From Spisula solida (taxonomy: Eukaryota; Mollusca; Bivalvia; Venerida; Mactridae), in assembly GCA_947247005.1 (NCBI GenBank), contig OX365946.1:5650453-5714452 (forward strand): a DNA stretch of 64,000 nucleotides, written 5' to 3'. The translations under genes and the position numbers were made by a program. Positions within the stretch are counted from its first letter, which is position 1. Each line of letters opens with the position of its first letter. Positions 1 to 64,000 of the stretch are shown here, piece by piece. Under the pieces are notes generated by a model that saw only the letters and a list, made by a program, of their open reading frames with translations, made no database searches and had not been told where the DNA came from.

Positions 1-502
1 ATGTTAAATACAATAAAAGAACACGAAACCCGTCGAATACCTAGTATAATTGGCCGTTATAATCAGAAAAACAATAAATAAACCAGCGCGCACCGTGTCC
101 GTAAATCTCATGTAAACAGCGCAAGTTTAAAGACCGTTATCCGTACTGACCGGATTCGACCGGAACATTATTCGAATCGTTAAAACGAGCCTAAAAAGCT
201 ATCACTCATGGTGTTTTTTGTTTGTTTGTCGTTTTCTAACAAAATCATCTTAATTCCACTACAAATGTTCGTTAATTTTCTGTGTTTTAGCTTTAATCGA
301 GCTCATTTTAAGGTTCGACTCGATTAATTATTTTGCTGTGTCCGTTTGTTAGAAATCGAGCGCGCCAATTTCTGAGTCTTCTGATTGGTCGATAAGCCAA
401 TGACGTTTGACAATAACAATAGGAACGATGGCTGAAATTGAGGTCATAATTGCGATATAGTCGTGTTCAAGTTATCGGATTGACACGTTGCTGTGCATTT
501 TT
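1..502. other. no gene seen; presumed intron or flank of the galactosyltransferase gene
   Basis: I see no coding exon, RNA gene or clear repeat here. Because the first recognisable galactosyltransferase exon downstream starts in mid-protein, this stretch is most simply an intron of that gene. That is inference. Confidence 0.4.
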
Positions 503-1744
503 AGCTCACCTGTCACAAAGTGACAAGGTGAGCTTTTGTGATCGCTCTTCGTCCGTCGTCCGTCGTCCGTCCGTCCGTTCACAATTGCTTGTGAACACAC
601 TATAGGTCACAAATTTAGCCTGATCAATATGAAACTTGATCACAATGATCATCTTCATACAATCTAGGTCAAGTTCGATATTGGGTCATCTGGGGTCAAA
701 AACTAGGTCACTAGGCCAAATCAAAGGAAAACCTTGTGAACACATTAGAGGTCACAATTTGAGCCTAATCTTTATGAAACTTGATCACAATGATCATCTC
801 TATAAAATCTAGGTCAAGTTCCATATTGGGTCATCTGGGGTTAAAAACTAGGTCACGAGGCCAAATCATTGAAAAAGCTTGTGAACACACTAGAGGTCGC
901 AATTTGAGCCTAATCTTTATGAAACTTAATCATAATGATCATCTCTATAAAATCTAGATCAAGTTCGATATTGGGTCATCCGGGGTCAAAAACTAGGTCA
1001 CAAGGTCAAATAATAGAAAAACCTTGTGTAGTCACTAGAGGTCACAATTTTGGTCTCATCTTTATGAAACCTGGTCACAATGATCATCTCAACAAAATCT
1101 AGCTCAAGTTCAATATTGGGTCATCCGGGGTCAAAAACTAGGTCACAAGGTCAAATCATAGAAAAACTTTGTGTAGTCATTAGAGGTCAAAATTTTGACC
1201 TAATCTTTATGAAACTTGGTCACAATGATCATCTCAATAAAATCTAGGTCAAGTTCGATATTGGGTCATCCGGGGTCAAAAGCTAGGTCACAAGGTCAAA
1301 TCATAGAAAAACCTTGTGTAGTCACTAGAGGTCACAATTTGGCCTAATCTTTATGAAACTTGGTCACAATGATCATCTCAACAAAATTTAGGTCAAGTTC
1401 GATATTGGGTCATCCGGGGTCAAAAACTAGGTCACAAGGTCAAATAATAGAAAAACCTTGCGTAGTCACTAGAGGTCACAATTTTGGCCTAATCTTTATG
1501 AAACTTGGTCACAATGATCATCTCAACAAAATTTAGGTCAAGTTCGATATTGGGTCATCCGGGGTCAAAAACTAGGTCACAAGGTCAAATCACTTCAATA
1601 TGTCATTGGGTCTAAATGTGATGTAAATTATAAAGCATAAGACAATATGAAAATCTTGTACATGCAATTAATAGAGGCTACCATTAGGGATGCATGAACT
1701 ACTAGGACAGGTGAGCGACCTATGGCCCTTTGGGCCCTCTTGTT
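503..1744. mobile_element. dispersed element with about seven 145-bp tandem monomers
   Basis: The element opens with a near-perfect hairpin (AGCTCACC...GGTGAGCT, 503-536) and a short GTCCGTC run. About seven monomers follow between 591 and 1590, with equivalent bases recurring at 591, 736, 881, 1026, 1171, 1316 and 1460. A unique tail ends in GGGCCCTCTTGTTT. The hairpin terminus plus a core of tandem repeats resembles the pearl/Helentron-associated elements known from bivalves; that assignment is from general knowledge and is not proved here. Each monomer is rich in GGTCA hexamers. No target duplication was identified and the ends are approximate. Small ORFs in it are not credible genes. Confidence 0.75.
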
Positions 1745-1893
1745 TAAAATGTTATCGGTGTCTATCGCGAGATAAAGGTTCATTCTTCGTATACATGCTA
1801 TATATTTCATAGTGGTTTGACGTTTTCATATTTTTTTAAGAGCTGAAAGTGCGCTAAAAAATGTGCGCAATCTCCGACCGTGTTTAGGTCTAG

Positions 1894-1951
1894 TTAGTGT
1901 ATGTCTGTAGTGGCTGGACCGTCAGAATTTAAAGCAGCCACTTGCAGACAG
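1894..1951. repeat. imperfect hairpin
   Basis: GTCTG...GTGGCTG is followed after about 18 bases by CAGCCAC...CAGAC, giving a short stem-loop in otherwise unremarkable intronic DNA. No function can be assigned. Confidence 0.5.
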
Positions 1952-1992
1952 CTTATCTGTCTAGTAATACAATTAAAGCCAAATATTTCATG

Positions 1993-2070
1993 TGTCTGAA
2001 TGGTCGTGACAGTAAAACGCTTGATACAAATGTAAAAATAACTTTTGTCAGACCAGGTTCGAATCCCACC
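1993..2070 (+). repeat. tRNA-like sequence (pol III A and B box), pair 1 left
   Basis: A degenerate A box (TGGTCGTGACAGTAAAACGC) lies about 50 bases before a perfect B box (GGTTCGAATCCC), followed by a T-rich run that could stop pol III. The acceptor arms do not pair well, so this is a tRNA-derived repeat, not a functional tRNA. It faces a second tRNA-like sequence at 2327-2400 on the other strand. Confidence 0.55.
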
Positions 2071-2326
2071 AAAAAAATTTTTATTTTATATTTTTTAAAT
2101 GCACAGAACTAGCAAACTCCGTGCACTTCTAGTATATGTGACAAACCATATTTGTTGCATGTATATTGTAGGATTTAAGCTCGGAATACACAAATCATCG
2201 AAATAATTGAAAATAAAAAAATATATTGAATCGACACATTTTCATGGATGAATTATATTTATAAACAAAAAATATATTAACTTATGATCTCTTTAAATAA
2301 CATTAAAACAATGAATTTAAAATATG

Positions 2327-2400
2327 AGCGAATTGGGGATTTGAACCAACGATTTCGTTGTTAGGAGTTCTGATCGTTCCCGACGGCACTAAACTATGGT
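2327..2400 (-). repeat. tRNA-like sequence, pair 1 right
   Basis: Read on the minus strand it has an A-box-like TAGTTTAGTGCCG and a B box GGTTCAAATCCCC. It is not the reverse complement of its partner at 1993-2070, so the pair is not a simple inverted duplication. Cloverleaf pairing is poor; a tRNA-derived repeat is likelier than a tRNA gene. Confidence 0.5.
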
Positions 2401-3053
2401 TCGATTACAAACATATATCTGTAAGAATCATATCACTAAAAATAATGGCCTCCGAACGTAATAAATCATATGTCTACCTGCCAAAATTGACTAGTCGGAT
2501 AGGTCATGGCTCAGAGTTAAAAATTGAACTATATAACTCTTGTACAAATAATAACTTCGCTAAGTGTTGTTTGAACAATCCAAATCAGTTGTAAGTCTGA
2601 CGAATATGATAAGAAACAAGCCAACTCTGGTATGCATTGACCCAGACAGGCATGGCAATTATCTACACTAAAATATACCTTGTTAGGATTCATTTAAAAC
2701 TGTGGACGAACATGTAGTTCGAGCAACAAAATTTCTACAACAAACGATGAACATATTTCTTGCGTCATTTACACCGGGTCCCAACATCCTGAAGTATCTC
2801 AGTATAATTCGCATCTCATCTTAAATTTTGCCATGTGACTTTGAGTTAATTTCCTTGAAAGGCTATCTCAAAATTAGCATAATAAAGCAGAAACCTTACC
2901 TTGAGTATATTATAGTAAAATTTCAAGAGCTCGAGATTCTAATTTGAGCTGAGCCACTACTTGAAATGATCGCGGTCAGAATAGCAATGTTTTGCTTTGA
3001 AGTTGTACCATTATTATTATTCCTTCGATATAATGCGCTAGATAATATTTCAG

Positions 3054-3176
3054 ATTGCCTTACCCATCATTTTTTGGAGGTATTTGTGCTATAAAGAGAG
3101 AACACTTCCAGAGGATCAACGGATTGTCTAACCAATATTTTGGATGGGGTGGAGAGGATGATGATTTTCAACACAG
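3054..3176 (+). CDS. B4GALT-like: beta-1,4-galactosyltransferase, internal exon with the WGGEDDD motif
   Basis: This 123-bp exon lies between an acceptor (ATATTTCAG) and a donor (CACAG/GTTGGT). Its first base completes a codon from an exon not in the window. It then encodes LPYPSFFGGICAIKRE followed by INGLSN and GWGGEDDDFQH. This is the hallmark of glycosyltransferase family 7, in which the GWGGEDDD loop contacts the donor and acceptor sugars. The enzyme is a Golgi type II membrane protein that transfers galactose from UDP-Gal to terminal GlcNAc. The exon ends after two bases of an arginine codon, the phase needed by the exon at 3817. The exon carrying the DVD metal motif, the stem and the membrane anchor must lie to the left of the window. 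Which B4GALT subtype this is cannot be told from these exons. Confidence 0.92.
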
Positions 3177-3282
3177 GTTGGTTCTTGGATCACCCAATAT
3201 ATTTCGATTCTACTAAATAAATAATGTTTACCAAGGTTGTCAACGTGAAAATTGGTTATTAATTAAGAAATAATGAATACGT

Positions 3283-3606
3283 AGCTATGTTTTGTTGCGT
3301 AATAAAATATAGGGACGTGTTTGGATGCGTAGTAATTAAATCACGAGTGCGTAGCACGAGTGATTTAATGTACGCATTCAAGCGAGTGCCTATATTTTAT
3401 AACACAACAAAGCACAGCTTCCTGTTGATGATTTCCATTCTAACATCGCCTATACTCTGCCATTTATAGCACAACAAGACAGGTTGACGTCAAACTACTT
3501 TCTTTCCTAGGAACGTTACCGTCACAATTACGTCATTTATCATAGTATATGACGTCAAACGTGACGTCATCAATCAGCTATATTTTATCGCGGTAATAAA
3601 ATATGG
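3283..3606. repeat. foldback hairpin element, copy 1
   Basis: Bases 3283-3413 fold into one long imperfect hairpin. The left arm reads into ATTAAATCACGAGTGC, the tip is GTGCGTAGCAC, and the right arm returns as CACGAGTGATTTAAT, continuing through TATATTTTAT. A second palindrome, ATATTTTAT-cgcggta-ATAAAATAT, closes the element at 3580-3606. The same two palindromes recur at 32768-32914 and 33379-33407, so this is a dispersed family. The small ORF across the hairpin is a by-product of the repeat. It sits in the intron between two galactosyltransferase exons. Confidence 0.7.
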
Positions 3607-3816
3607 TAAGCTCAATATACGCAAAGAAGACCAATCTAACGTGCTATGTTAGAATTAGCTTCAATTTGGCGAATTTAGTTTATATCTACGATGTTTCTGA
3701 CGCCGAATTTAGTATTCTTGGTTATAAAACATTTTAGAACTGTTAAGCAACATGATTTTGATGGAATACTGATAAGTCCAGTCTGTATAACAAGTTAGTG
3801 CGAACTTTTATTTCAG

Positions 3817-3912
3817 ACTGAAGTTATCTGACTTGTATGTTAACAGATTGGCGAAGACTGAGGGACGCTATCATATGCTTTCACATGCTGCTGAGAAACC
3901 AAACCCAGAAAA
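3817..3912 (+). CDS. B4GALT-like: beta-1,4-galactosyltransferase, penultimate exon
   Basis: The acceptor is TTTATTTCAG. The exon encodes RLKLSDLYVNRLAKTEG then RYHMLSHAAEKPNPEK (first and last codons shared with neighbouring exons) and stops at AA/GTATTA. GRYHMLSH with a following KPNP matches the GT7 region. In bovine B4GALT1 a Met-x-x-His pair there (Met344, His347) helps bind the catalytic manganese; both residues are present here as M-L-S-H. A second possible acceptor (TTAACAG, 3841-3846) keeps the frame but would drop ten residues that align with the family, so I prefer the upstream one. The donor phase (two bases of a lysine codon) fits the exon at 35334 exactly. Confidence 0.88.
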
Positions 3913-6414
3913 GTATTACTTGCATATTATATTAGTTATTTAATATTATAATCGGATTACATTTGAACGTCGGCCGTTAAGAATTCCAAAAACAGCCTCA
4001 TTTTTTCCTCATGATTCTGTATGAAGGGTCAATTTTCATTCAAATGGCGTTTGACAATACCATGATAAAAATTCAGTATGCATAGTCAAAATGGCCTTAT
4101 ATATTCAAATCTACGGATTCCTAGTAATATCAGCGTTGATAACAATGTTTATCAGAAAACTGTGCGGTGAAACTTTATTAGTATGCTGTCCAGTATGAAT
4201 TATGAACCATAACTAACGCAAGTACTTGAATTGTTGAATACCCGTTATAAGTATTAATATACTAAGCAAACTTTCATAACAAATCACGTACATGAGTTTC
4301 GGGACCTGGTACAGGCTTCAATAAATGCTTGAAAACTTGACTGTAATTGCATTGGATAAGCAAAATACGTACTTAAAGTTGAATCACATTTCAATACATT
4401 GTGCATACATCTAAAAGATGATTTATTGGACTTGGAAAGCAGAATGCACCAGGAATAGCAGAACAAACAAGCCAAATCATACAACAAACAGCACGAAAGG
4501 CACAAAAACGCACACAAAACACAGACTACAAGAGCAAGCACAAGAGAGTCCAAACATCAACATTTGATAAACAATACTAAATAAAATTGAACTAAACAGT
4601 GATGGTGCGGCTGTGTGCTTTGTGATAGCCAAAAGTAACCTATACCTTCCGCCTCTTCAATCTTTTGCTTTTTTCTGTTCGTATAAACAACAATCTTGGA
4701 AAAGAATCAATATCAGTTTTAACTTGTTTTCCGATCCATTCACTTATTACATGTTTAAATATTGTATAAATGTAAGACTATTGAACATAAACGCAGTTTA
4801 ATGACAACATTCAGTATTTTGTAAAAACTATGTCTGGCGTTTATACGTTAAAATTGCGCTCTAATAGCGTACAATGGCTACGGACAATATCATATATTTA
4901 ACCAAATTGTTTTCTACAATGTTACAATGCAGTCAATTTATTTTGGTTTCGCTTTTATAATAATTATGTTGGAGAACTAAAGGGACATTATAACACGTAG
5001 TAGCTTCAACAGTTGTCTCCAATACATTGTACAATATCAAATAGACACGCTTGGTATACGCACTAACTTGATATATTCTAAATTTTTTAATTTCTTTACA
5101 GTCGTTTAAATCATTATTTTAAACTTATGTTCTCCCAATATTAAACATCACTTCAAACATCAATTACAATGTGTTTACATTCATTCAGCACGTGCACTGA
5201 ATTTCCGGCATTAACCACAAACCATGATAAATCAGACCATACCATAGAACTTTATCTTTCAAACATGAGTAAACAACCATTAAACCGTGTCGTAGAGAAG
5301 CAACAATTTGCGAAAATGGAATTTACTGACTAGCTTAATATACCATGCTTTCTAAGTTTGAATAATATGCATGTGTATACCTTCATTGGTAGCCGGAGGT
5401 CATTGGTCAATAAGGCTGAGGCAAAACCCGTATAACAATGCATTTACAACTGTCAGTCTAACGCAACAAACAACACACAAACAAACAACGTTTGTAGTGA
5501 TTACTAAATTATCAGTTACCTATTTTAAAAGTTTGCTCGATGCATAGAGTAAGAAATTGATCAATTGGAGTCAAATATCAGTTGCTAACCTCGGATAAAC
5601 ACAATACCAGTTGAAACTCTTTATTTGTACAGGTTGGGTAGCAAGGAACATGTGTTTCATAATAGTACGTTGTAGATTCATTAAAAGAGTATGTGTTCAA
5701 GTGCAAAGTAACAGCAGTGTGTTATTCAAGCGTTTAAAAGTGTTTCCAAAGCGTTAAGAGACAATATTCAATCTATTCACCTTGATCAAGAGTGTATGAT
5801 AAATTAACTGAAAGAAATATTCCATTGAATAATACGCTGGTGACTTCAGGACGATTATTTGAAACTAATGTTACAGGGAATTATGATCCACACAAACTGG
5901 ATTGACCGTTACAAATAAAACATGTTACTAATCTACAGGTCTACACAAATGGTGAGATGAAGTACACGGCGTCATATACACAGACAGTGTGTAATAAAGT
6001 GAAAAATAAGTTTCCAACAGTGATCTTTTAAGGGTATGACATAATAAAATTATGTAAGCAAATAAATCAACTGTGCAACAGGTAACAGCTCATAGTAAGG
6101 TTCGTTAATTTTTGGAATAATGTGTACATTTGTACATACAAAGACACCTTCAATAGAATTATTCACTATCATCAACATTTTTTCTTTTATCCGCTTCAAA
6201 ATATATAAGTGAATGAAATAACGTAACTGTTGCGACTGCTGTTTTATTCCTTGGAAATTTTACCCACTCTACAACATGCATACACATTCCTCAATAAGAT
6301 TTGTATAAACAAAACGCGGATGTAAGATCAGGGCGGATTTCTGACATTCACAGATAGACATATCAAACCTGGAAGTATAAACTCAGTGCAAGTTGGAAAC
6401 GTGTTAATTTAGCA
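3913..6414 (+). other. start of a 31-kb intron; upstream region of the first C1q gene
   Basis: I recognise no exon here. Bases 5166-5280 are repeated, diverged, at 44416-44530 upstream of the second C1q gene (shared GTGCACTGAAT and AAATCAGACCA). That block may carry shared promoter or UTR sequence, or simply be duplicated. A TATA-like TATAAA at 6304-6309 lies about 105 bases before the C1q start codon. Short ORFs in this stretch show no family features. Confidence 0.45.
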
Positions 6415-7515
6415 ATGACTATAGGAATAACGACAAGAGTTATTATGTTATTAGTTGCTGTTTTTTCCGTTTGTATAATATCGGTTGAGTGTAAAATGAC
6501 TGTCACGGAAAGACGTCTGCAGATATTGGAAAGAAAGTTCGCCACAAACGTGTATGAAATGAGTTTGTTACAACAGCGTACGGATTCCATCGAAGCCCGT
6601 CTTGAACTACTAGAAGACACGCCTGTGCCTACCCGACAACACGAACCAGCAAATAAAAATGAAGCAAAGGAACGCGATATTGATAACAAGAATGAAGCTT
6701 TATATAAAGCCTTCCAAGCTGAGAAAGTACAACGATTAAGATTAGAAGACATGTGTGAAGACTTAGAAAGGAACTTGAAGGAGGTTCAGGAGTCAAGTCA
6801 ATTGGAGAGACAGACAATGGATAAGAAAATAAACTTACTTATAGGTTTCCAACAAACAGTTAATCAATCCGTTATTCCAAAACAAGTAGAAGAGAACAGA
6901 AAGGATATTGGAGGCTTTAGAGAGGAAGTGAATACTAAACTAAAAACGCTGACAAACGAACTAAGTCAAAAAGTCAATAAGAAACAAGGTGACCTAAGAG
7001 ATGGAATTGATGAAATTCGAGAGCTGGTAAAGTCTAATACAGATAGTCTTAATGAGAAACTTGAACAATATAAGTCAGATGCTGTATCGTTCGTGGACAT
7101 TACTAACCTTCTAGACAAGAGAAAAATATCATTTTCAGCCCGCCTTGGCTCCAAAATTGCAGATCTCGAGCCATACAGTACGCTAGTTTTCAACCACGTT
7201 ATAACAAATCATGGACAAGCATATTCGGGTTCCACAGGGGTATTTACCGCACCGATGGATGGTGCTTATGTATTTTACGTTCATATACTGAACAATAGCC
7301 AGGTACTGGAAATGTTTTTAAAGAAAAACAACACAGGAATGATGTGGTTGTACCCACATGGATCTTGGCATGGAGCTGATGGAAATATGGTGGTGTTACA
7401 ATTGGCGAAAGGAGACAAAATCACTGTGGTTAAACATGGTGCATATGGTGAACGGCCATTCTATGTGCATCCGACGTGGACTACTTTTTCTGGATTCATG
7501 CTTTATGCAAATTAA
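6415..7515 (+). CDS. C1q-domain-containing secreted protein with coiled coil (C1q gene 1)
   Basis: The 366-residue protein is encoded in one uninterrupted exon. Residues 1-26 form a signal peptide (hydrophobic MLLVAVFSVCIIS then VEC), so it is secreted. Residues about 27-230 are charged, heptad-rich coiled coil with no collagen Gly-X-Y repeat; this is where it should oligomerise. Residues about 238-366 are a C1q/TNF-like jelly-roll domain: KISFSARLG, then FNHVITNHG, the signature stretch YSGSTGVFTAPMDGAYVF, and a terminal FSGFMLYAN. In bivalves such proteins act mainly as soluble pattern-recognition lectins of innate immunity; the ligand here is unknown. The start chosen is the first Met before the signal peptide and matches the paralogue at 47052. 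The gene lies inside the last intron of the galactosyltransferase gene, on the same strand. Residues about 43-57 (TNVYEMSLLQQ region) are absent from the paralogue. Confidence 0.93.
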   Translation: MTIGITTRVIMLLVAVFSVCIISVECKMTVTERRLQILERKFATNVYEMSLLQQRTDSIEARLELLEDTPVPTRQHEPANKNEAKERDIDNKNEALYKAFQAEKVQRLRLEDMCEDLERNLKEVQESSQLERQTMDKKINLLIGFQQTVNQSVIPKQVEENRKDIGGFREEVNTKLKTLTNELSQKVNKKQGDLRDGIDEIRELVKSNTDSLNEKLEQYKSDAVSFVDITNLLDKRKISFSARLGSKIADLEPYSTLVFNHVITNHGQAYSGSTGVFTAPMDGAYVFYVHILNNSQVLEMFLKKNNTGMMWLYPHGSWHGADGNMVVLQLAKGDKITVVKHGAYGERPFYVHPTWTTFSGFMLYAN

Positions 7516-8749
7516 AGCCGATTAGTAATATACGATATTAGTGTGGAATTATGTTGTATATCAGTCGTGTCCTATCAGATCCGTTATTTCAATCCGGGAC
7601 AAAACATTCTAACGGTACAATAACGAAAACCAAGGTCTTATCAAAACCAAGTAAATTATTTGAACAACACCAGAGTGTGTACGTTGGACATATATTTGAG
7701 CCGCGATCTGAGAAAAGGGCCCTTATGACATTTTTTGGAATTTTGTTTTTTGGCATTTTCTGTCGAAATAATCTTTCCTGTACACAATAAACATTTTTTT
7801 GTCAAAATTCCAAATATTCACAAAGTTATGACCTTCCAATGGAACCAATGACATGTATGTTTTTGTGCAAAAACGCACATCTCAACATTGACATATTTTT
7901 GTACTGTGTGTTAGTGGCATTATCCCACAAACGTTCACCTGCTATGAATCAACTTATCATTTGAATAATGGTACTTATTTGTGAGACGTTACAAATCTGT
8001 GTAAATATTTTACGCTTTTATTTTATTTTGGTTGCCATAGCAACCATTTCTTCAAGGAATAAAATATACCAAATTATCTTGTTTACTACTAATTATCATA
8101 AAAATATTACCAATGCCATATATGGCCATTATATTAATAAAGTCTATGACTAGATTTTTTTATTTATTTTGAATGGTTTTGCTTCTTCCGTTTCAATACC
8201 ATGGCAACCAATTCTTTTGAATTACTAGTACTCAAATATGTCGTGACACTAATGTGTATTTACCGCTAGTGTTTTATGTACATGAAGTCATATTGAAAGA
8301 ATAACAAATACATGCTATGCATAGTTGGATTTTTAAATTGGATATTATCTTATTGCTGTTGTCATAGCAACAATTACTCAATTTAACAATACTCTGCATT
8401 TATATACGTAAAGTCATAAATATTTTAGAAATGCTGATAACTGTTTGATTTTTGGTGCAATTAATGACGGGAAAGCTTAAATCAGGTAGTGTTAGGTATC
8501 ACATAGACTGGAATGGATCTACTTTGTAGTATTATGTACTACCCATGGAACAAGAAATGGCTTTAAAGTTAGGCATGAGTACTACCCGGGCCTTGAATTG
8601 CTGTACTGTATAGATAGGGTATCGGGCGGCTAAACTGTTCATAGCGCCTGGTATAGTTGTTCCGAGCAGCCTTAAGTTAATGTTTTTATATATTAAGCAA
8701 AAGGTTACTACTAACATATCGCAGTAAATTATTAACGAATACTCTGCTT
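7516..8749 (+). other. 3' flank of C1q gene 1, with a polyadenylation signal at 7786-7791
   Basis: AATAAA lies about 270 bases after the stop codon and is followed by a T-rich stretch, a sensible mRNA end. Beyond it the DNA is AT-rich intron with no gene or repeat that I recognise. Confidence 0.5.
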
Positions 8750-10085
8750 AATGACATTGTGGTCCGCCGATTCCAAAATCCTCACTTTTGTTTATATTTT
8801 ATGTTTTACCTCAAAAAGATATCAAGATGCACAACATTTTGACTTCAGATTATTAATATCTTAAGCGATAAGACAACATGTGCCTATCAAGGGTTTTATT
8901 ATAAAAAAACATCAATAATAGCATTGCTGTAAACCGTTTCTATTTTGTTAGATTTTACCCCAAAATATCGCATTACAACTAAAAGCTTACACAATCTTAT
9001 GATATATTATACTATAAGTTAGTACAATCAGGTTGCAATGATTTTTGATATAATACGATTATAAATGACACTGTGGTCCGCCGATTCCAAAAATCCTCAC
9101 TTTTGTTTATATTTTGTTTAAGTTTTACCCCAAAAAATATCTCAAGATGCACAAGGTTTTGACCCAAATTTTTATATCTTAAGCGGAAAGACAACATGTG
9201 CCTATCAAAGGGAATTATTATCAAAAAACATGAATAATGGCAATGCAGTTCACCGACTTCAAAATTCACCATTTTAGTTCATATTTTGTAAGATTTTACC
9301 CCAAAATATTCTATTTCAACTAAAAGCTTACACAATCTTATGATATATTATACTATAAGTAAATAAAATCAGATTGCAATAAATTTTAATATAATACGAT
9401 TATAAATGACACTGTGTTCCGCCGATTCCTAAAATCCGCTCTTTTGTTTATATTTTTTAAAATTTTACCCCCAAATATAACTCCAGATGCACAAGATTTT
9501 GACCCAAAATTAATAATATTTTAAGCGGAAAGACAGCATGTGCCTATCAAAGGGATTTATTATAAATAAACAAGAATAATGGCATTGCTGTACACCGATT
9601 CCAAAAATCACTATTTTAGTTTCTGTTTTTAAGATTTTACCCCAAAAGATCGTATCTTGAACAAAAGCTTATAAAATCTTATGATCTATTATACTACAAG
9701 TTGCTACAGTCCTATTCCAATGAATTTGGATAAAATACGATTATAAATGACAATGCGGTCGGCCGATTCCAAAAATCCTTACTTTTGTTTATATTTTGTT
9801 AAGTTTTACCCCAAAAATAGCTCAAGATGCACAAGCTTTTGACCCAAACTTATTAATATCTTAAGCGGAAAGACAACATGTGCCTATCAAAGTGATTTAT
9901 TATCAAGTAACATGAACACTAGCATTGCTGTGAACTGATTCCAAAAATCACTATTTTAGTTTCTATTTTTTTTATTTTACCCCAAAAGATCGTATCTTGA
10001 ACAAGAGCGTATAAAATCGTATGATCCATTAAACTACAAGTTGCTACAATCCAATTGCAATGATTTTTTATAACATTTTATAGGT
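8750..10085. repeat. about four tandem copies of a 340-bp dimeric satellite
   Basis: The landmark GGTCCGCCGATTCC recurs at 8761, 9075, 9416 and 9757 (spacing 314, 341, 341). Each unit has two related halves of about 170 bp, one with CACTTTTGTTTATATTTT and one with CTATTTTAGTTTCTA, each followed by TTTTACCCCAAAA. The array ends about 60 bases left of the giant foldback element. It is non-coding. Confidence 0.8.
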
Positions 10086-10139
10086 GGTTAGGGATAAAGC
10101 GAATCGTAAACATTTTTATATATCTTAAAATCTAATCAT

Positions 10140-10149
10140 CAAGGTTCGG
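10140..10149 (+). repeat. target-site duplication, left copy (CAAGGTTCGG)
   Basis: This decamer directly abuts the left inverted arm. It is repeated in the same orientation at 32113-32122, directly abutting the right arm, as expected for duplicated target DNA. Confidence 0.75.
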
Positions 10150-12690
10150 ATGTTCGTGAAGTTGGCAGGCTAGCGGCCTAGCGGCCTAACAGCGTGAAGT
10201 TGGCGGCCTTGCGGCCTAGCAGCGTGAAGTTGGCGGCCTAGCAGCCTAGCGGCCTAGCAGCGTGAAGTTGGCGGCCTAGCGGCCTAGCAGCGTGAAGTTG
10301 GCGGCCTAGCAGCCTAGCGGCCTAGCAGCGTGAAGTTGGCGGCCTAGCAGCCTAGCGGCCTAGCAGCGTGAAGTTGGCGGCCTAGCAGCCTAGCGGCCTA
10401 GCAGCGTGAAGTTGGCGGCCTAGCGGCCTAGCAGCCTAGCGAGCGGCCCAGCGATTCAGCGGCCTAACAAAGTTGGCAGTCGAAAAAAAAATTGTGAAGT
10501 TGGCGGCCAAGCGGCCTAGCGCCCAGCGGCCAAGCGGCCCACCGGCCTAGCGGCCTAGCGATCCAGCGGCCTAATAAAGTTGGCAGTCGAAAAAAAAAAA
10601 AATTGTGAAGTTGGCGGCCTAGCGGCCTAGCGGCCTAGCGGCCCTGCGGCCCAGCGGCCTAGCGATCCAGCGGCCTAACAAAGTTGGCAGGCGAAAAAAA
10701 AATGAATAAAAAATAATTGTGAAGTTGGCGGCCTAGCGGCCCAGCGGCCCAGCGGCATAGCGGCCTAGCGATCCAGCGGCCTAACAAAGTTGGCAGTCGA
10801 AAAAAAAAAAAAATTGTGAAGTTGGCGGCCTAGCGGCCTAGCGGCCCAGCGGCCCAGCGGCCTAGCAGCCTAGCGATCCAGCGGCCTAACAAAGTTGGCA
10901 GTCGAAAAAAAAAATTGTGAAGTTGGCGGCCTAGCGGCCTAGCGGCCTAGCGGCCTAGCAGCCTAGCGATCCAGCGGCCTAACAAAGTTGGCAGTCGAAA
11001 AAAAAATTTGTGAAGTTGGCGGCCTAGCGGCCTAGCGGCCTAGCGGCCTAGCGGCCTAGCGGCCAAGCGGCCCAGCGGCCCAGCGGCCCAGCGGCCCAGC
11101 CGCCCAGCGGCCCAGCGGCCTAGCGGCCTAGCGATCCAGCGGCCTAACAAAGTTGGCAGTCGAAAAAAAAATAAAAAAAAATTGTGAAGTTGGCGGCCTA
11201 GCGGCCTAGCGGCCCAGCGGCCCAGCGGCCCAGCGGCCCAGCGGCCCAGCGGCCCAGCGGCCCAGCGGCCCAGCGGCCCAGCGGCCCAGCGGCCCAACCG
11301 CCCAGCGGCCCAGCGGCCTAGCGGCCTAGCGATCCAGCGGCCTAACAAAGTTGGCAGTCGAAAAAAAAATAAAAAAAAATTGTGAAGTTGGCGGCCTAGC
11401 GGCCTAGCGGCCTAGCGGCCCAGCGGCCTAGCGGCCTAGCGGCCTAGCGATCCAGCGGCCTAACAAAGTTGGCAGTCGAAAAAAAAAATGTGAAGTTGGC
11501 GGCCTAGCGGCCCAGCGGCCTAGCAGCCTAGCGATCCAGCGGCCTAACAAAGTTGGCAGTCGAAAAAAAAAATTGTGAAGTTGGCGGCCTAGCGGCCTAG
11601 CGGCCTAGCGGCCCAGCGGCCTAGCGATCCAGCGGCCTAACAAAGTTGGCAGTCGAAAAAAAATAAAAAAAATTGTGAAGTTGGCGGCCTAGCGGCCTAG
11701 CGGCCAAGCGGCCCAGCGGCCCAGCGGCCCAGCGGCCCAGCGGCCCAGCTGCCCAGCCGCCCAGCGGCCCAGCGGCCTAGCGGCCTAGCGATCCAGCGGC
11801 CTAACAAAGTTGGCAGTCGAAAAAAAAATAAAAAAAAATTGTGAAGTTGGCGGCCTAGCGGCCTAGCGGCCTAGCGGCCTAGCGGCCTAGCGGCCTAGCG
11901 GCCCAGCGGCCTAGCGGCCTAGCGATCCAGCGGCCTAACAAAGTTGGCAGTCGAAAAAAAAAATGTGAAGTTGGCGGCCTAGCGGCCCAGCGGCCTAGCA
12001 GCCTAGCGATCCAGCGGCCTAACAAAGTTGGCAGTCGAAAAAAAAAATTGTGAAGTTGGCGGCCTAGCGGCCTAGCGGCCTAGCGGCCCAGCGGGCCAGC
12101 GGCCCAGCTGCCCAGCCGCCCAGCGGCCCAGCGGCCTAGCGGCCTAGCGATCCAGCGGCCTAACAAAGTTGGCAGTCGAAAAAAAAATAAAAAAAAATTG
12201 TGAAGTTGGCGGCCTAGCGGCCTAGCGGCCCAGCGGCCTAGCGGCCTAGCGATCCAGCGGCCTAACAAAGTTGGCAGTCGCAAAAAAAAATGTGAAGTTG
12301 GCGGCCTAGCGGCCCAGCGGCCTAGCAGCCTAGCGATCCAGCGGCCTAACAAAGTTGGCAGTCGAAACAAAAAATTGTGAAGTTGGCGGCCTAGCGGCCT
12401 AGCGGCCTAGTGGCCCAGCGGCCCAGCGGCCTAGCGGCCTAGCGATCCAGCGGCCTAACAAAGTTGGCAGTCGAAAAAAAAATAAAAAAATTGTGAAGTT
12501 GGCGGCCTAGCGGCCTAGCGGCCCAGCGGCCTAGCGGCCTAGCGATCCAGCGGCCTAACAAAGTTGGCAGTCGAAAAAAAAATGTGAAGTTGGCGGCCTA
12601 GCGGCCTACCGGCCCAGCGGCCTAGCGGCCTAGCGATCCAGCGGCCTAACGAAGTTGGCAGCCGAAAAAAATAATATTTGGCAGCCGAAA
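10150..12690 (+). repeat. left arm: GGCCTAGC 8-bp tandem array with A-tract spacers
   Basis: The base unit is GGCCTAGC with variants GGCCCAGC and GGCCAAGC. The outermost part has short blocks of about 30-40 bp separated by AGCGTGAAGTTGGC. Further in, blocks are separated by CGATCCAGCGGCC-TAACAAAGTTGGCAGTCG, then 8-12 A residues and TTGTGAAGTTGGC. Three repeats make 24 bases, so all frames give an eight-residue pattern such as GRWAAGPL; the ORFs found here are artefacts of this. Confidence 0.9.
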
Positions 12691-12706
12691 AATCACATGT
12701 CGGTCC

Positions 12707-12850
12707 TCCACTCCAAGTCGACTTACACTAACCTGAGGTAGCCTCAAGTGTAGCTAGAGTGACGGTCCAGTTAGTCTAGGTCGAGTGGAGATTTGGTAAT
12801 CACATGGGTAACTCGTCCTCGACTTTCCTGAGTGGGTGACCGTTATAATA
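12707..12850. repeat. small palindromic element rich in GTCGA/GAGTC
   Basis: CTCCACTC at the left is answered by GTCGAGTGGAG near 12790, with several inverted short motifs between. It resembles the element at 14097-14245 in style but not in sequence. Confidence 0.45.
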
Positions 12851-13580
12851 AATGGTAGGATATTACACTGTACATACAATCTGTGCTTTATTATTGAATT
12901 GGTCGGTATGATTATTGCAAAGATTATAGTGGATCAGTTAACATAAAACTTCGATGTAATTAACATTGAATGAACGTAAAAATGTATATAATGATTTACA
13001 TTGATATATTCCAACAAAACAATTATGCAAGGCAATGCCTACGCATTTTAAATAAATGAAGGATGCGCATATCGAAGAAGACAAATCGTACCGTATGCCT
13101 TATGTTTTCGCCGTGGACTCAATATTAAATATCATATCACGTCAATATGAATTCTACCGACCGTCAAGCAGGTAATGTCATGTTAATAATTTAGAAGTCA
13201 GAGGAAATGGACTCAGTTTACTTTTATAAGCTGCTTCACTGTCAGATGATTTTGTTAATTACAACACATACATCGTACATACCGTTCCGGGGAAGCCCGA
13301 CAACTAGAAAGCTATAATTCCTGGAATGTCATTTAATGTGCGTCATGTTTAAAAATAATAGTACATAAGATAGCTGATGCATGAACTTCTTGGTTTTAGG
13401 TTGATTATGAAACAAGTTGGTACAACCTTGAACAAATATTAACCATTCCCGACACATCATGCCCGAATTTATCCATCGTCACAATATATAATACAATACG
13501 TAAGAGAAGAGAAGCCACCTTTCGCTTAGTATGCTGGACATCTTGCAAGGGAAATACTGATACCATTTCGTTTTTAGCAT

Positions 13581-13653
13581 GAAGTGACCCCGGATCGAAC
13601 CTGGGCGTCCCGCACTCGAAGCGGACGCTCTAACAGTAGGCTATCGAGGCGGC
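13581..13653 (-). repeat. tRNA-like sequence (decayed tRNA or SINE head)
   Basis: Read on the minus strand it has an A box (TAGCCTACTGTTAGAGC), a good anticodon stem-loop (TCCGC-TTCGAGT-GCGGG, anticodon CGA) and a B box (GGTTCGATCC). The T loop is one base short and the acceptor arm does not pair, so a working tRNA-Ser(CGA) is unlikely. Confidence 0.6.
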
Positions 13654-14819
13654 ACATTGACACATGAATGATTGCAATGCACATCATCAGTATTTGCACG
13701 TTTTTATTCATTCAAATATTTTAGTCATCTTCATATCAACACTGGGTGGGATTAAAAATAATAATATGGCAAAGAATGAAAACAATAACGTTATAATTTC
13801 ATAGTTATGCTCCATATATAAATACCATATTTATGGTTGTATATTTATCAACCCACACGATCATATGAATTTGTTGTGTAGTTTAATTTGAAACTACAAT
13901 AACTTTATTAGTTCAACATTCGTGCGCTAAATCGGTATGCACGTAACCACACATTTGAGTGTAGCTGGGGAACTTTGCCAAGAAATTCACATTATCCATG
14001 CTTTCTAAGGATTTTCTTCTATCCGGGACATTTCTAAAAGGTAAAATCATATCCTTAAATTCTTCTACCTCGAATGGATTGTCCATTTTAGTTAGTGACT
14101 AACTTTGGTATTCACTAACATTCCATTGAGTTTGGTTGGAGTCACGCTGAAGTCGACGTTTCGCTCCCTCGAAAATTCCTCACCCAGTCGAGTCAACTCC
14201 AGCTGCACTTACCGTTGTGAATACCAATTTCAGGTTAGGTCGAGTTCACACTCAAACGCACGAACGAAACAACAATTAAATTTGGATTAACTCAGTGAGT
14301 GAGAGTGGAGGAGAGGATAAATAAAGTTCCGTTTTGTTCTGTGAAAATTCTAATACATATGCGATGTTGAATTTCTCCGTATAGATTCGGAGGCAATAAC
14401 TGTAAAATTAGACTGTATTTCAGTCTCATCCATGTCTAATTATTACAAAATAACACTTATTATATCACAAATAAAACATGCATATAACCATTCGATATAG
14501 AATTAATTATAAGAGACTCAACTTATGTACAATCACATATATTTACACATTGCAACCAATGAGCATCCAATGTAAAAATTATTTGAGGACACTACCGAAC
14601 GACATAAAATATTTGAGGACACTCATGAATACGACCGTTTATAAGAAAGAGTTAATGAAAAACAATAGTTTCACAATTAAATGATCTTATTTTACTAACC
14701 ATGAAATTTCCAAAATATGTATAACATATTAATAAAACAATAAACCTTTCTTTTTCGAAACACTTTCAATGTCTATGATCGTACGTTACTATGATTATAC
14801 GGTTTGGTGTTAATCTTCG
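13654..14819. repeat. AT-rich stretch with a small inverted-repeat element at 14109-14229
   Basis: TTGGTATTCAC at 14109 is answered by GTGAATACCAA at 14218; between them lie GTCGA-rich inverted motifs. Nothing else recognisable is present; the ORFs at 14105 and 14478 show no family features. Confidence 0.4.
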
Positions 14820-15465
14820 TCACAAATATTGACAAAAAAATCACGGCCGTGAAATACCACAATTTTCTAATCATTGTCATTTTATTAATATTTGCGTAAT
14901 TGATAATTCTCAATATTGTTACATATTTAGAAACTAAAGAGCTTCATAACGATATAAAACAATAGAAATGGAGTGAATTATAAAAAAACTGGTACGGCCG
15001 TGGAATTCGAACACATTAAAAATATAATTTCACGCCGAGAAAAATGTGTATATATTCAATTAGCCGTTATTTTATTTCAATATGTTTGTATATTTTAAAA
15101 CAAGAGAGCTTCTTTTTTATTTTGATATAATTTATATGAAAATATGTTAATAAATAAAAAAATAAACTACTACAGCCGTGGAATTCGAACACAAAAATGT
15201 GTAGATTTTTTTCTCGAAAATAGTCTGTGTTTGACCATTATAATTCATATTTGCATGGGCATAATTTCAATTTTTTATATTTAGAAACTTCAGAGCGTAA
15301 TTTTTAATTTCATATCAACATTTTAAAATTCGTCAATAAATTAAAAAATTACCCCCCCCATCCACGCCGTAGAATCACTCCTGTGTTATTGTCTAAAATA
15401 GCATAGGGCCGAGAAATACACTATTCCGCTAACGTCACCTGTCAATCAAAATGTGGTGGTCATTT
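14820..15465. repeat. three degenerate repeats of about 165 bp, ending in a transposon-like terminus
   Basis: Each unit contains ATATTTAGAAACT(A/T)-AGAGC and then a GCCGTGGAATTCGAACAC block (third unit CGCCGTAGAATCAC). The stretch ends with ACCTGTCAATCAAAA, whose reverse complement occurs just inside the left end of the TA-flanked element at 33652. It may be a decayed relative of that element. Confidence 0.5.
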
Positions 15466-16792
15466 ATAATGGGTCATTCGTATCAATTGACCAGACGCCG
15501 ACTCCACCCACTTAATCTCGTTGATCCAATCAGAGCGTGTTATCGCTAGACCGCTACACGTGTTTTAGATTCCGATGTAAACCTTGGACAACATAACGAA
15601 GTCGAGATATAGGTTATAGAGGAAACATTGGTTTTGAAATCACTGCTACGCCTATAACTCTTTAGTTTGTGTATATATCTAATCGACAGTGGTTTCACGC
15701 GAAAGGTCTATTTTTGCAGTATAAGAAGGCACCAAAAAATTTGAAGATACAAGAGATATTAATATTTTATCACGTTTTAAATAAACCATTTTATTAGGCA
15801 TTTTTGATCTACAAAACATGGTAACACATATAACTTTTTTGTCAGTGACTATGTTTGAATTAACAGGTCTGTTTCTAAAGAATAAAACACACCAAACATG
15901 TTTGACAATCATTACATATTAACATTTATAGCGGTTTTAAAACCCGAGAAAATTCACAACAAGGTATATATATAGACAATTTTGCATTCGGGAAGTATAT
16001 TTCGACTTTTATCATCTGAAAGTCATTTTAATGCATCGTCCACAAAAAGCCGAAGCATTTAATGTTTATTTCTTCAAACGAACTTTTATTTTAGAATTTG
16101 GCAAAGTTAAAAAACAACAATTAAAACGCATTTATTGTGAAACAATCGACCTAAAATAAATTGGCATGAAATGAATAACTTTCACTTCGGCTAAATAAAA
16201 CATATGTGTGGTTCAGGAAACATTGGTGAACTATAGGATATGTAGGTAGGCATTTGTTTTTAGATGTAGGTGTTTGACATACATCAGTGGTCACGATTCA
16301 CCGGGAAAATAGTTCTATAGCCATAGCACTTTGCATATGCATTCACTGTATAAATTGGTATCGTTGACTGTACTTAAAGTATGTACCTACAGTATCTCCG
16401 ACTGACAATGAACATGTCTACATGTATTTGATAGAGAAAATAAATAAATATGTTTTTACAGAAAATAAAAACGTCAGTCTATTATAACATGATAGATGTA
16501 CATTTCATACAGAATCGCCTACCATAATAAAATTTAGCAATAAATACCAGAGACTGTAGTCGTAAATACACAGTTTCTGCCGGAAAGAAATCTACAGCAC
16601 ACGGCTATAATTATGGTCATAAAATAGATTAAAAAAAATAGCAGACTTAGTTGAGAAATTACTCGTAGACAAATTTTTGCATTTTTCTCCAACAAATTTT
16701 ATTGGAAAGTTTGTTGTGAAAGGACTGGAATGTAAGCCAAAACACTCCTTAAGATTTTCTTAAGCGAGTTTGTTAGTTTGTTATGCTACGGT
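15466..16792. other. no gene seen
   Basis: AT-rich interior of the giant element. The minus ORF at 15679-15912 has no recognisable features. I see no tandem or inverted repeat of note. Confidence 0.4.
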
Positions 16793-17350
16793 CACAAAGC
16801 TCGTACGATATCCGTACGAATTTACCAACTCGAACGAGTCCACATTGTTTGAAATCCTAACGGTACTTTTTCATTCGTAGGGTCTGGTCACAGCTCGTAC
16901 GGACCTCGTACGATTTAAAGAGATGCAATCGTACGATATCCGTACGGACATCGTAATATCCATACGGACACCGTACGGGGCTCGCAAGGAGCCCGGCCGT
17001 ACATCGCACGGTGCTCGTAGATCAATCAGAGCTCGTAGATAACTCGTACGGTGTCCGTACGGTGATCGCACGATGGCCGTACGGTGTCCGTGCGACAATA
17101 ATGGATATATTCAGCGAATTTTAATTATCTATTTTAAGACCCTGGTCACATTGATCGTACGAGCTCCGTGCGAGTCAAATTTTAGCAAGTTCGTACGGAG
17201 TCCGTACGGACATCGTAAACTCGTCAGGGCATCGTACGGATTGTTGTAACTCGTAGAGGACTCGGGAGCTCGGTGAAAATGTTTCACCGATCTCCGAGTT
17301 GTCTACGAGCTCGTAGAGATATTTGAAGTAGAAAGCTCGCAAGGAAGCTG
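16793..17350. repeat. CGTACG-palindrome cluster 1
   Basis: It starts with TGCTACGGTCACA and is packed with 8-mers of the form TCGTACGA, CCGTACGG and TCGCACGA. Two further internal starts (TCTGGTCACAGCTCG, CCCTGGTCACATTG) suggest nested or tandem copies. Near the end is a hairpin with a centre of CTCGGTGAAAATG and TTTCACCGA flanked by CTCGTAGAG and CTACGAG. The minus ORFs here merely read the palindromes. Confidence 0.75.
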
Positions 17351-17689
17351 TCCTCACCCAGTTTATGTATTATTATATTATGTAAGATGATTTTGGATTA
17401 GTTGATATTTCATGTCATGTTTATATATGTAAGAAAAAATGCATAATTGTCCCTCGACAGACTCTGAAATTCAGCCTATTTCGCCATAACGTTTTGAATA
17501 GTACAAAGGGTACACGTATGTGTCTCATGTGTACCACACCAAATATATATTTTTACCAAAAGAATTAAGTGAATGCATTAGAAATAGGATATACATATAT
17601 GTAGATGCATAGACAATGGTTTGATGTGTACTAATAAGTTTTGTGCACGAGAATCACGGAAATAACAACTACATTTGTATCATACACTG

Positions 17690-18050
17690 AGCGTGTGCGG
17701 ATCCAGATGGGGTGGGCCTGGACCCTGGAATTGTGGTGAATTGTGGTCATGTAATACAATGAGAGGAGTACGTCTTGGGTGGGAGTCTACTGGGTACCAA
17801 CTTGGATAAAATATTGCTGGTCGGACCCCTCTCTAGCAAAATAACCCGAATCCATTCTCATACATGTATTGCCAGGTGCCTGGCAGAGTTGGGCCTACCG
17901 GCGTCTTACCAAACGACTACATCAGTTATAACCTAACTTTCTCCGGGGTTTGAACTTTCGATCTCCCGCTTCCTATACGGACGCCAAAAAATCACCCAGC
18001 CACGGTCGCGGTAATATGTCATGGATCAAAGTCTGGTGCGTCCCTACTTG
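17690..18050 (-). repeat. SINE-like sequence with tRNA-related head at 17942-18010
   Basis: The minus strand reads an A-box-like TGGCTGGGTGATTTTTTGGCG and B-box-like AGTTCAAACCCCGG, then a GC-richer body of about 250 bases. A similar phrase, ACTTGGA...TTG(C/T)TGGTCGG, occurs at 17800-17825 and again at 18039-18069, so the right boundary may be a duplication. Confidence 0.45.
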
Positions 18051-18059
18051 GAGAAAGGT

Positions 18060-18760
18060 TGTTGGTCGGATATATCGATGATGCTAATACGAGAATACGA
18101 TGATGATAATACGAGAATACGATAGTTTGATGATGATGATAGTAGAATACGATAATGATAATACAATAATAGGATGATGATAATACGAGAATACGATAGT
18201 ATGATGACGATAATACGAGAATACGATAATACGATAATGATAATACAACGATAAGATAATTATAATACGATAATACGATGATGATTATACAATAATAAGA
18301 TAATTATAATACGAGAATACGATAATGATAATACAATGATAAGATAATGATAATACAATGATAAGATAATGATAATACGAGAATACGATAATGATAATAC
18401 AATGATAAGATAATTTACAATAAGAGAATACGATGATGATTATACAATGATAAGATAATGATAATACGAGAATACGATAATGATAATACAATGATAAGAT
18501 AATGATAATACGAGAAAACGATAATGATGATACAATGATAAGATAATTTATAATACGAGAATACGATGATGATTATACAATAATAAGATAATGATAATAC
18601 GAGAACACGATGATGATAATGCGATAGAACGATGCTGATAATTACGAGAAAACGATAATGATAATACGATAGCTCGATGATGATATTACGAGAATGCGAT
18701 TATGATGACGATAATGATAATATGAGAATACCATAATAATGATATAAAAATACGACATTG
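18060..18760. repeat. GATAAT/AATACGA microsatellite-like array
   Basis: Irregular repeats of GATGAT, GATAAT and AATACGAGAATACG fill about 700 bases. The ORF on the minus strand (18285-18491) is only this repeat translated. Confidence 0.9.
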
Positions 18761-18787
18761 TTTTCCTGAATTAATCAGTGTTGTGTT

Positions 18788-19430
18788 TTTGCTGTTGGCA
18801 GAGTCTATCTACCGGAACTTGGATACATGATACAGTTGCAGTATCAAACTAATAGCAGTGAATGTTATAGTGTGTACAACAATGTCATAGTGTGTACAAC
18901 AATGTCATGCGTTATTACATGTACATTCGAAATAAAGATATTAAAAGTCTGTGTACAAATGTTGTTATACTCGCACAGTCTGTCTGTCTTCCAAAATTTT
19001 AATTTTTCAATATTTCAATATACACCATACTCATAACTATTCATTGTCATAAGTAAAGCAGTTGAGATAATGTTCATTATCTACATCTTAATGGCGTCCC
19101 ATGCGATGCAAATCCTTGCAAATTTCCATATCCGTAAGGATATCGTACGATACTCGCATGAGTATTTCGTAGCTCGTGTGGTGTCCGCACGAGCCTCGTG
19201 CGAGAGTATACAGACTTGAAAAATATCAACGGGCTCGTAGACAGCTCGGGAGCTCGGTGAAACATTTTCACCGAGTCACCGAGTCCTCTACGAGTCACGA
19301 AAATCCGTACGATGCTCGTACGATTTTCGATATCCGTACGGGCTCCGTACGGACGCCGTGCGAGTTCGCCAAAATCAACTCGTACGGAGCTCGTAAGGAG
19401 CTCGTAGGGCAAATGTGACCGTAGCATTAC
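18788..19430 (-). repeat. CGTACG-palindrome element, inverted copy (cluster 2)
   Basis: Read on the minus strand it starts TGCTACGGTCACATTTGCCC, has the CGTACG-rich arms and central hairpin (CTCGGTGAA...TTTCACCGAG), then GGCGTCCCATGCGATGC-like unique sequence reaching CTCTGCCAACAGCAAAAA. The same order of sequence is found on the plus strand at 27628-28205, so the two form an inverted pair 8.2 kb apart. A 20-bp piece is tandemly doubled at 18866-18906 (TAGTGTGTACAACAATGTCA). Confidence 0.8.
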
Positions 19431-21578
19431 CTGGTAAAACCCTTTAAAGATGTTAAAAATTATATTTACGTAGTTTTTCATTTACATAGCACAGGTCACT
19501 CGGTCCAAATGAAATTGTTGCACAGTTTTTGTAAAATATTTATGTACACTAGTCAGATGCACCATTATGCAATTATGCATCCTGGTAAGCATACTTAATA
19601 ATACAATATTTGAGAAAACCGCTGTTAAATACAACCTGCAAACAAAAACCACTATATAACAATATATTCAAAAAAATTATGTCATCTTCTCATCAGACCA
19701 TTTTCAATGATATTAACCTGTACCTCTTGAGAGGGACATACCTTTCATTAACTATCACTATTTGCAGTTTCCAAATGGATGGTCTTTATAGGCAAATACT
19801 AGTATTGGACTATATAATTATATTTAATCAAGATCTCGAAGGTTTTTGTTACAAAAAAACCGATAGTCACAATTTAGTATGAATATATTGGCATACATTT
19901 TGTACCATGCATGTTTATGTAAAAGAATAATAAACAAGACAAGACATTTGATTAGGCTGGGATTAAAACAGTAGATGGAAACTTGTTTTTTCATAATGCC
20001 GTGTGTGACTGTTGCATATATGGTGGATACATATCCAGATTTATTTATTTATTTTTATGGCGATTCCCGATCCTGATCACAACCATGGACATGGCACACC
20101 CCAAGCAGTCAATATAACAGTTAGGCCAATCCAAGTGACTCGGAAGTCTGAAGATACTCAGATTCACATTCTACACCGTCAACTTAAATCTTGATTTGGC
20201 AATATTTTTAGTTTCGTCAGAGAACTGTCTCTGTTTTCGGCTATTTCTGAATGGGTAATTGTTGAACTACATAATGGAAGATCATTTAGTTATTTTGCCA
20301 ATATCTGTGGCAAAGTAAATCCCTTGTATGCCTTGCCATTATTGGCAGGCTGATTGTGTGAATTTGTACTCGAAGTTATCGCTTGATTGTGGGTTTACAT
20401 ATACTGTATAAAGTAGATCTATAAGTTTCTTGAAGTTAAAAACTCGAAAATTCATATACATGTAATGTGAACGTAAGTCAGTAGGTTTTGAATTAATATG
20501 AACTAAGGCACAGCCTATTTTAGCGAATTGTATCTTAACTATTAAAGAACAGCTTAGCTATATCATTTACACTAGGCAAGTTGATTTAACCTAGAAGTTA
20601 TTAAAATCCCAATTCAACTTATTATGAAGTCATTACTTTCTGATCCGACTCCACATGTACTGTACGATAGTAAGTTGTTGAGGTTCAAAAACGCCAGAAA
20701 AAGTAACATGATCATCCAGGACAGAATGATTGCTGATCATACATGTATGATTCATAAATGTACAGTCAGTAGAAAATGTGTGACATTTTGGGTACGAAGT
20801 AACGAAGGACGATACAGTACGAGTACGAACCTGCTTTCATTTTTAAGTTCATTGTTCTGTATAACTACGTTGATTATGTCTATAAAAATACGACTTTCCT
20901 TGTTTAAAACAAGTACTTTCATGGTGTAATCAGTTGATCAGTAACTGGCAAGCTGTCACGTCCAGTGGTTTCTCTTCCAAGCGTTCCTATTCCAAGATGG
21001 CGGTCGATCAAAGTGCTATACTAAGCAACTGAGCATTTATCTCCCTTATTTTAAAATGTGTTCTAGATAGGCCTACTCGAGTTTTTGGAATATTTTTAAA
21101 CATCATTAAAATATAAAAGAAAATTTATGAGCTACAGAATAACGCATTTTAGGGAACTTTTGTTATTCTATTGGCGGCCATTTTTCATTATCTTTCTGTA
21201 ACTGCGAAACTATAACACAAATTTTCAGATCCATTAGTGAATTCAAACTCTGACCAAACCACGTGACCCGTTGACTTAAACGCGCCAGAAAATTCGCTTT
21301 TACACGCGGTATGCTGTCTAATAACCTGTCACTGCACGCAATACATGATTTGAATATAGTTAAATGTTTAACAGCATCCGATAAAGATGCGGAACAGAAA
21401 GAAATCTGCATCATTTTTGGAGAGATTGAAATAAAACACATCATATTAAATAATAAATTATTTTCAATATACTAAAGTGCGTTCAAATGAGAACAGTTAT
21501 AAATATAAACTCGCCCGAAAGGTAAACTTTATAAGGGTTCGATATCAAATAGTGTGCAAATCTCATTCCATATACGAA
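19431..21578. other. no gene seen
   Basis: AT-rich stretch with several short ORFs (20624-20929 +, 21163-21444 -) that show no recognised domain. I cannot exclude fragments of old transposons. No strong repeat found. Confidence 0.35.
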
Positions 21579-21664
21579 AGGCGCGTTAGTGTAGTGGATA
21601 AACCCTCACGTCCTTCAAGTTTCTATTTTATTCTGAGTTGTAGGTTCGATCCCCACTTCGGTCA
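21579..21664 (+). repeat. tRNA-like sequence, pair 4 left
   Basis: A box TTAGTGTAGTGGATAAA and B box GGTTCGATCCCC with about 45 bases between, then CTTTTT soon after, a potential pol III stop. The insert is longer than a normal tRNA anticodon arm and arms pair poorly, so it is tRNA-derived. Confidence 0.6.
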
Positions 21665-21965
21665 ACCTTTTTATTGCATGTATCCATGTTATAAAGTCTT
21701 ATATTATACTGCTGTTTTAATGAATCGATACTTCAAAGTGATCAAAGTTTCACGTTGTAGTGAATATATTAAAACGATTGTATGAGTGTTGTACTGTATA
21801 TAAGAATAAAACAATTGAAATACGACTTGATAAAGAATGAAAATATAACACAAACATTAATCTACGTACTGCATACCTTACTCGTGTATGTTTTTGTTTT
21901 AGTTACAAATAAAAAATAAGGTACTTGTAAAAAGATAAAACAACACTTTAAAATTTAATTAACTT

Positions 21966-22052
21966 GGATGGGTGACGAACCAGTGGTAAGATTGAACAAA
22001 ATAACTTGAATAATAGCGGCATACTTACCCACTCGACTAACGAGACGACGTG
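21966..22052 (-). repeat. tRNA-like sequence, pair 4 right
   Basis: The minus strand reads A box TTAGTCGAGTGGGTAAG and a decayed B box GGTTCGTCACCC. It converges on the tRNA-like sequence at 21579-21664 across about 300 bases of AT-rich DNA. Confidence 0.5.
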
Positions 22053-23794
22053 AAAACACGTTTTGAAGTATTATACTATTGGTTGAAGGTATCTAGTTTA
22101 TTATATAAAACATAAGCCTCCCATATTCTTTTGAATGGGACAGTTCCCTCATTAGTATTACTTATTGAACCGACAGTAGTATTGTTATGACGTTTTTATT
22201 ACAGACATGTTATATTTATTATGCAGAATCAATCGAGGATGAAGGATGATTTTCCCCGACTATTCCCCAGCACACGCTCCCTAGTATATTAATTAGCCGG
22301 TCGTTTCTACTCATCCGAATAACACACATTGATTAGTACATTTCAAAAACTAATGGCAGGAAAAAATATTGCGTAGTCCCAACACTACAGGTAAGTGTTT
22401 GACTAGAACAATAGAGTTTCAGTATAGTTTTACTTCGGCTAGTAAGCTTGTGGTTATCGTAAAACATTTTAGCGAGATTGTGTCTTCCGTGCTCTGCTTA
22501 CCTTTATGTCCGATTTGTTATTCCTTTTATATAAATTATAGCTCGCCGGAGATAATTCTAGCCTTATCAATAAACAAACATGCATAATACAAACTCTGCA
22601 CGTTCGAATGACCGCTTGTTATCAGTGAAGATTGAAAGAGTACTAAAGAAGTGATTATACACAAGATAGAACAAAGAATAGACGTTGAAAATGCATATAA
22701 TTTTCATATTTATTTGTAAACAAATGCTAGTGCTATCATCGGCGTTCGATAGTGTGTGCCATTTAAGACCTGTATCAGTGTGAATCAATTGACGTGTTCC
22801 TCCACTTTAAGCATGAATATATTACAAGGTCACTGTGCGGAATATATCCGCTACCGTCATTATGTGAGTGTACATGTAGTGAATAAACTTTAAAATGTTG
22901 CCTTAACAGAATATATAAGTATACTCCCCTATTTATTTCTACAGTGTATTGTCTACGTGTACAATCACACAATGACATATCCTTGCATTGTCGGGAAATC
23001 TGGAGTTCCCTGTGCTATCGTGTGACACGGTAAACAAATAAATTGCGTCCGCCACATCTTTTTACCTGTAGAAAGTACACAAATAATGGGTATTCAAAAG
23101 CACAAAACTAATATTTACGAAGTCATACCTAAATCATTCCAATCATCCCTAATATTGCAGTAGCAATATGATTAATATAGTATTAAACTGAAATACATGT
23201 ATGTATAATCAATAATAATAATGTTTAGGCTCTTTGTTTCGAGATATTTTGGATGTCCACATGTTATAAAATGAGAGAACAGTTAATTCCTAATTCAAAT
23301 TATGGCTTTCTTCAAGATGTTGGAAATATTTATGAATTAAAAAACGTGTTTAGAGTCTTTAGATGTACTGGTATATTGTTACTAAGTATACATTTAATGT
23401 AACTAATTATATAATAAAAACATACACTGTTGATATTTTATAACCTGCTAAGTGATTAAAGTATGCTATTGATATGCATGTATGAGAACATTCGGGCAAC
23501 TTTTAGATCTTAGTTTTAGCTGAATGCATTTGTGATAACTATGTACAATGCAACCTCTCCAGAGACTCTGAGCAGCCCTCCACTGAGCAACAACCTCTCT
23601 TCAGCAACATAAACATGTTGTTCGAGAAGAGACAATCTCTACATACAACACCATAATGTTATGTTTCCCAATGTGTGTCGCTATAGAGAGCTTTTATTGT
23701 TTTCAAAGTGCACATTTTCTCTTAGAATATGATTTATCTAAGAATTGCACTTTAGGGTATGCATTTTGAAAAAGTACATAATTTTTATATGTTT
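22053..23794. other. no gene seen; short hairpin at 23602-23640
   Basis: The only structure noted is CTCTCTTC...AACAT-aaac-ATGTT...GAAGAGA. ORFs in this stretch are short and featureless. Confidence 0.35.
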
Positions 23795-24190
23795 ACGAGC
23801 GTCGTACGACGGTCGTGCGATTGTCGTACGAAGGTCGTGCGATTGTCTCACGGCAGTCGTAGGATAGGGGATGTTCACAAGACTGTCGTGCGACAATCGC
23901 ACAATCATCGCACGTCCATCGTACGTCCATCGCACGATAGTGGTATGATTCTAAGTGCCTAGAGTGACCTTATAATCTCAAACAAATCGTGCGTCCATCG
24001 TGCGTCCATCGCACGTCCGTCGTAGAATTTTTTAACATGTCCAAAACTCTACAACGAGGGTCTACGATTATGTTTTCCGTCGCACGACGGTCGCACGATG
24101 CAGAAATTACTCAAGTCCGTCGTGCGACGGACGCACGATAGTCCTCAAATTTACACCGTAGACCCGTCGCAGGTCCGTCGCACGACAATC
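23795..24190. repeat. CGTGCGA/CGTACGA-palindrome cluster 3
   Basis: It holds dozens of motifs of the form GTCGTGCGA, GTCGTACGA, TCGCACGA and GTCCATCG at roughly 10-20 base spacing, in two blocks divided by AGTGACCTTATAATC. It differs from clusters 1, 2 and 4 in favouring CGTGCG over CGTACG and lacks their central hairpin. Overlapping ORFs on both strands are repeat artefacts. Confidence 0.75.
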
Positions 24191-26499
24191 GTGAAAGGGG
24201 TTTTACAAAATGCGATACGGGCATCGGATATTTATGTATAAGCATCCAAATAACTATGTACATTTCATGGAATGAGTCGGGTTTAATTACAGAAACCATA
24301 TTTGGAACAGGTGGTCACCGTGGATGGGGAACATTTTTAAAAGCTCACTGTGGAATCCTGCACATGAATAAAAAAGTGTGAAAACTAAAATACGAACTTA
24401 TAACACACAGTAACATTGACATGTTTATCTTATTACTTGAGTAGATAAGTGACTTAATATTATTCATGTTTTAAATCAACGATACAAAAATGTTATATTG
24501 AGGACTTTGGTTAAACTGTTTGGAATAGAGAAGTTAAATTCATAAACTAGATCTATATGAGTAGTTTATTATTTTTTATTTATCTTCAAACTATTAGATA
24601 TATTTATTTTTATTTGTATCTAGTTCTAGTGTGTACAAATGTTATATCTATTAATTTATGTCAAATAACTCTTAAATAATAAAATCGCCAAATTTATTGA
24701 CATATAGGGAAAATAGCTGTTATACACTCAAACTAGATAGAAACAAGAAATAAATTAATATATCTTAATATTCCAATTTAAAACAAACATAAATGATAAT
24801 ATGACACATATTGTCTAGTGTACATACAGTACTTAGCACCCTATTAATTTTCAGTAGCCGGGACCAGTTTCTGTGTTTTATGACCCTAGATAAACACTGA
24901 TAGTGATCTCCTGCTGATAGCCAGAAATATAGAAGGACCATTATAGGTCATCGTGCCTCAGATCTGCCAATCTACTAGGAACGCGGATTAACCAGCTTTA
25001 TCAGCCAATCAAATCTTGATAGTGTTGGTGGAACTGACCAACCTGGCAATGTTCATCCTCATTCATCAGTGGTTAGTCAAGTTCCCAGACTCGAAGAATA
25101 CTCTGGTGAACGAGAATGGACAATGTTATGTAACCCACAAAATAAAACCGACTGCAGCTGTTGACCCCTATATGACCCATTCATGAAAATGTTCAGTGAC
25201 GAGCACGTGGTAGTTGGTTATAGTATTATTATCGTCGCAGGATTCTTTTTTGTAGTGATTTATGAATGATCTCGAGCGTTTTACACACTAATATTTACTC
25301 GTAAACGTCTGATCACGTGGTAATGTTTTGGTTGATGACGCCTTTGTGATATCTATGGATCAATTTTAATACGGAAATCATGCATTAGTTGACATTAGGC
25401 CTTTTCGACTGGGCTGTGTCGTGGAGCAGGTTACAGTCTGTTCCCGTTCTAATTTTACAGTTGCATTACTATAGTAGTGCTGTGATTGTGGGGATGGGAA
25501 CCAGGCTAAAGCTTGTGTAATGCCGTAAACGAAGGGCGTTGATACAGTGTGTGAAATTGAACTCATTTTTCCAATGCGTCGATGAGCTCTGATTACTCAA
25601 CTCTCTGAGAACTTCAATCTCTTGTTGTAATGTGAACATCCGGTTTGTTGTTTAAACAACAGTGTTATGTCTGTTGTTTTGGGAATTAGCTCGTATGTAA
25701 CAACCCGTTGGTCCGTGCGTTGTGTGTGAGCTGTCAGTTTAGCTCTGCCAACGTAGTAAGTCCAGTGCGTTTTTCCAGTACAATTTCAAATATGATAACA
25801 AAGTCTCAACTAAATAAGTTATGAGAAATCCACCGTCAGTTTTTCTATTTTTATTTTCGTCGTTTCTCCAAATATTTTAACAATAACAAATATGTTTTAT
25901 TTTCTTAACACACAGAGTTAGTAACTTAACTAAGCGTAGTGGAACTCCACTTTTCCTAACTTTTTAAAACCTACATCATGACTGTTTTCGTCCTAATTCA
26001 TCCCTTTTTTTATTAAAAAATCTTACTTAATATACATTATTTTCAAATCATAGAAAATAAATCTTAAAAGCTTTTGACCAATCAAATTACACATTACAAA
26101 ATACTTAAAACGTTCTTAGCCAATCAAATTGCATGTTATATACTTTGTTAGCCAATTAAAACGTGGCTACAACATTATTGCATAATTACTAAAAAACAAA
26201 GGGTTTACCAATATTGAACCTATTATATCATTACCTTGACTTTAATGTATGATAAAAATCTATTAAGATGCTATCGCGTGTATCCTGTCTCCAGTGGACA
26301 TTTCAGTGACAATTATTTAGACTATCATAGTCGTTTTACAACCTAACAGCCCCTGGGTATTAAAATACTTTGAATGTTCTTTTCAGAAAAGCGTTGCTAA
26401 AATAGTTAGATTATGTTGACAATTTAAAACAAATGATGTGGTCAAATATTACCGCATAAAACTTGCTTCACGAAACAGCCCAGTCGAAAAGGCCTTTTG
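24191..26499. other. no gene seen; 34-bp inverted pair at 25397-25430 and 26464-26497
   Basis: ACAGCCCAGTCGAAAAGGCC (minus at 25397, plus at 26478), with a few more matching bases outward, occurs as an inverted pair about 1.05 kb apart. The plus copy runs straight into a LINE 3' tail, so the shared segment could be LINE 3' UTR present twice. Otherwise AT-rich DNA without recognisable coding sequence. Confidence 0.4.
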
Positions 26500-26612
26500 T
26501 TACTATTATCTTCTGTTATTACTGTACATAATTTGTAAATGTGTTAATGAGGCTCACAGGGAAGAATGGATTGCCTCTTTAAATAAAGTCTTTATTATTA
26601 TTATTATTTTTA
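26500..26612 (+). mobile_element. solitary LINE 3' tail with (ATT)n
   Basis: ATCTTCTGTTAT, GAGGCTCACA, GGAAG, TTGCCTC and TTTAAATAAAGTCTT then (ATT)n match, in order, the 3' end of the L1-like element at 43890-44025. It is a heavily 5'-truncated insert or a SINE that borrowed this tail. Confidence 0.7.
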
Positions 26613-27627
26613 TAGTTGAAATGAAACTAGATGAACAAGAATGTATTCTTAATCGCAGAGAATGACAAGTTATTGTAACACGTCCAAGTTTGTTAATTTT
26701 CTGACGCAAAGTATCTTTCAAAGGACATTTGCAATGTATAATTTAAATATTTTTACCCCAAAAACCTCAGCATCATAGTGTAAAATAGGGCCTACTAGGT
26801 AATTATATACAAGTCAAACAGTTTCCTGTGGGTTATAATTTAGTTGTATCGTTTAGAATGTGGTTTTTGCAGTTTGGATGCAATTCGAATTTATTCCGGT
26901 GTAAGTTTAAATTAATGTTTCTGTCATAATTGTTCCAATACATGTAATATCGGACAATACCGATTAATCTAACAACAAATGCCATGATGAGATATAAATC
27001 GTATTCAGTTTAAATTTCGGAATAATGGTTTCTTTGGTAAATAAACTATTGTAATGCGATAAAGACCGATGTTATCCGCATGGAATAATGAAATTAGTCT
27101 GGTTCACGACATTCTTACAAAGTGCTTCTTTTTTGGATATTGTTTTTGAAATCGTAAACCACCGAGAACATGTCACGTGCCCCTCCATGGTCATTTTACT
27201 TTTGACAATCCAATATAACCTGTTTTTGTTAAATCTCATTTTAAGATCTTTGATAACATGTAAGGCTTTTTAAGGACTGATAATTACCAGTATCTCAGCC
27301 TGGAAATATATGTTGCTTATGTTTTAACAGTGTTTTATGTTTCACAAGTTTGAAGAATATTTTCTGTCATATAATTTAAACAATTGTTCAGTATACGTAT
27401 ATCATAATGCCAAAATCTCAGGGTGGCTTTCATTGTAATAAAACTAATAATGCATTAGCCACTGAGATTGTATATACCAGATCCTGCAGTATTATGTGAT
27501 TTGGCAATAAAGGATAGCTGATAAGCTCAACCCATGTTCCCTAGCATAATGTTGAATATCTATATAGATACTCATTGAAACTTGATAGATATGAATCATT
27601 TATAATATACAGTGATATTTTCCTACT
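26613..27627. other. no gene seen
   Basis: AT-rich DNA between two repeats, without recognisable exon, RNA gene or tandem array. Confidence 0.35.
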
Positions 27628-28205
27628 TATGCTACGGTCACATTTGCCCTACGAGCTCCTTACGAGCTCAGTACGAGTTGATTTTGGCGAACTCGTACGG
27701 CGTCCGTACGGAGCTCGTATGGATATCGAAACTCATACGAGCACCGCACGGATTTTTGTGACTCGTAGAGGACTCGGTGAAACCGATCTCCCGAGTTGTC
27801 TACGAGCTCGTAGATATTTTTCAAGTCTGTATTATCTCTCACGAGGCCCGTGAGGACACCGCACGAGCTACGAAATACTCGTGCGAGTACCGTACGATAT
27901 CCGTACGGATATGGAAATCTGCAAGGTTTTGCATCGCATGGGACGCCATTAGGATGTAGATAGTGAACATTATCTTAACTGCTAAACTTATTACAACGAA
28001 TTGTTATGAGTATGGTGTATATTGCATTATTGAAAACAATTTTGTTTTGAAGATTGAGAGACTGAGCGAGCATAACAACATTTGTACACAAAATTGTTAT
28101 ATCTTTATTTCGAATGTACATGTAATATACACTATAACATTTACTGCTATTAAGTATCCAAGTTCCGGTAGACTGAAGACTCTGCCAACAGCAAAAATCA
28201 AAGCG
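27628..28205 (+). repeat. CGTACG-palindrome element, direct copy (cluster 4)
   Basis: It starts TGCTACGGTCACATTTGCCC and runs through CGTACG-rich arms (27640-27930) around a central hairpin (CTCGTAGAG...CTACGAG). About 270 bases of unique sequence follow, ending CTCTGCCAACAGCAAAAA. It is the inverted counterpart of 18788-19430. Its ORFs are palindrome artefacts. Confidence 0.8.
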
Positions 28206-30109
28206 CTGAAGGCACTAAATTTGTTTGGGTTTGAATAATGAAAATGTAAAAAATCTTCAGTCCTCAATAACATGGCAATTCTCTTTTGTAACGTGCCGGA
28301 CTGATAGACACTGGAAAAATCCCGTCAGTGAATAATAATAATAATGTCTAAAAACGAATCAGTTTTAAGTTTTGAATGGGGAATCTAAATTAAAGTTTTA
28401 AAATTGCCTATGTTTAGTGTTTTTTGAGCATTTGGGACTAAATATCTTAATTCAGTTGTTATCCAAGCGCTTTCAGACAAAGTCGGAGGGAGTGTAGTGA
28501 TTCTGGGATTCCGGTCTGTGTACAGTACAGCTGGGTACAGGTTTTATCAAGTCTGAAATGCCATGTTATTCGGTGAGTTGAGTGGTGGCTCTCTTCTAGT
28601 TTGGCTGTTGGACAGTGCGGTTGTGTGTGAAAGCGCAGAATAGGCAATAGACAGTTATTAGAGACTGATAGACTAGTGTAGAGTATGTTTTCTTCACACG
28701 TGACACAATCGGTTCAATGCAATATTCATGAATCTCTGACCATTAGAGGGTGTTATTGCAAACTTTAACAAGAGCCATGTTCACATGGCCAACCCAGCAT
28801 AAATCGATTACATAAGGTGACCAAAGTAGTACAAATCTGATTCTAAAAGTGCACGAAATTACACGAGTTCATAGTGAGATATATTCAAATTTAAGGGTAA
28901 GACAAATGAAAATTGAATGAAAAAATAAATTATTTTTCAATATTTTTTTAATCCATGGTATTTTCTGATTATGATGCATTACAAATTTATTTCAGTTCAA
29001 AAGCTTAAACTGCAGGAAATTGCATGATTATTATAGTTGACTACTGACACTTGCATGATTTAAAAAAGGAAGAAATATTGCCAGGGGTTTCTGTTTCGGG
29101 ACCTAGTCGCTGCGGCAAGACATACTAGTACGATGTGCACCAGACTGACATAGCAATTTCGTTCAGGATTCTATTTACGATGCAACTTTTATCCGGTGAC
29201 GGCTAAATTAACAATTCTTAAATCCAAAATCGGGAAATCGTACTTATGCATCAGTTGATTTGAATGACAACCACCAACCCCTGTGAAGGGCGGGGGATGG
29301 CGGGTGAAATTGTCGCATGTGTTAACATTTCCGACGCACCCGCACTGCCGTGCAAGTGCGGGACTTTTGTTTCGCGCAAAAATAGCGGGGAAATATAGCC
29401 GTGACTCTACCCGTGAGGCGGGGCAATTGCGGGGATTTTGCTATCTGTCAGACCCTGGGGGCACGGATTTTACCAGGGGTTTGAAAAGACAAACGTAAAA
29501 ATATCCGTCCTTCCCCGGCGTTCGGGCTGTGGTTTCAATTGACTGTTGCATTACACCATACAGCTTGCTGCCAGTTAGCAACCACCAATTAGATCTTTGA
29601 AAAACTGCATTAAAATACAGGATGTATATATATGAAGATACCAATACTATGGAGGTAGATCTACAACCTCTCAAATTTCATTGCATTAAAACCCTCTACA
29701 ACCGGGTTACCCTACATACAATGTTGTTTTAATTCATATCATATCAAGTTGCTTTCAAAAACTAGAAGAGAAGTGTGTGATAAATTTCGTAGAGAAACAT
29801 ATCTATTGAAGTCTACATGGAGTCATTACATGACGGGCACCTATGGTAAATTGGGCTCTTGATTAGTCCTTACGAATTTTATGTTCAGTCTATTTAGATA
29901 TTAGTGTCATGGTTTAAATCTAGCACAGTCAAATGAAAGCATAGTGCTAGTACATCTAAGCTACTTGTCTTCAGACTTTTAAGGAATTTTTTGCAAATAA
30001 CAGTTCGACTATAACCAAACAATTATCACTGAACCTCACATAAATGTACACTTGTCGTATTAAACAGTGTCTTGATTCCACATGTATTACAAGGTCACGA
30101 TGGACGACA
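28206..30109. other. no gene seen; GC-rich patch at 29270-29520
   Basis: The patch (GGCGGGGGATGGCGGG, GTGAGGCGGGGCAATTG) stands out from the AT-rich surroundings and may be part of an unrecognised element. A short AAT microsatellite lies near 28330. No credible ORF. Confidence 0.35.
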
Positions 30110-30300
30110 AATATAGAATAGAATATAATTTATTTGCATATTCAGTCCTGAAAAGGACTTTTTACAAAGCAACATTAATACAATTACATAAATAGCATGG
30201 TGATATATGACGGGAAAGTATGCGATATGATATTATACCAAATTAGAAAAAAACTTTTATATATGTAACCGAGGTTTATATGTATGAGACGAATTTAGGC
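30110..30300 (-). mobile_element. possible LINE 3'-end remnant
   Basis: On the minus strand the sequence reads AAAAAGTCCTTTTCAGGACT, then GAATATGCAAATAAATTATA and TTCTATTCTAT, a typical ending of non-LTR elements. There is no coding part left. Weak call. Confidence 0.35.
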
Positions 30301-30571
30301 CCGGATTCGGGAGAGACGGTCTTTTTTTTAGAAAATTTATAGTTTATGTACTGATATTATATGTTAAGCACAACCGCTGTTATTATCCGAGAGATTGTAC
30401 ATTACATACAATATAATTGTAAAAAGAAACATAGTTTATGAAATACAAATGTGTTTCCATTATAAAGTTTACCTTGTCGAAACGAAATACAAGGCATACT
30501 TAATGTTGTAAGGTTACATTTATAAATGATTTAAATAACATATTTGAAATAAAAATGCAATACATGATTGT

Positions 30572-32112
30572 GCTAGGCCGCTAGGCCGCTAGGCCGCCAA
30601 CTTCACAATTTTTTTATTTTTTTTTTTCGACTGCGAACTTTGTTAGGCCGCTGGATCGCTAGGCCGCTAGGCCGTTGGGCCGCTAGGCCGCTAGGCCGCC
30701 AACTTCACAATTGTTGTTTTTTTTTTTTCCGACTGCCAACTTTGTTAGGCCGCTGGATCGCTAGGCCGCTAGGCCGCTAGGCCGCTAGGCCGCTAGGCCG
30801 CTAGGCCGCTGGGCCGCTGGGCCGCTAGGCCCCTATGCCGCTTGGCCGCTAGGCCGCCAACTTCACAATTTTTTTTTTCGACTGCCAACTTTGTTAGGCC
30901 GCTGGATCGCTAGGCCGCTAGGCCGCTGGGCCGTTGGGCCGTTGGGCCGCTAGGCCGCTAGGCCGCCAACTTCACAATTTTTTATTTTTCGACTGCCAAC
31001 TTTGTTAGGCCGCTGGATCGCTGGGCCGCTCGCTAGGCTGCTAGGCCGCCAACTTCACAATTGTTATTTTTTTTTTCGACTGCCAACTTTGTTAGGCCGC
31101 TGGATCGCTAGGCCGCTAGGCCGCTGGGCCGCTGGGCCGCTGGGCCGCTAGGCCGCTAGGCCGCTAGGCCGCCAACTTCACAATTTTTTTTTTCGACTGC
31201 CAACTTTGTTAGGCCGCTGGATCGCTAGGCCGCTAGGCCGCTGGGCCGTTGGGCCGTTGGGCCGCTAGGCCGCTAGGCCGCCAACTTCACAATTTTTTAT
31301 TTTTCGACTGCCAACTTTGTTAGGCCGCTGGATCGCTGGGCCGCTCGCTAGGCTGCTAGGCCGCCAACTTCACAATTGTTATTTTTTTTTTCGACTGCCA
31401 ACTTTGTTAGGCCGCTGGATCGCTAGGCCGCTAGGCCGCTGGGCCGCTGGGCCGCTAGGCCGCTAGGCCGCTAGGCCGCCAACTTCACAATTTTTTTTTT
31501 TTTTCGACTGCCAACTTTGTTAGGCCGCTGGATCGCTAGGCCGTTAGGCCGCTGGGCCGCTGGGCCGCTGGGCCGCTGGGCCGCTAGGCCGCTAGGCCGC
31601 CAACTTCACAATTATTTTTTTTTTTTTCGACTGCCAACTTTGTTAGGCCGCTGGATCGCTGGGCCGCTGGGCCGCTAGGCCGCTAGGCCGCCAACTTCAC
31701 AATTTTTTTTTTTTTTCGACTGCCAACTTTGTTAGGCCGCTGGATCGCTAGGCCCCTATGCCGCTAGGCCGCTAGGCCGCCAACTTCACAATTATTTTTT
31801 TTTTTTTTTCGACTGCCAACTTTGTTAGGCCGCTGGATCGCTGGGCCGCTCGCTAGGCTGCTAGGCCGCTAGGCCACCAACTTCACGCTGCTAGGCCGCT
31901 AGGCTGCTAGGCCGCCAACTTCACGCTGCTAGGCCGCTAGGCTGCTAGGCCGCCAACTTCACGCTGCTATGCCGCTAGGCCGCCAACTTCAAGCTGCCAG
32001 GCCGCTAGGCTGCTAGGCCGCCAACTTCACGCTGCTAGGCCGCTAGGCCGCTAGGCCGCCAACTTCACGCTGTTAGGCCGCTAGGCCGCTAGCCTGCCAA
32101 TTTCACGAACAT
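30572..32112 (-). repeat. right arm: inverted GGCCTAGC tandem array with T-tract spacers
   Basis: The same 8-bp unit and spacers as 10150-12690 but on the other strand (GCTAGGCC, TTTTTTTTCGACTGCCAAC, GATCGCTAGGCC). The outer end, 31850-32112, has the A-tract-free short blocks, as in the left arm, so both arms have the same outside-to-inside order. A segment of about 306 bp is doubled inside the arm (near 30920 and 31226). Confidence 0.9.
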
Positions 32113-32122
32113 CAAGGTTCGG
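32113..32122 (+). repeat. target-site duplication, right copy (CAAGGTTCGG)
   Basis: It directly follows the outer end CACGAACAT of the right arm and is identical to the decamer before the left arm. Confidence 0.75.
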
Positions 32123-32237
32123 TCAAAATTTGCAAGTATTTCATTAATTGTCAAGAAAGTTGTCTTATTTGTCGTATATTAAAGTTAAATGATTTTTTAA
32201 ATCGTTACACAGTAAGGTTAGTGAACATATATAATGC

Positions 32238-33640
32238 GTTTAGAAATAAACGTGTGGTCAAGGTATTTGTAATTACATGTAACATTTTACTTTATGTTCC
32301 AATACGATCGTGAATACATTCAATATCGGGACGGTTTTCACGCGACAACTATATTGGCTATTACATGTATCGGATGTTCTGAATTGATTTTTGACAGTAA
32401 ATTGTAAATATTTTGTGTTAAAGATTTTATGAACATTTTTTTACAAATCGTCGATACTGATTAATATAATCTTTTTCTATATAGAGTTAGTATATATCAT
32501 GTATTTCATTCACTCGTGCAAAATTTGATGCCTGTACGTACAGTAGATACTGGGAAATCCTCATTTATACGATTTGTTTCGCAGCAAACTACCTATACTG
32601 TAATAAAGACACGTGTGAAACGTGTAGGGACTGATAATACTCGATAAATTGATGTTGAAGTTAATTACGTCATGTGCTTTTTGTTGTGTCTTCTTGTTTA
32701 ATTCGCGTGTTATTGCAACACGGCACGCCATATAATTAAGAAATTTAAATCTGTTCGCGTATTTTGTCGGTGATTAAAACATGGGCAGGAGTTCGGATGC
32801 GGAAAATTAAATCACTCGTGCTACAGTTCGGATGCAGAAAAATCAAATCACGAGTGCGTAGCACGAGTGATTTAATTTTCCGCATTCGAACGAGTGCCCG
32901 TGTTTTATTCACCGACAAATTACAAGAACGGAGTTTTTATTTCGATTCTAAATACAATAATATCCCGCACTATTTAACTGCGCGCATTCCATTTTCACCC
33001 ATTTGACATTTAACATAATTCCACGCTGAAATTGAGTGGCTTATTAGCTGGTACAATTACCTCCCTCGTTAATGAAAACGACCTTCGTAATTTTCTGAAG
33101 GAAATAACACATTTTAAACATTGAAACAATTTTAATAACACGAGTACAGCGTATCATTAAATGAAAAATATAAATGAATTGATTATCAGAAGTTTTTATG
33201 AATCTTAATTTCGAGAGTATATTGAAGTTTCAAAACATAGATGCGTCATAGCTGTAACACTGGATACTCATGCAACTTGCCTAGTGTTGGCGACTTTGAA
33301 GCTTTTACTATAAAGTTTACGTTCATTCATAAATATGTCACGTGATACGGGGCGTAAATAGTAACAGCCAATTTGATACCATGTTTTATTGCGGTAATAA
33401 AACATGGCCTGATCTGCTCTATGTTTATATGGATTAATCCGCAGATCGTGTTAGAATTGACCGTAATTGGTGTAACTATGTCTTAAATTACAAACGAACA
33501 ACAATTTACTATTTGAACTTTATCGGTAGCTATTGAGCTATTATATTGTTAACATCTGAGAAAGACAACTCTGCGTTATAATGATATGCTATAAATCTCG
33601 AGTTGTTTTGCTTTGTATGGCCGTATGTTGAAATGATGTA
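32238..33640 (+). repeat. duplicated block A (paralogue of 51690-53275)
   Basis: Collinear matches with 51690-53275 include TGTATCGGATGTTCTGAAT, TGTACGTACAGTAGATACTG, TATCGGTAGCTATTGAGCT and CTCGAGTTGTTTT. The copy is interrupted at about 32609-33468 by the foldback element described separately. It lies downstream of C1q gene 1 (counting without the giant element), as 51690-53275 lies downstream of C1q gene 2, so it belongs to the duplicated C1q locus. Confidence 0.75.
32609..33468. mobile_element. foldback hairpin element, copy 2
   Basis: The paralogous block at 51690-53275 lacks this segment (TATACTGCAATAGAGACA runs on to TTTGTGTAACTATG there), so it is an insertion. It contains a hairpin of about 147 bases (32768-32914) with arms CGGTGA(A/T)TAAAACA, TTCG(G/A)ATGCGG and AAATTAAATCACTCGTGC, tip GTGCGTAGCAC. 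A second palindrome, CATGTTTTATT-gcggt-AATAAAACATG, is at 33380-33406. Copy 1 is at 3283-3606. The ORF across the hairpin is not a gene. Confidence 0.65.
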
Positions 33641-33651
33641 TATTGTGTATA

Positions 33652-35017
33652 ATTGACCTTTCTGCCAATTTTGATTGACAGGTCGCGTTAGCCAATCAGA
33701 TTGCAGCATTTGGGCAACGATTTATCGCTTCCATCTTGTTAGACAACCTGGACATTAGACAAGCTAAAATCAATGTAAATTGTGCAATATTCAATTAAGC
33801 CTTATTTCATTAATATTTACCACATTTTTAACGTTCTGGTGTGTTTAAAAACTAGAGAACTTAAACTTTAATTTGGTAGCAATGTCATGAAAGTGAATTA
33901 ATTTATTAAATCCATAAGGCCTCAGAAGTAGTAGCTATATATGTATATTTTTCTCAAATATAGTCTGATTTAAAAGTTTAATATATCATTGATATTTATA
34001 TCAATATAATAATTACATCATGTTGTGAAACTGGAAAGCTTCTTCTTTAATTTGATATGAATGTTTTAAAAAATATATACTTTAAACCATAGATTCGTGA
34101 AATTATTTTATTATTTGATATAGAATAAGGACACATAACCCCCAAATAACGAGAATGTGTGTATTTCCCATCAAAAATGATTGTGAAGTGTTTTAATAAT
34201 ATTGAACATTATGTTGTTTTGGTCTATGTAATAGTTATATAGCGCTTTTCAGTTGATATCCTTGTGGTGCTAATTGCATTCAATCTCCAAAGCTTATAAA
34301 AAAATTAAAATATATGTACTGTAGGGTCCGGACAGCTATTGTAAATCATGATAGATCGATACATGTACCAATTTATTTCAAAGTATCTATAGGTCAGAGA
34401 CCTGTCGGATATAATTATACACATTACTACAAAACATTTATAGCAATTATGTATAAAACTAACTGACCCCATACTGTTCCCCTGTCCTGACGGAAATCGC
34501 TATGTGTCACATTGATTATTGACAATTAACAAGACACCGCGGTATATCACTGGTCCCCGACTGATGTCCGAGATACGAATCTAAACGAGATCATCAAAGT
34601 ATAATTATAACACATTGGAATTTTAACTAACTTATAATCTAGGGCTTATTTATTTCTTATGGTGCATATAAAATATGTGTAGCCCACATTATTGCACTTG
34701 ACCCGACAGTTTCAACGTTATGTTAGAAAACGATATTTATTTACTTGATAACGCGTGATTCAAAAAACCTTAAGTTAATTTTAGGTCTTCGATTAAAAAC
34801 CATCGATTTGATCGAGTTTTAAGTAGACACATTATTATGTTTCACAAAATTTTCAAAACATTGGCTAAAAGCGAAATATTTAACGGAATTGTATCAAGAG
34901 CATCACACGACATCTCCGTATTAGACGCCATTTTAATGAAAGCTTGTCTTGCGTAGCAACAACGAATACCCGTAACTATAGGGGGCGTGGCTACGAAGCG
35001 TCTGCAGAAAGGTCAAT
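33652..35017. mobile_element. 1.37-kb terminal-inverted-repeat element with TA duplication
   Basis: ATTGACCTTTCTGC at the left end is exactly inverted at the right end (GCAGAAAGGTCAAT), and TA flanks both (33650-33651, 35018-35019). TA duplication suggests Tc1/mariner-type mobilisation. The interior has no transposase ORF but has two degenerate repeats around ACTAGAGAACTTAAAC and ACTGGAAAGCTTCTTC, similar in style to 14820-15350. The paralogous region after 53275 lacks it. Confidence 0.65.
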
Positions 35018-35333
35018 TAAAATTGATAATGTTGTGATTATTGGTATTTGTTTCTGAGTGCCCAAACCTCAATAAGCTTCAATATTTTATTTATATCAGC
35101 TCTAACATCAACATAAATAGACAAAGTTGTTTTACCCGGTGAATGGACAGACAAAGTAACTGCGTATTTTAGATTTATGGAGCCCGTTACCGAAACATAA
35201 CGCTATCGAACGTTTTGCAAAGAAAAGTGCTACGTAGCGAACGCTCGCGGAAAGCATCATGCCACCCAACAAATTCGTTTACCTTATATATATATCAGAG
35301 ACCCTGCGTTAATGAACATTGTTTTGTTTTCAG

Positions 35334-35589
35334 AATAGCTTTGCTAAAGACAACACGAGAAAGAATGAAAGTTGACGGACTAAATAATTTGAAGTATGAG
35401 GTAATCAAACACGAACTGAAGCCACTGTACACTTGGATTTTGGTGAATGTAAATGAGACGGCTATTAAAACGTTTGGCCGAGAACAATTAATCGAAATAT
35501 ACGAAAAACTTGCGAAGAGCAATAACACCTTAAAGCGGAAGACTAAACCTCGGTCTCGAAAGGAAACAACAAGTGTGGCAGCTTTATGA
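35334..35589 (+). CDS. B4GALT-like: beta-1,4-galactosyltransferase, last exon with stop
   Basis: A strong acceptor (TTGTTTTGTTTTCAG) is followed by an exon whose first base completes the lysine codon left open at 3912. It then encodes IALLKTTRERMKVDGLNN and LKYEVIKHELKPLYTWILVN. In vertebrate B4GALT1 the corresponding segment has the pattern T-x-E-T-M-x-x-D-G-L-N-S-L-x-Y ending in P-L-Y-T, so the match is specific. The exon ends with a charged, lysine-rich tail (LKRKTKPRSRKE) and a TGA. Upstream bases in the same open frame (35215-35333) are intron. The intron before it is 31,421 bases and contains C1q gene 1 and the giant foldback element. The alternative, that this exon belongs to a different B4GALT copy, is possible in a duplicated locus, but phase and protein order fit one gene. 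Confidence 0.88.
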
Positions 35590-36600
35590 TTAATTCTATT
35601 TGTGTTCTTATTTAAAGCCGTGGTACATAGCAGCATTCCGGATACTCTGCGCTTGTCTCTACTGTATCACGATGTACAGCGAACATATTTACAACAAAAC
35701 ATTTTAAATCCTTTTTGTCATCGAATTGGCTCAAACATCCGAAAGTGTGATTAAATTGCGGCTGAAATTATCCCTCAATGTCGGACAATTACATGAAACA
35801 AATGGGATTTATTTTTTAAAAGCCATGTTTAACAATTGTAGTGTTTTGCTAGTTTTATCATGTAATAATGGGACTTGGAGATAATATCATGTTATAACGT
35901 TTTAGCCGATGCGATAAAAAAAAAGGATGGGAACTTTGTTGTAATTTGTTCAGATGCTCATAGTGTATCTTTTATAACTAACTCGTATTTCCGCAAGCAA
36001 TTGAAAATGTCACTGAAGTACAAGCCCATAGGAGAGATCACCGTATCCATATGCAAAATGCCAACCGGCAATCTATAAAAACCTGCCATTCACCAATAGC
36101 TAGTTGGTGGTATGAATATCTTTGTTTGCAAACATGATCTCTGCTATTCGGGCGTTATATGTAGTCACATAATCCGACAACCAAGCTAGCAGGACGGACA
36201 GTACATAGCGAATGACTTCAATTACAACGATGACAGTTTGAGTGACACGTTAAACAATTGTTCATGTGGAAAAAGGACACACCAGGTTCAGGTGTAATAC
36301 ACAGGTTTAACAGCTCCTGTAATTTTGAGTGTTTAAACTATTTTTAAGAGCTGCGTCAATCCTTAAATTCGAAATGCAGTAGTTTAAAAGTATTTGTGTG
36401 GATAACAGTAACTTTATTATGGAAAAAATAATTAAATAAAGGAGTTAAATGGAAATGTTTTAAACAGTTTATCAGTGAAAAAATCTGTGTGCAATCGGGC
36501 GTGAACCATATAGAATAGATGATCATCAATACACACTGTGACTATAACACAGATAAAGTGGATTAAAAAGACTGCTCTTACTGAACTGTGCTGTGTATAT
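35590..36600 (+). other. 3' flank of the galactosyltransferase gene; dispersed repeat at 36020-36135
   Basis: No clear AATAAA follows within 300 bases; ATTAAA occurs near 35753. Bases 36020-36135 recur, diverged, at 44800-44935 (GATATGCAAA-GTGCC-like, then ATTCACCAATAGC and AGCTGGTGG-like phrases). The ORF at 35875-36078 covers part of that repeat and I do not recognise it. Confidence 0.5.
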
Positions 36601-36679
36601 ATAAGGGATACACCCAGTGTTTGTTCATCTGGATTGATAGATATAGGCCTGAAGTTATAAAACGGACTTAGTAAAACAA

Positions 36680-37606
36680 ATGTCGACTACAAGGAGAGGA
36701 AGAAAAGAAGAGTCTGTTGGAAAAAGTGATGGGAAACAGACGAAAATTGACACTATGCTTTCACAAGCTAATAAGGAATCGAGTATACCAGATTTAATAA
36801 CAATAATGCAGTCTTTTGATGAAAAGCTGAGTACATTAGCTTCCAAAGAATATATAGACAATATGGCTAAGAAAATAGTTACTGAATCCTTTGTGCAGGA
36901 AAAACTGAAGATTCTAAAGGAAGAAATCGCAGACGAATTCAAAGCTGAATTGGAGAAAGTATATGTGCAATTCAAAAATATAAAAACTAAGTTGTGTGAA
37001 CAAGCCACTGAAATCATTGAATTGAAGAACTCCATGAGCGACTTAGAGACTAAGTGTGAAAAATAGGAAGAAGTTACAAACAAGTTAACAGAGAGAAACA
37101 ATGAACTGTCCGAGAGAGTAAGAGAAAAGGAGGCCAGGATTGCACTACAATCTAAGGAAATGAACGACTTGGAACAGTACACAAGACGTAACTCGATACG
37201 GTTATATGGTGTAGATGATAAAAACGCCGAGGAAACACCACTGGAGACGGCGACAGAGGTTATATCCGTTTTACACAAGGACCTACAAATAGATATTGAC
37301 GTAAAGGACATCGATATATGTCATAGAATGGGCCAGTTTCGTACAGACGGAAATCGTCCTATTATTTGTAAATTTGTTTCCCGCAACAACAAAATTCGTA
37401 CTCTAAAAGCAAGAAGAAAGCTGAAAGGTACACCAAGGGTCATCAGAGAAGATCTGACGTTAAAGAACGCCAAACTCCTCGAACAGGTGTCACGTAAAGA
37501 TGGAGTACAATCTGCACAGACTGATGAGGGTAGGGTCATTGCCCTATTGGATTCAGGGAAAACAGTGCGCGTGGATTTACACACAAACCTGAACAGTCTT
37601 AAATAA
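36680..37606 (+). pseudogene. L1-type ORF1 protein, one in-frame stop
   Basis: The frame is 308 codons from MSTTRRGRKEE to LNSLK, interrupted only by TAG at 37064-37066. Residues about 40-160 are coiled coil (trimerisation in L1 ORF1p). Then comes an RRM-like part beginning YTRRNSIRLYGV and a C-terminal domain with RPIICKFVSRNNK, the order of L1 ORF1 RNA-binding chaperones. With the stop read through, or as ancestral state, it would be full length; as it stands only a 128-residue coiled-coil fragment could be made. It is more intact than ORF2. Confidence 0.85.
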
Positions 37607-37699
37607 TATAACACTCGCGTTGTTTATTCAAGTGTTAAATATTTAGAGCTAGAAAAAAACTTTCGGCCAACATGGAATTACGGGAAGTTACAGACCTTG

Positions 37700-40060
37700 G
37701 TTTTCACATGAAGAACATTGTCTCCTACCAACATGAAATCATATTTATGTATAAATATTTCTCACCTTTGCCACAATAAGTAAACATTGCAATGAATAAG
37801 GAGCCATCTTTTTTTTTATAAGGTGCCATCTTTGCATAAGGTGCCATCTTTGAGTATTCATGTAACTTTTCACCTTTGCCACAATTTGTAAACATTGCCA
37901 TTAATAAGCCATCTTTTTATAAGGTGCCATCTTTGAGTATTTATGTAAGATTTCAGCTTTGTCTCAATTTGTAAACCTTGTCATTTATAAGGTGTTATCT
38001 TTGCAAAAGGTACCACCTTTGAGTATCCGTGTATTATTAATATTTGTCGCAATATGCGCTAAGGTGTTAGTTCTGTATATTTATGTAGCATTCATCTGTG
38101 TCACAATATGTAAACATTTTCATGTATAAGAATATTCATGTACATGTATTATATTCACCTTTGCCACAATATGTTAAGATTGTCATGCATTAGTTTCCAT
38201 CTTTTTTCAAGTAGCATTCCTCTGCAAAGGAGTATTATGTATAAGGTGCAATCTTTGAATATTCATGTAGCAGTCACCTTTGCCACAATATGTAAACATT
38301 GCAATGAACAAGGAGCCATCTTTTTTATAAGGTGCCATCTTTGCATAAGGTGCCACCTTTGAGTATTCATGTAGCATTTCAGCTTTGTCTCAATTTCTAA
38401 ACATTGTCATTTATAAGGTGTTATCTTTGCAAAAGGTACCACCTATGAGTATCCGTGTAGTATTAATATTTGTCGCAATATGCGCTAAGGTGTTAGTTCT
38501 GTATATTTATGTAGCATTCATCTGTGTCCCAATATGTAAACATTTTCTTGTATAAGGAATATTCATGTACATGTATTATATTCACCTTTGCCACAATATG
38601 TTAAGATTGTCATGCATTAGTTGCCATCTTTTTTCATGTAGCATTCCTCTGCAAAGGAGTATTATGTATAAGGTGCAATCTTTGAATATTCATGTAGCAG
38701 TCACCTTTGCCACAATATGTAAACATTGCAATGAACAAGGAGCCATCTTTTTTTTATAAGGTGCCATCTTTGCATAAGGTGCCACCTTTGAGTATTCATG
38801 TAGCATTTCAGCTTTGTCCCAATTTGTAAACATTGTCATTTATAAGGTGTTATCTTTGCAAAAGGTACCACCTTTGAGTATCCGTGTAGTATTAATATTT
38901 GTCGCAATATGCGCTAAGGTGTTAGTTCTGTATATTTATGTAACATTCATCTGTGTCCCAATATGTAAACATTTTCTTGTATAAGGAATATTCATGTACA
39001 TGTATTATATTCACCTTTGCCACAATATGTTAAGATTGTCATGCATTAGTTGCCATCTTTTTTCATGTAGCATTCCTCTGCAAAGGAGTAGTATGTATAA
39101 GGTGCAATCTTTGAATATTCATGTAGCAGTCACCTTTGCCACAATATGTAAACATTGCAATGAACAAGGAGCCATCTTTTTTTTTATAAGGTGTTATCTT
39201 TGCAAAAGGTACCACCTTTGAGTATCCGTGTAGTATTAATATTTGTCGCAATATGCGCTATGGTGTTAGTTTTGTATATTTATGTAGCATTCATCTGTGT
39301 CTCAATATGTAAACATTGTCATATATAAGGAATATTCATGTATTATTCACCTTTGCCACAATACGTTAAGATTGTCATGCATTAGTTACCATCTTTGCAA
39401 AAGATGCCATCTTTGAGTTTTCATGTAGCATTCATTTGCAAAAGCAGTACTATGTATAAGGTACCATCTTTGAATATTTAAGTAGCACTCACCTTTGCCA
39501 CAATATGTAAACATTGCCATGAATAAGGAGCCATCTTTGCATAAGGTGCCACCTTTGAGTATTCATGTAGCATTTCAGCTTTGTCTCAATTTGTAAACCT
39601 TGTCATTTATAAGGTGTTATCTTTGCAAAAGGTACCACCTTTGAGTATCCGTGTAGTATTAATATTTGTCGCAATATGCGCTAAGTTGTTAGTTTTGTAT
39701 ATTTATGTAGCATTCACCTGTGTCTCAATATGTAAACATTGTCATGTATAAGGAATATTCATGTATTATTCACCTTTGCCACAATATGTTAAGATTGTCA
39801 TGCATTAGTTGCCATCTTTGCAAAAGATGTCATCTTTGAGTTTTCATGTAGCATTCATAGATCTGTGTCTCAATATGTAAACAAGGTCATGCATAATGCG
39901 CCATCCTTGAATATTGGTACTCACCTTTGACTCAATATGTGATCAATATCTTTTATAAGGTGCAATCTTAGCACAAGTGGCCATCTCCGAATATTCATGT
40001 ACCTTTCATATTTGTTTTTAATGTGTAAATGTTTTTATGTATAAGGTGCCATTTTTGTTC
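37700..40060. repeat. higher-order satellite, about 428-bp units
   Basis: The same phrase (ACATGTATTATATTCACC) recurs at 38148, 38575 and 39000, giving units of about 427-429 bp. Each unit is built of diverged submonomers of 70-90 bp containing CACCTTTGCCACAATATG, TAAACATTG, ATAAGGTGCCATCTTTG and AGTATTCATGTAGCATT. Copies left and right of the core three are shorter or more diverged. Near-identical short ORFs at 38138, 38565 and 38994 are by-products. Confidence 0.9.
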
Positions 40061-40565
40061 AGATATGTAAACATTATCATGCCTAAGGTGCTCTCTTTGA
40101 TCATACATGTAGAATTAATCATTGTCTTATATGTAACAATATTTATGCATATGGTGCCAACTTTAAAAATTCATGTAACATTTACCTATTGCTAATAACC
40201 AAATACTTCTTGCCTCTGCATGATAAGCAAATATTAACATGTGTAGGTCCCATTCCGGAATATTCACGTAGCCTTTCTCTCATATTTAAACATTGAATAA
40301 ACTAAGTCTCAAATTATAACAAGTTTGGAGCCTCTGCACACTGTGCACAATTGGTATATGAATACGAATATGAGTTTGAATACGAAAGTACTGTTATCTA
40401 CACAATTCTTATTCAATATTTATTTATGGTTTCTTTCTGTCTTTTTCTGTCTTTTTCTCTTCGTAGCAACACACATCCCTATCAATTTTTATGTCAAAAT
40501 ACCAGACAGTTGTTAGGGTGCACGGCTGAATTGGGGGGTCATAAGATGTCAACAAGACTCTCATT

Positions 40566-43500
40566 TTGTTATTTTCACCTATGAGTGATAATAATCTTAG
40601 TATCGCATCAATGAATACCCAGGGGCTCGGGGACCACTCTAAGAGGCGTGACGTAATGAACTATCTAAAGAGACTTAATTTTAACATATACTGTATTCAG
40701 GACACTCACTTTGTAGATAAGGATATTCCTTATATCAGAAGTCAGTGGGGGTTTGAATGTCACTTCAGTAACTATAACTCTCAATCTAGGGGTGTAGCTA
40801 TTTTATTGAACAATAATTTTGACTATAATTTTTTAAAAATGGAAAAAGATGACAATGGCAACTTGCTAATATTACACTTTATAACTAATAATGTAACTAT
40901 GACATTGGTAAGCTTGTACGGTCCAAACAGAGACACACCTCAATTCTTTATTGATTTAAAGCAAAAACTAACAGAAATAGACAATCCACTAATTTTAGTT
41001 GGTGACTTCAATTTAGTTTTAGATCCGGATAAAGATTATTATAATTACTTACATATTAACAATCCTAGAGCTAGAACAGAAGTCTTGAATATTATGTCTG
41101 ATCTTGATTTGATAGACTGTTGGAGAGAAGAACATATAGAGGATGTTAAGTTTACATGGTTGAAAAAAAATCCTATTAAACAAGCCCGATTAGATTTCTT
41201 TCTGGTCTCTGACTCGCTATTCACAGACATAAAATCCACAAATATTAAACATGGATACAGATCAGATCACTCTTACAGTTTCGTTTAAAATAGGTAAATT
41301 TGAACGAGGAAGTTCATTTTGGAAATTCAACAATTCTTTACTTAAAGATATTGGATATGTACGGGCAACCAAAGAGCTTATGATAAGAATCAAAACTCAG
41401 TATGCCGCGGACCTTCAAACTAATAATAACCCAATAGAAAATATACCAAACAACGATATTCAGTTTTCAATTAGTGATCAACTTTTTTTCGAAACTCTAC
41501 TGATTGAAATAAGGGGCTATACTATTTCTTACTCTTCTTTCAAAAAGCGCCAGGAAAGGTCAAAACAAGACGAATTAATCAAAGAAAATGAAGTATTAGA
41601 GGGTGAAAACAATATTAATGATAGTAGGTTAAATGAAAAACGCATAGAATTAGAAAATTTAAGAAAAAAGTTGTTAGAAGGTAAAATGATACGATCACGA
41701 GCTAAATGGATTTCAGAAGGAGAAAAACCAAGCAATTATTTTTGCAACCTAGAAAATAGAAACTTTGTCTCTAAAATGATGAATAAACTATATTCAAAAG
41801 ACGGAACACTATTAACTGAACAAAAAGACATACTTCAAGAAACACAAGATCATTACAAATATATTTATGCAGAGAGAAAAGTAAAACAAGTAGATTTATT
41901 TGAATTACTGAATGCAAATAACGTTTAAAAATATCAGACACAGACCAAGAACTTTTAGAAAAAGATTTAACATATCAGGAAATGCTTACTAGTTTGAAAA
42001 ATATGTCAAATAATTCATCTCCAGGTAGCAGCGGCTTTACTTCATCTTTCTACACATTTTTCTGGAGTGATATCGGCCATTTTTTGGTTCGCTCTATCAA
42101 TGAAGGCTTTAGAACAGGTGAATTATCTATTACACAAAAATTAGGCGACATTACATGCATCCCTAAAGGGGATAAGGATAAATCATTTCTTAAAAACTGG
42201 CGTCCTATTTCCTTGCTAAACGTATCATATAAAATCGCCTCAGCATCTATTGCAGCCAGATTAAAAACTGTCTTAAAAAAGATAATTAGTGAAGACCAAA
42301 GTGGATTTTTGCCTGGTAGATTCATTGGCGATAATATCAGACTAATTTATGATGTAATGTATTATACAGAAAAACATAACATCCCGGGTATGATTTTATT
42401 AATTGATTTTGCAGCGGCCTTCGACTCTATTTCCTGGAATTTTATGTATCAAGCTTTGAAATTTTTCAACTTCGGTCCAAACCTAATTAATTGGATCAAG
42501 CTTTTTTATAATAATATAATGTCATGTGTTATAGTTAACGGTCATATGTCAGATTGGTTCAATATATCTCGTGGTTGTCGCCAAGGAGACCCCTTATCCC
42601 CGTACCTTTTTATTATATGTGCAGAAATTTTAGCTATTCTCCTCAAACAAAATAATAGCATAAGAGGTATAAATATAACTGAAATAGAATTTCTAGTATC
42701 GCAATATGCTGATGATACATCGTTATTTTTAGATGGATCAGAACAATCTCTTCGTCAAACTCTATTAGTGTTAAAATTCTATGCAGAAATTTCCGGACTG
42801 GCTGTTAATGTAGATAATAGTGAAAGAACACTATGTCTAGATGCAGGTTTAAGTTGGGAAAAAAACACCTTCAAAATACTAGGAGTAACTTTTTCTACCA
42901 ATTTAAATGAAACCTTAAAAATAAATTATGACAAAAAAATACAAGATATCAAAACGATGCTAGCAGCTTGGTCAAAACGATTACTCACACCAATAGGAAA
43001 AAATATTGTTATCCAATCCTTAGCCCTCGCCAAACTTAATCACTTAATAATAAGTTTACCGAATCCAGACGAAAAAACCATATTAGAAATTAAAAATATA
43101 TTTTTTAACTTTCTTTGGTCAAATGGTCCTGACAAAGTAAAAAGTTACAGTGATGGGGGATTGAGAGTTATGGACATAGAAAACTTTATGTATAGTTTAA
43201 AAATAACTTGGATTCGGCACATAGTATTAAGTGAATCAAAGTACAGTACATTAGTACAAAACATGTTCCCTTTTCTTAATAAGATTGCAAACTATGGTGG
43301 AGACTTCGTACAATCTAAAATACCAACAGTCAGAAACACTTTTTGGAAACATGTTTTTCAGGGTTACTCCATTATGACAAATAATGTTAAAGTAAACACA
43401 CTGAAAGATTTATCACTATCGCCATTATGGTATAATAAAATCTTCAAAATCGGAGGTAAAACCTTTTGCTATAACAAATTCTTAGAAAAAGGAATATTGT

Positions 43501-43574
43501 TAGTTAACGACCTTCTAAGCAATGATAATGACGGGAACTTTTACTCATTTGATTTTGTCAGAAATTGTATATAG
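40566..43574 (+). pseudogene. L1/Tx1-type ORF2: endonuclease plus reverse transcriptase, two frameshifts
   Basis: The first segment (40566-41288) is an apurinic-type endonuclease: SIASMNTQGLGDHSKRRD, QDTHF, SLYGPN, GDFNLVLDPD and a closing SDHS. A one-base shift near 41275 leads into 41251-41928 (linker, FERGSSFWKFNNSLL). A one-base shift near 41926 leads into 41982-43574, the reverse transcriptase. There WRPISLLNVSYKIASASIA, LIDFAAAFDSISW (motif A aspartate kept), GCRQGDPLSPYLF and SQYADDTSLFLDG (catalytic YADD at about 42700) are all present. It ends at RNCI without the C-terminal zinc-knuckle region usual for the family. It would copy LINE RNA at a nicked target; this copy cannot make a whole protein. 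Confidence 0.9.
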
Positions 43575-43889
43575 TGTCTAGCTGACACAAAGAGGTATTC
43601 ATTATGATCTATATTTCATCTGACATGCATATAATTTCGTCCCTTTGGCGATAAACATATATTCTGTTCGATTGTATTTCTGAATTAAAATCTTGAAAAA
43701 TCTCACAAATCTTTAGTTCTTACATTCAAAAGCAAATATCTAAACTGGAGGTTCTCTGGTGGTCAACAAAACTTTTCTCCCATTTGAAAGATCATTTTAT
43801 TACCAGAACTCATCGTCCTATATCTATTTATTATTTATGCATGAAATCTCTTTCAGTCATGTCATTTATTAGGTTGATATATTTGTTCT

Positions 43890-44025
43890 TGTTAATTGTT
43901 ATTAGTATCTTCTGTTATGACTGTAAATAATAATTAAATGTGTTCATGAGGCTCACATGGAAGTCTGGGTATACCCAACTGTGTTGCCTCCTTAAATAAA
44001 GTCTTAATTATTATTATTATTGTAG
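43890..44025 (+). mobile_element. LINE 3' UTR end and (ATT)n tail
   Basis: Contains AAATAAAGTCTTAATT followed by (ATT)n, and is shared with the solitary tail at 26500-26612. Confidence 0.75.
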
Positions 44026-47000
44026 AGATTTTTTCAGCTACAAATATATCACAATGATTGTTATTACAGATGGATTAGCCAATATGATAACATGAATGAT
44101 TAAATGTGTGTGTTGTGAATTGTTCAGATAGGCATAGTATACCTAGAACTGAAGTATGTTCATGGAAGTTAGTGCAGCATGTAATGAATCTGGTGATGTT
44201 TTAGTGCGTTTCATTGTCCAATGTGCTAGTAGGAATACAGACTGGTGACAATTTCTTACGGCTATTGTCTTAAGTATGCGTTTGTACCATGATTTGGTTT
44301 ATCTTATCGACAACCACAGAGCAGTCCCTGCACATTGAGATTCCGTTTAACTACACCTGTTATTGCAACACAGTATTACCGGAGTGCATCACTCACTCGG
44401 AACAATTAGCCTGTGTTTGCATTACTTCAGTGTGTGCACTGAATAGTTGGCATTATCACAAAATCAAGATTTGTTTATAAATCAGACCAAACCATACCGT
44501 TATGTTTAACGTCTTCGTGCGAGTAATATGAATAACTGGACTGCATCCAACGGGGATTTCCCATCAGGTATTTGGATAATCTGGCAGAAGAAAAAATGAC
44601 CAAGGAATTTGTTTGCTCCACAGAGACTACAGGAGATCAAGTGAACACATACTTATTTATCATGCATTCTTTAAAGGTCTTCTTAAACATAACTTTCACA
44701 TTGTATGAGCTATCAAGGCGATTTCTATTCCGTGATATTCTCTGAATTATTTCCGGTTCCGGACACTTAAGGCAACCAAAATTTAAATGCAACATGTACG
44801 TATATGGGAGATCCCCTATCGATATGCAAAGTGCCCATAGGCAATCTGTTGGGCTACTGAACTAAAACACCTATCATTCACCAATAGCGAGCTGGTGGGC
44901 ACATTTGCAAATGAATTGCTCTGTATACAAACATGGTCACTCCTATACATGTACGGGCAGATACACGTACACGTAGTCGTGCACGTTCGCTTAGCAACCT
45001 CTCTCATGTCTGCTTTTTTATCGACAAATCACGACGAGTAGGTTTCTATTTATTACCTGACCGCTAAACATTGATGCATTTTCTTATTGCCTAACGGTGG
45101 TAAACATGTTTCTTGGAAGCTATTTATCTTGTGCAAATTGAAAACATCCGTTTTACAAAGCACATGTCGTAGAGAGGCAATATTAGCGTTAATCAATTTT
45201 ACTTACGCGAACACTTTTGGATAAATAAATAAGATATAGGAAAGGGAAGGCAACATTCAACAGAAACATCATTTTATTGCTAATGCCTAGGTCATAAATG
45301 CAATCCGATCGCCGCCTATCATCGTACATGGCCTACAAGTAAGGCGCGCGCTCCATGATATAGAGGTTCCGGGTCAAATCACCGTATGGATCGACCACTG
45401 CTTAATTTCTCCGATCAAGTTTAACCCACACGCTTAACTTTACCCAGATCTATAAATGGATACCTGAGAGGGTCAAAAGCCAATATGTTTTGACTGTCAA
45501 CGGTGCCGCTTGCACTAGCCGACTTGCGACTCTATGCTCTAGGAGTAAATGTACAATCGGTTGAACCACCGGAATTTGAAATTATATCCATAACATATCA
45601 GAGCAGCCGATTTATTCAAAATGGCTCTTTACATTTATTATAATGACAAGGAACGCAACGCACCCCAACCAAAACGGAAATCCGTAGCCAGTGCTAACAA
45701 AATGAAATATACAAGCGATCAAGGAAGATCATTCGACGAAGCATTATTATATGCATCTTATACAATCAACGATATCCACTTTCGCCTGACATTGCAAGAT
45801 ATGTTCGTTATTTCCTTCACGACGTGTAAATACCTATTAGGCCTACATCGTCGGTGCCAAACAACGCTTTCGGGCAAGTATTAAATACATTTAAATGGAT
45901 AGGGTGGACGAGCAAGATATGCAATGAAATTGCAGCCATGCCTTGCTAAATTCGCTTTATTAATGCGTATTTGTTGACTACTGCCAATGGTAAATATAAT
46001 ACATTACGATGCTATGTTTAATATGACCCCCAAATTTCAATTGAAGAAAAAACACTTTTTGAAAAAATGCCCTTTCGCTCTATAGGATCCTGCTAATGTG
46101 TTTTGTTTCAAAGTGGGAGTTACTCTAGTCTTCACATTGATCGTTTTGGCTGGATTTTGACGCTTACTATAGTCTAGTTTGGTTTGATTATCTATGCATG
46201 TCGGGTTTCTACAGGTGCCAAAAACCCACATTGTGTTTGAATAGTTTCAAGATGGCACAGATGAAACGAGAATAAAAGTGAACTAGCGATATTTCGACCA
46301 AATCATGTTGTGTACCACAAATAAATACATAAATTCACAAATTCATATTTAATATATAGCGTTAATTTTGCGACTAATAGAACTCCGCAACTACCTATGC
46401 TGAAGAACAGAAACAACCTTTGTGACTGAGGATAATTTAACTATAATGAAAGTACGATTAAATCAATCAAGCGCGTGCAGGTTTCACGTGTTTTCCTCTC
46501 AATCAGCACAAAACTAGAAGAAAACTTGGGTTACCTGTCTACGGTTGACGGCTACTGCAAGCTTCATTTACTAGTAAACATGCTATTATAATTGTTAAGT
46601 TATGCTCAGTGATAATTTAAAGGCGAGTTCTATTTGTCAGCAAAAATGAATTGAATAGTTATTGAATTCTAGAAGGTGAAAAAGTAACACTCGACTATAT
46701 AATAGACTTTTCTGTTTTGCATAGTATCCTTATAAATCTTGTAGATAAATGTACCGACAGTGCTACATTAACGTCTCAGAGTATGGTAAGTTACATTTGT
46801 ACATCTATTTACAAAAAATCTTATATCTCGTAGATGTTCACAATGTCAGACATAACCATAACAATAAACAAATACATACTCGATAAGTAGTCGCCCAACT
46901 ATTGATAGAATAATTTCATCCTCGGAAATTTTACGTGCTTTACCGTACAAGTTACAGAAACAAAACGAAAAAAATGTTATAAGGCATAACATTCACAGAT

Positions 47001-47051
47001 TAAGATATCAGAGCTGGATGTATAGCATGTTAGCAGACGTTTTGTTTTAAA
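44026..47051 (+). other. upstream region of C1q gene 2, with duplicated blocks and a tRNA-like sequence
   Basis: Bases 44416-44530 match 5166-5280 upstream of C1q gene 1. Bases 44800-44935 match 36020-36135. Just before the start codon, GGAAATTTTAC and ACATTCACAGAT are shared with C1q gene 1 at equivalent places, so the proximal promoter/5' UTR is homologous; the TATAAA of gene 1 is not kept. The ORF at 45621-45884 has no recognised feature. Confidence 0.5.
45324..45389 (+). repeat. weak tRNA-like sequence
   Basis: A-box-like TGGCCTACAAGTAAGGCG and B-box-like GGGTCAAATCAC at normal spacing. The B box lacks the usual GGTTC core, so this is a decayed tRNA-derived repeat at best. Confidence 0.35.
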
Positions 47052-48290
47052 ATGGATGTAGAAATAACGACAAGAGTTATGTTGCTCGTTGCTGTTTTAT
47101 CCGTTTGTATATTATCGATGGAGTGTAAAATGACTGTCACAGAAAAACGTCTTCAGATATTAGAACAAAGGTTTGTCACTGTCGAAGCCCGTCTTGAACT
47201 GCTAGAAGACACGTCTGTGCCTACCCGACAACACGAACCAGCAAATAAATTTGAAGCAAAGGAACGCGATATTGATAACAAGAATGAAGCTTTATATAAA
47301 GCCTTCCAAGCTGAGAAAGTACAACGATTAAGATTAGAAGCCAGGTGTGAAGACTTACAAAGGAACTTAAAGGAGGTTCAGGGATCAAGTCGGTTGGAGA
47401 GACAAATAATGGATGAGAAAATAAACGTACTCATACGTTTTCAACAAACAGTTAATCAATCCGTTATTCCAAAACAAGTCGAAGAGATCAGGAAGGATAT
47501 TGGAGGCATTAGAGAGGAGGTAGAGACGAAATTAAATACGCTAACAAACGAACTAGGTCAAAAATCCAATAAGAAACAAAATGAACTTAAAGATGGAATT
47601 GGTAAACTTCGAGAGCTATTAAACTCTAAAACAGATAGTGTTAATGCGAAATTGGACAGATATAAGTCAGAGGCTGTATCGTTCGTGGACATTGTTGGCA
47701 TTCGAGAAGAAATAGATATGAAACTAATGTCTCTGACAAACGAACTAAACCAAAATTCACGCAATAAACAAAGGGAACTTCGTTCAGAGATTATGAGAGA
47801 AATCAGGCATAGTACATATAACCTGAACGATAAACTAGAACGATATAGATCAAATGCTGTATCGTCTGAGGACATTACCAAAGTTCTGAACAGGACAAAG
47901 ATAGCATTTTCTGCGAGTCTCAAACAGAGTTATGAAGATCTCGATCCAGGCAATACATTGGTTTTCAACAAAGTTTGGACAAATCACGGAAATGCATACT
48001 CGGGTACCACTGGCATATTTACCGCCCCGGTAGATGGCACTTACGTATTTTATGTTCATATACTTGGTTCCGGTCGGCCATTGGAGATGGAATTAAAGAA
48101 AAATGACGAGGCTCACATGCTTCTCTGGGCGGATGGATCTACACATGGAGCTGATGGAAATATGGCAGTTTCGCAATTAGATAAACATGATCAAGTCAAG
48201 GTAGTGAAACATGGTATTTGGGGAGAGCGGCCATTCTATGTGCACAGATGGTTTACTACTTTCTCTGGATTTATGCTGTATGCAAATTAA
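47052..48290 (+). CDS. C1q-domain-containing secreted protein with longer coiled coil (C1q gene 2)
   Basis: The 412-residue single-exon product is paralogous to C1q gene 1. Residues 1-24 are a signal peptide (MLLVAVLSVCILS then MEC). A coiled coil spans about 25-275. Within it a module of about 60 residues is doubled: GIREEVETKLNTLTNEL through YKSEAVSFVDI, then GIREEIDMKLMSLTNEL through YRSNAVSSEDI. Gene 1 has a single copy. The C-terminal C1q domain (about 284-412) has FNKVWTNHG, YSGTTGIFTAPVDGTYVF and FSGFMLYAN. It has no collagen stretch. The expected role is a secreted oligomeric recognition protein of innate immunity; the ligand is unknown. The start Met aligns with that of gene 1. A polyadenylation signal (AATAAA) is at 48655-48660. 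Confidence 0.93.
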   Translation: MDVEITTRVMLLVAVLSVCILSMECKMTVTEKRLQILEQRFVTVEARLELLEDTSVPTRQHEPANKFEAKERDIDNKNEALYKAFQAEKVQRLRLEARCEDLQRNLKEVQGSSRLERQIMDEKINVLIRFQQTVNQSVIPKQVEEIRKDIGGIREEVETKLNTLTNELGQKSNKKQNELKDGIGKLRELLNSKTDSVNAKLDRYKSEAVSFVDIVGIREEIDMKLMSLTNELNQNSRNKQRELRSEIMREIRHSTYNLNDKLERYRSNAVSSEDITKVLNRTKIAFSASLKQSYEDLDPGNTLVFNKVWTNHGNAYSGTTGIFTAPVDGTYVFYVHILGSGRPLEMELKKNDEAHMLLWADGSTHGADGNMAVSQLDKHDQVKVVKHGIWGERPFYVHRWFTTFSGFMLYAN

Positions 48291-48838
48291 ATATTGTGAG
48301 TGATACACTCGTCAGGTCCCTTGTTCACCAATAATTGGTTTTCAGGATCAGCCTCAAGCTCAATTTTATCTTATTTCATATACTGAAAATATGTTAATAG
48401 AACAAGTTTCTTTTACACACAGGAAACAATATTGATATGTCCTTAGCTTTCAAAGACGAAAAAATAAGTGTTAATACATTGTTACAGATAAATTGAAGCT
48501 GTGTTTTCAAGCCTGATCCTAAAAGTCAGAGATCAGTTTCAGTACAATAACCCCCTTTTTCATAAGAAAATTAAAAAAATCAAGGTTCGTAATTTGGTAT
48601 CTGGAAGATATAAAGGTAGTCTGTACACATTTTTTAACTTTACTAATACTTTCTAATAAATACTACAAACAGAATTGAGCTTAAACCTTATCATGAAAAC
48701 GGTTTCTTTGTGAACAGGGGCCTGGAGACTAGTGCGTTGATCCATGGGACATAAAGACAAATCCACGTGATAAATCACCTGAATATAATACATTTGTACC
48801 ACGATGAACAATGTAAGGCCAGTGAACCGATATGTATA
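48291..48838 (+). other. 3' flank of C1q gene 2
   Basis: Holds the likely polyadenylation signal at 48655 and the 11-mer ATCAAGGTTCG (48579-48589), which matches the target site of the giant foldback element. No gene seen. Confidence 0.45.
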
Positions 48839-48940
48839 GGTTATCGATCATATATTAGAATAATAAACGAATGAAGTACTAGTGAGCGAAGCGAACGCCG
48901 TACTTAATTCGTTTATTATTCTAATATTTGATCTATAACC
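48839..48940. repeat. long hairpin element with GCGAAGC tip
   Basis: The left arm (GGTTATCGATCATATATTAG, then AATAATAAACGAAT and AGTAC) is inverted in the right arm with only a few mismatches over about 41 bases. The loop contains GAGCGAAGCGAAC. The style matches the hairpins at 3283 and 32768. Confidence 0.75.
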
Positions 48941-49403
48941 GGCTTATAGTTTACCCGCCCACTTTTTGGTGTCATTTCCAATGCTTTTGTTTGCAAACAA
49001 AAGCATGCCCATTGATGGAGTAATGAGGGTAAAATAAGGCAAGATTGTATGTACGAGGGATGATCAACAAATACGCGGGAAAATGCTTTGAAATCTTTAT
49101 AACATTGACCAAAACTTAAAATAATTGGTCATATAAAAGATTGACGTATTACAAATACACAATGTACATAACTATAAAACATTAAAATCAAGGTAATATT
49201 TTTTGAGAAAAAAAACATTGAAACTGTAACGTGACTATGGGTACACTGGCCCAACGCCATCGCGGAGTTGGTACGTGTATAGAACAGTATACATACTCAT
49301 TTGTGGCACAATTCATAATGTACAATGCATTGAGGCATTGATTTCACACGGCTACATAATTATGATAGCATAATTATTATAAATTCACGTTAACTTTCAA
49401 GTT

Positions 49404-49483
49404 GACAGCGTGGCCTAGTGGTTAAGATGTTCTATAATCAGAACATTCTTTTTATATGGACTGTGGGTTCGAGTCCGCTGCTA
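49404..49483 (+). repeat. tRNA-like sequence, pair 2 left
   Basis: A box TGGCCTAGTGGTTAAGATG and B box GGGTTCGAGTCC with an anticodon-arm-like hairpin TGTTCT...AGAACA between, followed by CTCTTTTT. The long insert before the T arm would fit a class II (Leu/Ser-like) tRNA, but arm pairing is imperfect. Confidence 0.6.
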
Positions 49484-49778
49484 AACTCTTTTTCAATAAT
49501 TTTATTATCGTAATACACGAGTTTTTTTTAATTTTTTATTATTTAAGGATCACAACTCTAGGAATATTTTTAGAAACGTCAAAATTAATAAGCGTTTACT
49601 CTGATTATACAAGGAGCACAGTTTGGGTGACCGTTGATCGATATTTCTGTCACGTCAACAGTCTTTACGTGGGAATGTTTTCAATGATTAAAATACAAAT
49701 TTGATAGATATATTTTATAAATATATATAAAATAGACATGCGCGAGAATGTTTTATTTAGCAAAATTATAAAAAAATA

Positions 49779-49857
49779 GGGTGGGATTCGAACCCAAGCA
49801 AAAAAATCTATTTAGATCCATTATCAGTAGCTTAGCCTACTGCGCCAGTGAGGACGA
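49779..49857 (-). repeat. tRNA-like sequence, pair 2 right
   Basis: The minus strand reads A box TGGCGCAGTAGGCTAAG and B box GGGTTCGAATCCC then CTATTTTTTT. It faces the tRNA-like sequence at 49404-49483. It is unlike its partner in sequence. Confidence 0.6.
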
Positions 49858-49974
49858 CGTAGGCTAGAACTTCAAATAATAGTTTCTATTCCGAATACAC
49901 CCCTTTTACCTGGATTATTTCATTATTAAAAGTACAGTTACGCCCGAACGATTGTAGTTTATCTATATCGGGTG

Positions 49975-51647
49975 CATAGGTAACTGTATCATTAATAAAC
50001 AGTACCTAAAAAACTTTTTTTTGTTAAATTTAGAATTCTTATACAAGGTGTATTTCCCGAAGAATTGATCGTACAGTCACTGGGTGTATTTTGTTTTTTT
50101 CATAATTTAAAGCATTTACGGCATTAATCATCTATTTAAAGCTGTGGGTGACCAAAAACATCTTTGTGAATCGAAAGCATTCGAAAACATGCTTACCTTC
50201 GTACGATATAATTCATTGTTTAAACTTTGATTTTATTTTTCGAGGGCGTAAAACGCTGTATGGACGGCTGTAGTGGTTTTTGGGAGGCGATTAAGCCTCT
50301 CATTACTACCATTGCCCATTTCTTAATACAAAATTAACCGCCTTTAGGCTGCTATGTGAATCCGCATTCAAGTAGTTCCAGAAACTGTCAACATTCCCAA
50401 TACTGCTACATATGTTTCTCCAAATTTTTTAACTGATTTAAGCCAATCAGCAACATTTGTTTATTCTAAGATAAAAAATTATTGTGAAACTGTTCGTTAA
50501 ATCGATATTTTGGCCAAAAAATCACTACACCGGCTGATACCGAACTTGTTTTATAGTACGAAAATGACGTGTTCATCAAATGTCCCGGCTGTAAAGCTAT
50601 TTTTAGAAACTTTAGACTACGGTCAAGTGATGGTTTTATCAATGAATCGTATACGGTCTGCAAGGTACTGTTATGCAATCAAATGGTGTCGCTGTACTAG
50701 CTAGCCGCTTTCTATAGACTGTCTCCCGCTGTTAGGGAAGTGATTACAAGACGGTACTGTAGAATCTGATAAATAGGCGCGTAGTATTATTTTAAAGCCA
50801 CTTTTGATATACGCATTCAATACACGTATTACATATAAATTAATATGCACCTTTTAACAATTATTTAGATACCCAACATGCCTATATAGTCACATATGCC
50901 TATTTTGACATTCAAGACAAGATCGACAGTAAGAAAACGAACATTAAACGTGTAAAGTCGGTTTAAGCTTTAGTAGCAGCAACCAGATCGCCTCCCAACA
51001 GTACTCTCAGTACTTTGATTAGTGTGTCTGACGGGTATTTCGAACGTATTTTATAACGGTCGTTTTCATTGGCGTAGTATACATCGTTTGTACGCTGGTA
51101 ACCAAGTCCTTGGAAACCCCAATGAAATCAACCAACGAAAATCGTTGTTACAAAAAGGAAATCACGCACATCATTCGGAACATTCTGACAAACATGGAGT
51201 CATTTTGACATTTAAATATGCCAACGATTCGTTTTTCGGCTTACACGTATACATTCACTGAAGTGAACATGTGTCAACCAGGTAAATCTGTTCCAACTTT
51301 TTCGTTCTTTAATTTTACCGCATTATTATGTTTCTACACAACGGTAAATTCGACATATGTTGGTGATTTCCTCAATATTTCCGTTTTTTGTTTTATTGAG
51401 TCCACCCCAGTGACCGGGTGGACACCGTGATACGTATTTATGGCATAACTGTTTAACTACTTGACCAATTTCGATGGGATTTCGCATGAAAGTAGTTATA
51501 GCCATGTTTTTTTACGAATATAATTACGTTATGAAGATATCGAAAGCCAAATCTTGTTTTTGATACCTGGTCAATTCATGGAAATACACCTTGTATAAGA
51601 ATTCTAAATTTAACAAAAAAAAAATGTTTTAGGTACTGTTACCTTTG
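49975..51647. mobile_element. foldback/hAT-like element, 1.67 kb, with 8-bp target duplication
   Basis: The left end CATAGGTAACTGTATC is inverted at the right end (GTTACCTTTG). Inside, about 75 bases including GTTAAATTTAGAATTC and TTATACAAGGTGTATTTCC are also inverted between the two ends. The octamer ATCGGGTG flanks it at 49967-49974 and 51648-51655. Eight-base duplication and CA-starting ends fit the hAT superfamily, but no transposase ORF is present. The minus and plus ORFs near 50466-51430 show no known domain. Confidence 0.75.
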
Positions 51648-51689
51648 ATCGGGTGTTGTCCAAACAGACTGGTATTCTGCCCGATGTAA

Positions 51690-53275
51690 ATGTATAGAAA
51701 TAAAAGTATGGTCATGTTATTTATAATAATGTTTCATTACGAATGTGAATAAATTGAATACCGGTACGGGCCTCGTATTTATATGTATTAGGACATGTCA
51801 AAAATGCACCGCTTTGTTTTCGCGTGACAATTATAGTGGCTTTTGCATGTATCGGATGTTCTGAATCGATTTTTGACAGAAAAATGTAAATATCTTATAT
51901 AGAACTTATGAATAAAACTTGTTTTCAAATCATCGATACTGCTGAGACTTTTATGTAGAGCTGTAATAAGTATTTCACACAGGTAACCGCATCATTAATA
52001 AAGAGAAAACAAACAAAACATTTTTTATAAAATTTATAATATCTTAGAAAGGTTTATAACACGGTAAATTGACCACACAGTCACTGAGATGCATTTTGTT
52101 TTAATAAACATTTCATTAATACTGGTGTTATATGAAATATCTTTTCATAATCAGAAACTAGAGAGTTTCGTCATTAATTTGATACCAATATTTGAAACAT
52201 CCGTCCATAAATAAGAAAATAAACCCATAGTACGGGCAATCACTTCTTTTTTCTTGTCATAGCGTTGTCGATTTCATTGAATGCATCTCAGTGATTGACT
52301 GGATACCGTGATATATATTTCATGGTATTTAACTTTTTAACTAGTCTGTCAATTTCAATAGGGTTTTACATAGAGGTAGTTCTAACAATGTTGTCATGAA
52401 GATATCGAAAGCCAATTCTTGTTTTGATACCATGAAAATTTGACAACATTAGTACAAATACACCTTTCTAAGATAACTTAAAATGTATAAAAGAAAACAC
52501 TTTTTTGATACAGTTACCTGTGGTATTTCACGTACACGTGCAAAATGTTATGCTTGTACGTACAGTAGATACTGATGCAGTGGGTTCATAGATTTATTCT
52601 AGGTACTGGATTAGATTTCTATAATACACAACATCATACAACATGTGAAGGAGGTGGCACTAGCAAGTGACCGATATATCGTATCGCTCACTCTCAAAAC
52701 AATACTCAGTTCACACTGTGTGGTGCTCTGCTACATTTTTGGTGTTTCAACATAACGCACGTAAATATCTATAAAATATCAACAATCTTTACAATGACAT
52801 CCTGTCACTTCTAAGTGTCCTGGCAAACTGCACTAAACAAACCACATTCCCGCCAGAGTATTAATTTTCATAAGCAACAACCAATCAAAAGCTTTCAGTG
52901 AACAAAAATCGATGTCCTAAGGTCAATCAGTCTGTAGTCCTGTCCTGTTGGGTCACAAAAATAGGTACCACACACATAAATTATTAACTCAATTATCTCC
53001 CTTAGCTACATTACAAATTAATGTCTCAAAACCTACCCCGTCACACTCATTTTATACGCTTTGTTTCACCGCAAACAACCTATACTGCAATAGAGACATT
53101 TGTGTAACTATGTCTTAATTGACAAACGAATAACAATTAACTTTTTTAATTTTATCGGTAGCTATTGAGCTTGTATATTGTTAACATCTGAGAATGACAA
53201 CTCTGTTTTTTAATGATGTGAAATACATCTCGAGTTGTTTTACTTTGTATGGCCATACGTTGTCAGGCGCTGTCT
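51690..53275 (+). repeat. duplicated block A' (paralogue of 32238-33640)
   Basis: See the paired block. This copy is interrupted by the element at 51979-52523 and by unmatched sequence at about 52590-53040. Each copy has insertions the other lacks, which lets insertions be polarised. Confidence 0.75.
51979..52523. mobile_element. 545-bp relative of the 49975-51647 element, with 8-bp duplication
   Basis: The ends are ACAGGTAACCGCATCATT and, inverted, ACAGGTAACTGTATCA. TATTTCAC flanks both sides (51971-51978, 52524-52531). The interior shares GATATCGAAAGCCAA and ACCGTGATA(C/T) phrases with the larger element, so it is a shortened family member. The paralogous block keeps the unoccupied site at about 32499-32515 (GTATTTCATTCACTCG). 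Confidence 0.8.
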
Positions 53276-54546
53276 TATTTTAGCTATGGTAATGCCAGGA
53301 AGAGCTACCCGGGGCAAATTTGACGTCACGTCTAAGAAATCGTCAAACTTAACAACACATTTACCCAACTTAACAGCTACCAATTAACTACGATCTGAAA
53401 TGACCGGACGGAACGTCTGCGTCGGGCAGCATGACATCATTTCAATCAAATTATGACATAGTTACAATAATCCTTCAATTATGTTGCGATATTGTTGTCG
53501 CCGTATTTGAATCACCCGTCAGAAAGTCAGAAGATCATTGGAATTTGATCAGTTATTATTTTGTTGGCAGGAAAATCTAAACTTGAATCATTGAAAGTGA
53601 TAAACTTTTCCTGATTGCTGCATGTCACTGAGTAGGAAATATAAAAACTATCAACTTTTCCAGAATATCTGCTATACTACTGCAGAATATCAAAGGAATT
53701 AACGGCATTCTGTGAAACAGACACTAGACGTTGCGTCGAACGTTTTTGCTTGGTTTTGCTAAGCTTTGGAACGCTTGGCAAAGAAACCCCGGTAGTGTGT
53801 ACCTTGAAGCAATACATATTTTAAGAATAGAAAACATTGTTATTATTGTGGCAGGTTAATAGTGCGTGTCATTTAACTGACTGGCAGAAGATGCTAATAA
53901 CGAATGGTCAGTAAAACGTTGCATCGGGTTGCCATTTCTGACGTTACTGTGTCGTCAGTACCAGTTTGTACGATGTGCTCTCACGCGCCAGAGTCATATT
54001 ACAATATGTATCATGAATTGTTATATTCAAATGCCAAATTGCTTAATTTGATTGGCTAGATATAATGTTTACAGGTAAACTGCTCCAACTCCTGGAGTTG
54101 AAACAGTATAACAGTCAATAGTTGATTTATTTGGTGGAGATAGAGCAAATCATTACCGGATATCTTCGTTTGTGTTGGGCGGATTTATTATTAGATACGA
54201 TATTATTGTAGATCTCGACAAGACGATTTCAGTGATATAAAAATCTCATTTTTGTCGAAAATTGAGATAGAACACTTCTTTACTCAGGCGACCAAATGTT
54301 TAGAGTAGTCGGCATATCATAAACAAACAAAATCCACGATAAACTTTGATGAAATCAAGTATCATTATGTATGTTCAAGTTGAAGATGTTTAGCTGTATT
54401 CGAGAGATCTACAAAAAGTCGTAAATTACGAGTTCATTTTTTGTGGAATAGCTTGACATTAGAGATACCGAGTGCATGTTATCGCCAGTAAATATATACT
54501 TAGGCCAAAACAAAATAAGATTTTTGTTCCCTACCTACCATAGTTT
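53276..54546. other. no gene seen
   Basis: Non-coding DNA with no repeat or exon that I recognise. Confidence 0.35.
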
Positions 54547-55488
54547 TTGCTCCTACCCTTAACATGTTATTGCCATTTTGCTGGAAATCACAGCGGATTG
54601 CGGAAGTTTGCCAGTAAAAACGATACAACAGCGAACTGGAAAATAATTTCGAAAGTTTACTTCAATCAATATGGTAAAAATCTGCTCCTCTTCTATACCA
54701 AGCCTGGCTCTGAAAAACGCCTACCGCCAATCAAGCATAAACTTTTAAACAGTATGGCTCGAATTTCAAAACAGTAATAGTAAACATTTACCTAAGGCAT
54801 TCAGAGAAATCAGAAAAGAAGTACTATGGGGTAATAAACACATACAATCAAAATCAGGCGTCACGTTAGTTCACCAGAACTGGATAAACTCGGATATTTA
54901 CTTTTTAAACGACATGTTTGAACATAAAGGCCAAATCAATAAACTTTTATACTAAACAAGCTAAAAAAACTGGGTATCAGACATAAGCATTCTCAGAGAA
55001 TCGATTTCATTAGAATGGAAAACATTAGTACAGACAAGGAAGAGTTCAAACAAACTTAAAGATACAACTAGATGGCTTAAAACATCCTTTCAAAACGATG
55101 CAAAACAAAGACTTCTATAATGTTTTTATACAACGAAAATCAGAACTTCCATACATTGGGAACGTTCTTTAGAAAAACAACATCTTTATTGGACTCTTTC
55201 TATAATGAAAAGAAAGCAACTTGTTTTGATATAAGGGTAAAACAATTCAAATACAAACTAGTACACAATATCATTGCAACAAATGAAAACCTTATGAAAT
55301 GGAGAAGCTCTTATTCATCCTCATGTCTTCACTGTCATGCTGTTGAAAACTATGTGCACGTTTTCATTGAATGTCCTTGTACAACATTACTTTGGACACA
55401 GGTTAATACAGCCTTTAAACATCTTGGCTACAATCATAATTTCAGAAATTTAAAATACACAGTTTTGGGATACAAAGCATATTTGTAA
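54547..55488 (+). pseudogene. C-terminal fragment of an L1-type ORF2
   Basis: It is a broken reading frame in several pieces. The first piece has LPPIKHKLLNSM. The next, around 54790-54955, reads FREIRKEVLWGNKHIQ and VHQNWINSDIYFLND, typical of the region after the reverse transcriptase. The last (55120-55488) ends with CLHCHAVENYVHVFIEC, the CX2C-X7-H-X4-C zinc knuckle near the L1 ORF2 end. This is just the part missing from the LINE at 36600-44025. It is 5'-truncated and dead. Confidence 0.85.
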
Positions 55489-56869
55489 GGTGAGATGATG
55501 GATGGTTTCCCGATCCTCTCTCACCTATGACGGGGACATTAAATGGGCTATGCGACATAGCTGAAAAAATCTGTAATTCTAAAATTTAAATGTTTTCCCT
55601 ACCCTATTTTTTTCAGCATGTTGCAAGAACCACAACAATAATTTGTTTGGCCTTACTATGACTGGAAACTGTACCATGGACTTGTAGCATTAAGGAGACT
55701 TTAGAAAATCAAAATAATCAATTTTTAAGATTATCTGGATTTTTGTTATGCATTGAAATTCATTGTCGCCTGTATACAGTTGAGATCATTTATATGTTGC
55801 TACACTTGAAGCACATGAAGACAATTTACCAAAGAAAGAGTGTATGAATGTGACTAATCTATCACTCCGCGGTATTATTTTGAGAAAAACATTGTGTTTG
55901 ATTTTCAAAGTTGTTTGCAAATTCCTAACTTCAAAGCTGTTTAACTTTATAACGTGTTGTTCTTTAAGCAATGTTCGATGTTTTGTTCTGTTTGGTCGAT
56001 CATCATTGAGTCGCACTGGTTACATTTTGTAACATTTACGTGGACAAATGTTGCATTACACATCAAAAACAGTTTTGTCGCAATAACTAAAATAACAATA
56101 ATGGACAACAACATAGTTGACAACGCTATGTTAATTATTAATAATTGCGTTAAGTATCTTGTGTACAAAGATATGAGTTTAAAATGTGCATAGTGAGACT
56201 TTTGTACAAAGATATAAGAAGTTGAAAAAAGTGCATATTTATCGTGCGACTTTGGATATTTTTCAGATTTCGCAATAAAATTATTATAGTAGTGATAATT
56301 TTGGTGGATACGAAGCGTGAGTGAAACCAACAACAATAATAATAATGACTAAATTTTACGAGTAAACTCATTTGACAATTATATTAAATGACAATCTTCC
56401 ATGCGCTCCTCAACAATAAACAGTTGAACAATAACACTAGTACATAAAAGAAAAGAGCATAATGGCAATTCGGCCCATATGACGTCCACAATATCATAAT
56501 TTCATATATAATTGGGGAATTTCATAAAAGAGTTTCAGTGAAAGGATGTGCGAAATCGATATGTATGGGATCTACAATAAAAGGTAGTTATAAATCGAAA
56601 TACTTAATCAATTAAATTTATAATTAATCTCTATAAAGCTTAATTAGATATAGGGACATCATAAAGAGCCAGCATATCATATAACAACATGTACATTATA
56701 ACAATGACATTTTTAAAAGCATGGCACGGATTGAAACATAAAACACACTTCATGCCATTCTGCAGACATATATATATATATGGATATACATGTACATGTA
56801 TATTGAAGTAATGATTATGACCAGCCAGTGATACCTAATATGTTTGCTGTTGAAGTAACTTCAATTGAA
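55489..56869. other. no gene seen
   Basis: The first part may be the 3' UTR of the L1 fragment. A TA microsatellite is at about 56768-56782. ORFs near 55786-56371 overlap each other on both strands and have no recognisable domain. Confidence 0.35.
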
Positions 56870-56988
56870 TTATCATGAAAAGGAATGTTGAGATTGGATC
56901 CAACAATATGGTGTTTATTACGTTTACTTGTTATATATAATAAAGACTTTGATTTTTCAGAATTAATGGCCATTTGATTAAGTTTACA

Positions 56989-57645
56989 TCATTGATCAGC
57001 ATGCAATAAATCTCTAGTAAGTGAAAAAACAACATCATCTAATGTCTTGCTGTGGGTTGATAATGTGGTATCATCAGCAAATATGTCAGCAATAGAATGT
57101 GAAAGAGAAAGAGGCAAGTCATTGATAAATATTAAAAAATAATAATGGACCGAGAACAACTGAGCCCTGTGGAACACCTGCTAGAACTTTACCAGGACAA
57201 GAATATTTGCCAGATATAAATGTATTTGAGTTCTTGAATCGAGATAGGACTTAAACCAATTTAATGTTGAAAAATGCTTACCATACAGTGATAGCTTTTG
57301 TAATAAAATATCATAGTTTACCAAGTCAAATGCTTTACTTAAATAAATGAACAATGTTCCAACTATTTCATTATTATCTACAGCTGATATCCAGTCATCA
57401 AGCATTTTAATTAAAGCTGTTTGACAAGAGTGATTTTTACGGAATCCTGATTGTCTGTCATACAGAAGCTTGTTGTCAGAAAGATAAGACTTTAAGCAAT
57501 TGCTAACGTGTCTTTCAAGTATTAAGGAAATAACTAGTAAAATGGAAATAGGTCTATAGTTATTTTTATCATGTCTATCACCCTTCTTGAAGATTAGAAT
57601 GACTTTTGTTGTTTTGAAGGCGAATGGGAATTTGTTTGATTTCAT
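56989..57645 (-). pseudogene. CR1/L2-type reverse transcriptase fragment
   Basis: NNYRPISILLVISLILERHV (motif 1), RQSGFRKNHSCQTALIKMLD, LFIYLSKAFDLV (motif A), GVPQGSV-LGPLLF in a shifted frame, then FINDLPLSL and IFADDTTLSTH (motif C). Motif A normally has an aspartate where the tyrosine of FIY stands, so a catalytic residue is lost. There is a stop at 57181-57183 and at least one frameshift around the GVPQGS region. Confidence 0.85.
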
Positions 57646-57862
57646 ATTACAATTAAATACATAATATTATGTTAAAGCTGGTGCTATCACTGAAGCTGAT
57701 AATTTTAGATATAGTGCGGCCAAGATATGATGGCACAATAACATTGTGTAAACGTCATTGGTTGGATTAGCCCATATCAAAACGCGGGTAAGTATATAAA
57801 TCACGATCATCTAAGCGCTTGTTCAGTTATTTTAACTTATTTAATTAAGGATGAAGATCGTT

Positions 57863-57937
57863 GTGCTTACTATATAGTCTAGTGGTAACGTTTCTAATCT
57901 CAACACAGACGGTCTGGGTTCGAATCCCATCCGAATC
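57863..57937 (+). repeat. tRNA-like sequence, pair 3 left
   Basis: A box TAGTCTAGTGGTAACG and B box GGGTTCGAATCCC at normal distance, then CTTTTTTT. It lies about 150 bases inside the left end of the inverted-repeat element. Confidence 0.65.
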
Positions 57938-58615
57938 TTTTTTTATTTTTATTTTGTTTCGCGAATTTCCTTTCCGCACACTTTTCACAAAACTGTATTT
58001 GTGGGTGTATTATTTACAACAAGATAAACTGTGTACGCTGCACATCATTAAATTGAATTATGGCTAAATCTATCGTTTTAACGCAGCAAGGACGATGCAT
58101 TGTGTCGAATGTATTAGACTTCTGAACACGAGAGGCATCAATAGAACTGCCAGTGATTCCGTTGTCCTGTCCAAGGAAACAAACTACCCCGATGACATGG
58201 GTATCAAAAAGGACGGTTTCACGCATATAGGCGACGAAATTGCACAACGGTGTAAGAAAATCAAGAAGAAACAAAAGTTCACTGGATTCTTTTGATGATA
58301 ATGACATTGATTATGACGAGGCGGATGGTGACAGTGATGATAAGTTTGCAGATTTCTAAAATGATTCTGTCACAAACACTGCTGATGAACAATGTTAATT
58401 CATATAATTTATATACACATGTATACATACAGAATATTAATTTTCAATCGATTGTTTTAGATAAATATAATAAAATATTATATAATATTATACAGAATAG
58501 AGAAAGTATTCGAATGAAAGAAAATGTAACAAGATAATCAACGTGTAACGGTATATACTAAGAAAAAAGTTTACTAGAACTGAAGAATACAATTCATTAC
58601 CAAAAATGCACAAGA

Positions 58616-58692
58616 GTGAGACTCGAACCAGTAATCTCCTTCCATAATATTGTTGTATTTCCAACGCTTTACCGACTGAGCTAGCGAGGCAC
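58616..58692 (-). repeat. tRNA-like sequence, pair 3 right
   Basis: The minus strand reads TAGCTCAGTCGGTAAAGCG (a near-consensus A box and D arm) and CTGGTTCGAGTCTC (B box). It lies about 130 bases inside the right end and points toward its partner. Confidence 0.65.
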
Positions 58693-58855
58693 ATGTAAAA
58701 GCCACTCTTATATTTGCTCATATTGCGAAAACGTAATACGAGACAAGCGTTTATTGACCCTGACTGTAAATAAGCACCCCTTTCTGTTGAAAATGAACCC
58801 ATCGGCTAATTAGCATGTGTAAATGTTATTGTGCCATCATATCTTGGCCGCACTA

Positions 58856-59606
58856 TTATATTTGACATTGATATTATCAGTACCTGTCGATTTAGTGGGA
58901 TCAAGGGATTTTAATTGGGTTTCAACAAAGTCACTAGTCAATAGTGGAATGGTAAATTTATCAGAATTAACTAACTTAAATTTATTAAAGGTTTTCAATA
59001 AATCAGGAGGTTTGTAAACACTAAATTTGTCAACAGGAACAGTTTTGTGTATGTTACAAAAATGGTCTTTAAATAAATGTGCAACTGAAGTTGGATCTGA
59101 TATGAAATTTCCCTCATCATTATGAAGACATGGAGTTGAGTTTTGGTACTTTCCAAACCAGACAACTCTCGGAGACCTTTCCATAACAGTTTTGGAATGT
59201 GTTTATTTGAGTTTATTTGGTCATTATAATGGTTATATTTTGCCCTGTGGACAAGAGATTTTACTTTTGATCTGAACAATTTGTAATTACATATGTCTTG
59301 TTTTTTATGATAGTAATTTCTTTGTCTAATAGCAAGAAGTATATCAGAGTTGAACCAGTCGGGTTTAGTTAATGTCTTTACCCTTTTATGTCTGAGAGGA
59401 GCATGCTGTTGTAAAACTGACCCAAACAGTTCTATAAATAAATCAGCACATTCATCAGGATCATCAACATTATTTAATGTAAACCATGGTTGTGTGGTTA
59501 GATCATTGAGAAAATTTGTTTCATTGAAGTTTTTGACAGATCTGTATAAATTATAATCATGGCAAGATTTTGTAGCTATGTTGTGATTACATTTCCTTGT
59601 AACAGC
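58856..59606 (-). pseudogene. CR1/L2-like LINE linker region between endonuclease and reverse transcriptase
   Basis: Two overlapping frames (59651-58995 and 59184-58837) with a frameshift near 59155. They read TRKCNHNIATKSCHDY, HKRVKTLTKPDWFNSDI, AIRQRNYYHKKQD, KVKSLVHRAKYNHY, then LKSLDPTKSTGTDNI. These phrases are usual for this region of CR1/L2 elements. Confidence 0.8.
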
Positions 59607-59609
59607 AAC

Positions 59610-62600
59610 TAGTCCGGCAGATAAACGGCAATTTTTAGGGTAACCTTGCAATGTCCTCTATACAAAATGTTTTTGCATTTTCATGTTCTTTGGACAATAC
59701 TTTAACAGAATCCGGATGATGCCACTTTGTCATCATTGAGCAATTCTTACAATGAGGCCCCAAAGGGGTACATGTTTTTTCTCGAATTAATCGGTATATA
59801 TACATTACTATTCAATCAAATGTGAATAAAAACACCTTAAATGCGAATGTATTGTGTTAGATAATGCGTAAAATCCATATATACAACCTTTATACTAATA
59901 CTACATGGAAATGAGGGCCTAATTTTTTGTTTAAACCTAACATGAGGCCCGGTTTTACATAAAAAATAGTAATTAAATAAATAAATGAATACATGTAAAG
60001 TAAATATCTCTTTAAATTGCTAATAATTAATATGTTCAATGGCATTGATAAGTATAAGGAACCTGAAACACATTGCTTAATATTTGTTAATGAAAATCGA
60101 GGCCCTGGTAAGGGTTAATGTATGAAAAAGGATGCAATCTTTCAAATGATTTTTTAGTTCGCTTATATTTCAGAAAAGAAACGTTAACCATAACTGGAAG
60201 TTATATAAGTGTAATTAAGTTATTAAAGTACCACCTTCTGAATGAGTAAAATAGGGAAATGAGGCCCTGCTTGTGTGTGTTGAACTATAAATTAGGCTTT
60301 TATCAAAATAAATTGTTATTATTTCATTACATTGTAATTTCACAATCACATAATTATGAAGTGTCTATGTGTCGTAACAGGCATATAATTAAGTGACATA
60401 GATACGTATAAGCAACCTCAGAATTGCATGGCTAAATTGCATGGCTTGATATTTTATTTCATGAAATTTGAAGCCTTAGTAAGGGTCAATCCAAATGTTA
60501 AAATGTATCAAAAAATTCAAGTAATGAAACTATTATTATTTAAGCAATAGTACAACGAGGATGTGGATCTCTACTAGTGATTTAAACTACAAAAGAGGCC
60601 TTAGACCAAGTTTAACAAAACATGCCATTGTTATCAAGCATTTAAAAAATCTTATAATAATTCAATTGCGGCTTGATGAATAAAGTTAATGTGAGCCTGT
60701 GGCTATTATCTTCTTACCAGTACAGTCTCTATACACTGAATGTGGTCCTTTTTATCAACGACTACTGCCATGCGAGTACCTTTATAGTATCTAAAAAGGA
60801 TAATACTAGTCGGACAGGGAAGACAGCACTCATTAGAAACAACAAAGCATGAAATACTCATCAGCTACAAAATACCCATGCATTTAAGTAATTCCAAGTT
60901 ATATCAGGTTCACATGACGGCCGACTACGTACCATCATTCTGATCGCCATGTACAGTATACTGCCATTTCAAACTCTACGCCACCACCAAGTATGACTTT
61001 TTGTATGTACTGCAATTCGATACCAATGGATAATTCATCACCGCCAAGTGCAGCCATTCATGAATAGATGGGGTACACAACACAGTGTGAAGCTATACTA
61101 TATATTCAGTCTTGTAAAGCACTCACCATTAGTTCAGTCAAACCAATATTTAAATGGAATTGCCACTGCCGGCTATCAACATTCCTGGTTCTACAAAGCA
61201 CTGCAAGCTACAGATGCATGGGACGTTTAAGTACGAAACACTGACCGACACACCCATCCATGGTTATGCTCGGACCCCAAAAGTCAATAACAAATCTGAC
61301 AGGGAAGGCAGTACACAACAGTAACATCACCCATTAACTTATGATAATTGTGTGGCAGTTTACAATATAAATATTGCACTCAGTAGTGCTTGGATTCAGT
61401 CGGGGATGGAATATTTATGTGATATATTGTATGGGATTGGAGTATATATACTTCGTAAGTTAGTGAGTTTGCCATAGATATGGCTGATATGGTATAATTC
61501 ACTGATAGAGGACCTTAGAGGGTTATGTACCCAATGGAGCCTCGAGTATATAGCGGCGATAGCTCACTGGTAATACACTGGGGTGTCAATACAGAGGTCG
61601 TGGGTTCAATTTCTGGCATGAAACAGGACATTTCTGAAATTCTATTCGTAGTATTTCCCGCTGTATATGACCGAGTGGACTGTAAAGTATTTGGTTAAGG
61701 GTGCCATGAAGCTGTGTATTGGTCCTATACACCGGACACATTAAAGAACCGGGTTGTCTATTCAAAAAAAGAGCTAGACGCACTCCTGCAGCGCTGGGAT
61801 TGTCTGTATTTTATGTCTATGTCTTCCCTTCCGTGCATGTCCCTCTGGTCAGACCATGCTGTATCTGCACTGGTAGAGGATGCACATGCGCCCTTGTGGC
61901 TTCAACACTATGTAAAGCGCATTTGAACGTGTTTCGCATGAAAGGGGCACTATATAAATCAGGTATCCATATTCACTTAAAATAAACGACGGTAGTGACT
62001 AGAGAGTACACAATGGGGCCATGTATGGTTGCACTCTGATAAAATGAGTTCCCATAGGGCTTGCAGTGGCTGTACTTCGTGGTCGTTTGTAACCCAATAT
62101 GGCTGGCAATGTCTGCAGCGGTGATGGCCATTAGGCATATAATGGTTGTACTCTGCTATGGTAAGGATTACATACCGGGTAGGGCAAATTATCCATGACA
62201 CAGTGTGGTAAAATGAACTAATTAATTTAATGATTATTCGTTAATGAACTCCTACAAATCAAATCTGACCCCTGTTTCGCTGGCTTAGAATTAGAAGGTC
62301 GTAAGAACAAAATCAATATTTTGAGAAAACAAGAAAAAACTGCCTGAAAACTACTCTTTTCTTATGGAAAAACAAGCTGTTTAAACTTCATTTTGGTCAA
62401 CATGACCACTTCCGATTTTCATGAAATAGACTCATAAGAAGCGCCTTGAAATGCAGATTTCAAATATGCACAAGTCTAATGCAACTTAAGACCTGCTAAT
62501 TCTAAGTCAGGGATTTGTAGTTGTAAAATCATTATAAGGAATTTAAATTTGAGCGTAAGTTTAAGATATCCGTAAGTGCTATGATAAAACAGAATCCTGG

Positions 62601-63450
62601 AGTCTATCGACCCATTCCGGGCCTCAGATGATATTTTTATTTCTACATATTATTAAGTGATGTATACTTAACAAAACTATAATTTAATTAATCAGTAAAA
62701 TCGAAAGTTTGATATGTTGAAATGGTTAATTGAGCATGGACTATTTACTATTCTTATATTATTTCTAGTTTAACATGCATACAGGGCCTCGTTGCCTTAT
62801 TTTACTTTTTCAAAATGTGCAACACGAATAGTTAGATCACATGGTCATAATAATATAAGTTACAGTCAAAATTGCATTCCTTTAAGTATAAGAAAAATAA
62901 AACATTTCTTGACATCGATTTTGGAGATTTTCACTCATTTTTCTACTTTTGGGTTTACCATTAATAGGGCCTCAATTTTAATAAAATAGAATATTTAGCT
63001 ATGAAATGTAGGTTGTTTATGATTGTTAGTGACACTGGATTCAATGTTAAGTATTAATATAATGAAAAACCTGGTACCATGTATCATTTGCTGATTAATT
63101 CATATGTTTGTCTAAAAACGGGCCTCATATAAGACGTAAACCGCCAGCAGGGCCTCATTTCTACATGCTATTATTACAAAGGTTGTATATATTGATGCAA
63201 CGCATTATTTAACACTATATAAATAACATTTGAGGTATCTTGCTTTACGTTCGACTAAACGATAGTGTACTTATACTGCCTAATTCATGAAAATCCATGT
63301 ACCCCTTCGGGGCCTCATTGTGAGAATTGCTCAATGATGACAAGGTGGCATCATCCAGATTATGTTATGGTATTGCCAGGAGAACAAGAAAATGCAAAAA
63401 CATTTTGTATAGAAGACATTGCACGGTCCATTGGAAGTTCTGCCGGACTA
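59610..63450. mobile_element. 3.84-kb element with long diverged inverted arms and mirrored GAGGCCC motifs
   Basis: The ends TAGTCCGGCAGA and TCTGCCGGACTA are exact inverses, and AAC flanks both (59607-59609, 63451-63453). Removing the element and one AAC restores the LINE frame. The outer 150 bases and, more weakly, over 600 bases of each arm are inverted copies. GAGGCCC motifs sit at mirrored distances from each end (about 140, 300, 330, 485 and 655). No transposase ORF is seen. A SINE sits in the middle (61552-61968). A 3-bp duplication is compatible with CACTA, Harbinger or Academ-type superfamilies; I cannot choose. Confidence 0.85.
61552..61968 (+). mobile_element. tRNA-derived SINE, near full length
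   Basis: The head has A box TAGCTCACTGGTAATACAC and B box GGGTTCAATTTC. The body follows with TTAAAGAACCGGG. The tail, TGTAAAGCGCATTTGAACGT then GGGGCACTATATAAATCAGG, is of the GCGCTATATAAAT type seen in many animal SINEs that use an L2-like LINE partner. The ORFs over it (61586-61985) are spurious. Confidence 0.75.
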
Positions 63451-63453
63451 AAC

Positions 63454-64000
63454 TGGATAGTGATCACTTAATGCATATGGCGGAACATTTATTTCAAAAA
63501 TGTTACTAGCATTGTTACTGAAAACATGGTATATTAAAGTTGCCGAACTATTTGTCCTTTTAGTTGGATATTTTACAAGCTGAGTGAAATGCATATTCTC
63601 CATTGTTTGCATCCAATATTTCGAAGTTGATGCTTGTTTAAGTAAGTCATAGTTTAAATCTCCAATGATAATAGTTTCCTTGGTTTCATTGAATGATTTA
63701 TCTAGGCTGTCAGTGAAATGATTGATCCATTCCACTCTAGATAAGGGTGGTCTATAAAAATACCATAGAAGGAATGTCTTAGAATTAGTGAATTTAAACT
63801 CTAACCAGAGGAATTCAACTGAATGAGACTCAAGATCAGTTCTATGAAAACAACAAATATGCTCCTTAACATAAATAAGGCGTCCCCCATCTAGCTTAAA
63901 CGAAATGGGAAGGTTATTGTTATCCTTCTTGACACCATCATATTCAGTATGGCAATCTTTTTCATTTGAATACACAAACTTGACAAGCTCATTATTACAT
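63454..64000 (-). pseudogene. CR1/L2-like LINE endonuclease domain (5' end outside window)
   Basis: The frame reads SFKLDGGRLIYVKEHI, WYFYRPPLSRVEWINHF, IIIGDLNYDLLKQ and ALSDHYPV: the YRPP, GDxN and SDH motifs of an apurinic-type endonuclease. TLIYHV stands where TLIDHI is usual, so a catalytic aspartate may be lost. The frame is cut after SDHYPV by the 3.84-kb insertion. Confidence 0.85.

Follow-up and report, generated by a model that had tools for sequence, protein, structure and literature searches.

The segment 10150-32112 of the window (the whole stretch of 64,000 nucleotides of Spisula solida DNA that was analyzed) very probably represents one member of a family of giant foldback DNA transposons that are non-autonomous. 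This family is multicopy, and its units of approximately 19-37 kb seem to have been inserted in one piece at numerous sites. We draw this conclusion because of the tips of these elements, their target duplications, the interiors shared between copies and the lack of any Pfam domain above cut-off in the interiors scanned. The first-pass annotation had proposed that the whole segment moved as one unit, a proposal supported by the facing pairs of tips flanked by 9-bp repeats, by the shared interiors and by the unlike flanks. No description of this family was found in the literature searched (open-licence PMC papers).

In the window, CAAGGTTCGG directly abuts both ends of the element in direct orientation (10140-10149 and 32113-32122, both on the plus strand), as the first-pass annotation had stated, and occurs nowhere else. 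Its two occurrences compare with an expectation of 0.08, and none of 100 shuffles reached two. Between these duplications, two inverted GGCCTAGC-rich arms extend from 10150 to approximately 12690 and from 30572 to 32112. They begin with the terminal tips ATGTTCGTGAAGTTGGCAGG (10150-10169, plus strand) and, as read on the minus strand, ATGTTCGTGAAATTGGCAGG (32093-32112); a search for the 20-base tip with up to three mismatches retrieved these two places alone in the window (expected 0.00). The first 60 bases inward are identical in the two arms except for one A/G change, and the opposed orientation and matching outer ends described earlier are correct to the base. Beyond these 60 bases, the arms diverge in unit number and unit length. 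Units were delimited by splitting at GTGAARTTGGC, a motif that the tip carries from its seventh base, which gave 27 left-arm and 17 right-arm units. Although the arms had rightly been described as rich in GGCCTAGC, they are not simple arrays of it, since both comprise two domains: (i) an outer domain of 30/38-bp units, located at 10156-10405 (plus strand, units starting with GTGAAGTTGGC) and 31887-32106 (minus strand), and (ii) an inner domain of units of approximately 83-198 bp, located at 10406-12690 (plus strand, 85-198-bp units, inner edge approximate) and 30572-31886 (minus strand, units of approximately 83-158 bp). The inner domain has runs of GCGGCCYA and an A-tract in both arms, and its left-arm units also contain GTGAAGTTGGC and GATCCAGCGGCCTAACAAAGTTGGCAGTCG. 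A string of the tip is repeated in the arm units, and each arm carries one tip only (up to three mismatches), the outer one. When one arm was folded as DNA over its first 301 bases, a calculation on a single arm that is silent on arm-arm pairing, the fold was weaker than those of all 100 shuffles (z +8.7).

A search of the host genome, as the first-pass annotation had suggested, revealed 1,075 matches to the tip with up to three mismatches (558 + 517), compared to 65 (42 + 23) for the reversed pattern. The pairing analysis was based on 100 listed tip places out of these 1,075, a list from which partners with mismatches would be absent. Among these 100 tips, 26 neighboring pairs are less than 100 kb apart and 18 of them face each other; the others are parallel (five and one) or outward (two), and three of the five parallel pairs sit inside one satellite array. 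Fourteen facing pairs, window included, span 19-37 kb. Single arms with unrelated flanks and no paired duplications had been named beforehand as evidence against the transposon, and 64 of the 100 listed tips do lie outside any listed facing pair of less than 100 kb. Four single short-arm tips were extended by 7.5 kb each to look for an autonomous copy, and none was found: there was no partner tip within 9.0-11.5 kb, open reading frames of at least 110 aa were absent near three of them, and the fourth has a 390-aa one that looks receptor-like by eye. Arm lengths at the fetched ends range from about 0.2 to 3.9 kb according to a crude measure of motif density, and both arm length and unit number differ between ends and between copies. 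Two arms-only copies of 918 and 1,312 bp are each flanked by an exact 9-bp duplication. Furthermore, two loci contain repeats of approximately 42 bp built from the tip.

All 18 facing pairs among the 100 listed tips, window included, were examined for target duplications. Direct repeats of 8-11 bp had been predicted at paired inverted copies, and an exact 9-bp duplication was indeed found at 11 of the 18 pairs, besides the exact 10-bp one of the window. The remaining pairs match at eight of nine positions (once), seven of nine (twice), six of nine (once) and one or two of nine (twice). None of the 306 mismatched-partner controls reached seven of nine, and 81 of the 178,200 slid comparisons within pairs matched at 9 bp. 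At a length of 7 bp, the 18 pairs match at zero to five of seven positions, i.e., no 7-bp duplication was found. The 10-bp duplication first described is exact in the window, but it stands apart from the other pairs tested, the duplication of the family being 9 bp. Three pairs deserve mention for their poor match: C2:41.3 (1/9), C3:48.7 (2/9) and C2:55.86 (6/9). The tips of C2:41.3 are 59 kb apart and its left arm is short with a different unit pattern; it is probably not a true pair. Despite its score, C3:48.7 is a typical giant in other respects and is an unexplained exception.

The interior of the window copy (12691-30571, approximately 17.9 kb) is collinear with that of other family copies, mostly at about 94-99% identity. 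It includes an AT-rich minisatellite of 22/44-bp units (18076-18706), which three other copies that were read (C3:8.3, C6:19.2 and C2:57.01) contain as well, and an internal inverted repeat whose arms (19004-19258, plus strand; 27782-28036, minus strand) are 90% identical. Interior sequence of the window copy recurs, at one end or at both, in each of the 13 other facing pairs of 19-37 kb. Identity between copies can be very high: the interior end segments of C2:26.07, C2:55.86, C3:48.7 and C6:20.8 Mb are 99.5-100% identical to C2:57.01, and C3:8.3 is mostly 99.2-99.4% identical to C6:19.2. At least two interior types exist, with a common left-hand sequence followed by different right-hand sequences. 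The joints between arm and interior lie at different interior points, and one of them spans a shared CTCCAAACTGCCAACT. The unit at C2:58.9 reaches 36.8 kb, its extra length coming mostly from a nested insertion of approximately 14 kb that has distinct terminal repeats of its own. In the right-hand 6.6 kb of this insertion, the minus-strand frames gave no Pfam domain. The first-pass annotation had overlooked the multicopy nature of the family, its interior types (at least two), its arms-only derivatives and its typical 9-bp duplication.

Two further readings were considered and rejected. Two pairs have the same tip spacing (28,079), which we consider a coincidence rather than a sign of identical copies because they are unlike in the length of their arms and in their interior offsets. 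Homogenization of the arms within an element is not a general rule since the own right arm ranked first for only four of 17 left arms (the 501-bp pair being left out) and the mean 15-mer overlap of arms was 0.546 within elements versus 0.45 between elements.

The single tips and the recurrent interiors bear on a composite structure comparable to the Ising TEs of Drosophila, which move DNA located between foldback transposons (PMC6431247): two complete small foldback elements would flank ordinary chromosomal DNA and mobilize it together with themselves. This genome does contain arms-only elements that could play such a role. However, neither window arm is a complete element because it has one tip instead of two, and the interior is not a single chromosomal segment because it recurs at the 13 other giant pairs. 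This makes such a composite improbable for the present-day element; a remote composite origin, since degenerated, is conceivable. Segmental duplications or assembly errors, with arms assembled around unrelated DNA, are hardly credible. GC-rich arrays of low complexity, such as these arms, are difficult to assemble, but the assembly corresponds to that of a project based on PacBio and Hi-C data (PMC11101916), and arms and a homologous interior are found together at 14 facing pairs of 19-37 kb (window included). Nine of these have an exact 9-bp repeat, and the window has one of 10 bp. Furthermore, units with a common interior occupy different places, and no two of the 200-base flanks of the pairs are alike in an ungapped comparison.

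The family members are apparently gene-free and presumably moved in trans. In the window element, the longest stop-to-stop open reading frame encodes 134 aa, and a Pfam search of the interior in six frames, submitted as twelve half-length frames, gave no match at E 0.1. Pfam matches in the extra right-hand parts of the copies at C2:57.01 (type 1) and C3:8.3 (type 2) were all below the curated cut-offs. In the interiors scanned, no MULE transposase domain (PF10551) was found above cut-off and no PHD-finger or THAP transposase was noticed; Rfam (gathering scores) and tRNA searches of the window gave no match. Instead of being what is left of a decayed autonomous ancestor, the interior might be a host chromosomal segment captured between the arms, which would make the unit a giant Pack-type element. 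This reading, which we hold as possible though short of likely, concerns the origin of the interior and is compatible with a giant non-autonomous foldback transposon. It would fit the scans, in which neither a transposase nor any other domain exceeded the cut-off in the parts covered, as well as the occurrence of two types with common left-hand and different right-hand sequences.

For the giant foldback transposon proposed here, a transposase encoded elsewhere would bind the tip (ATGTTC followed by GTGAAGTTGGC) and probably the arm units too, at the GTGAAGTTGGC with which they start, which would make each arm an array of repeated binding sites. It would then excise the unit and insert it through a staggered cut of 9 bp. 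Shorter forms, down to the arms-only copies, could arise when the arms undergo repair and slippage and when an arm is joined to a nearer interior point. This transposase would be of the Mutator type (MULE; FB/NOF-Rehavkus or Phantom-like), an assignment that is likely, though unproven, because of the 9-bp duplication and the build of the arms, i.e., from duplication length and structure only. The same giant transposon might instead depend on a transposase from another superfamily (P/Galileo, KDZ, hAT or an undescribed one), its likeness to Mutator being convergent, which seems to us rather unlikely. Galileo duplicates 7 bp of its target, compared to 9 bp in the family. Foldback arms do occur with different transposases, since Galileo harbors a P-element transposase (PMC3169594), and none was detected in the interiors scanned. 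However, the 9-bp duplications fall within the 8-11 bp range of Mutator elements (PMC6446971) and fit it better than the 7 bp of Galileo.

Non-autonomous DNA transposons are usually short. A review describes a significant drop in DNA transposition once the cargo exceeds 6 kb (PMC6431247). Apparently gene-free units of 19-37 kb, some of which are near-identical between chromosomes in the segments compared, contradict this size expectation. We tentatively suggest that the giant gene-free form of this cut-and-paste family is itself successful, arms with dozens of repeated binding sites lifting the size limit and units of approximately 20 kb or more having recently spread in trans. The retained interior may be useful to the element, e.g., by yielding a large non-coding transcript or by playing a part in copying. 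The family is a natural system to ask whether this size limit can be overcome by arms that repeat the binding site many times. In a bivalve genome, it could plausibly also give rise to GC-rich satellite arrays at scattered places and to inverted repeats that can cause rearrangements. Finally, it is a candidate for repeat libraries. Without such an entry, its pieces might be classified there as satellites and unknown repeats with no relation to each other.

Among known systems, NOF is grouped with Rehavkus, close to the Mutator-like elements. The 9-bp target duplications and the minisatellite near the end that characterize Rehavkus/NOF elements (PMC6446971 for Rehavkus) are both found in the family. 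Long inverted arms made of short tandem units are likewise known from Drosophila FB and FB-NOF (PMC4079207). The family differs from FB, NOF and Rehavkus by its units of 19-37 kb without a recognized gene and by the absence of a NOF/Rehavkus-type transposase in the interiors scanned. Tm1 from root-knot nematodes (Mutator/Phantom) also has composite arms with a variable number of tandem motifs, 9-bp duplications and several classes (transposase-coding, non-autonomous and MITE-like), but the PCR products described for it measure about 0.9 kb and two-odd kb, compared to units of 19-37 kb here, and its asymmetric 7-bp end motifs contrast with the symmetric ends of the family (PMC3169594). Tetris from Drosophila virilis is described as a foldback element with tandem arm units, no coding interior and 8-10-bp duplications; its arms reach 1,735 bp with units of approximately 220 bp, only three structurally complete copies are reported, and its arm repeats grow into satellites (PMC4079207), which recalls the tip-derived repeats of the two loci mentioned above. 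Long, internally repetitive inverted arms also occur in Galileo (P superfamily), where they hold additional transposase-binding sites (both cited in PMC4079207). Pack-MULEs combine Mutator-type ends with non-transposase DNA and are moved in trans, but among those reported by Jiang et al. none exceeds the 7-kb full-length element (PMC6431247), compared to 19-37 kb here. Ising elements resemble the family in that very large DNA segments are moved between foldback sequences (PMC6431247); in Ising, foldback transposons flank chromosomal DNA, whereas here the arms carry just one tip each, on the outside, and enclose an interior that is itself a repeat family.

The window supports a 22-kb element at 10150-32112 whose structure was borne out by counts over the whole window. 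The 10-bp direct repeat CAAGGTTCGG has two exact occurrences (0.08 expected), adjoining both ends of the element (10140-10149 and 32113-32122). The tip, i.e., the 20-base outermost end of each arm (starting with ATGTTC), is found exactly twice with up to 3 mismatches, in inverted relative orientation. Reading of the ends and Tandem Repeats Finder revealed two long arrays of opposite orientation. The opposed arrays, matching inverted tips and flanking repeat described by the first-pass annotation are all confirmed. When arm units are delimited by the motif GTGAARTTGGC, which comes after ATGTTC at the tip, the left arm (10150 to about 12690) contains 27 units and the right arm (30572-32112) 17 (18 by a looser motif). 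The outer 220-250 bases of the arms consist of 30- and 38-bp units, and the inner domain of 83-198-bp units, in which a constant core is accompanied by GCGGCCYA octamers in varying number and by an A-tract.

The tip recurs, as had been anticipated, in the 932-Mb genome (36 contigs): 558 forward and 517 reverse matches with up to 3 mismatches, versus 42 and 23 for a reversed control pattern. Positions were analyzed on a sample of 100 listed matches from contigs C1 to part of C6, each of which fits the degenerate pattern perfectly. Among these, 26 neighbouring tip pairs are less than 100 kb apart: 18 facing (inverted, inward orientation), six parallel (three of them inside one satellite array) and two outward. 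The facing pairs are separated by 0.5-1.3 kb (n = 3), 19.2-36.8 kb (n = 14, including the window) or 59 kb (n = 1).

Target duplications were searched in all 18 facing pairs (the window and both ends of the other 17), none being left out. Exact 9-bp repeats border 11 of them, nine giants (19-37 kb apart) and two small copies, and the window pair has an exact 10-bp repeat without a 9-bp match. The remaining pairs match at 8/9 (one), 7/9 (two), 6/9 (one) and only 1-2 of 9 positions (two: C3:48.7, contig number and position in Mb, and the 59-kb pair at C2:41.3). None of the 306 mismatched-partner controls reached 7/9, and 81 of 178,200 slid-position comparisons inside pairs match at 9 bp. Most paired inverted copies are bordered by short direct repeats, as predicted from the window. 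In the 6/9 pair (C2:55.86), the right copy is the left 9-mer broken by ten bases beginning with ATGTTCG; this interruption may be an excision footprint, possibly from a second insertion followed by excision. Recurrence of giants could also reflect duplicated segments; no two of the 200-base flanks of facing pairs were alike in ungapped comparison, which favours separate insertions. Furthermore, the Spisula solida assembly is described as based on PacBio and Hi-C (PMC11101916), which speaks against an assembly artefact. Overall, it is very probable that the window element is a giant foldback transposon that moved as a unit, a proposal well supported by the recurrent giants, their 9-bp repeats and their unlike flanks.

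The window interior (12691-30571) is matched at one or both extracted ends in each of the other 13 facing pairs whose tips lie 19-37 kb apart. In the 59-kb pair, similarity to this interior is limited to a weak match of 84 bases, and the right end of the pair matches C2:57.01. Besides the window, four copies were read end to end (C3:8.3, C6:19.2, C2:57.01 and C2:58.9). C2:57.01 is collinear with the entire window interior (about 94-98%) and carries about 4.5 kb extra ahead of its right arm. The right end defines two interior types: it is that of C2:57.01 in type 1 and a different one in type 2 (C3:8.3, C6:19.2, C5:5.6, C1:40.6 and C2:58.9, from right-end sequence). Sequence is common to both types over the leftmost 12.5 kb of the window interior, about 2.8 kb of which is absent from C3:8.3 and C6:19.2. 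In type 1, the ends of the interior at four other places, compared over lengths from a few hundred bases to 2.6 kb, are 99.5-100% identical to C2:57.01. C3:8.3 and C6:19.2 are mostly 99.2-99.4% identical to each other (97.4% in one segment), and less where arms and tandem repeats are counted. The window copy is more diverged than these near-identical copies. The position of the arm-interior joint varies among copies: the right arm in the window and at C2:26.07 begins inside sequence that continues in C2:57.01, and the C2:26.07 joint spans CTCCAAACTGCCAACT, common to arm and interior. Such varied joints presumably arose through repair that attached the arm to a nearer interior point.

The window element has no ORF longer than 134 aa, its interior contains no Pfam domain in six frames, and the right-hand parts of C3:8.3 and C2:57.01 gave only Pfam matches below cut-off. 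The longest ORFs in other copies (382 and 257 aa) fall within nested insertions; further ones (136-167 aa) lie in minisatellite, in sequence not in the window or in the common interior, where a 156-aa frame of C2:58.9 corresponds to 111 aa in the window. Since the parts scanned lack long ORFs and Pfam domains, the window element is probably non-autonomous within the reach of these scans, which could miss a transposase that is split into many small exons or that resembles no Pfam family. The 382-aa ORF of C3:8.3 (segment L049, 4148-5293, minus strand), whose nested insertion spans about 3.6 kb, has cysteine-rich knuckles and only below-cut-off Pfam matches, mostly coiled-coil. The 257-aa ORF, without Pfam match, belongs to an insertion of about 14 kb in C2:58.9 (L057 2507 to L058 6600; C2:58.91-58.93 Mb) that has its own terminal repeat GACTGCAGAAATCAGGCCAGACGC and is perhaps another large DNA transposon.

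Smaller forms include arms-only copies of 918 and 1,312 bp, each with exact 9-bp duplications, and a 94-bp miniature copy with 8/9 target repeats (L046, L047), present in both halves, about 61 kb apart, of a direct duplication (96% over 1.1 kb). Some tips have short arms that give way to other sequence; four such single tips lack a partner over 9.0-11.5 kb. A 390-aa ORF (L059 6330-7499, minus strand), presumably GPCR-like by eye, is located about 8 kb away from a single tip. At two loci (L041, L044) the tip makes up repeats of about 42 bp, with target-like sequence in every unit of L044; transposon ends may turn into satellites in this way.

Around the element, ORFs at 6358-7515 (385 aa) and 47034-48290 (418 aa), with presumed coiled-coil and C1q-like ends, lie on either side, as if it were placed between tandem paralogues. 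Tandem Repeats Finder detected a 341-bp tandem repeat (8936-10072) ending about 70 bases ahead of the left target duplication, and satellites of 145-bp (598-1592) and 83/104/429-bp units (37825-39660). ORFs at 40545-43574, 57181-57666 and 58995-59657 presumably encode LINE endonuclease and reverse transcriptase, which they resemble by eye.

The 9-bp duplications and the arm build make a mode of action like that of the Mutator-type foldbacks (FB/NOF, Rehavkus, Tm1) probable, and the element is a putative member of this group. An Ising-type composite requires two tips per end, whereas the window element does not have them. Among elements of the known foldback kind, it would stand out by its combination of size, copy number, near-identical sequence in some copies and absence of recognised genes.
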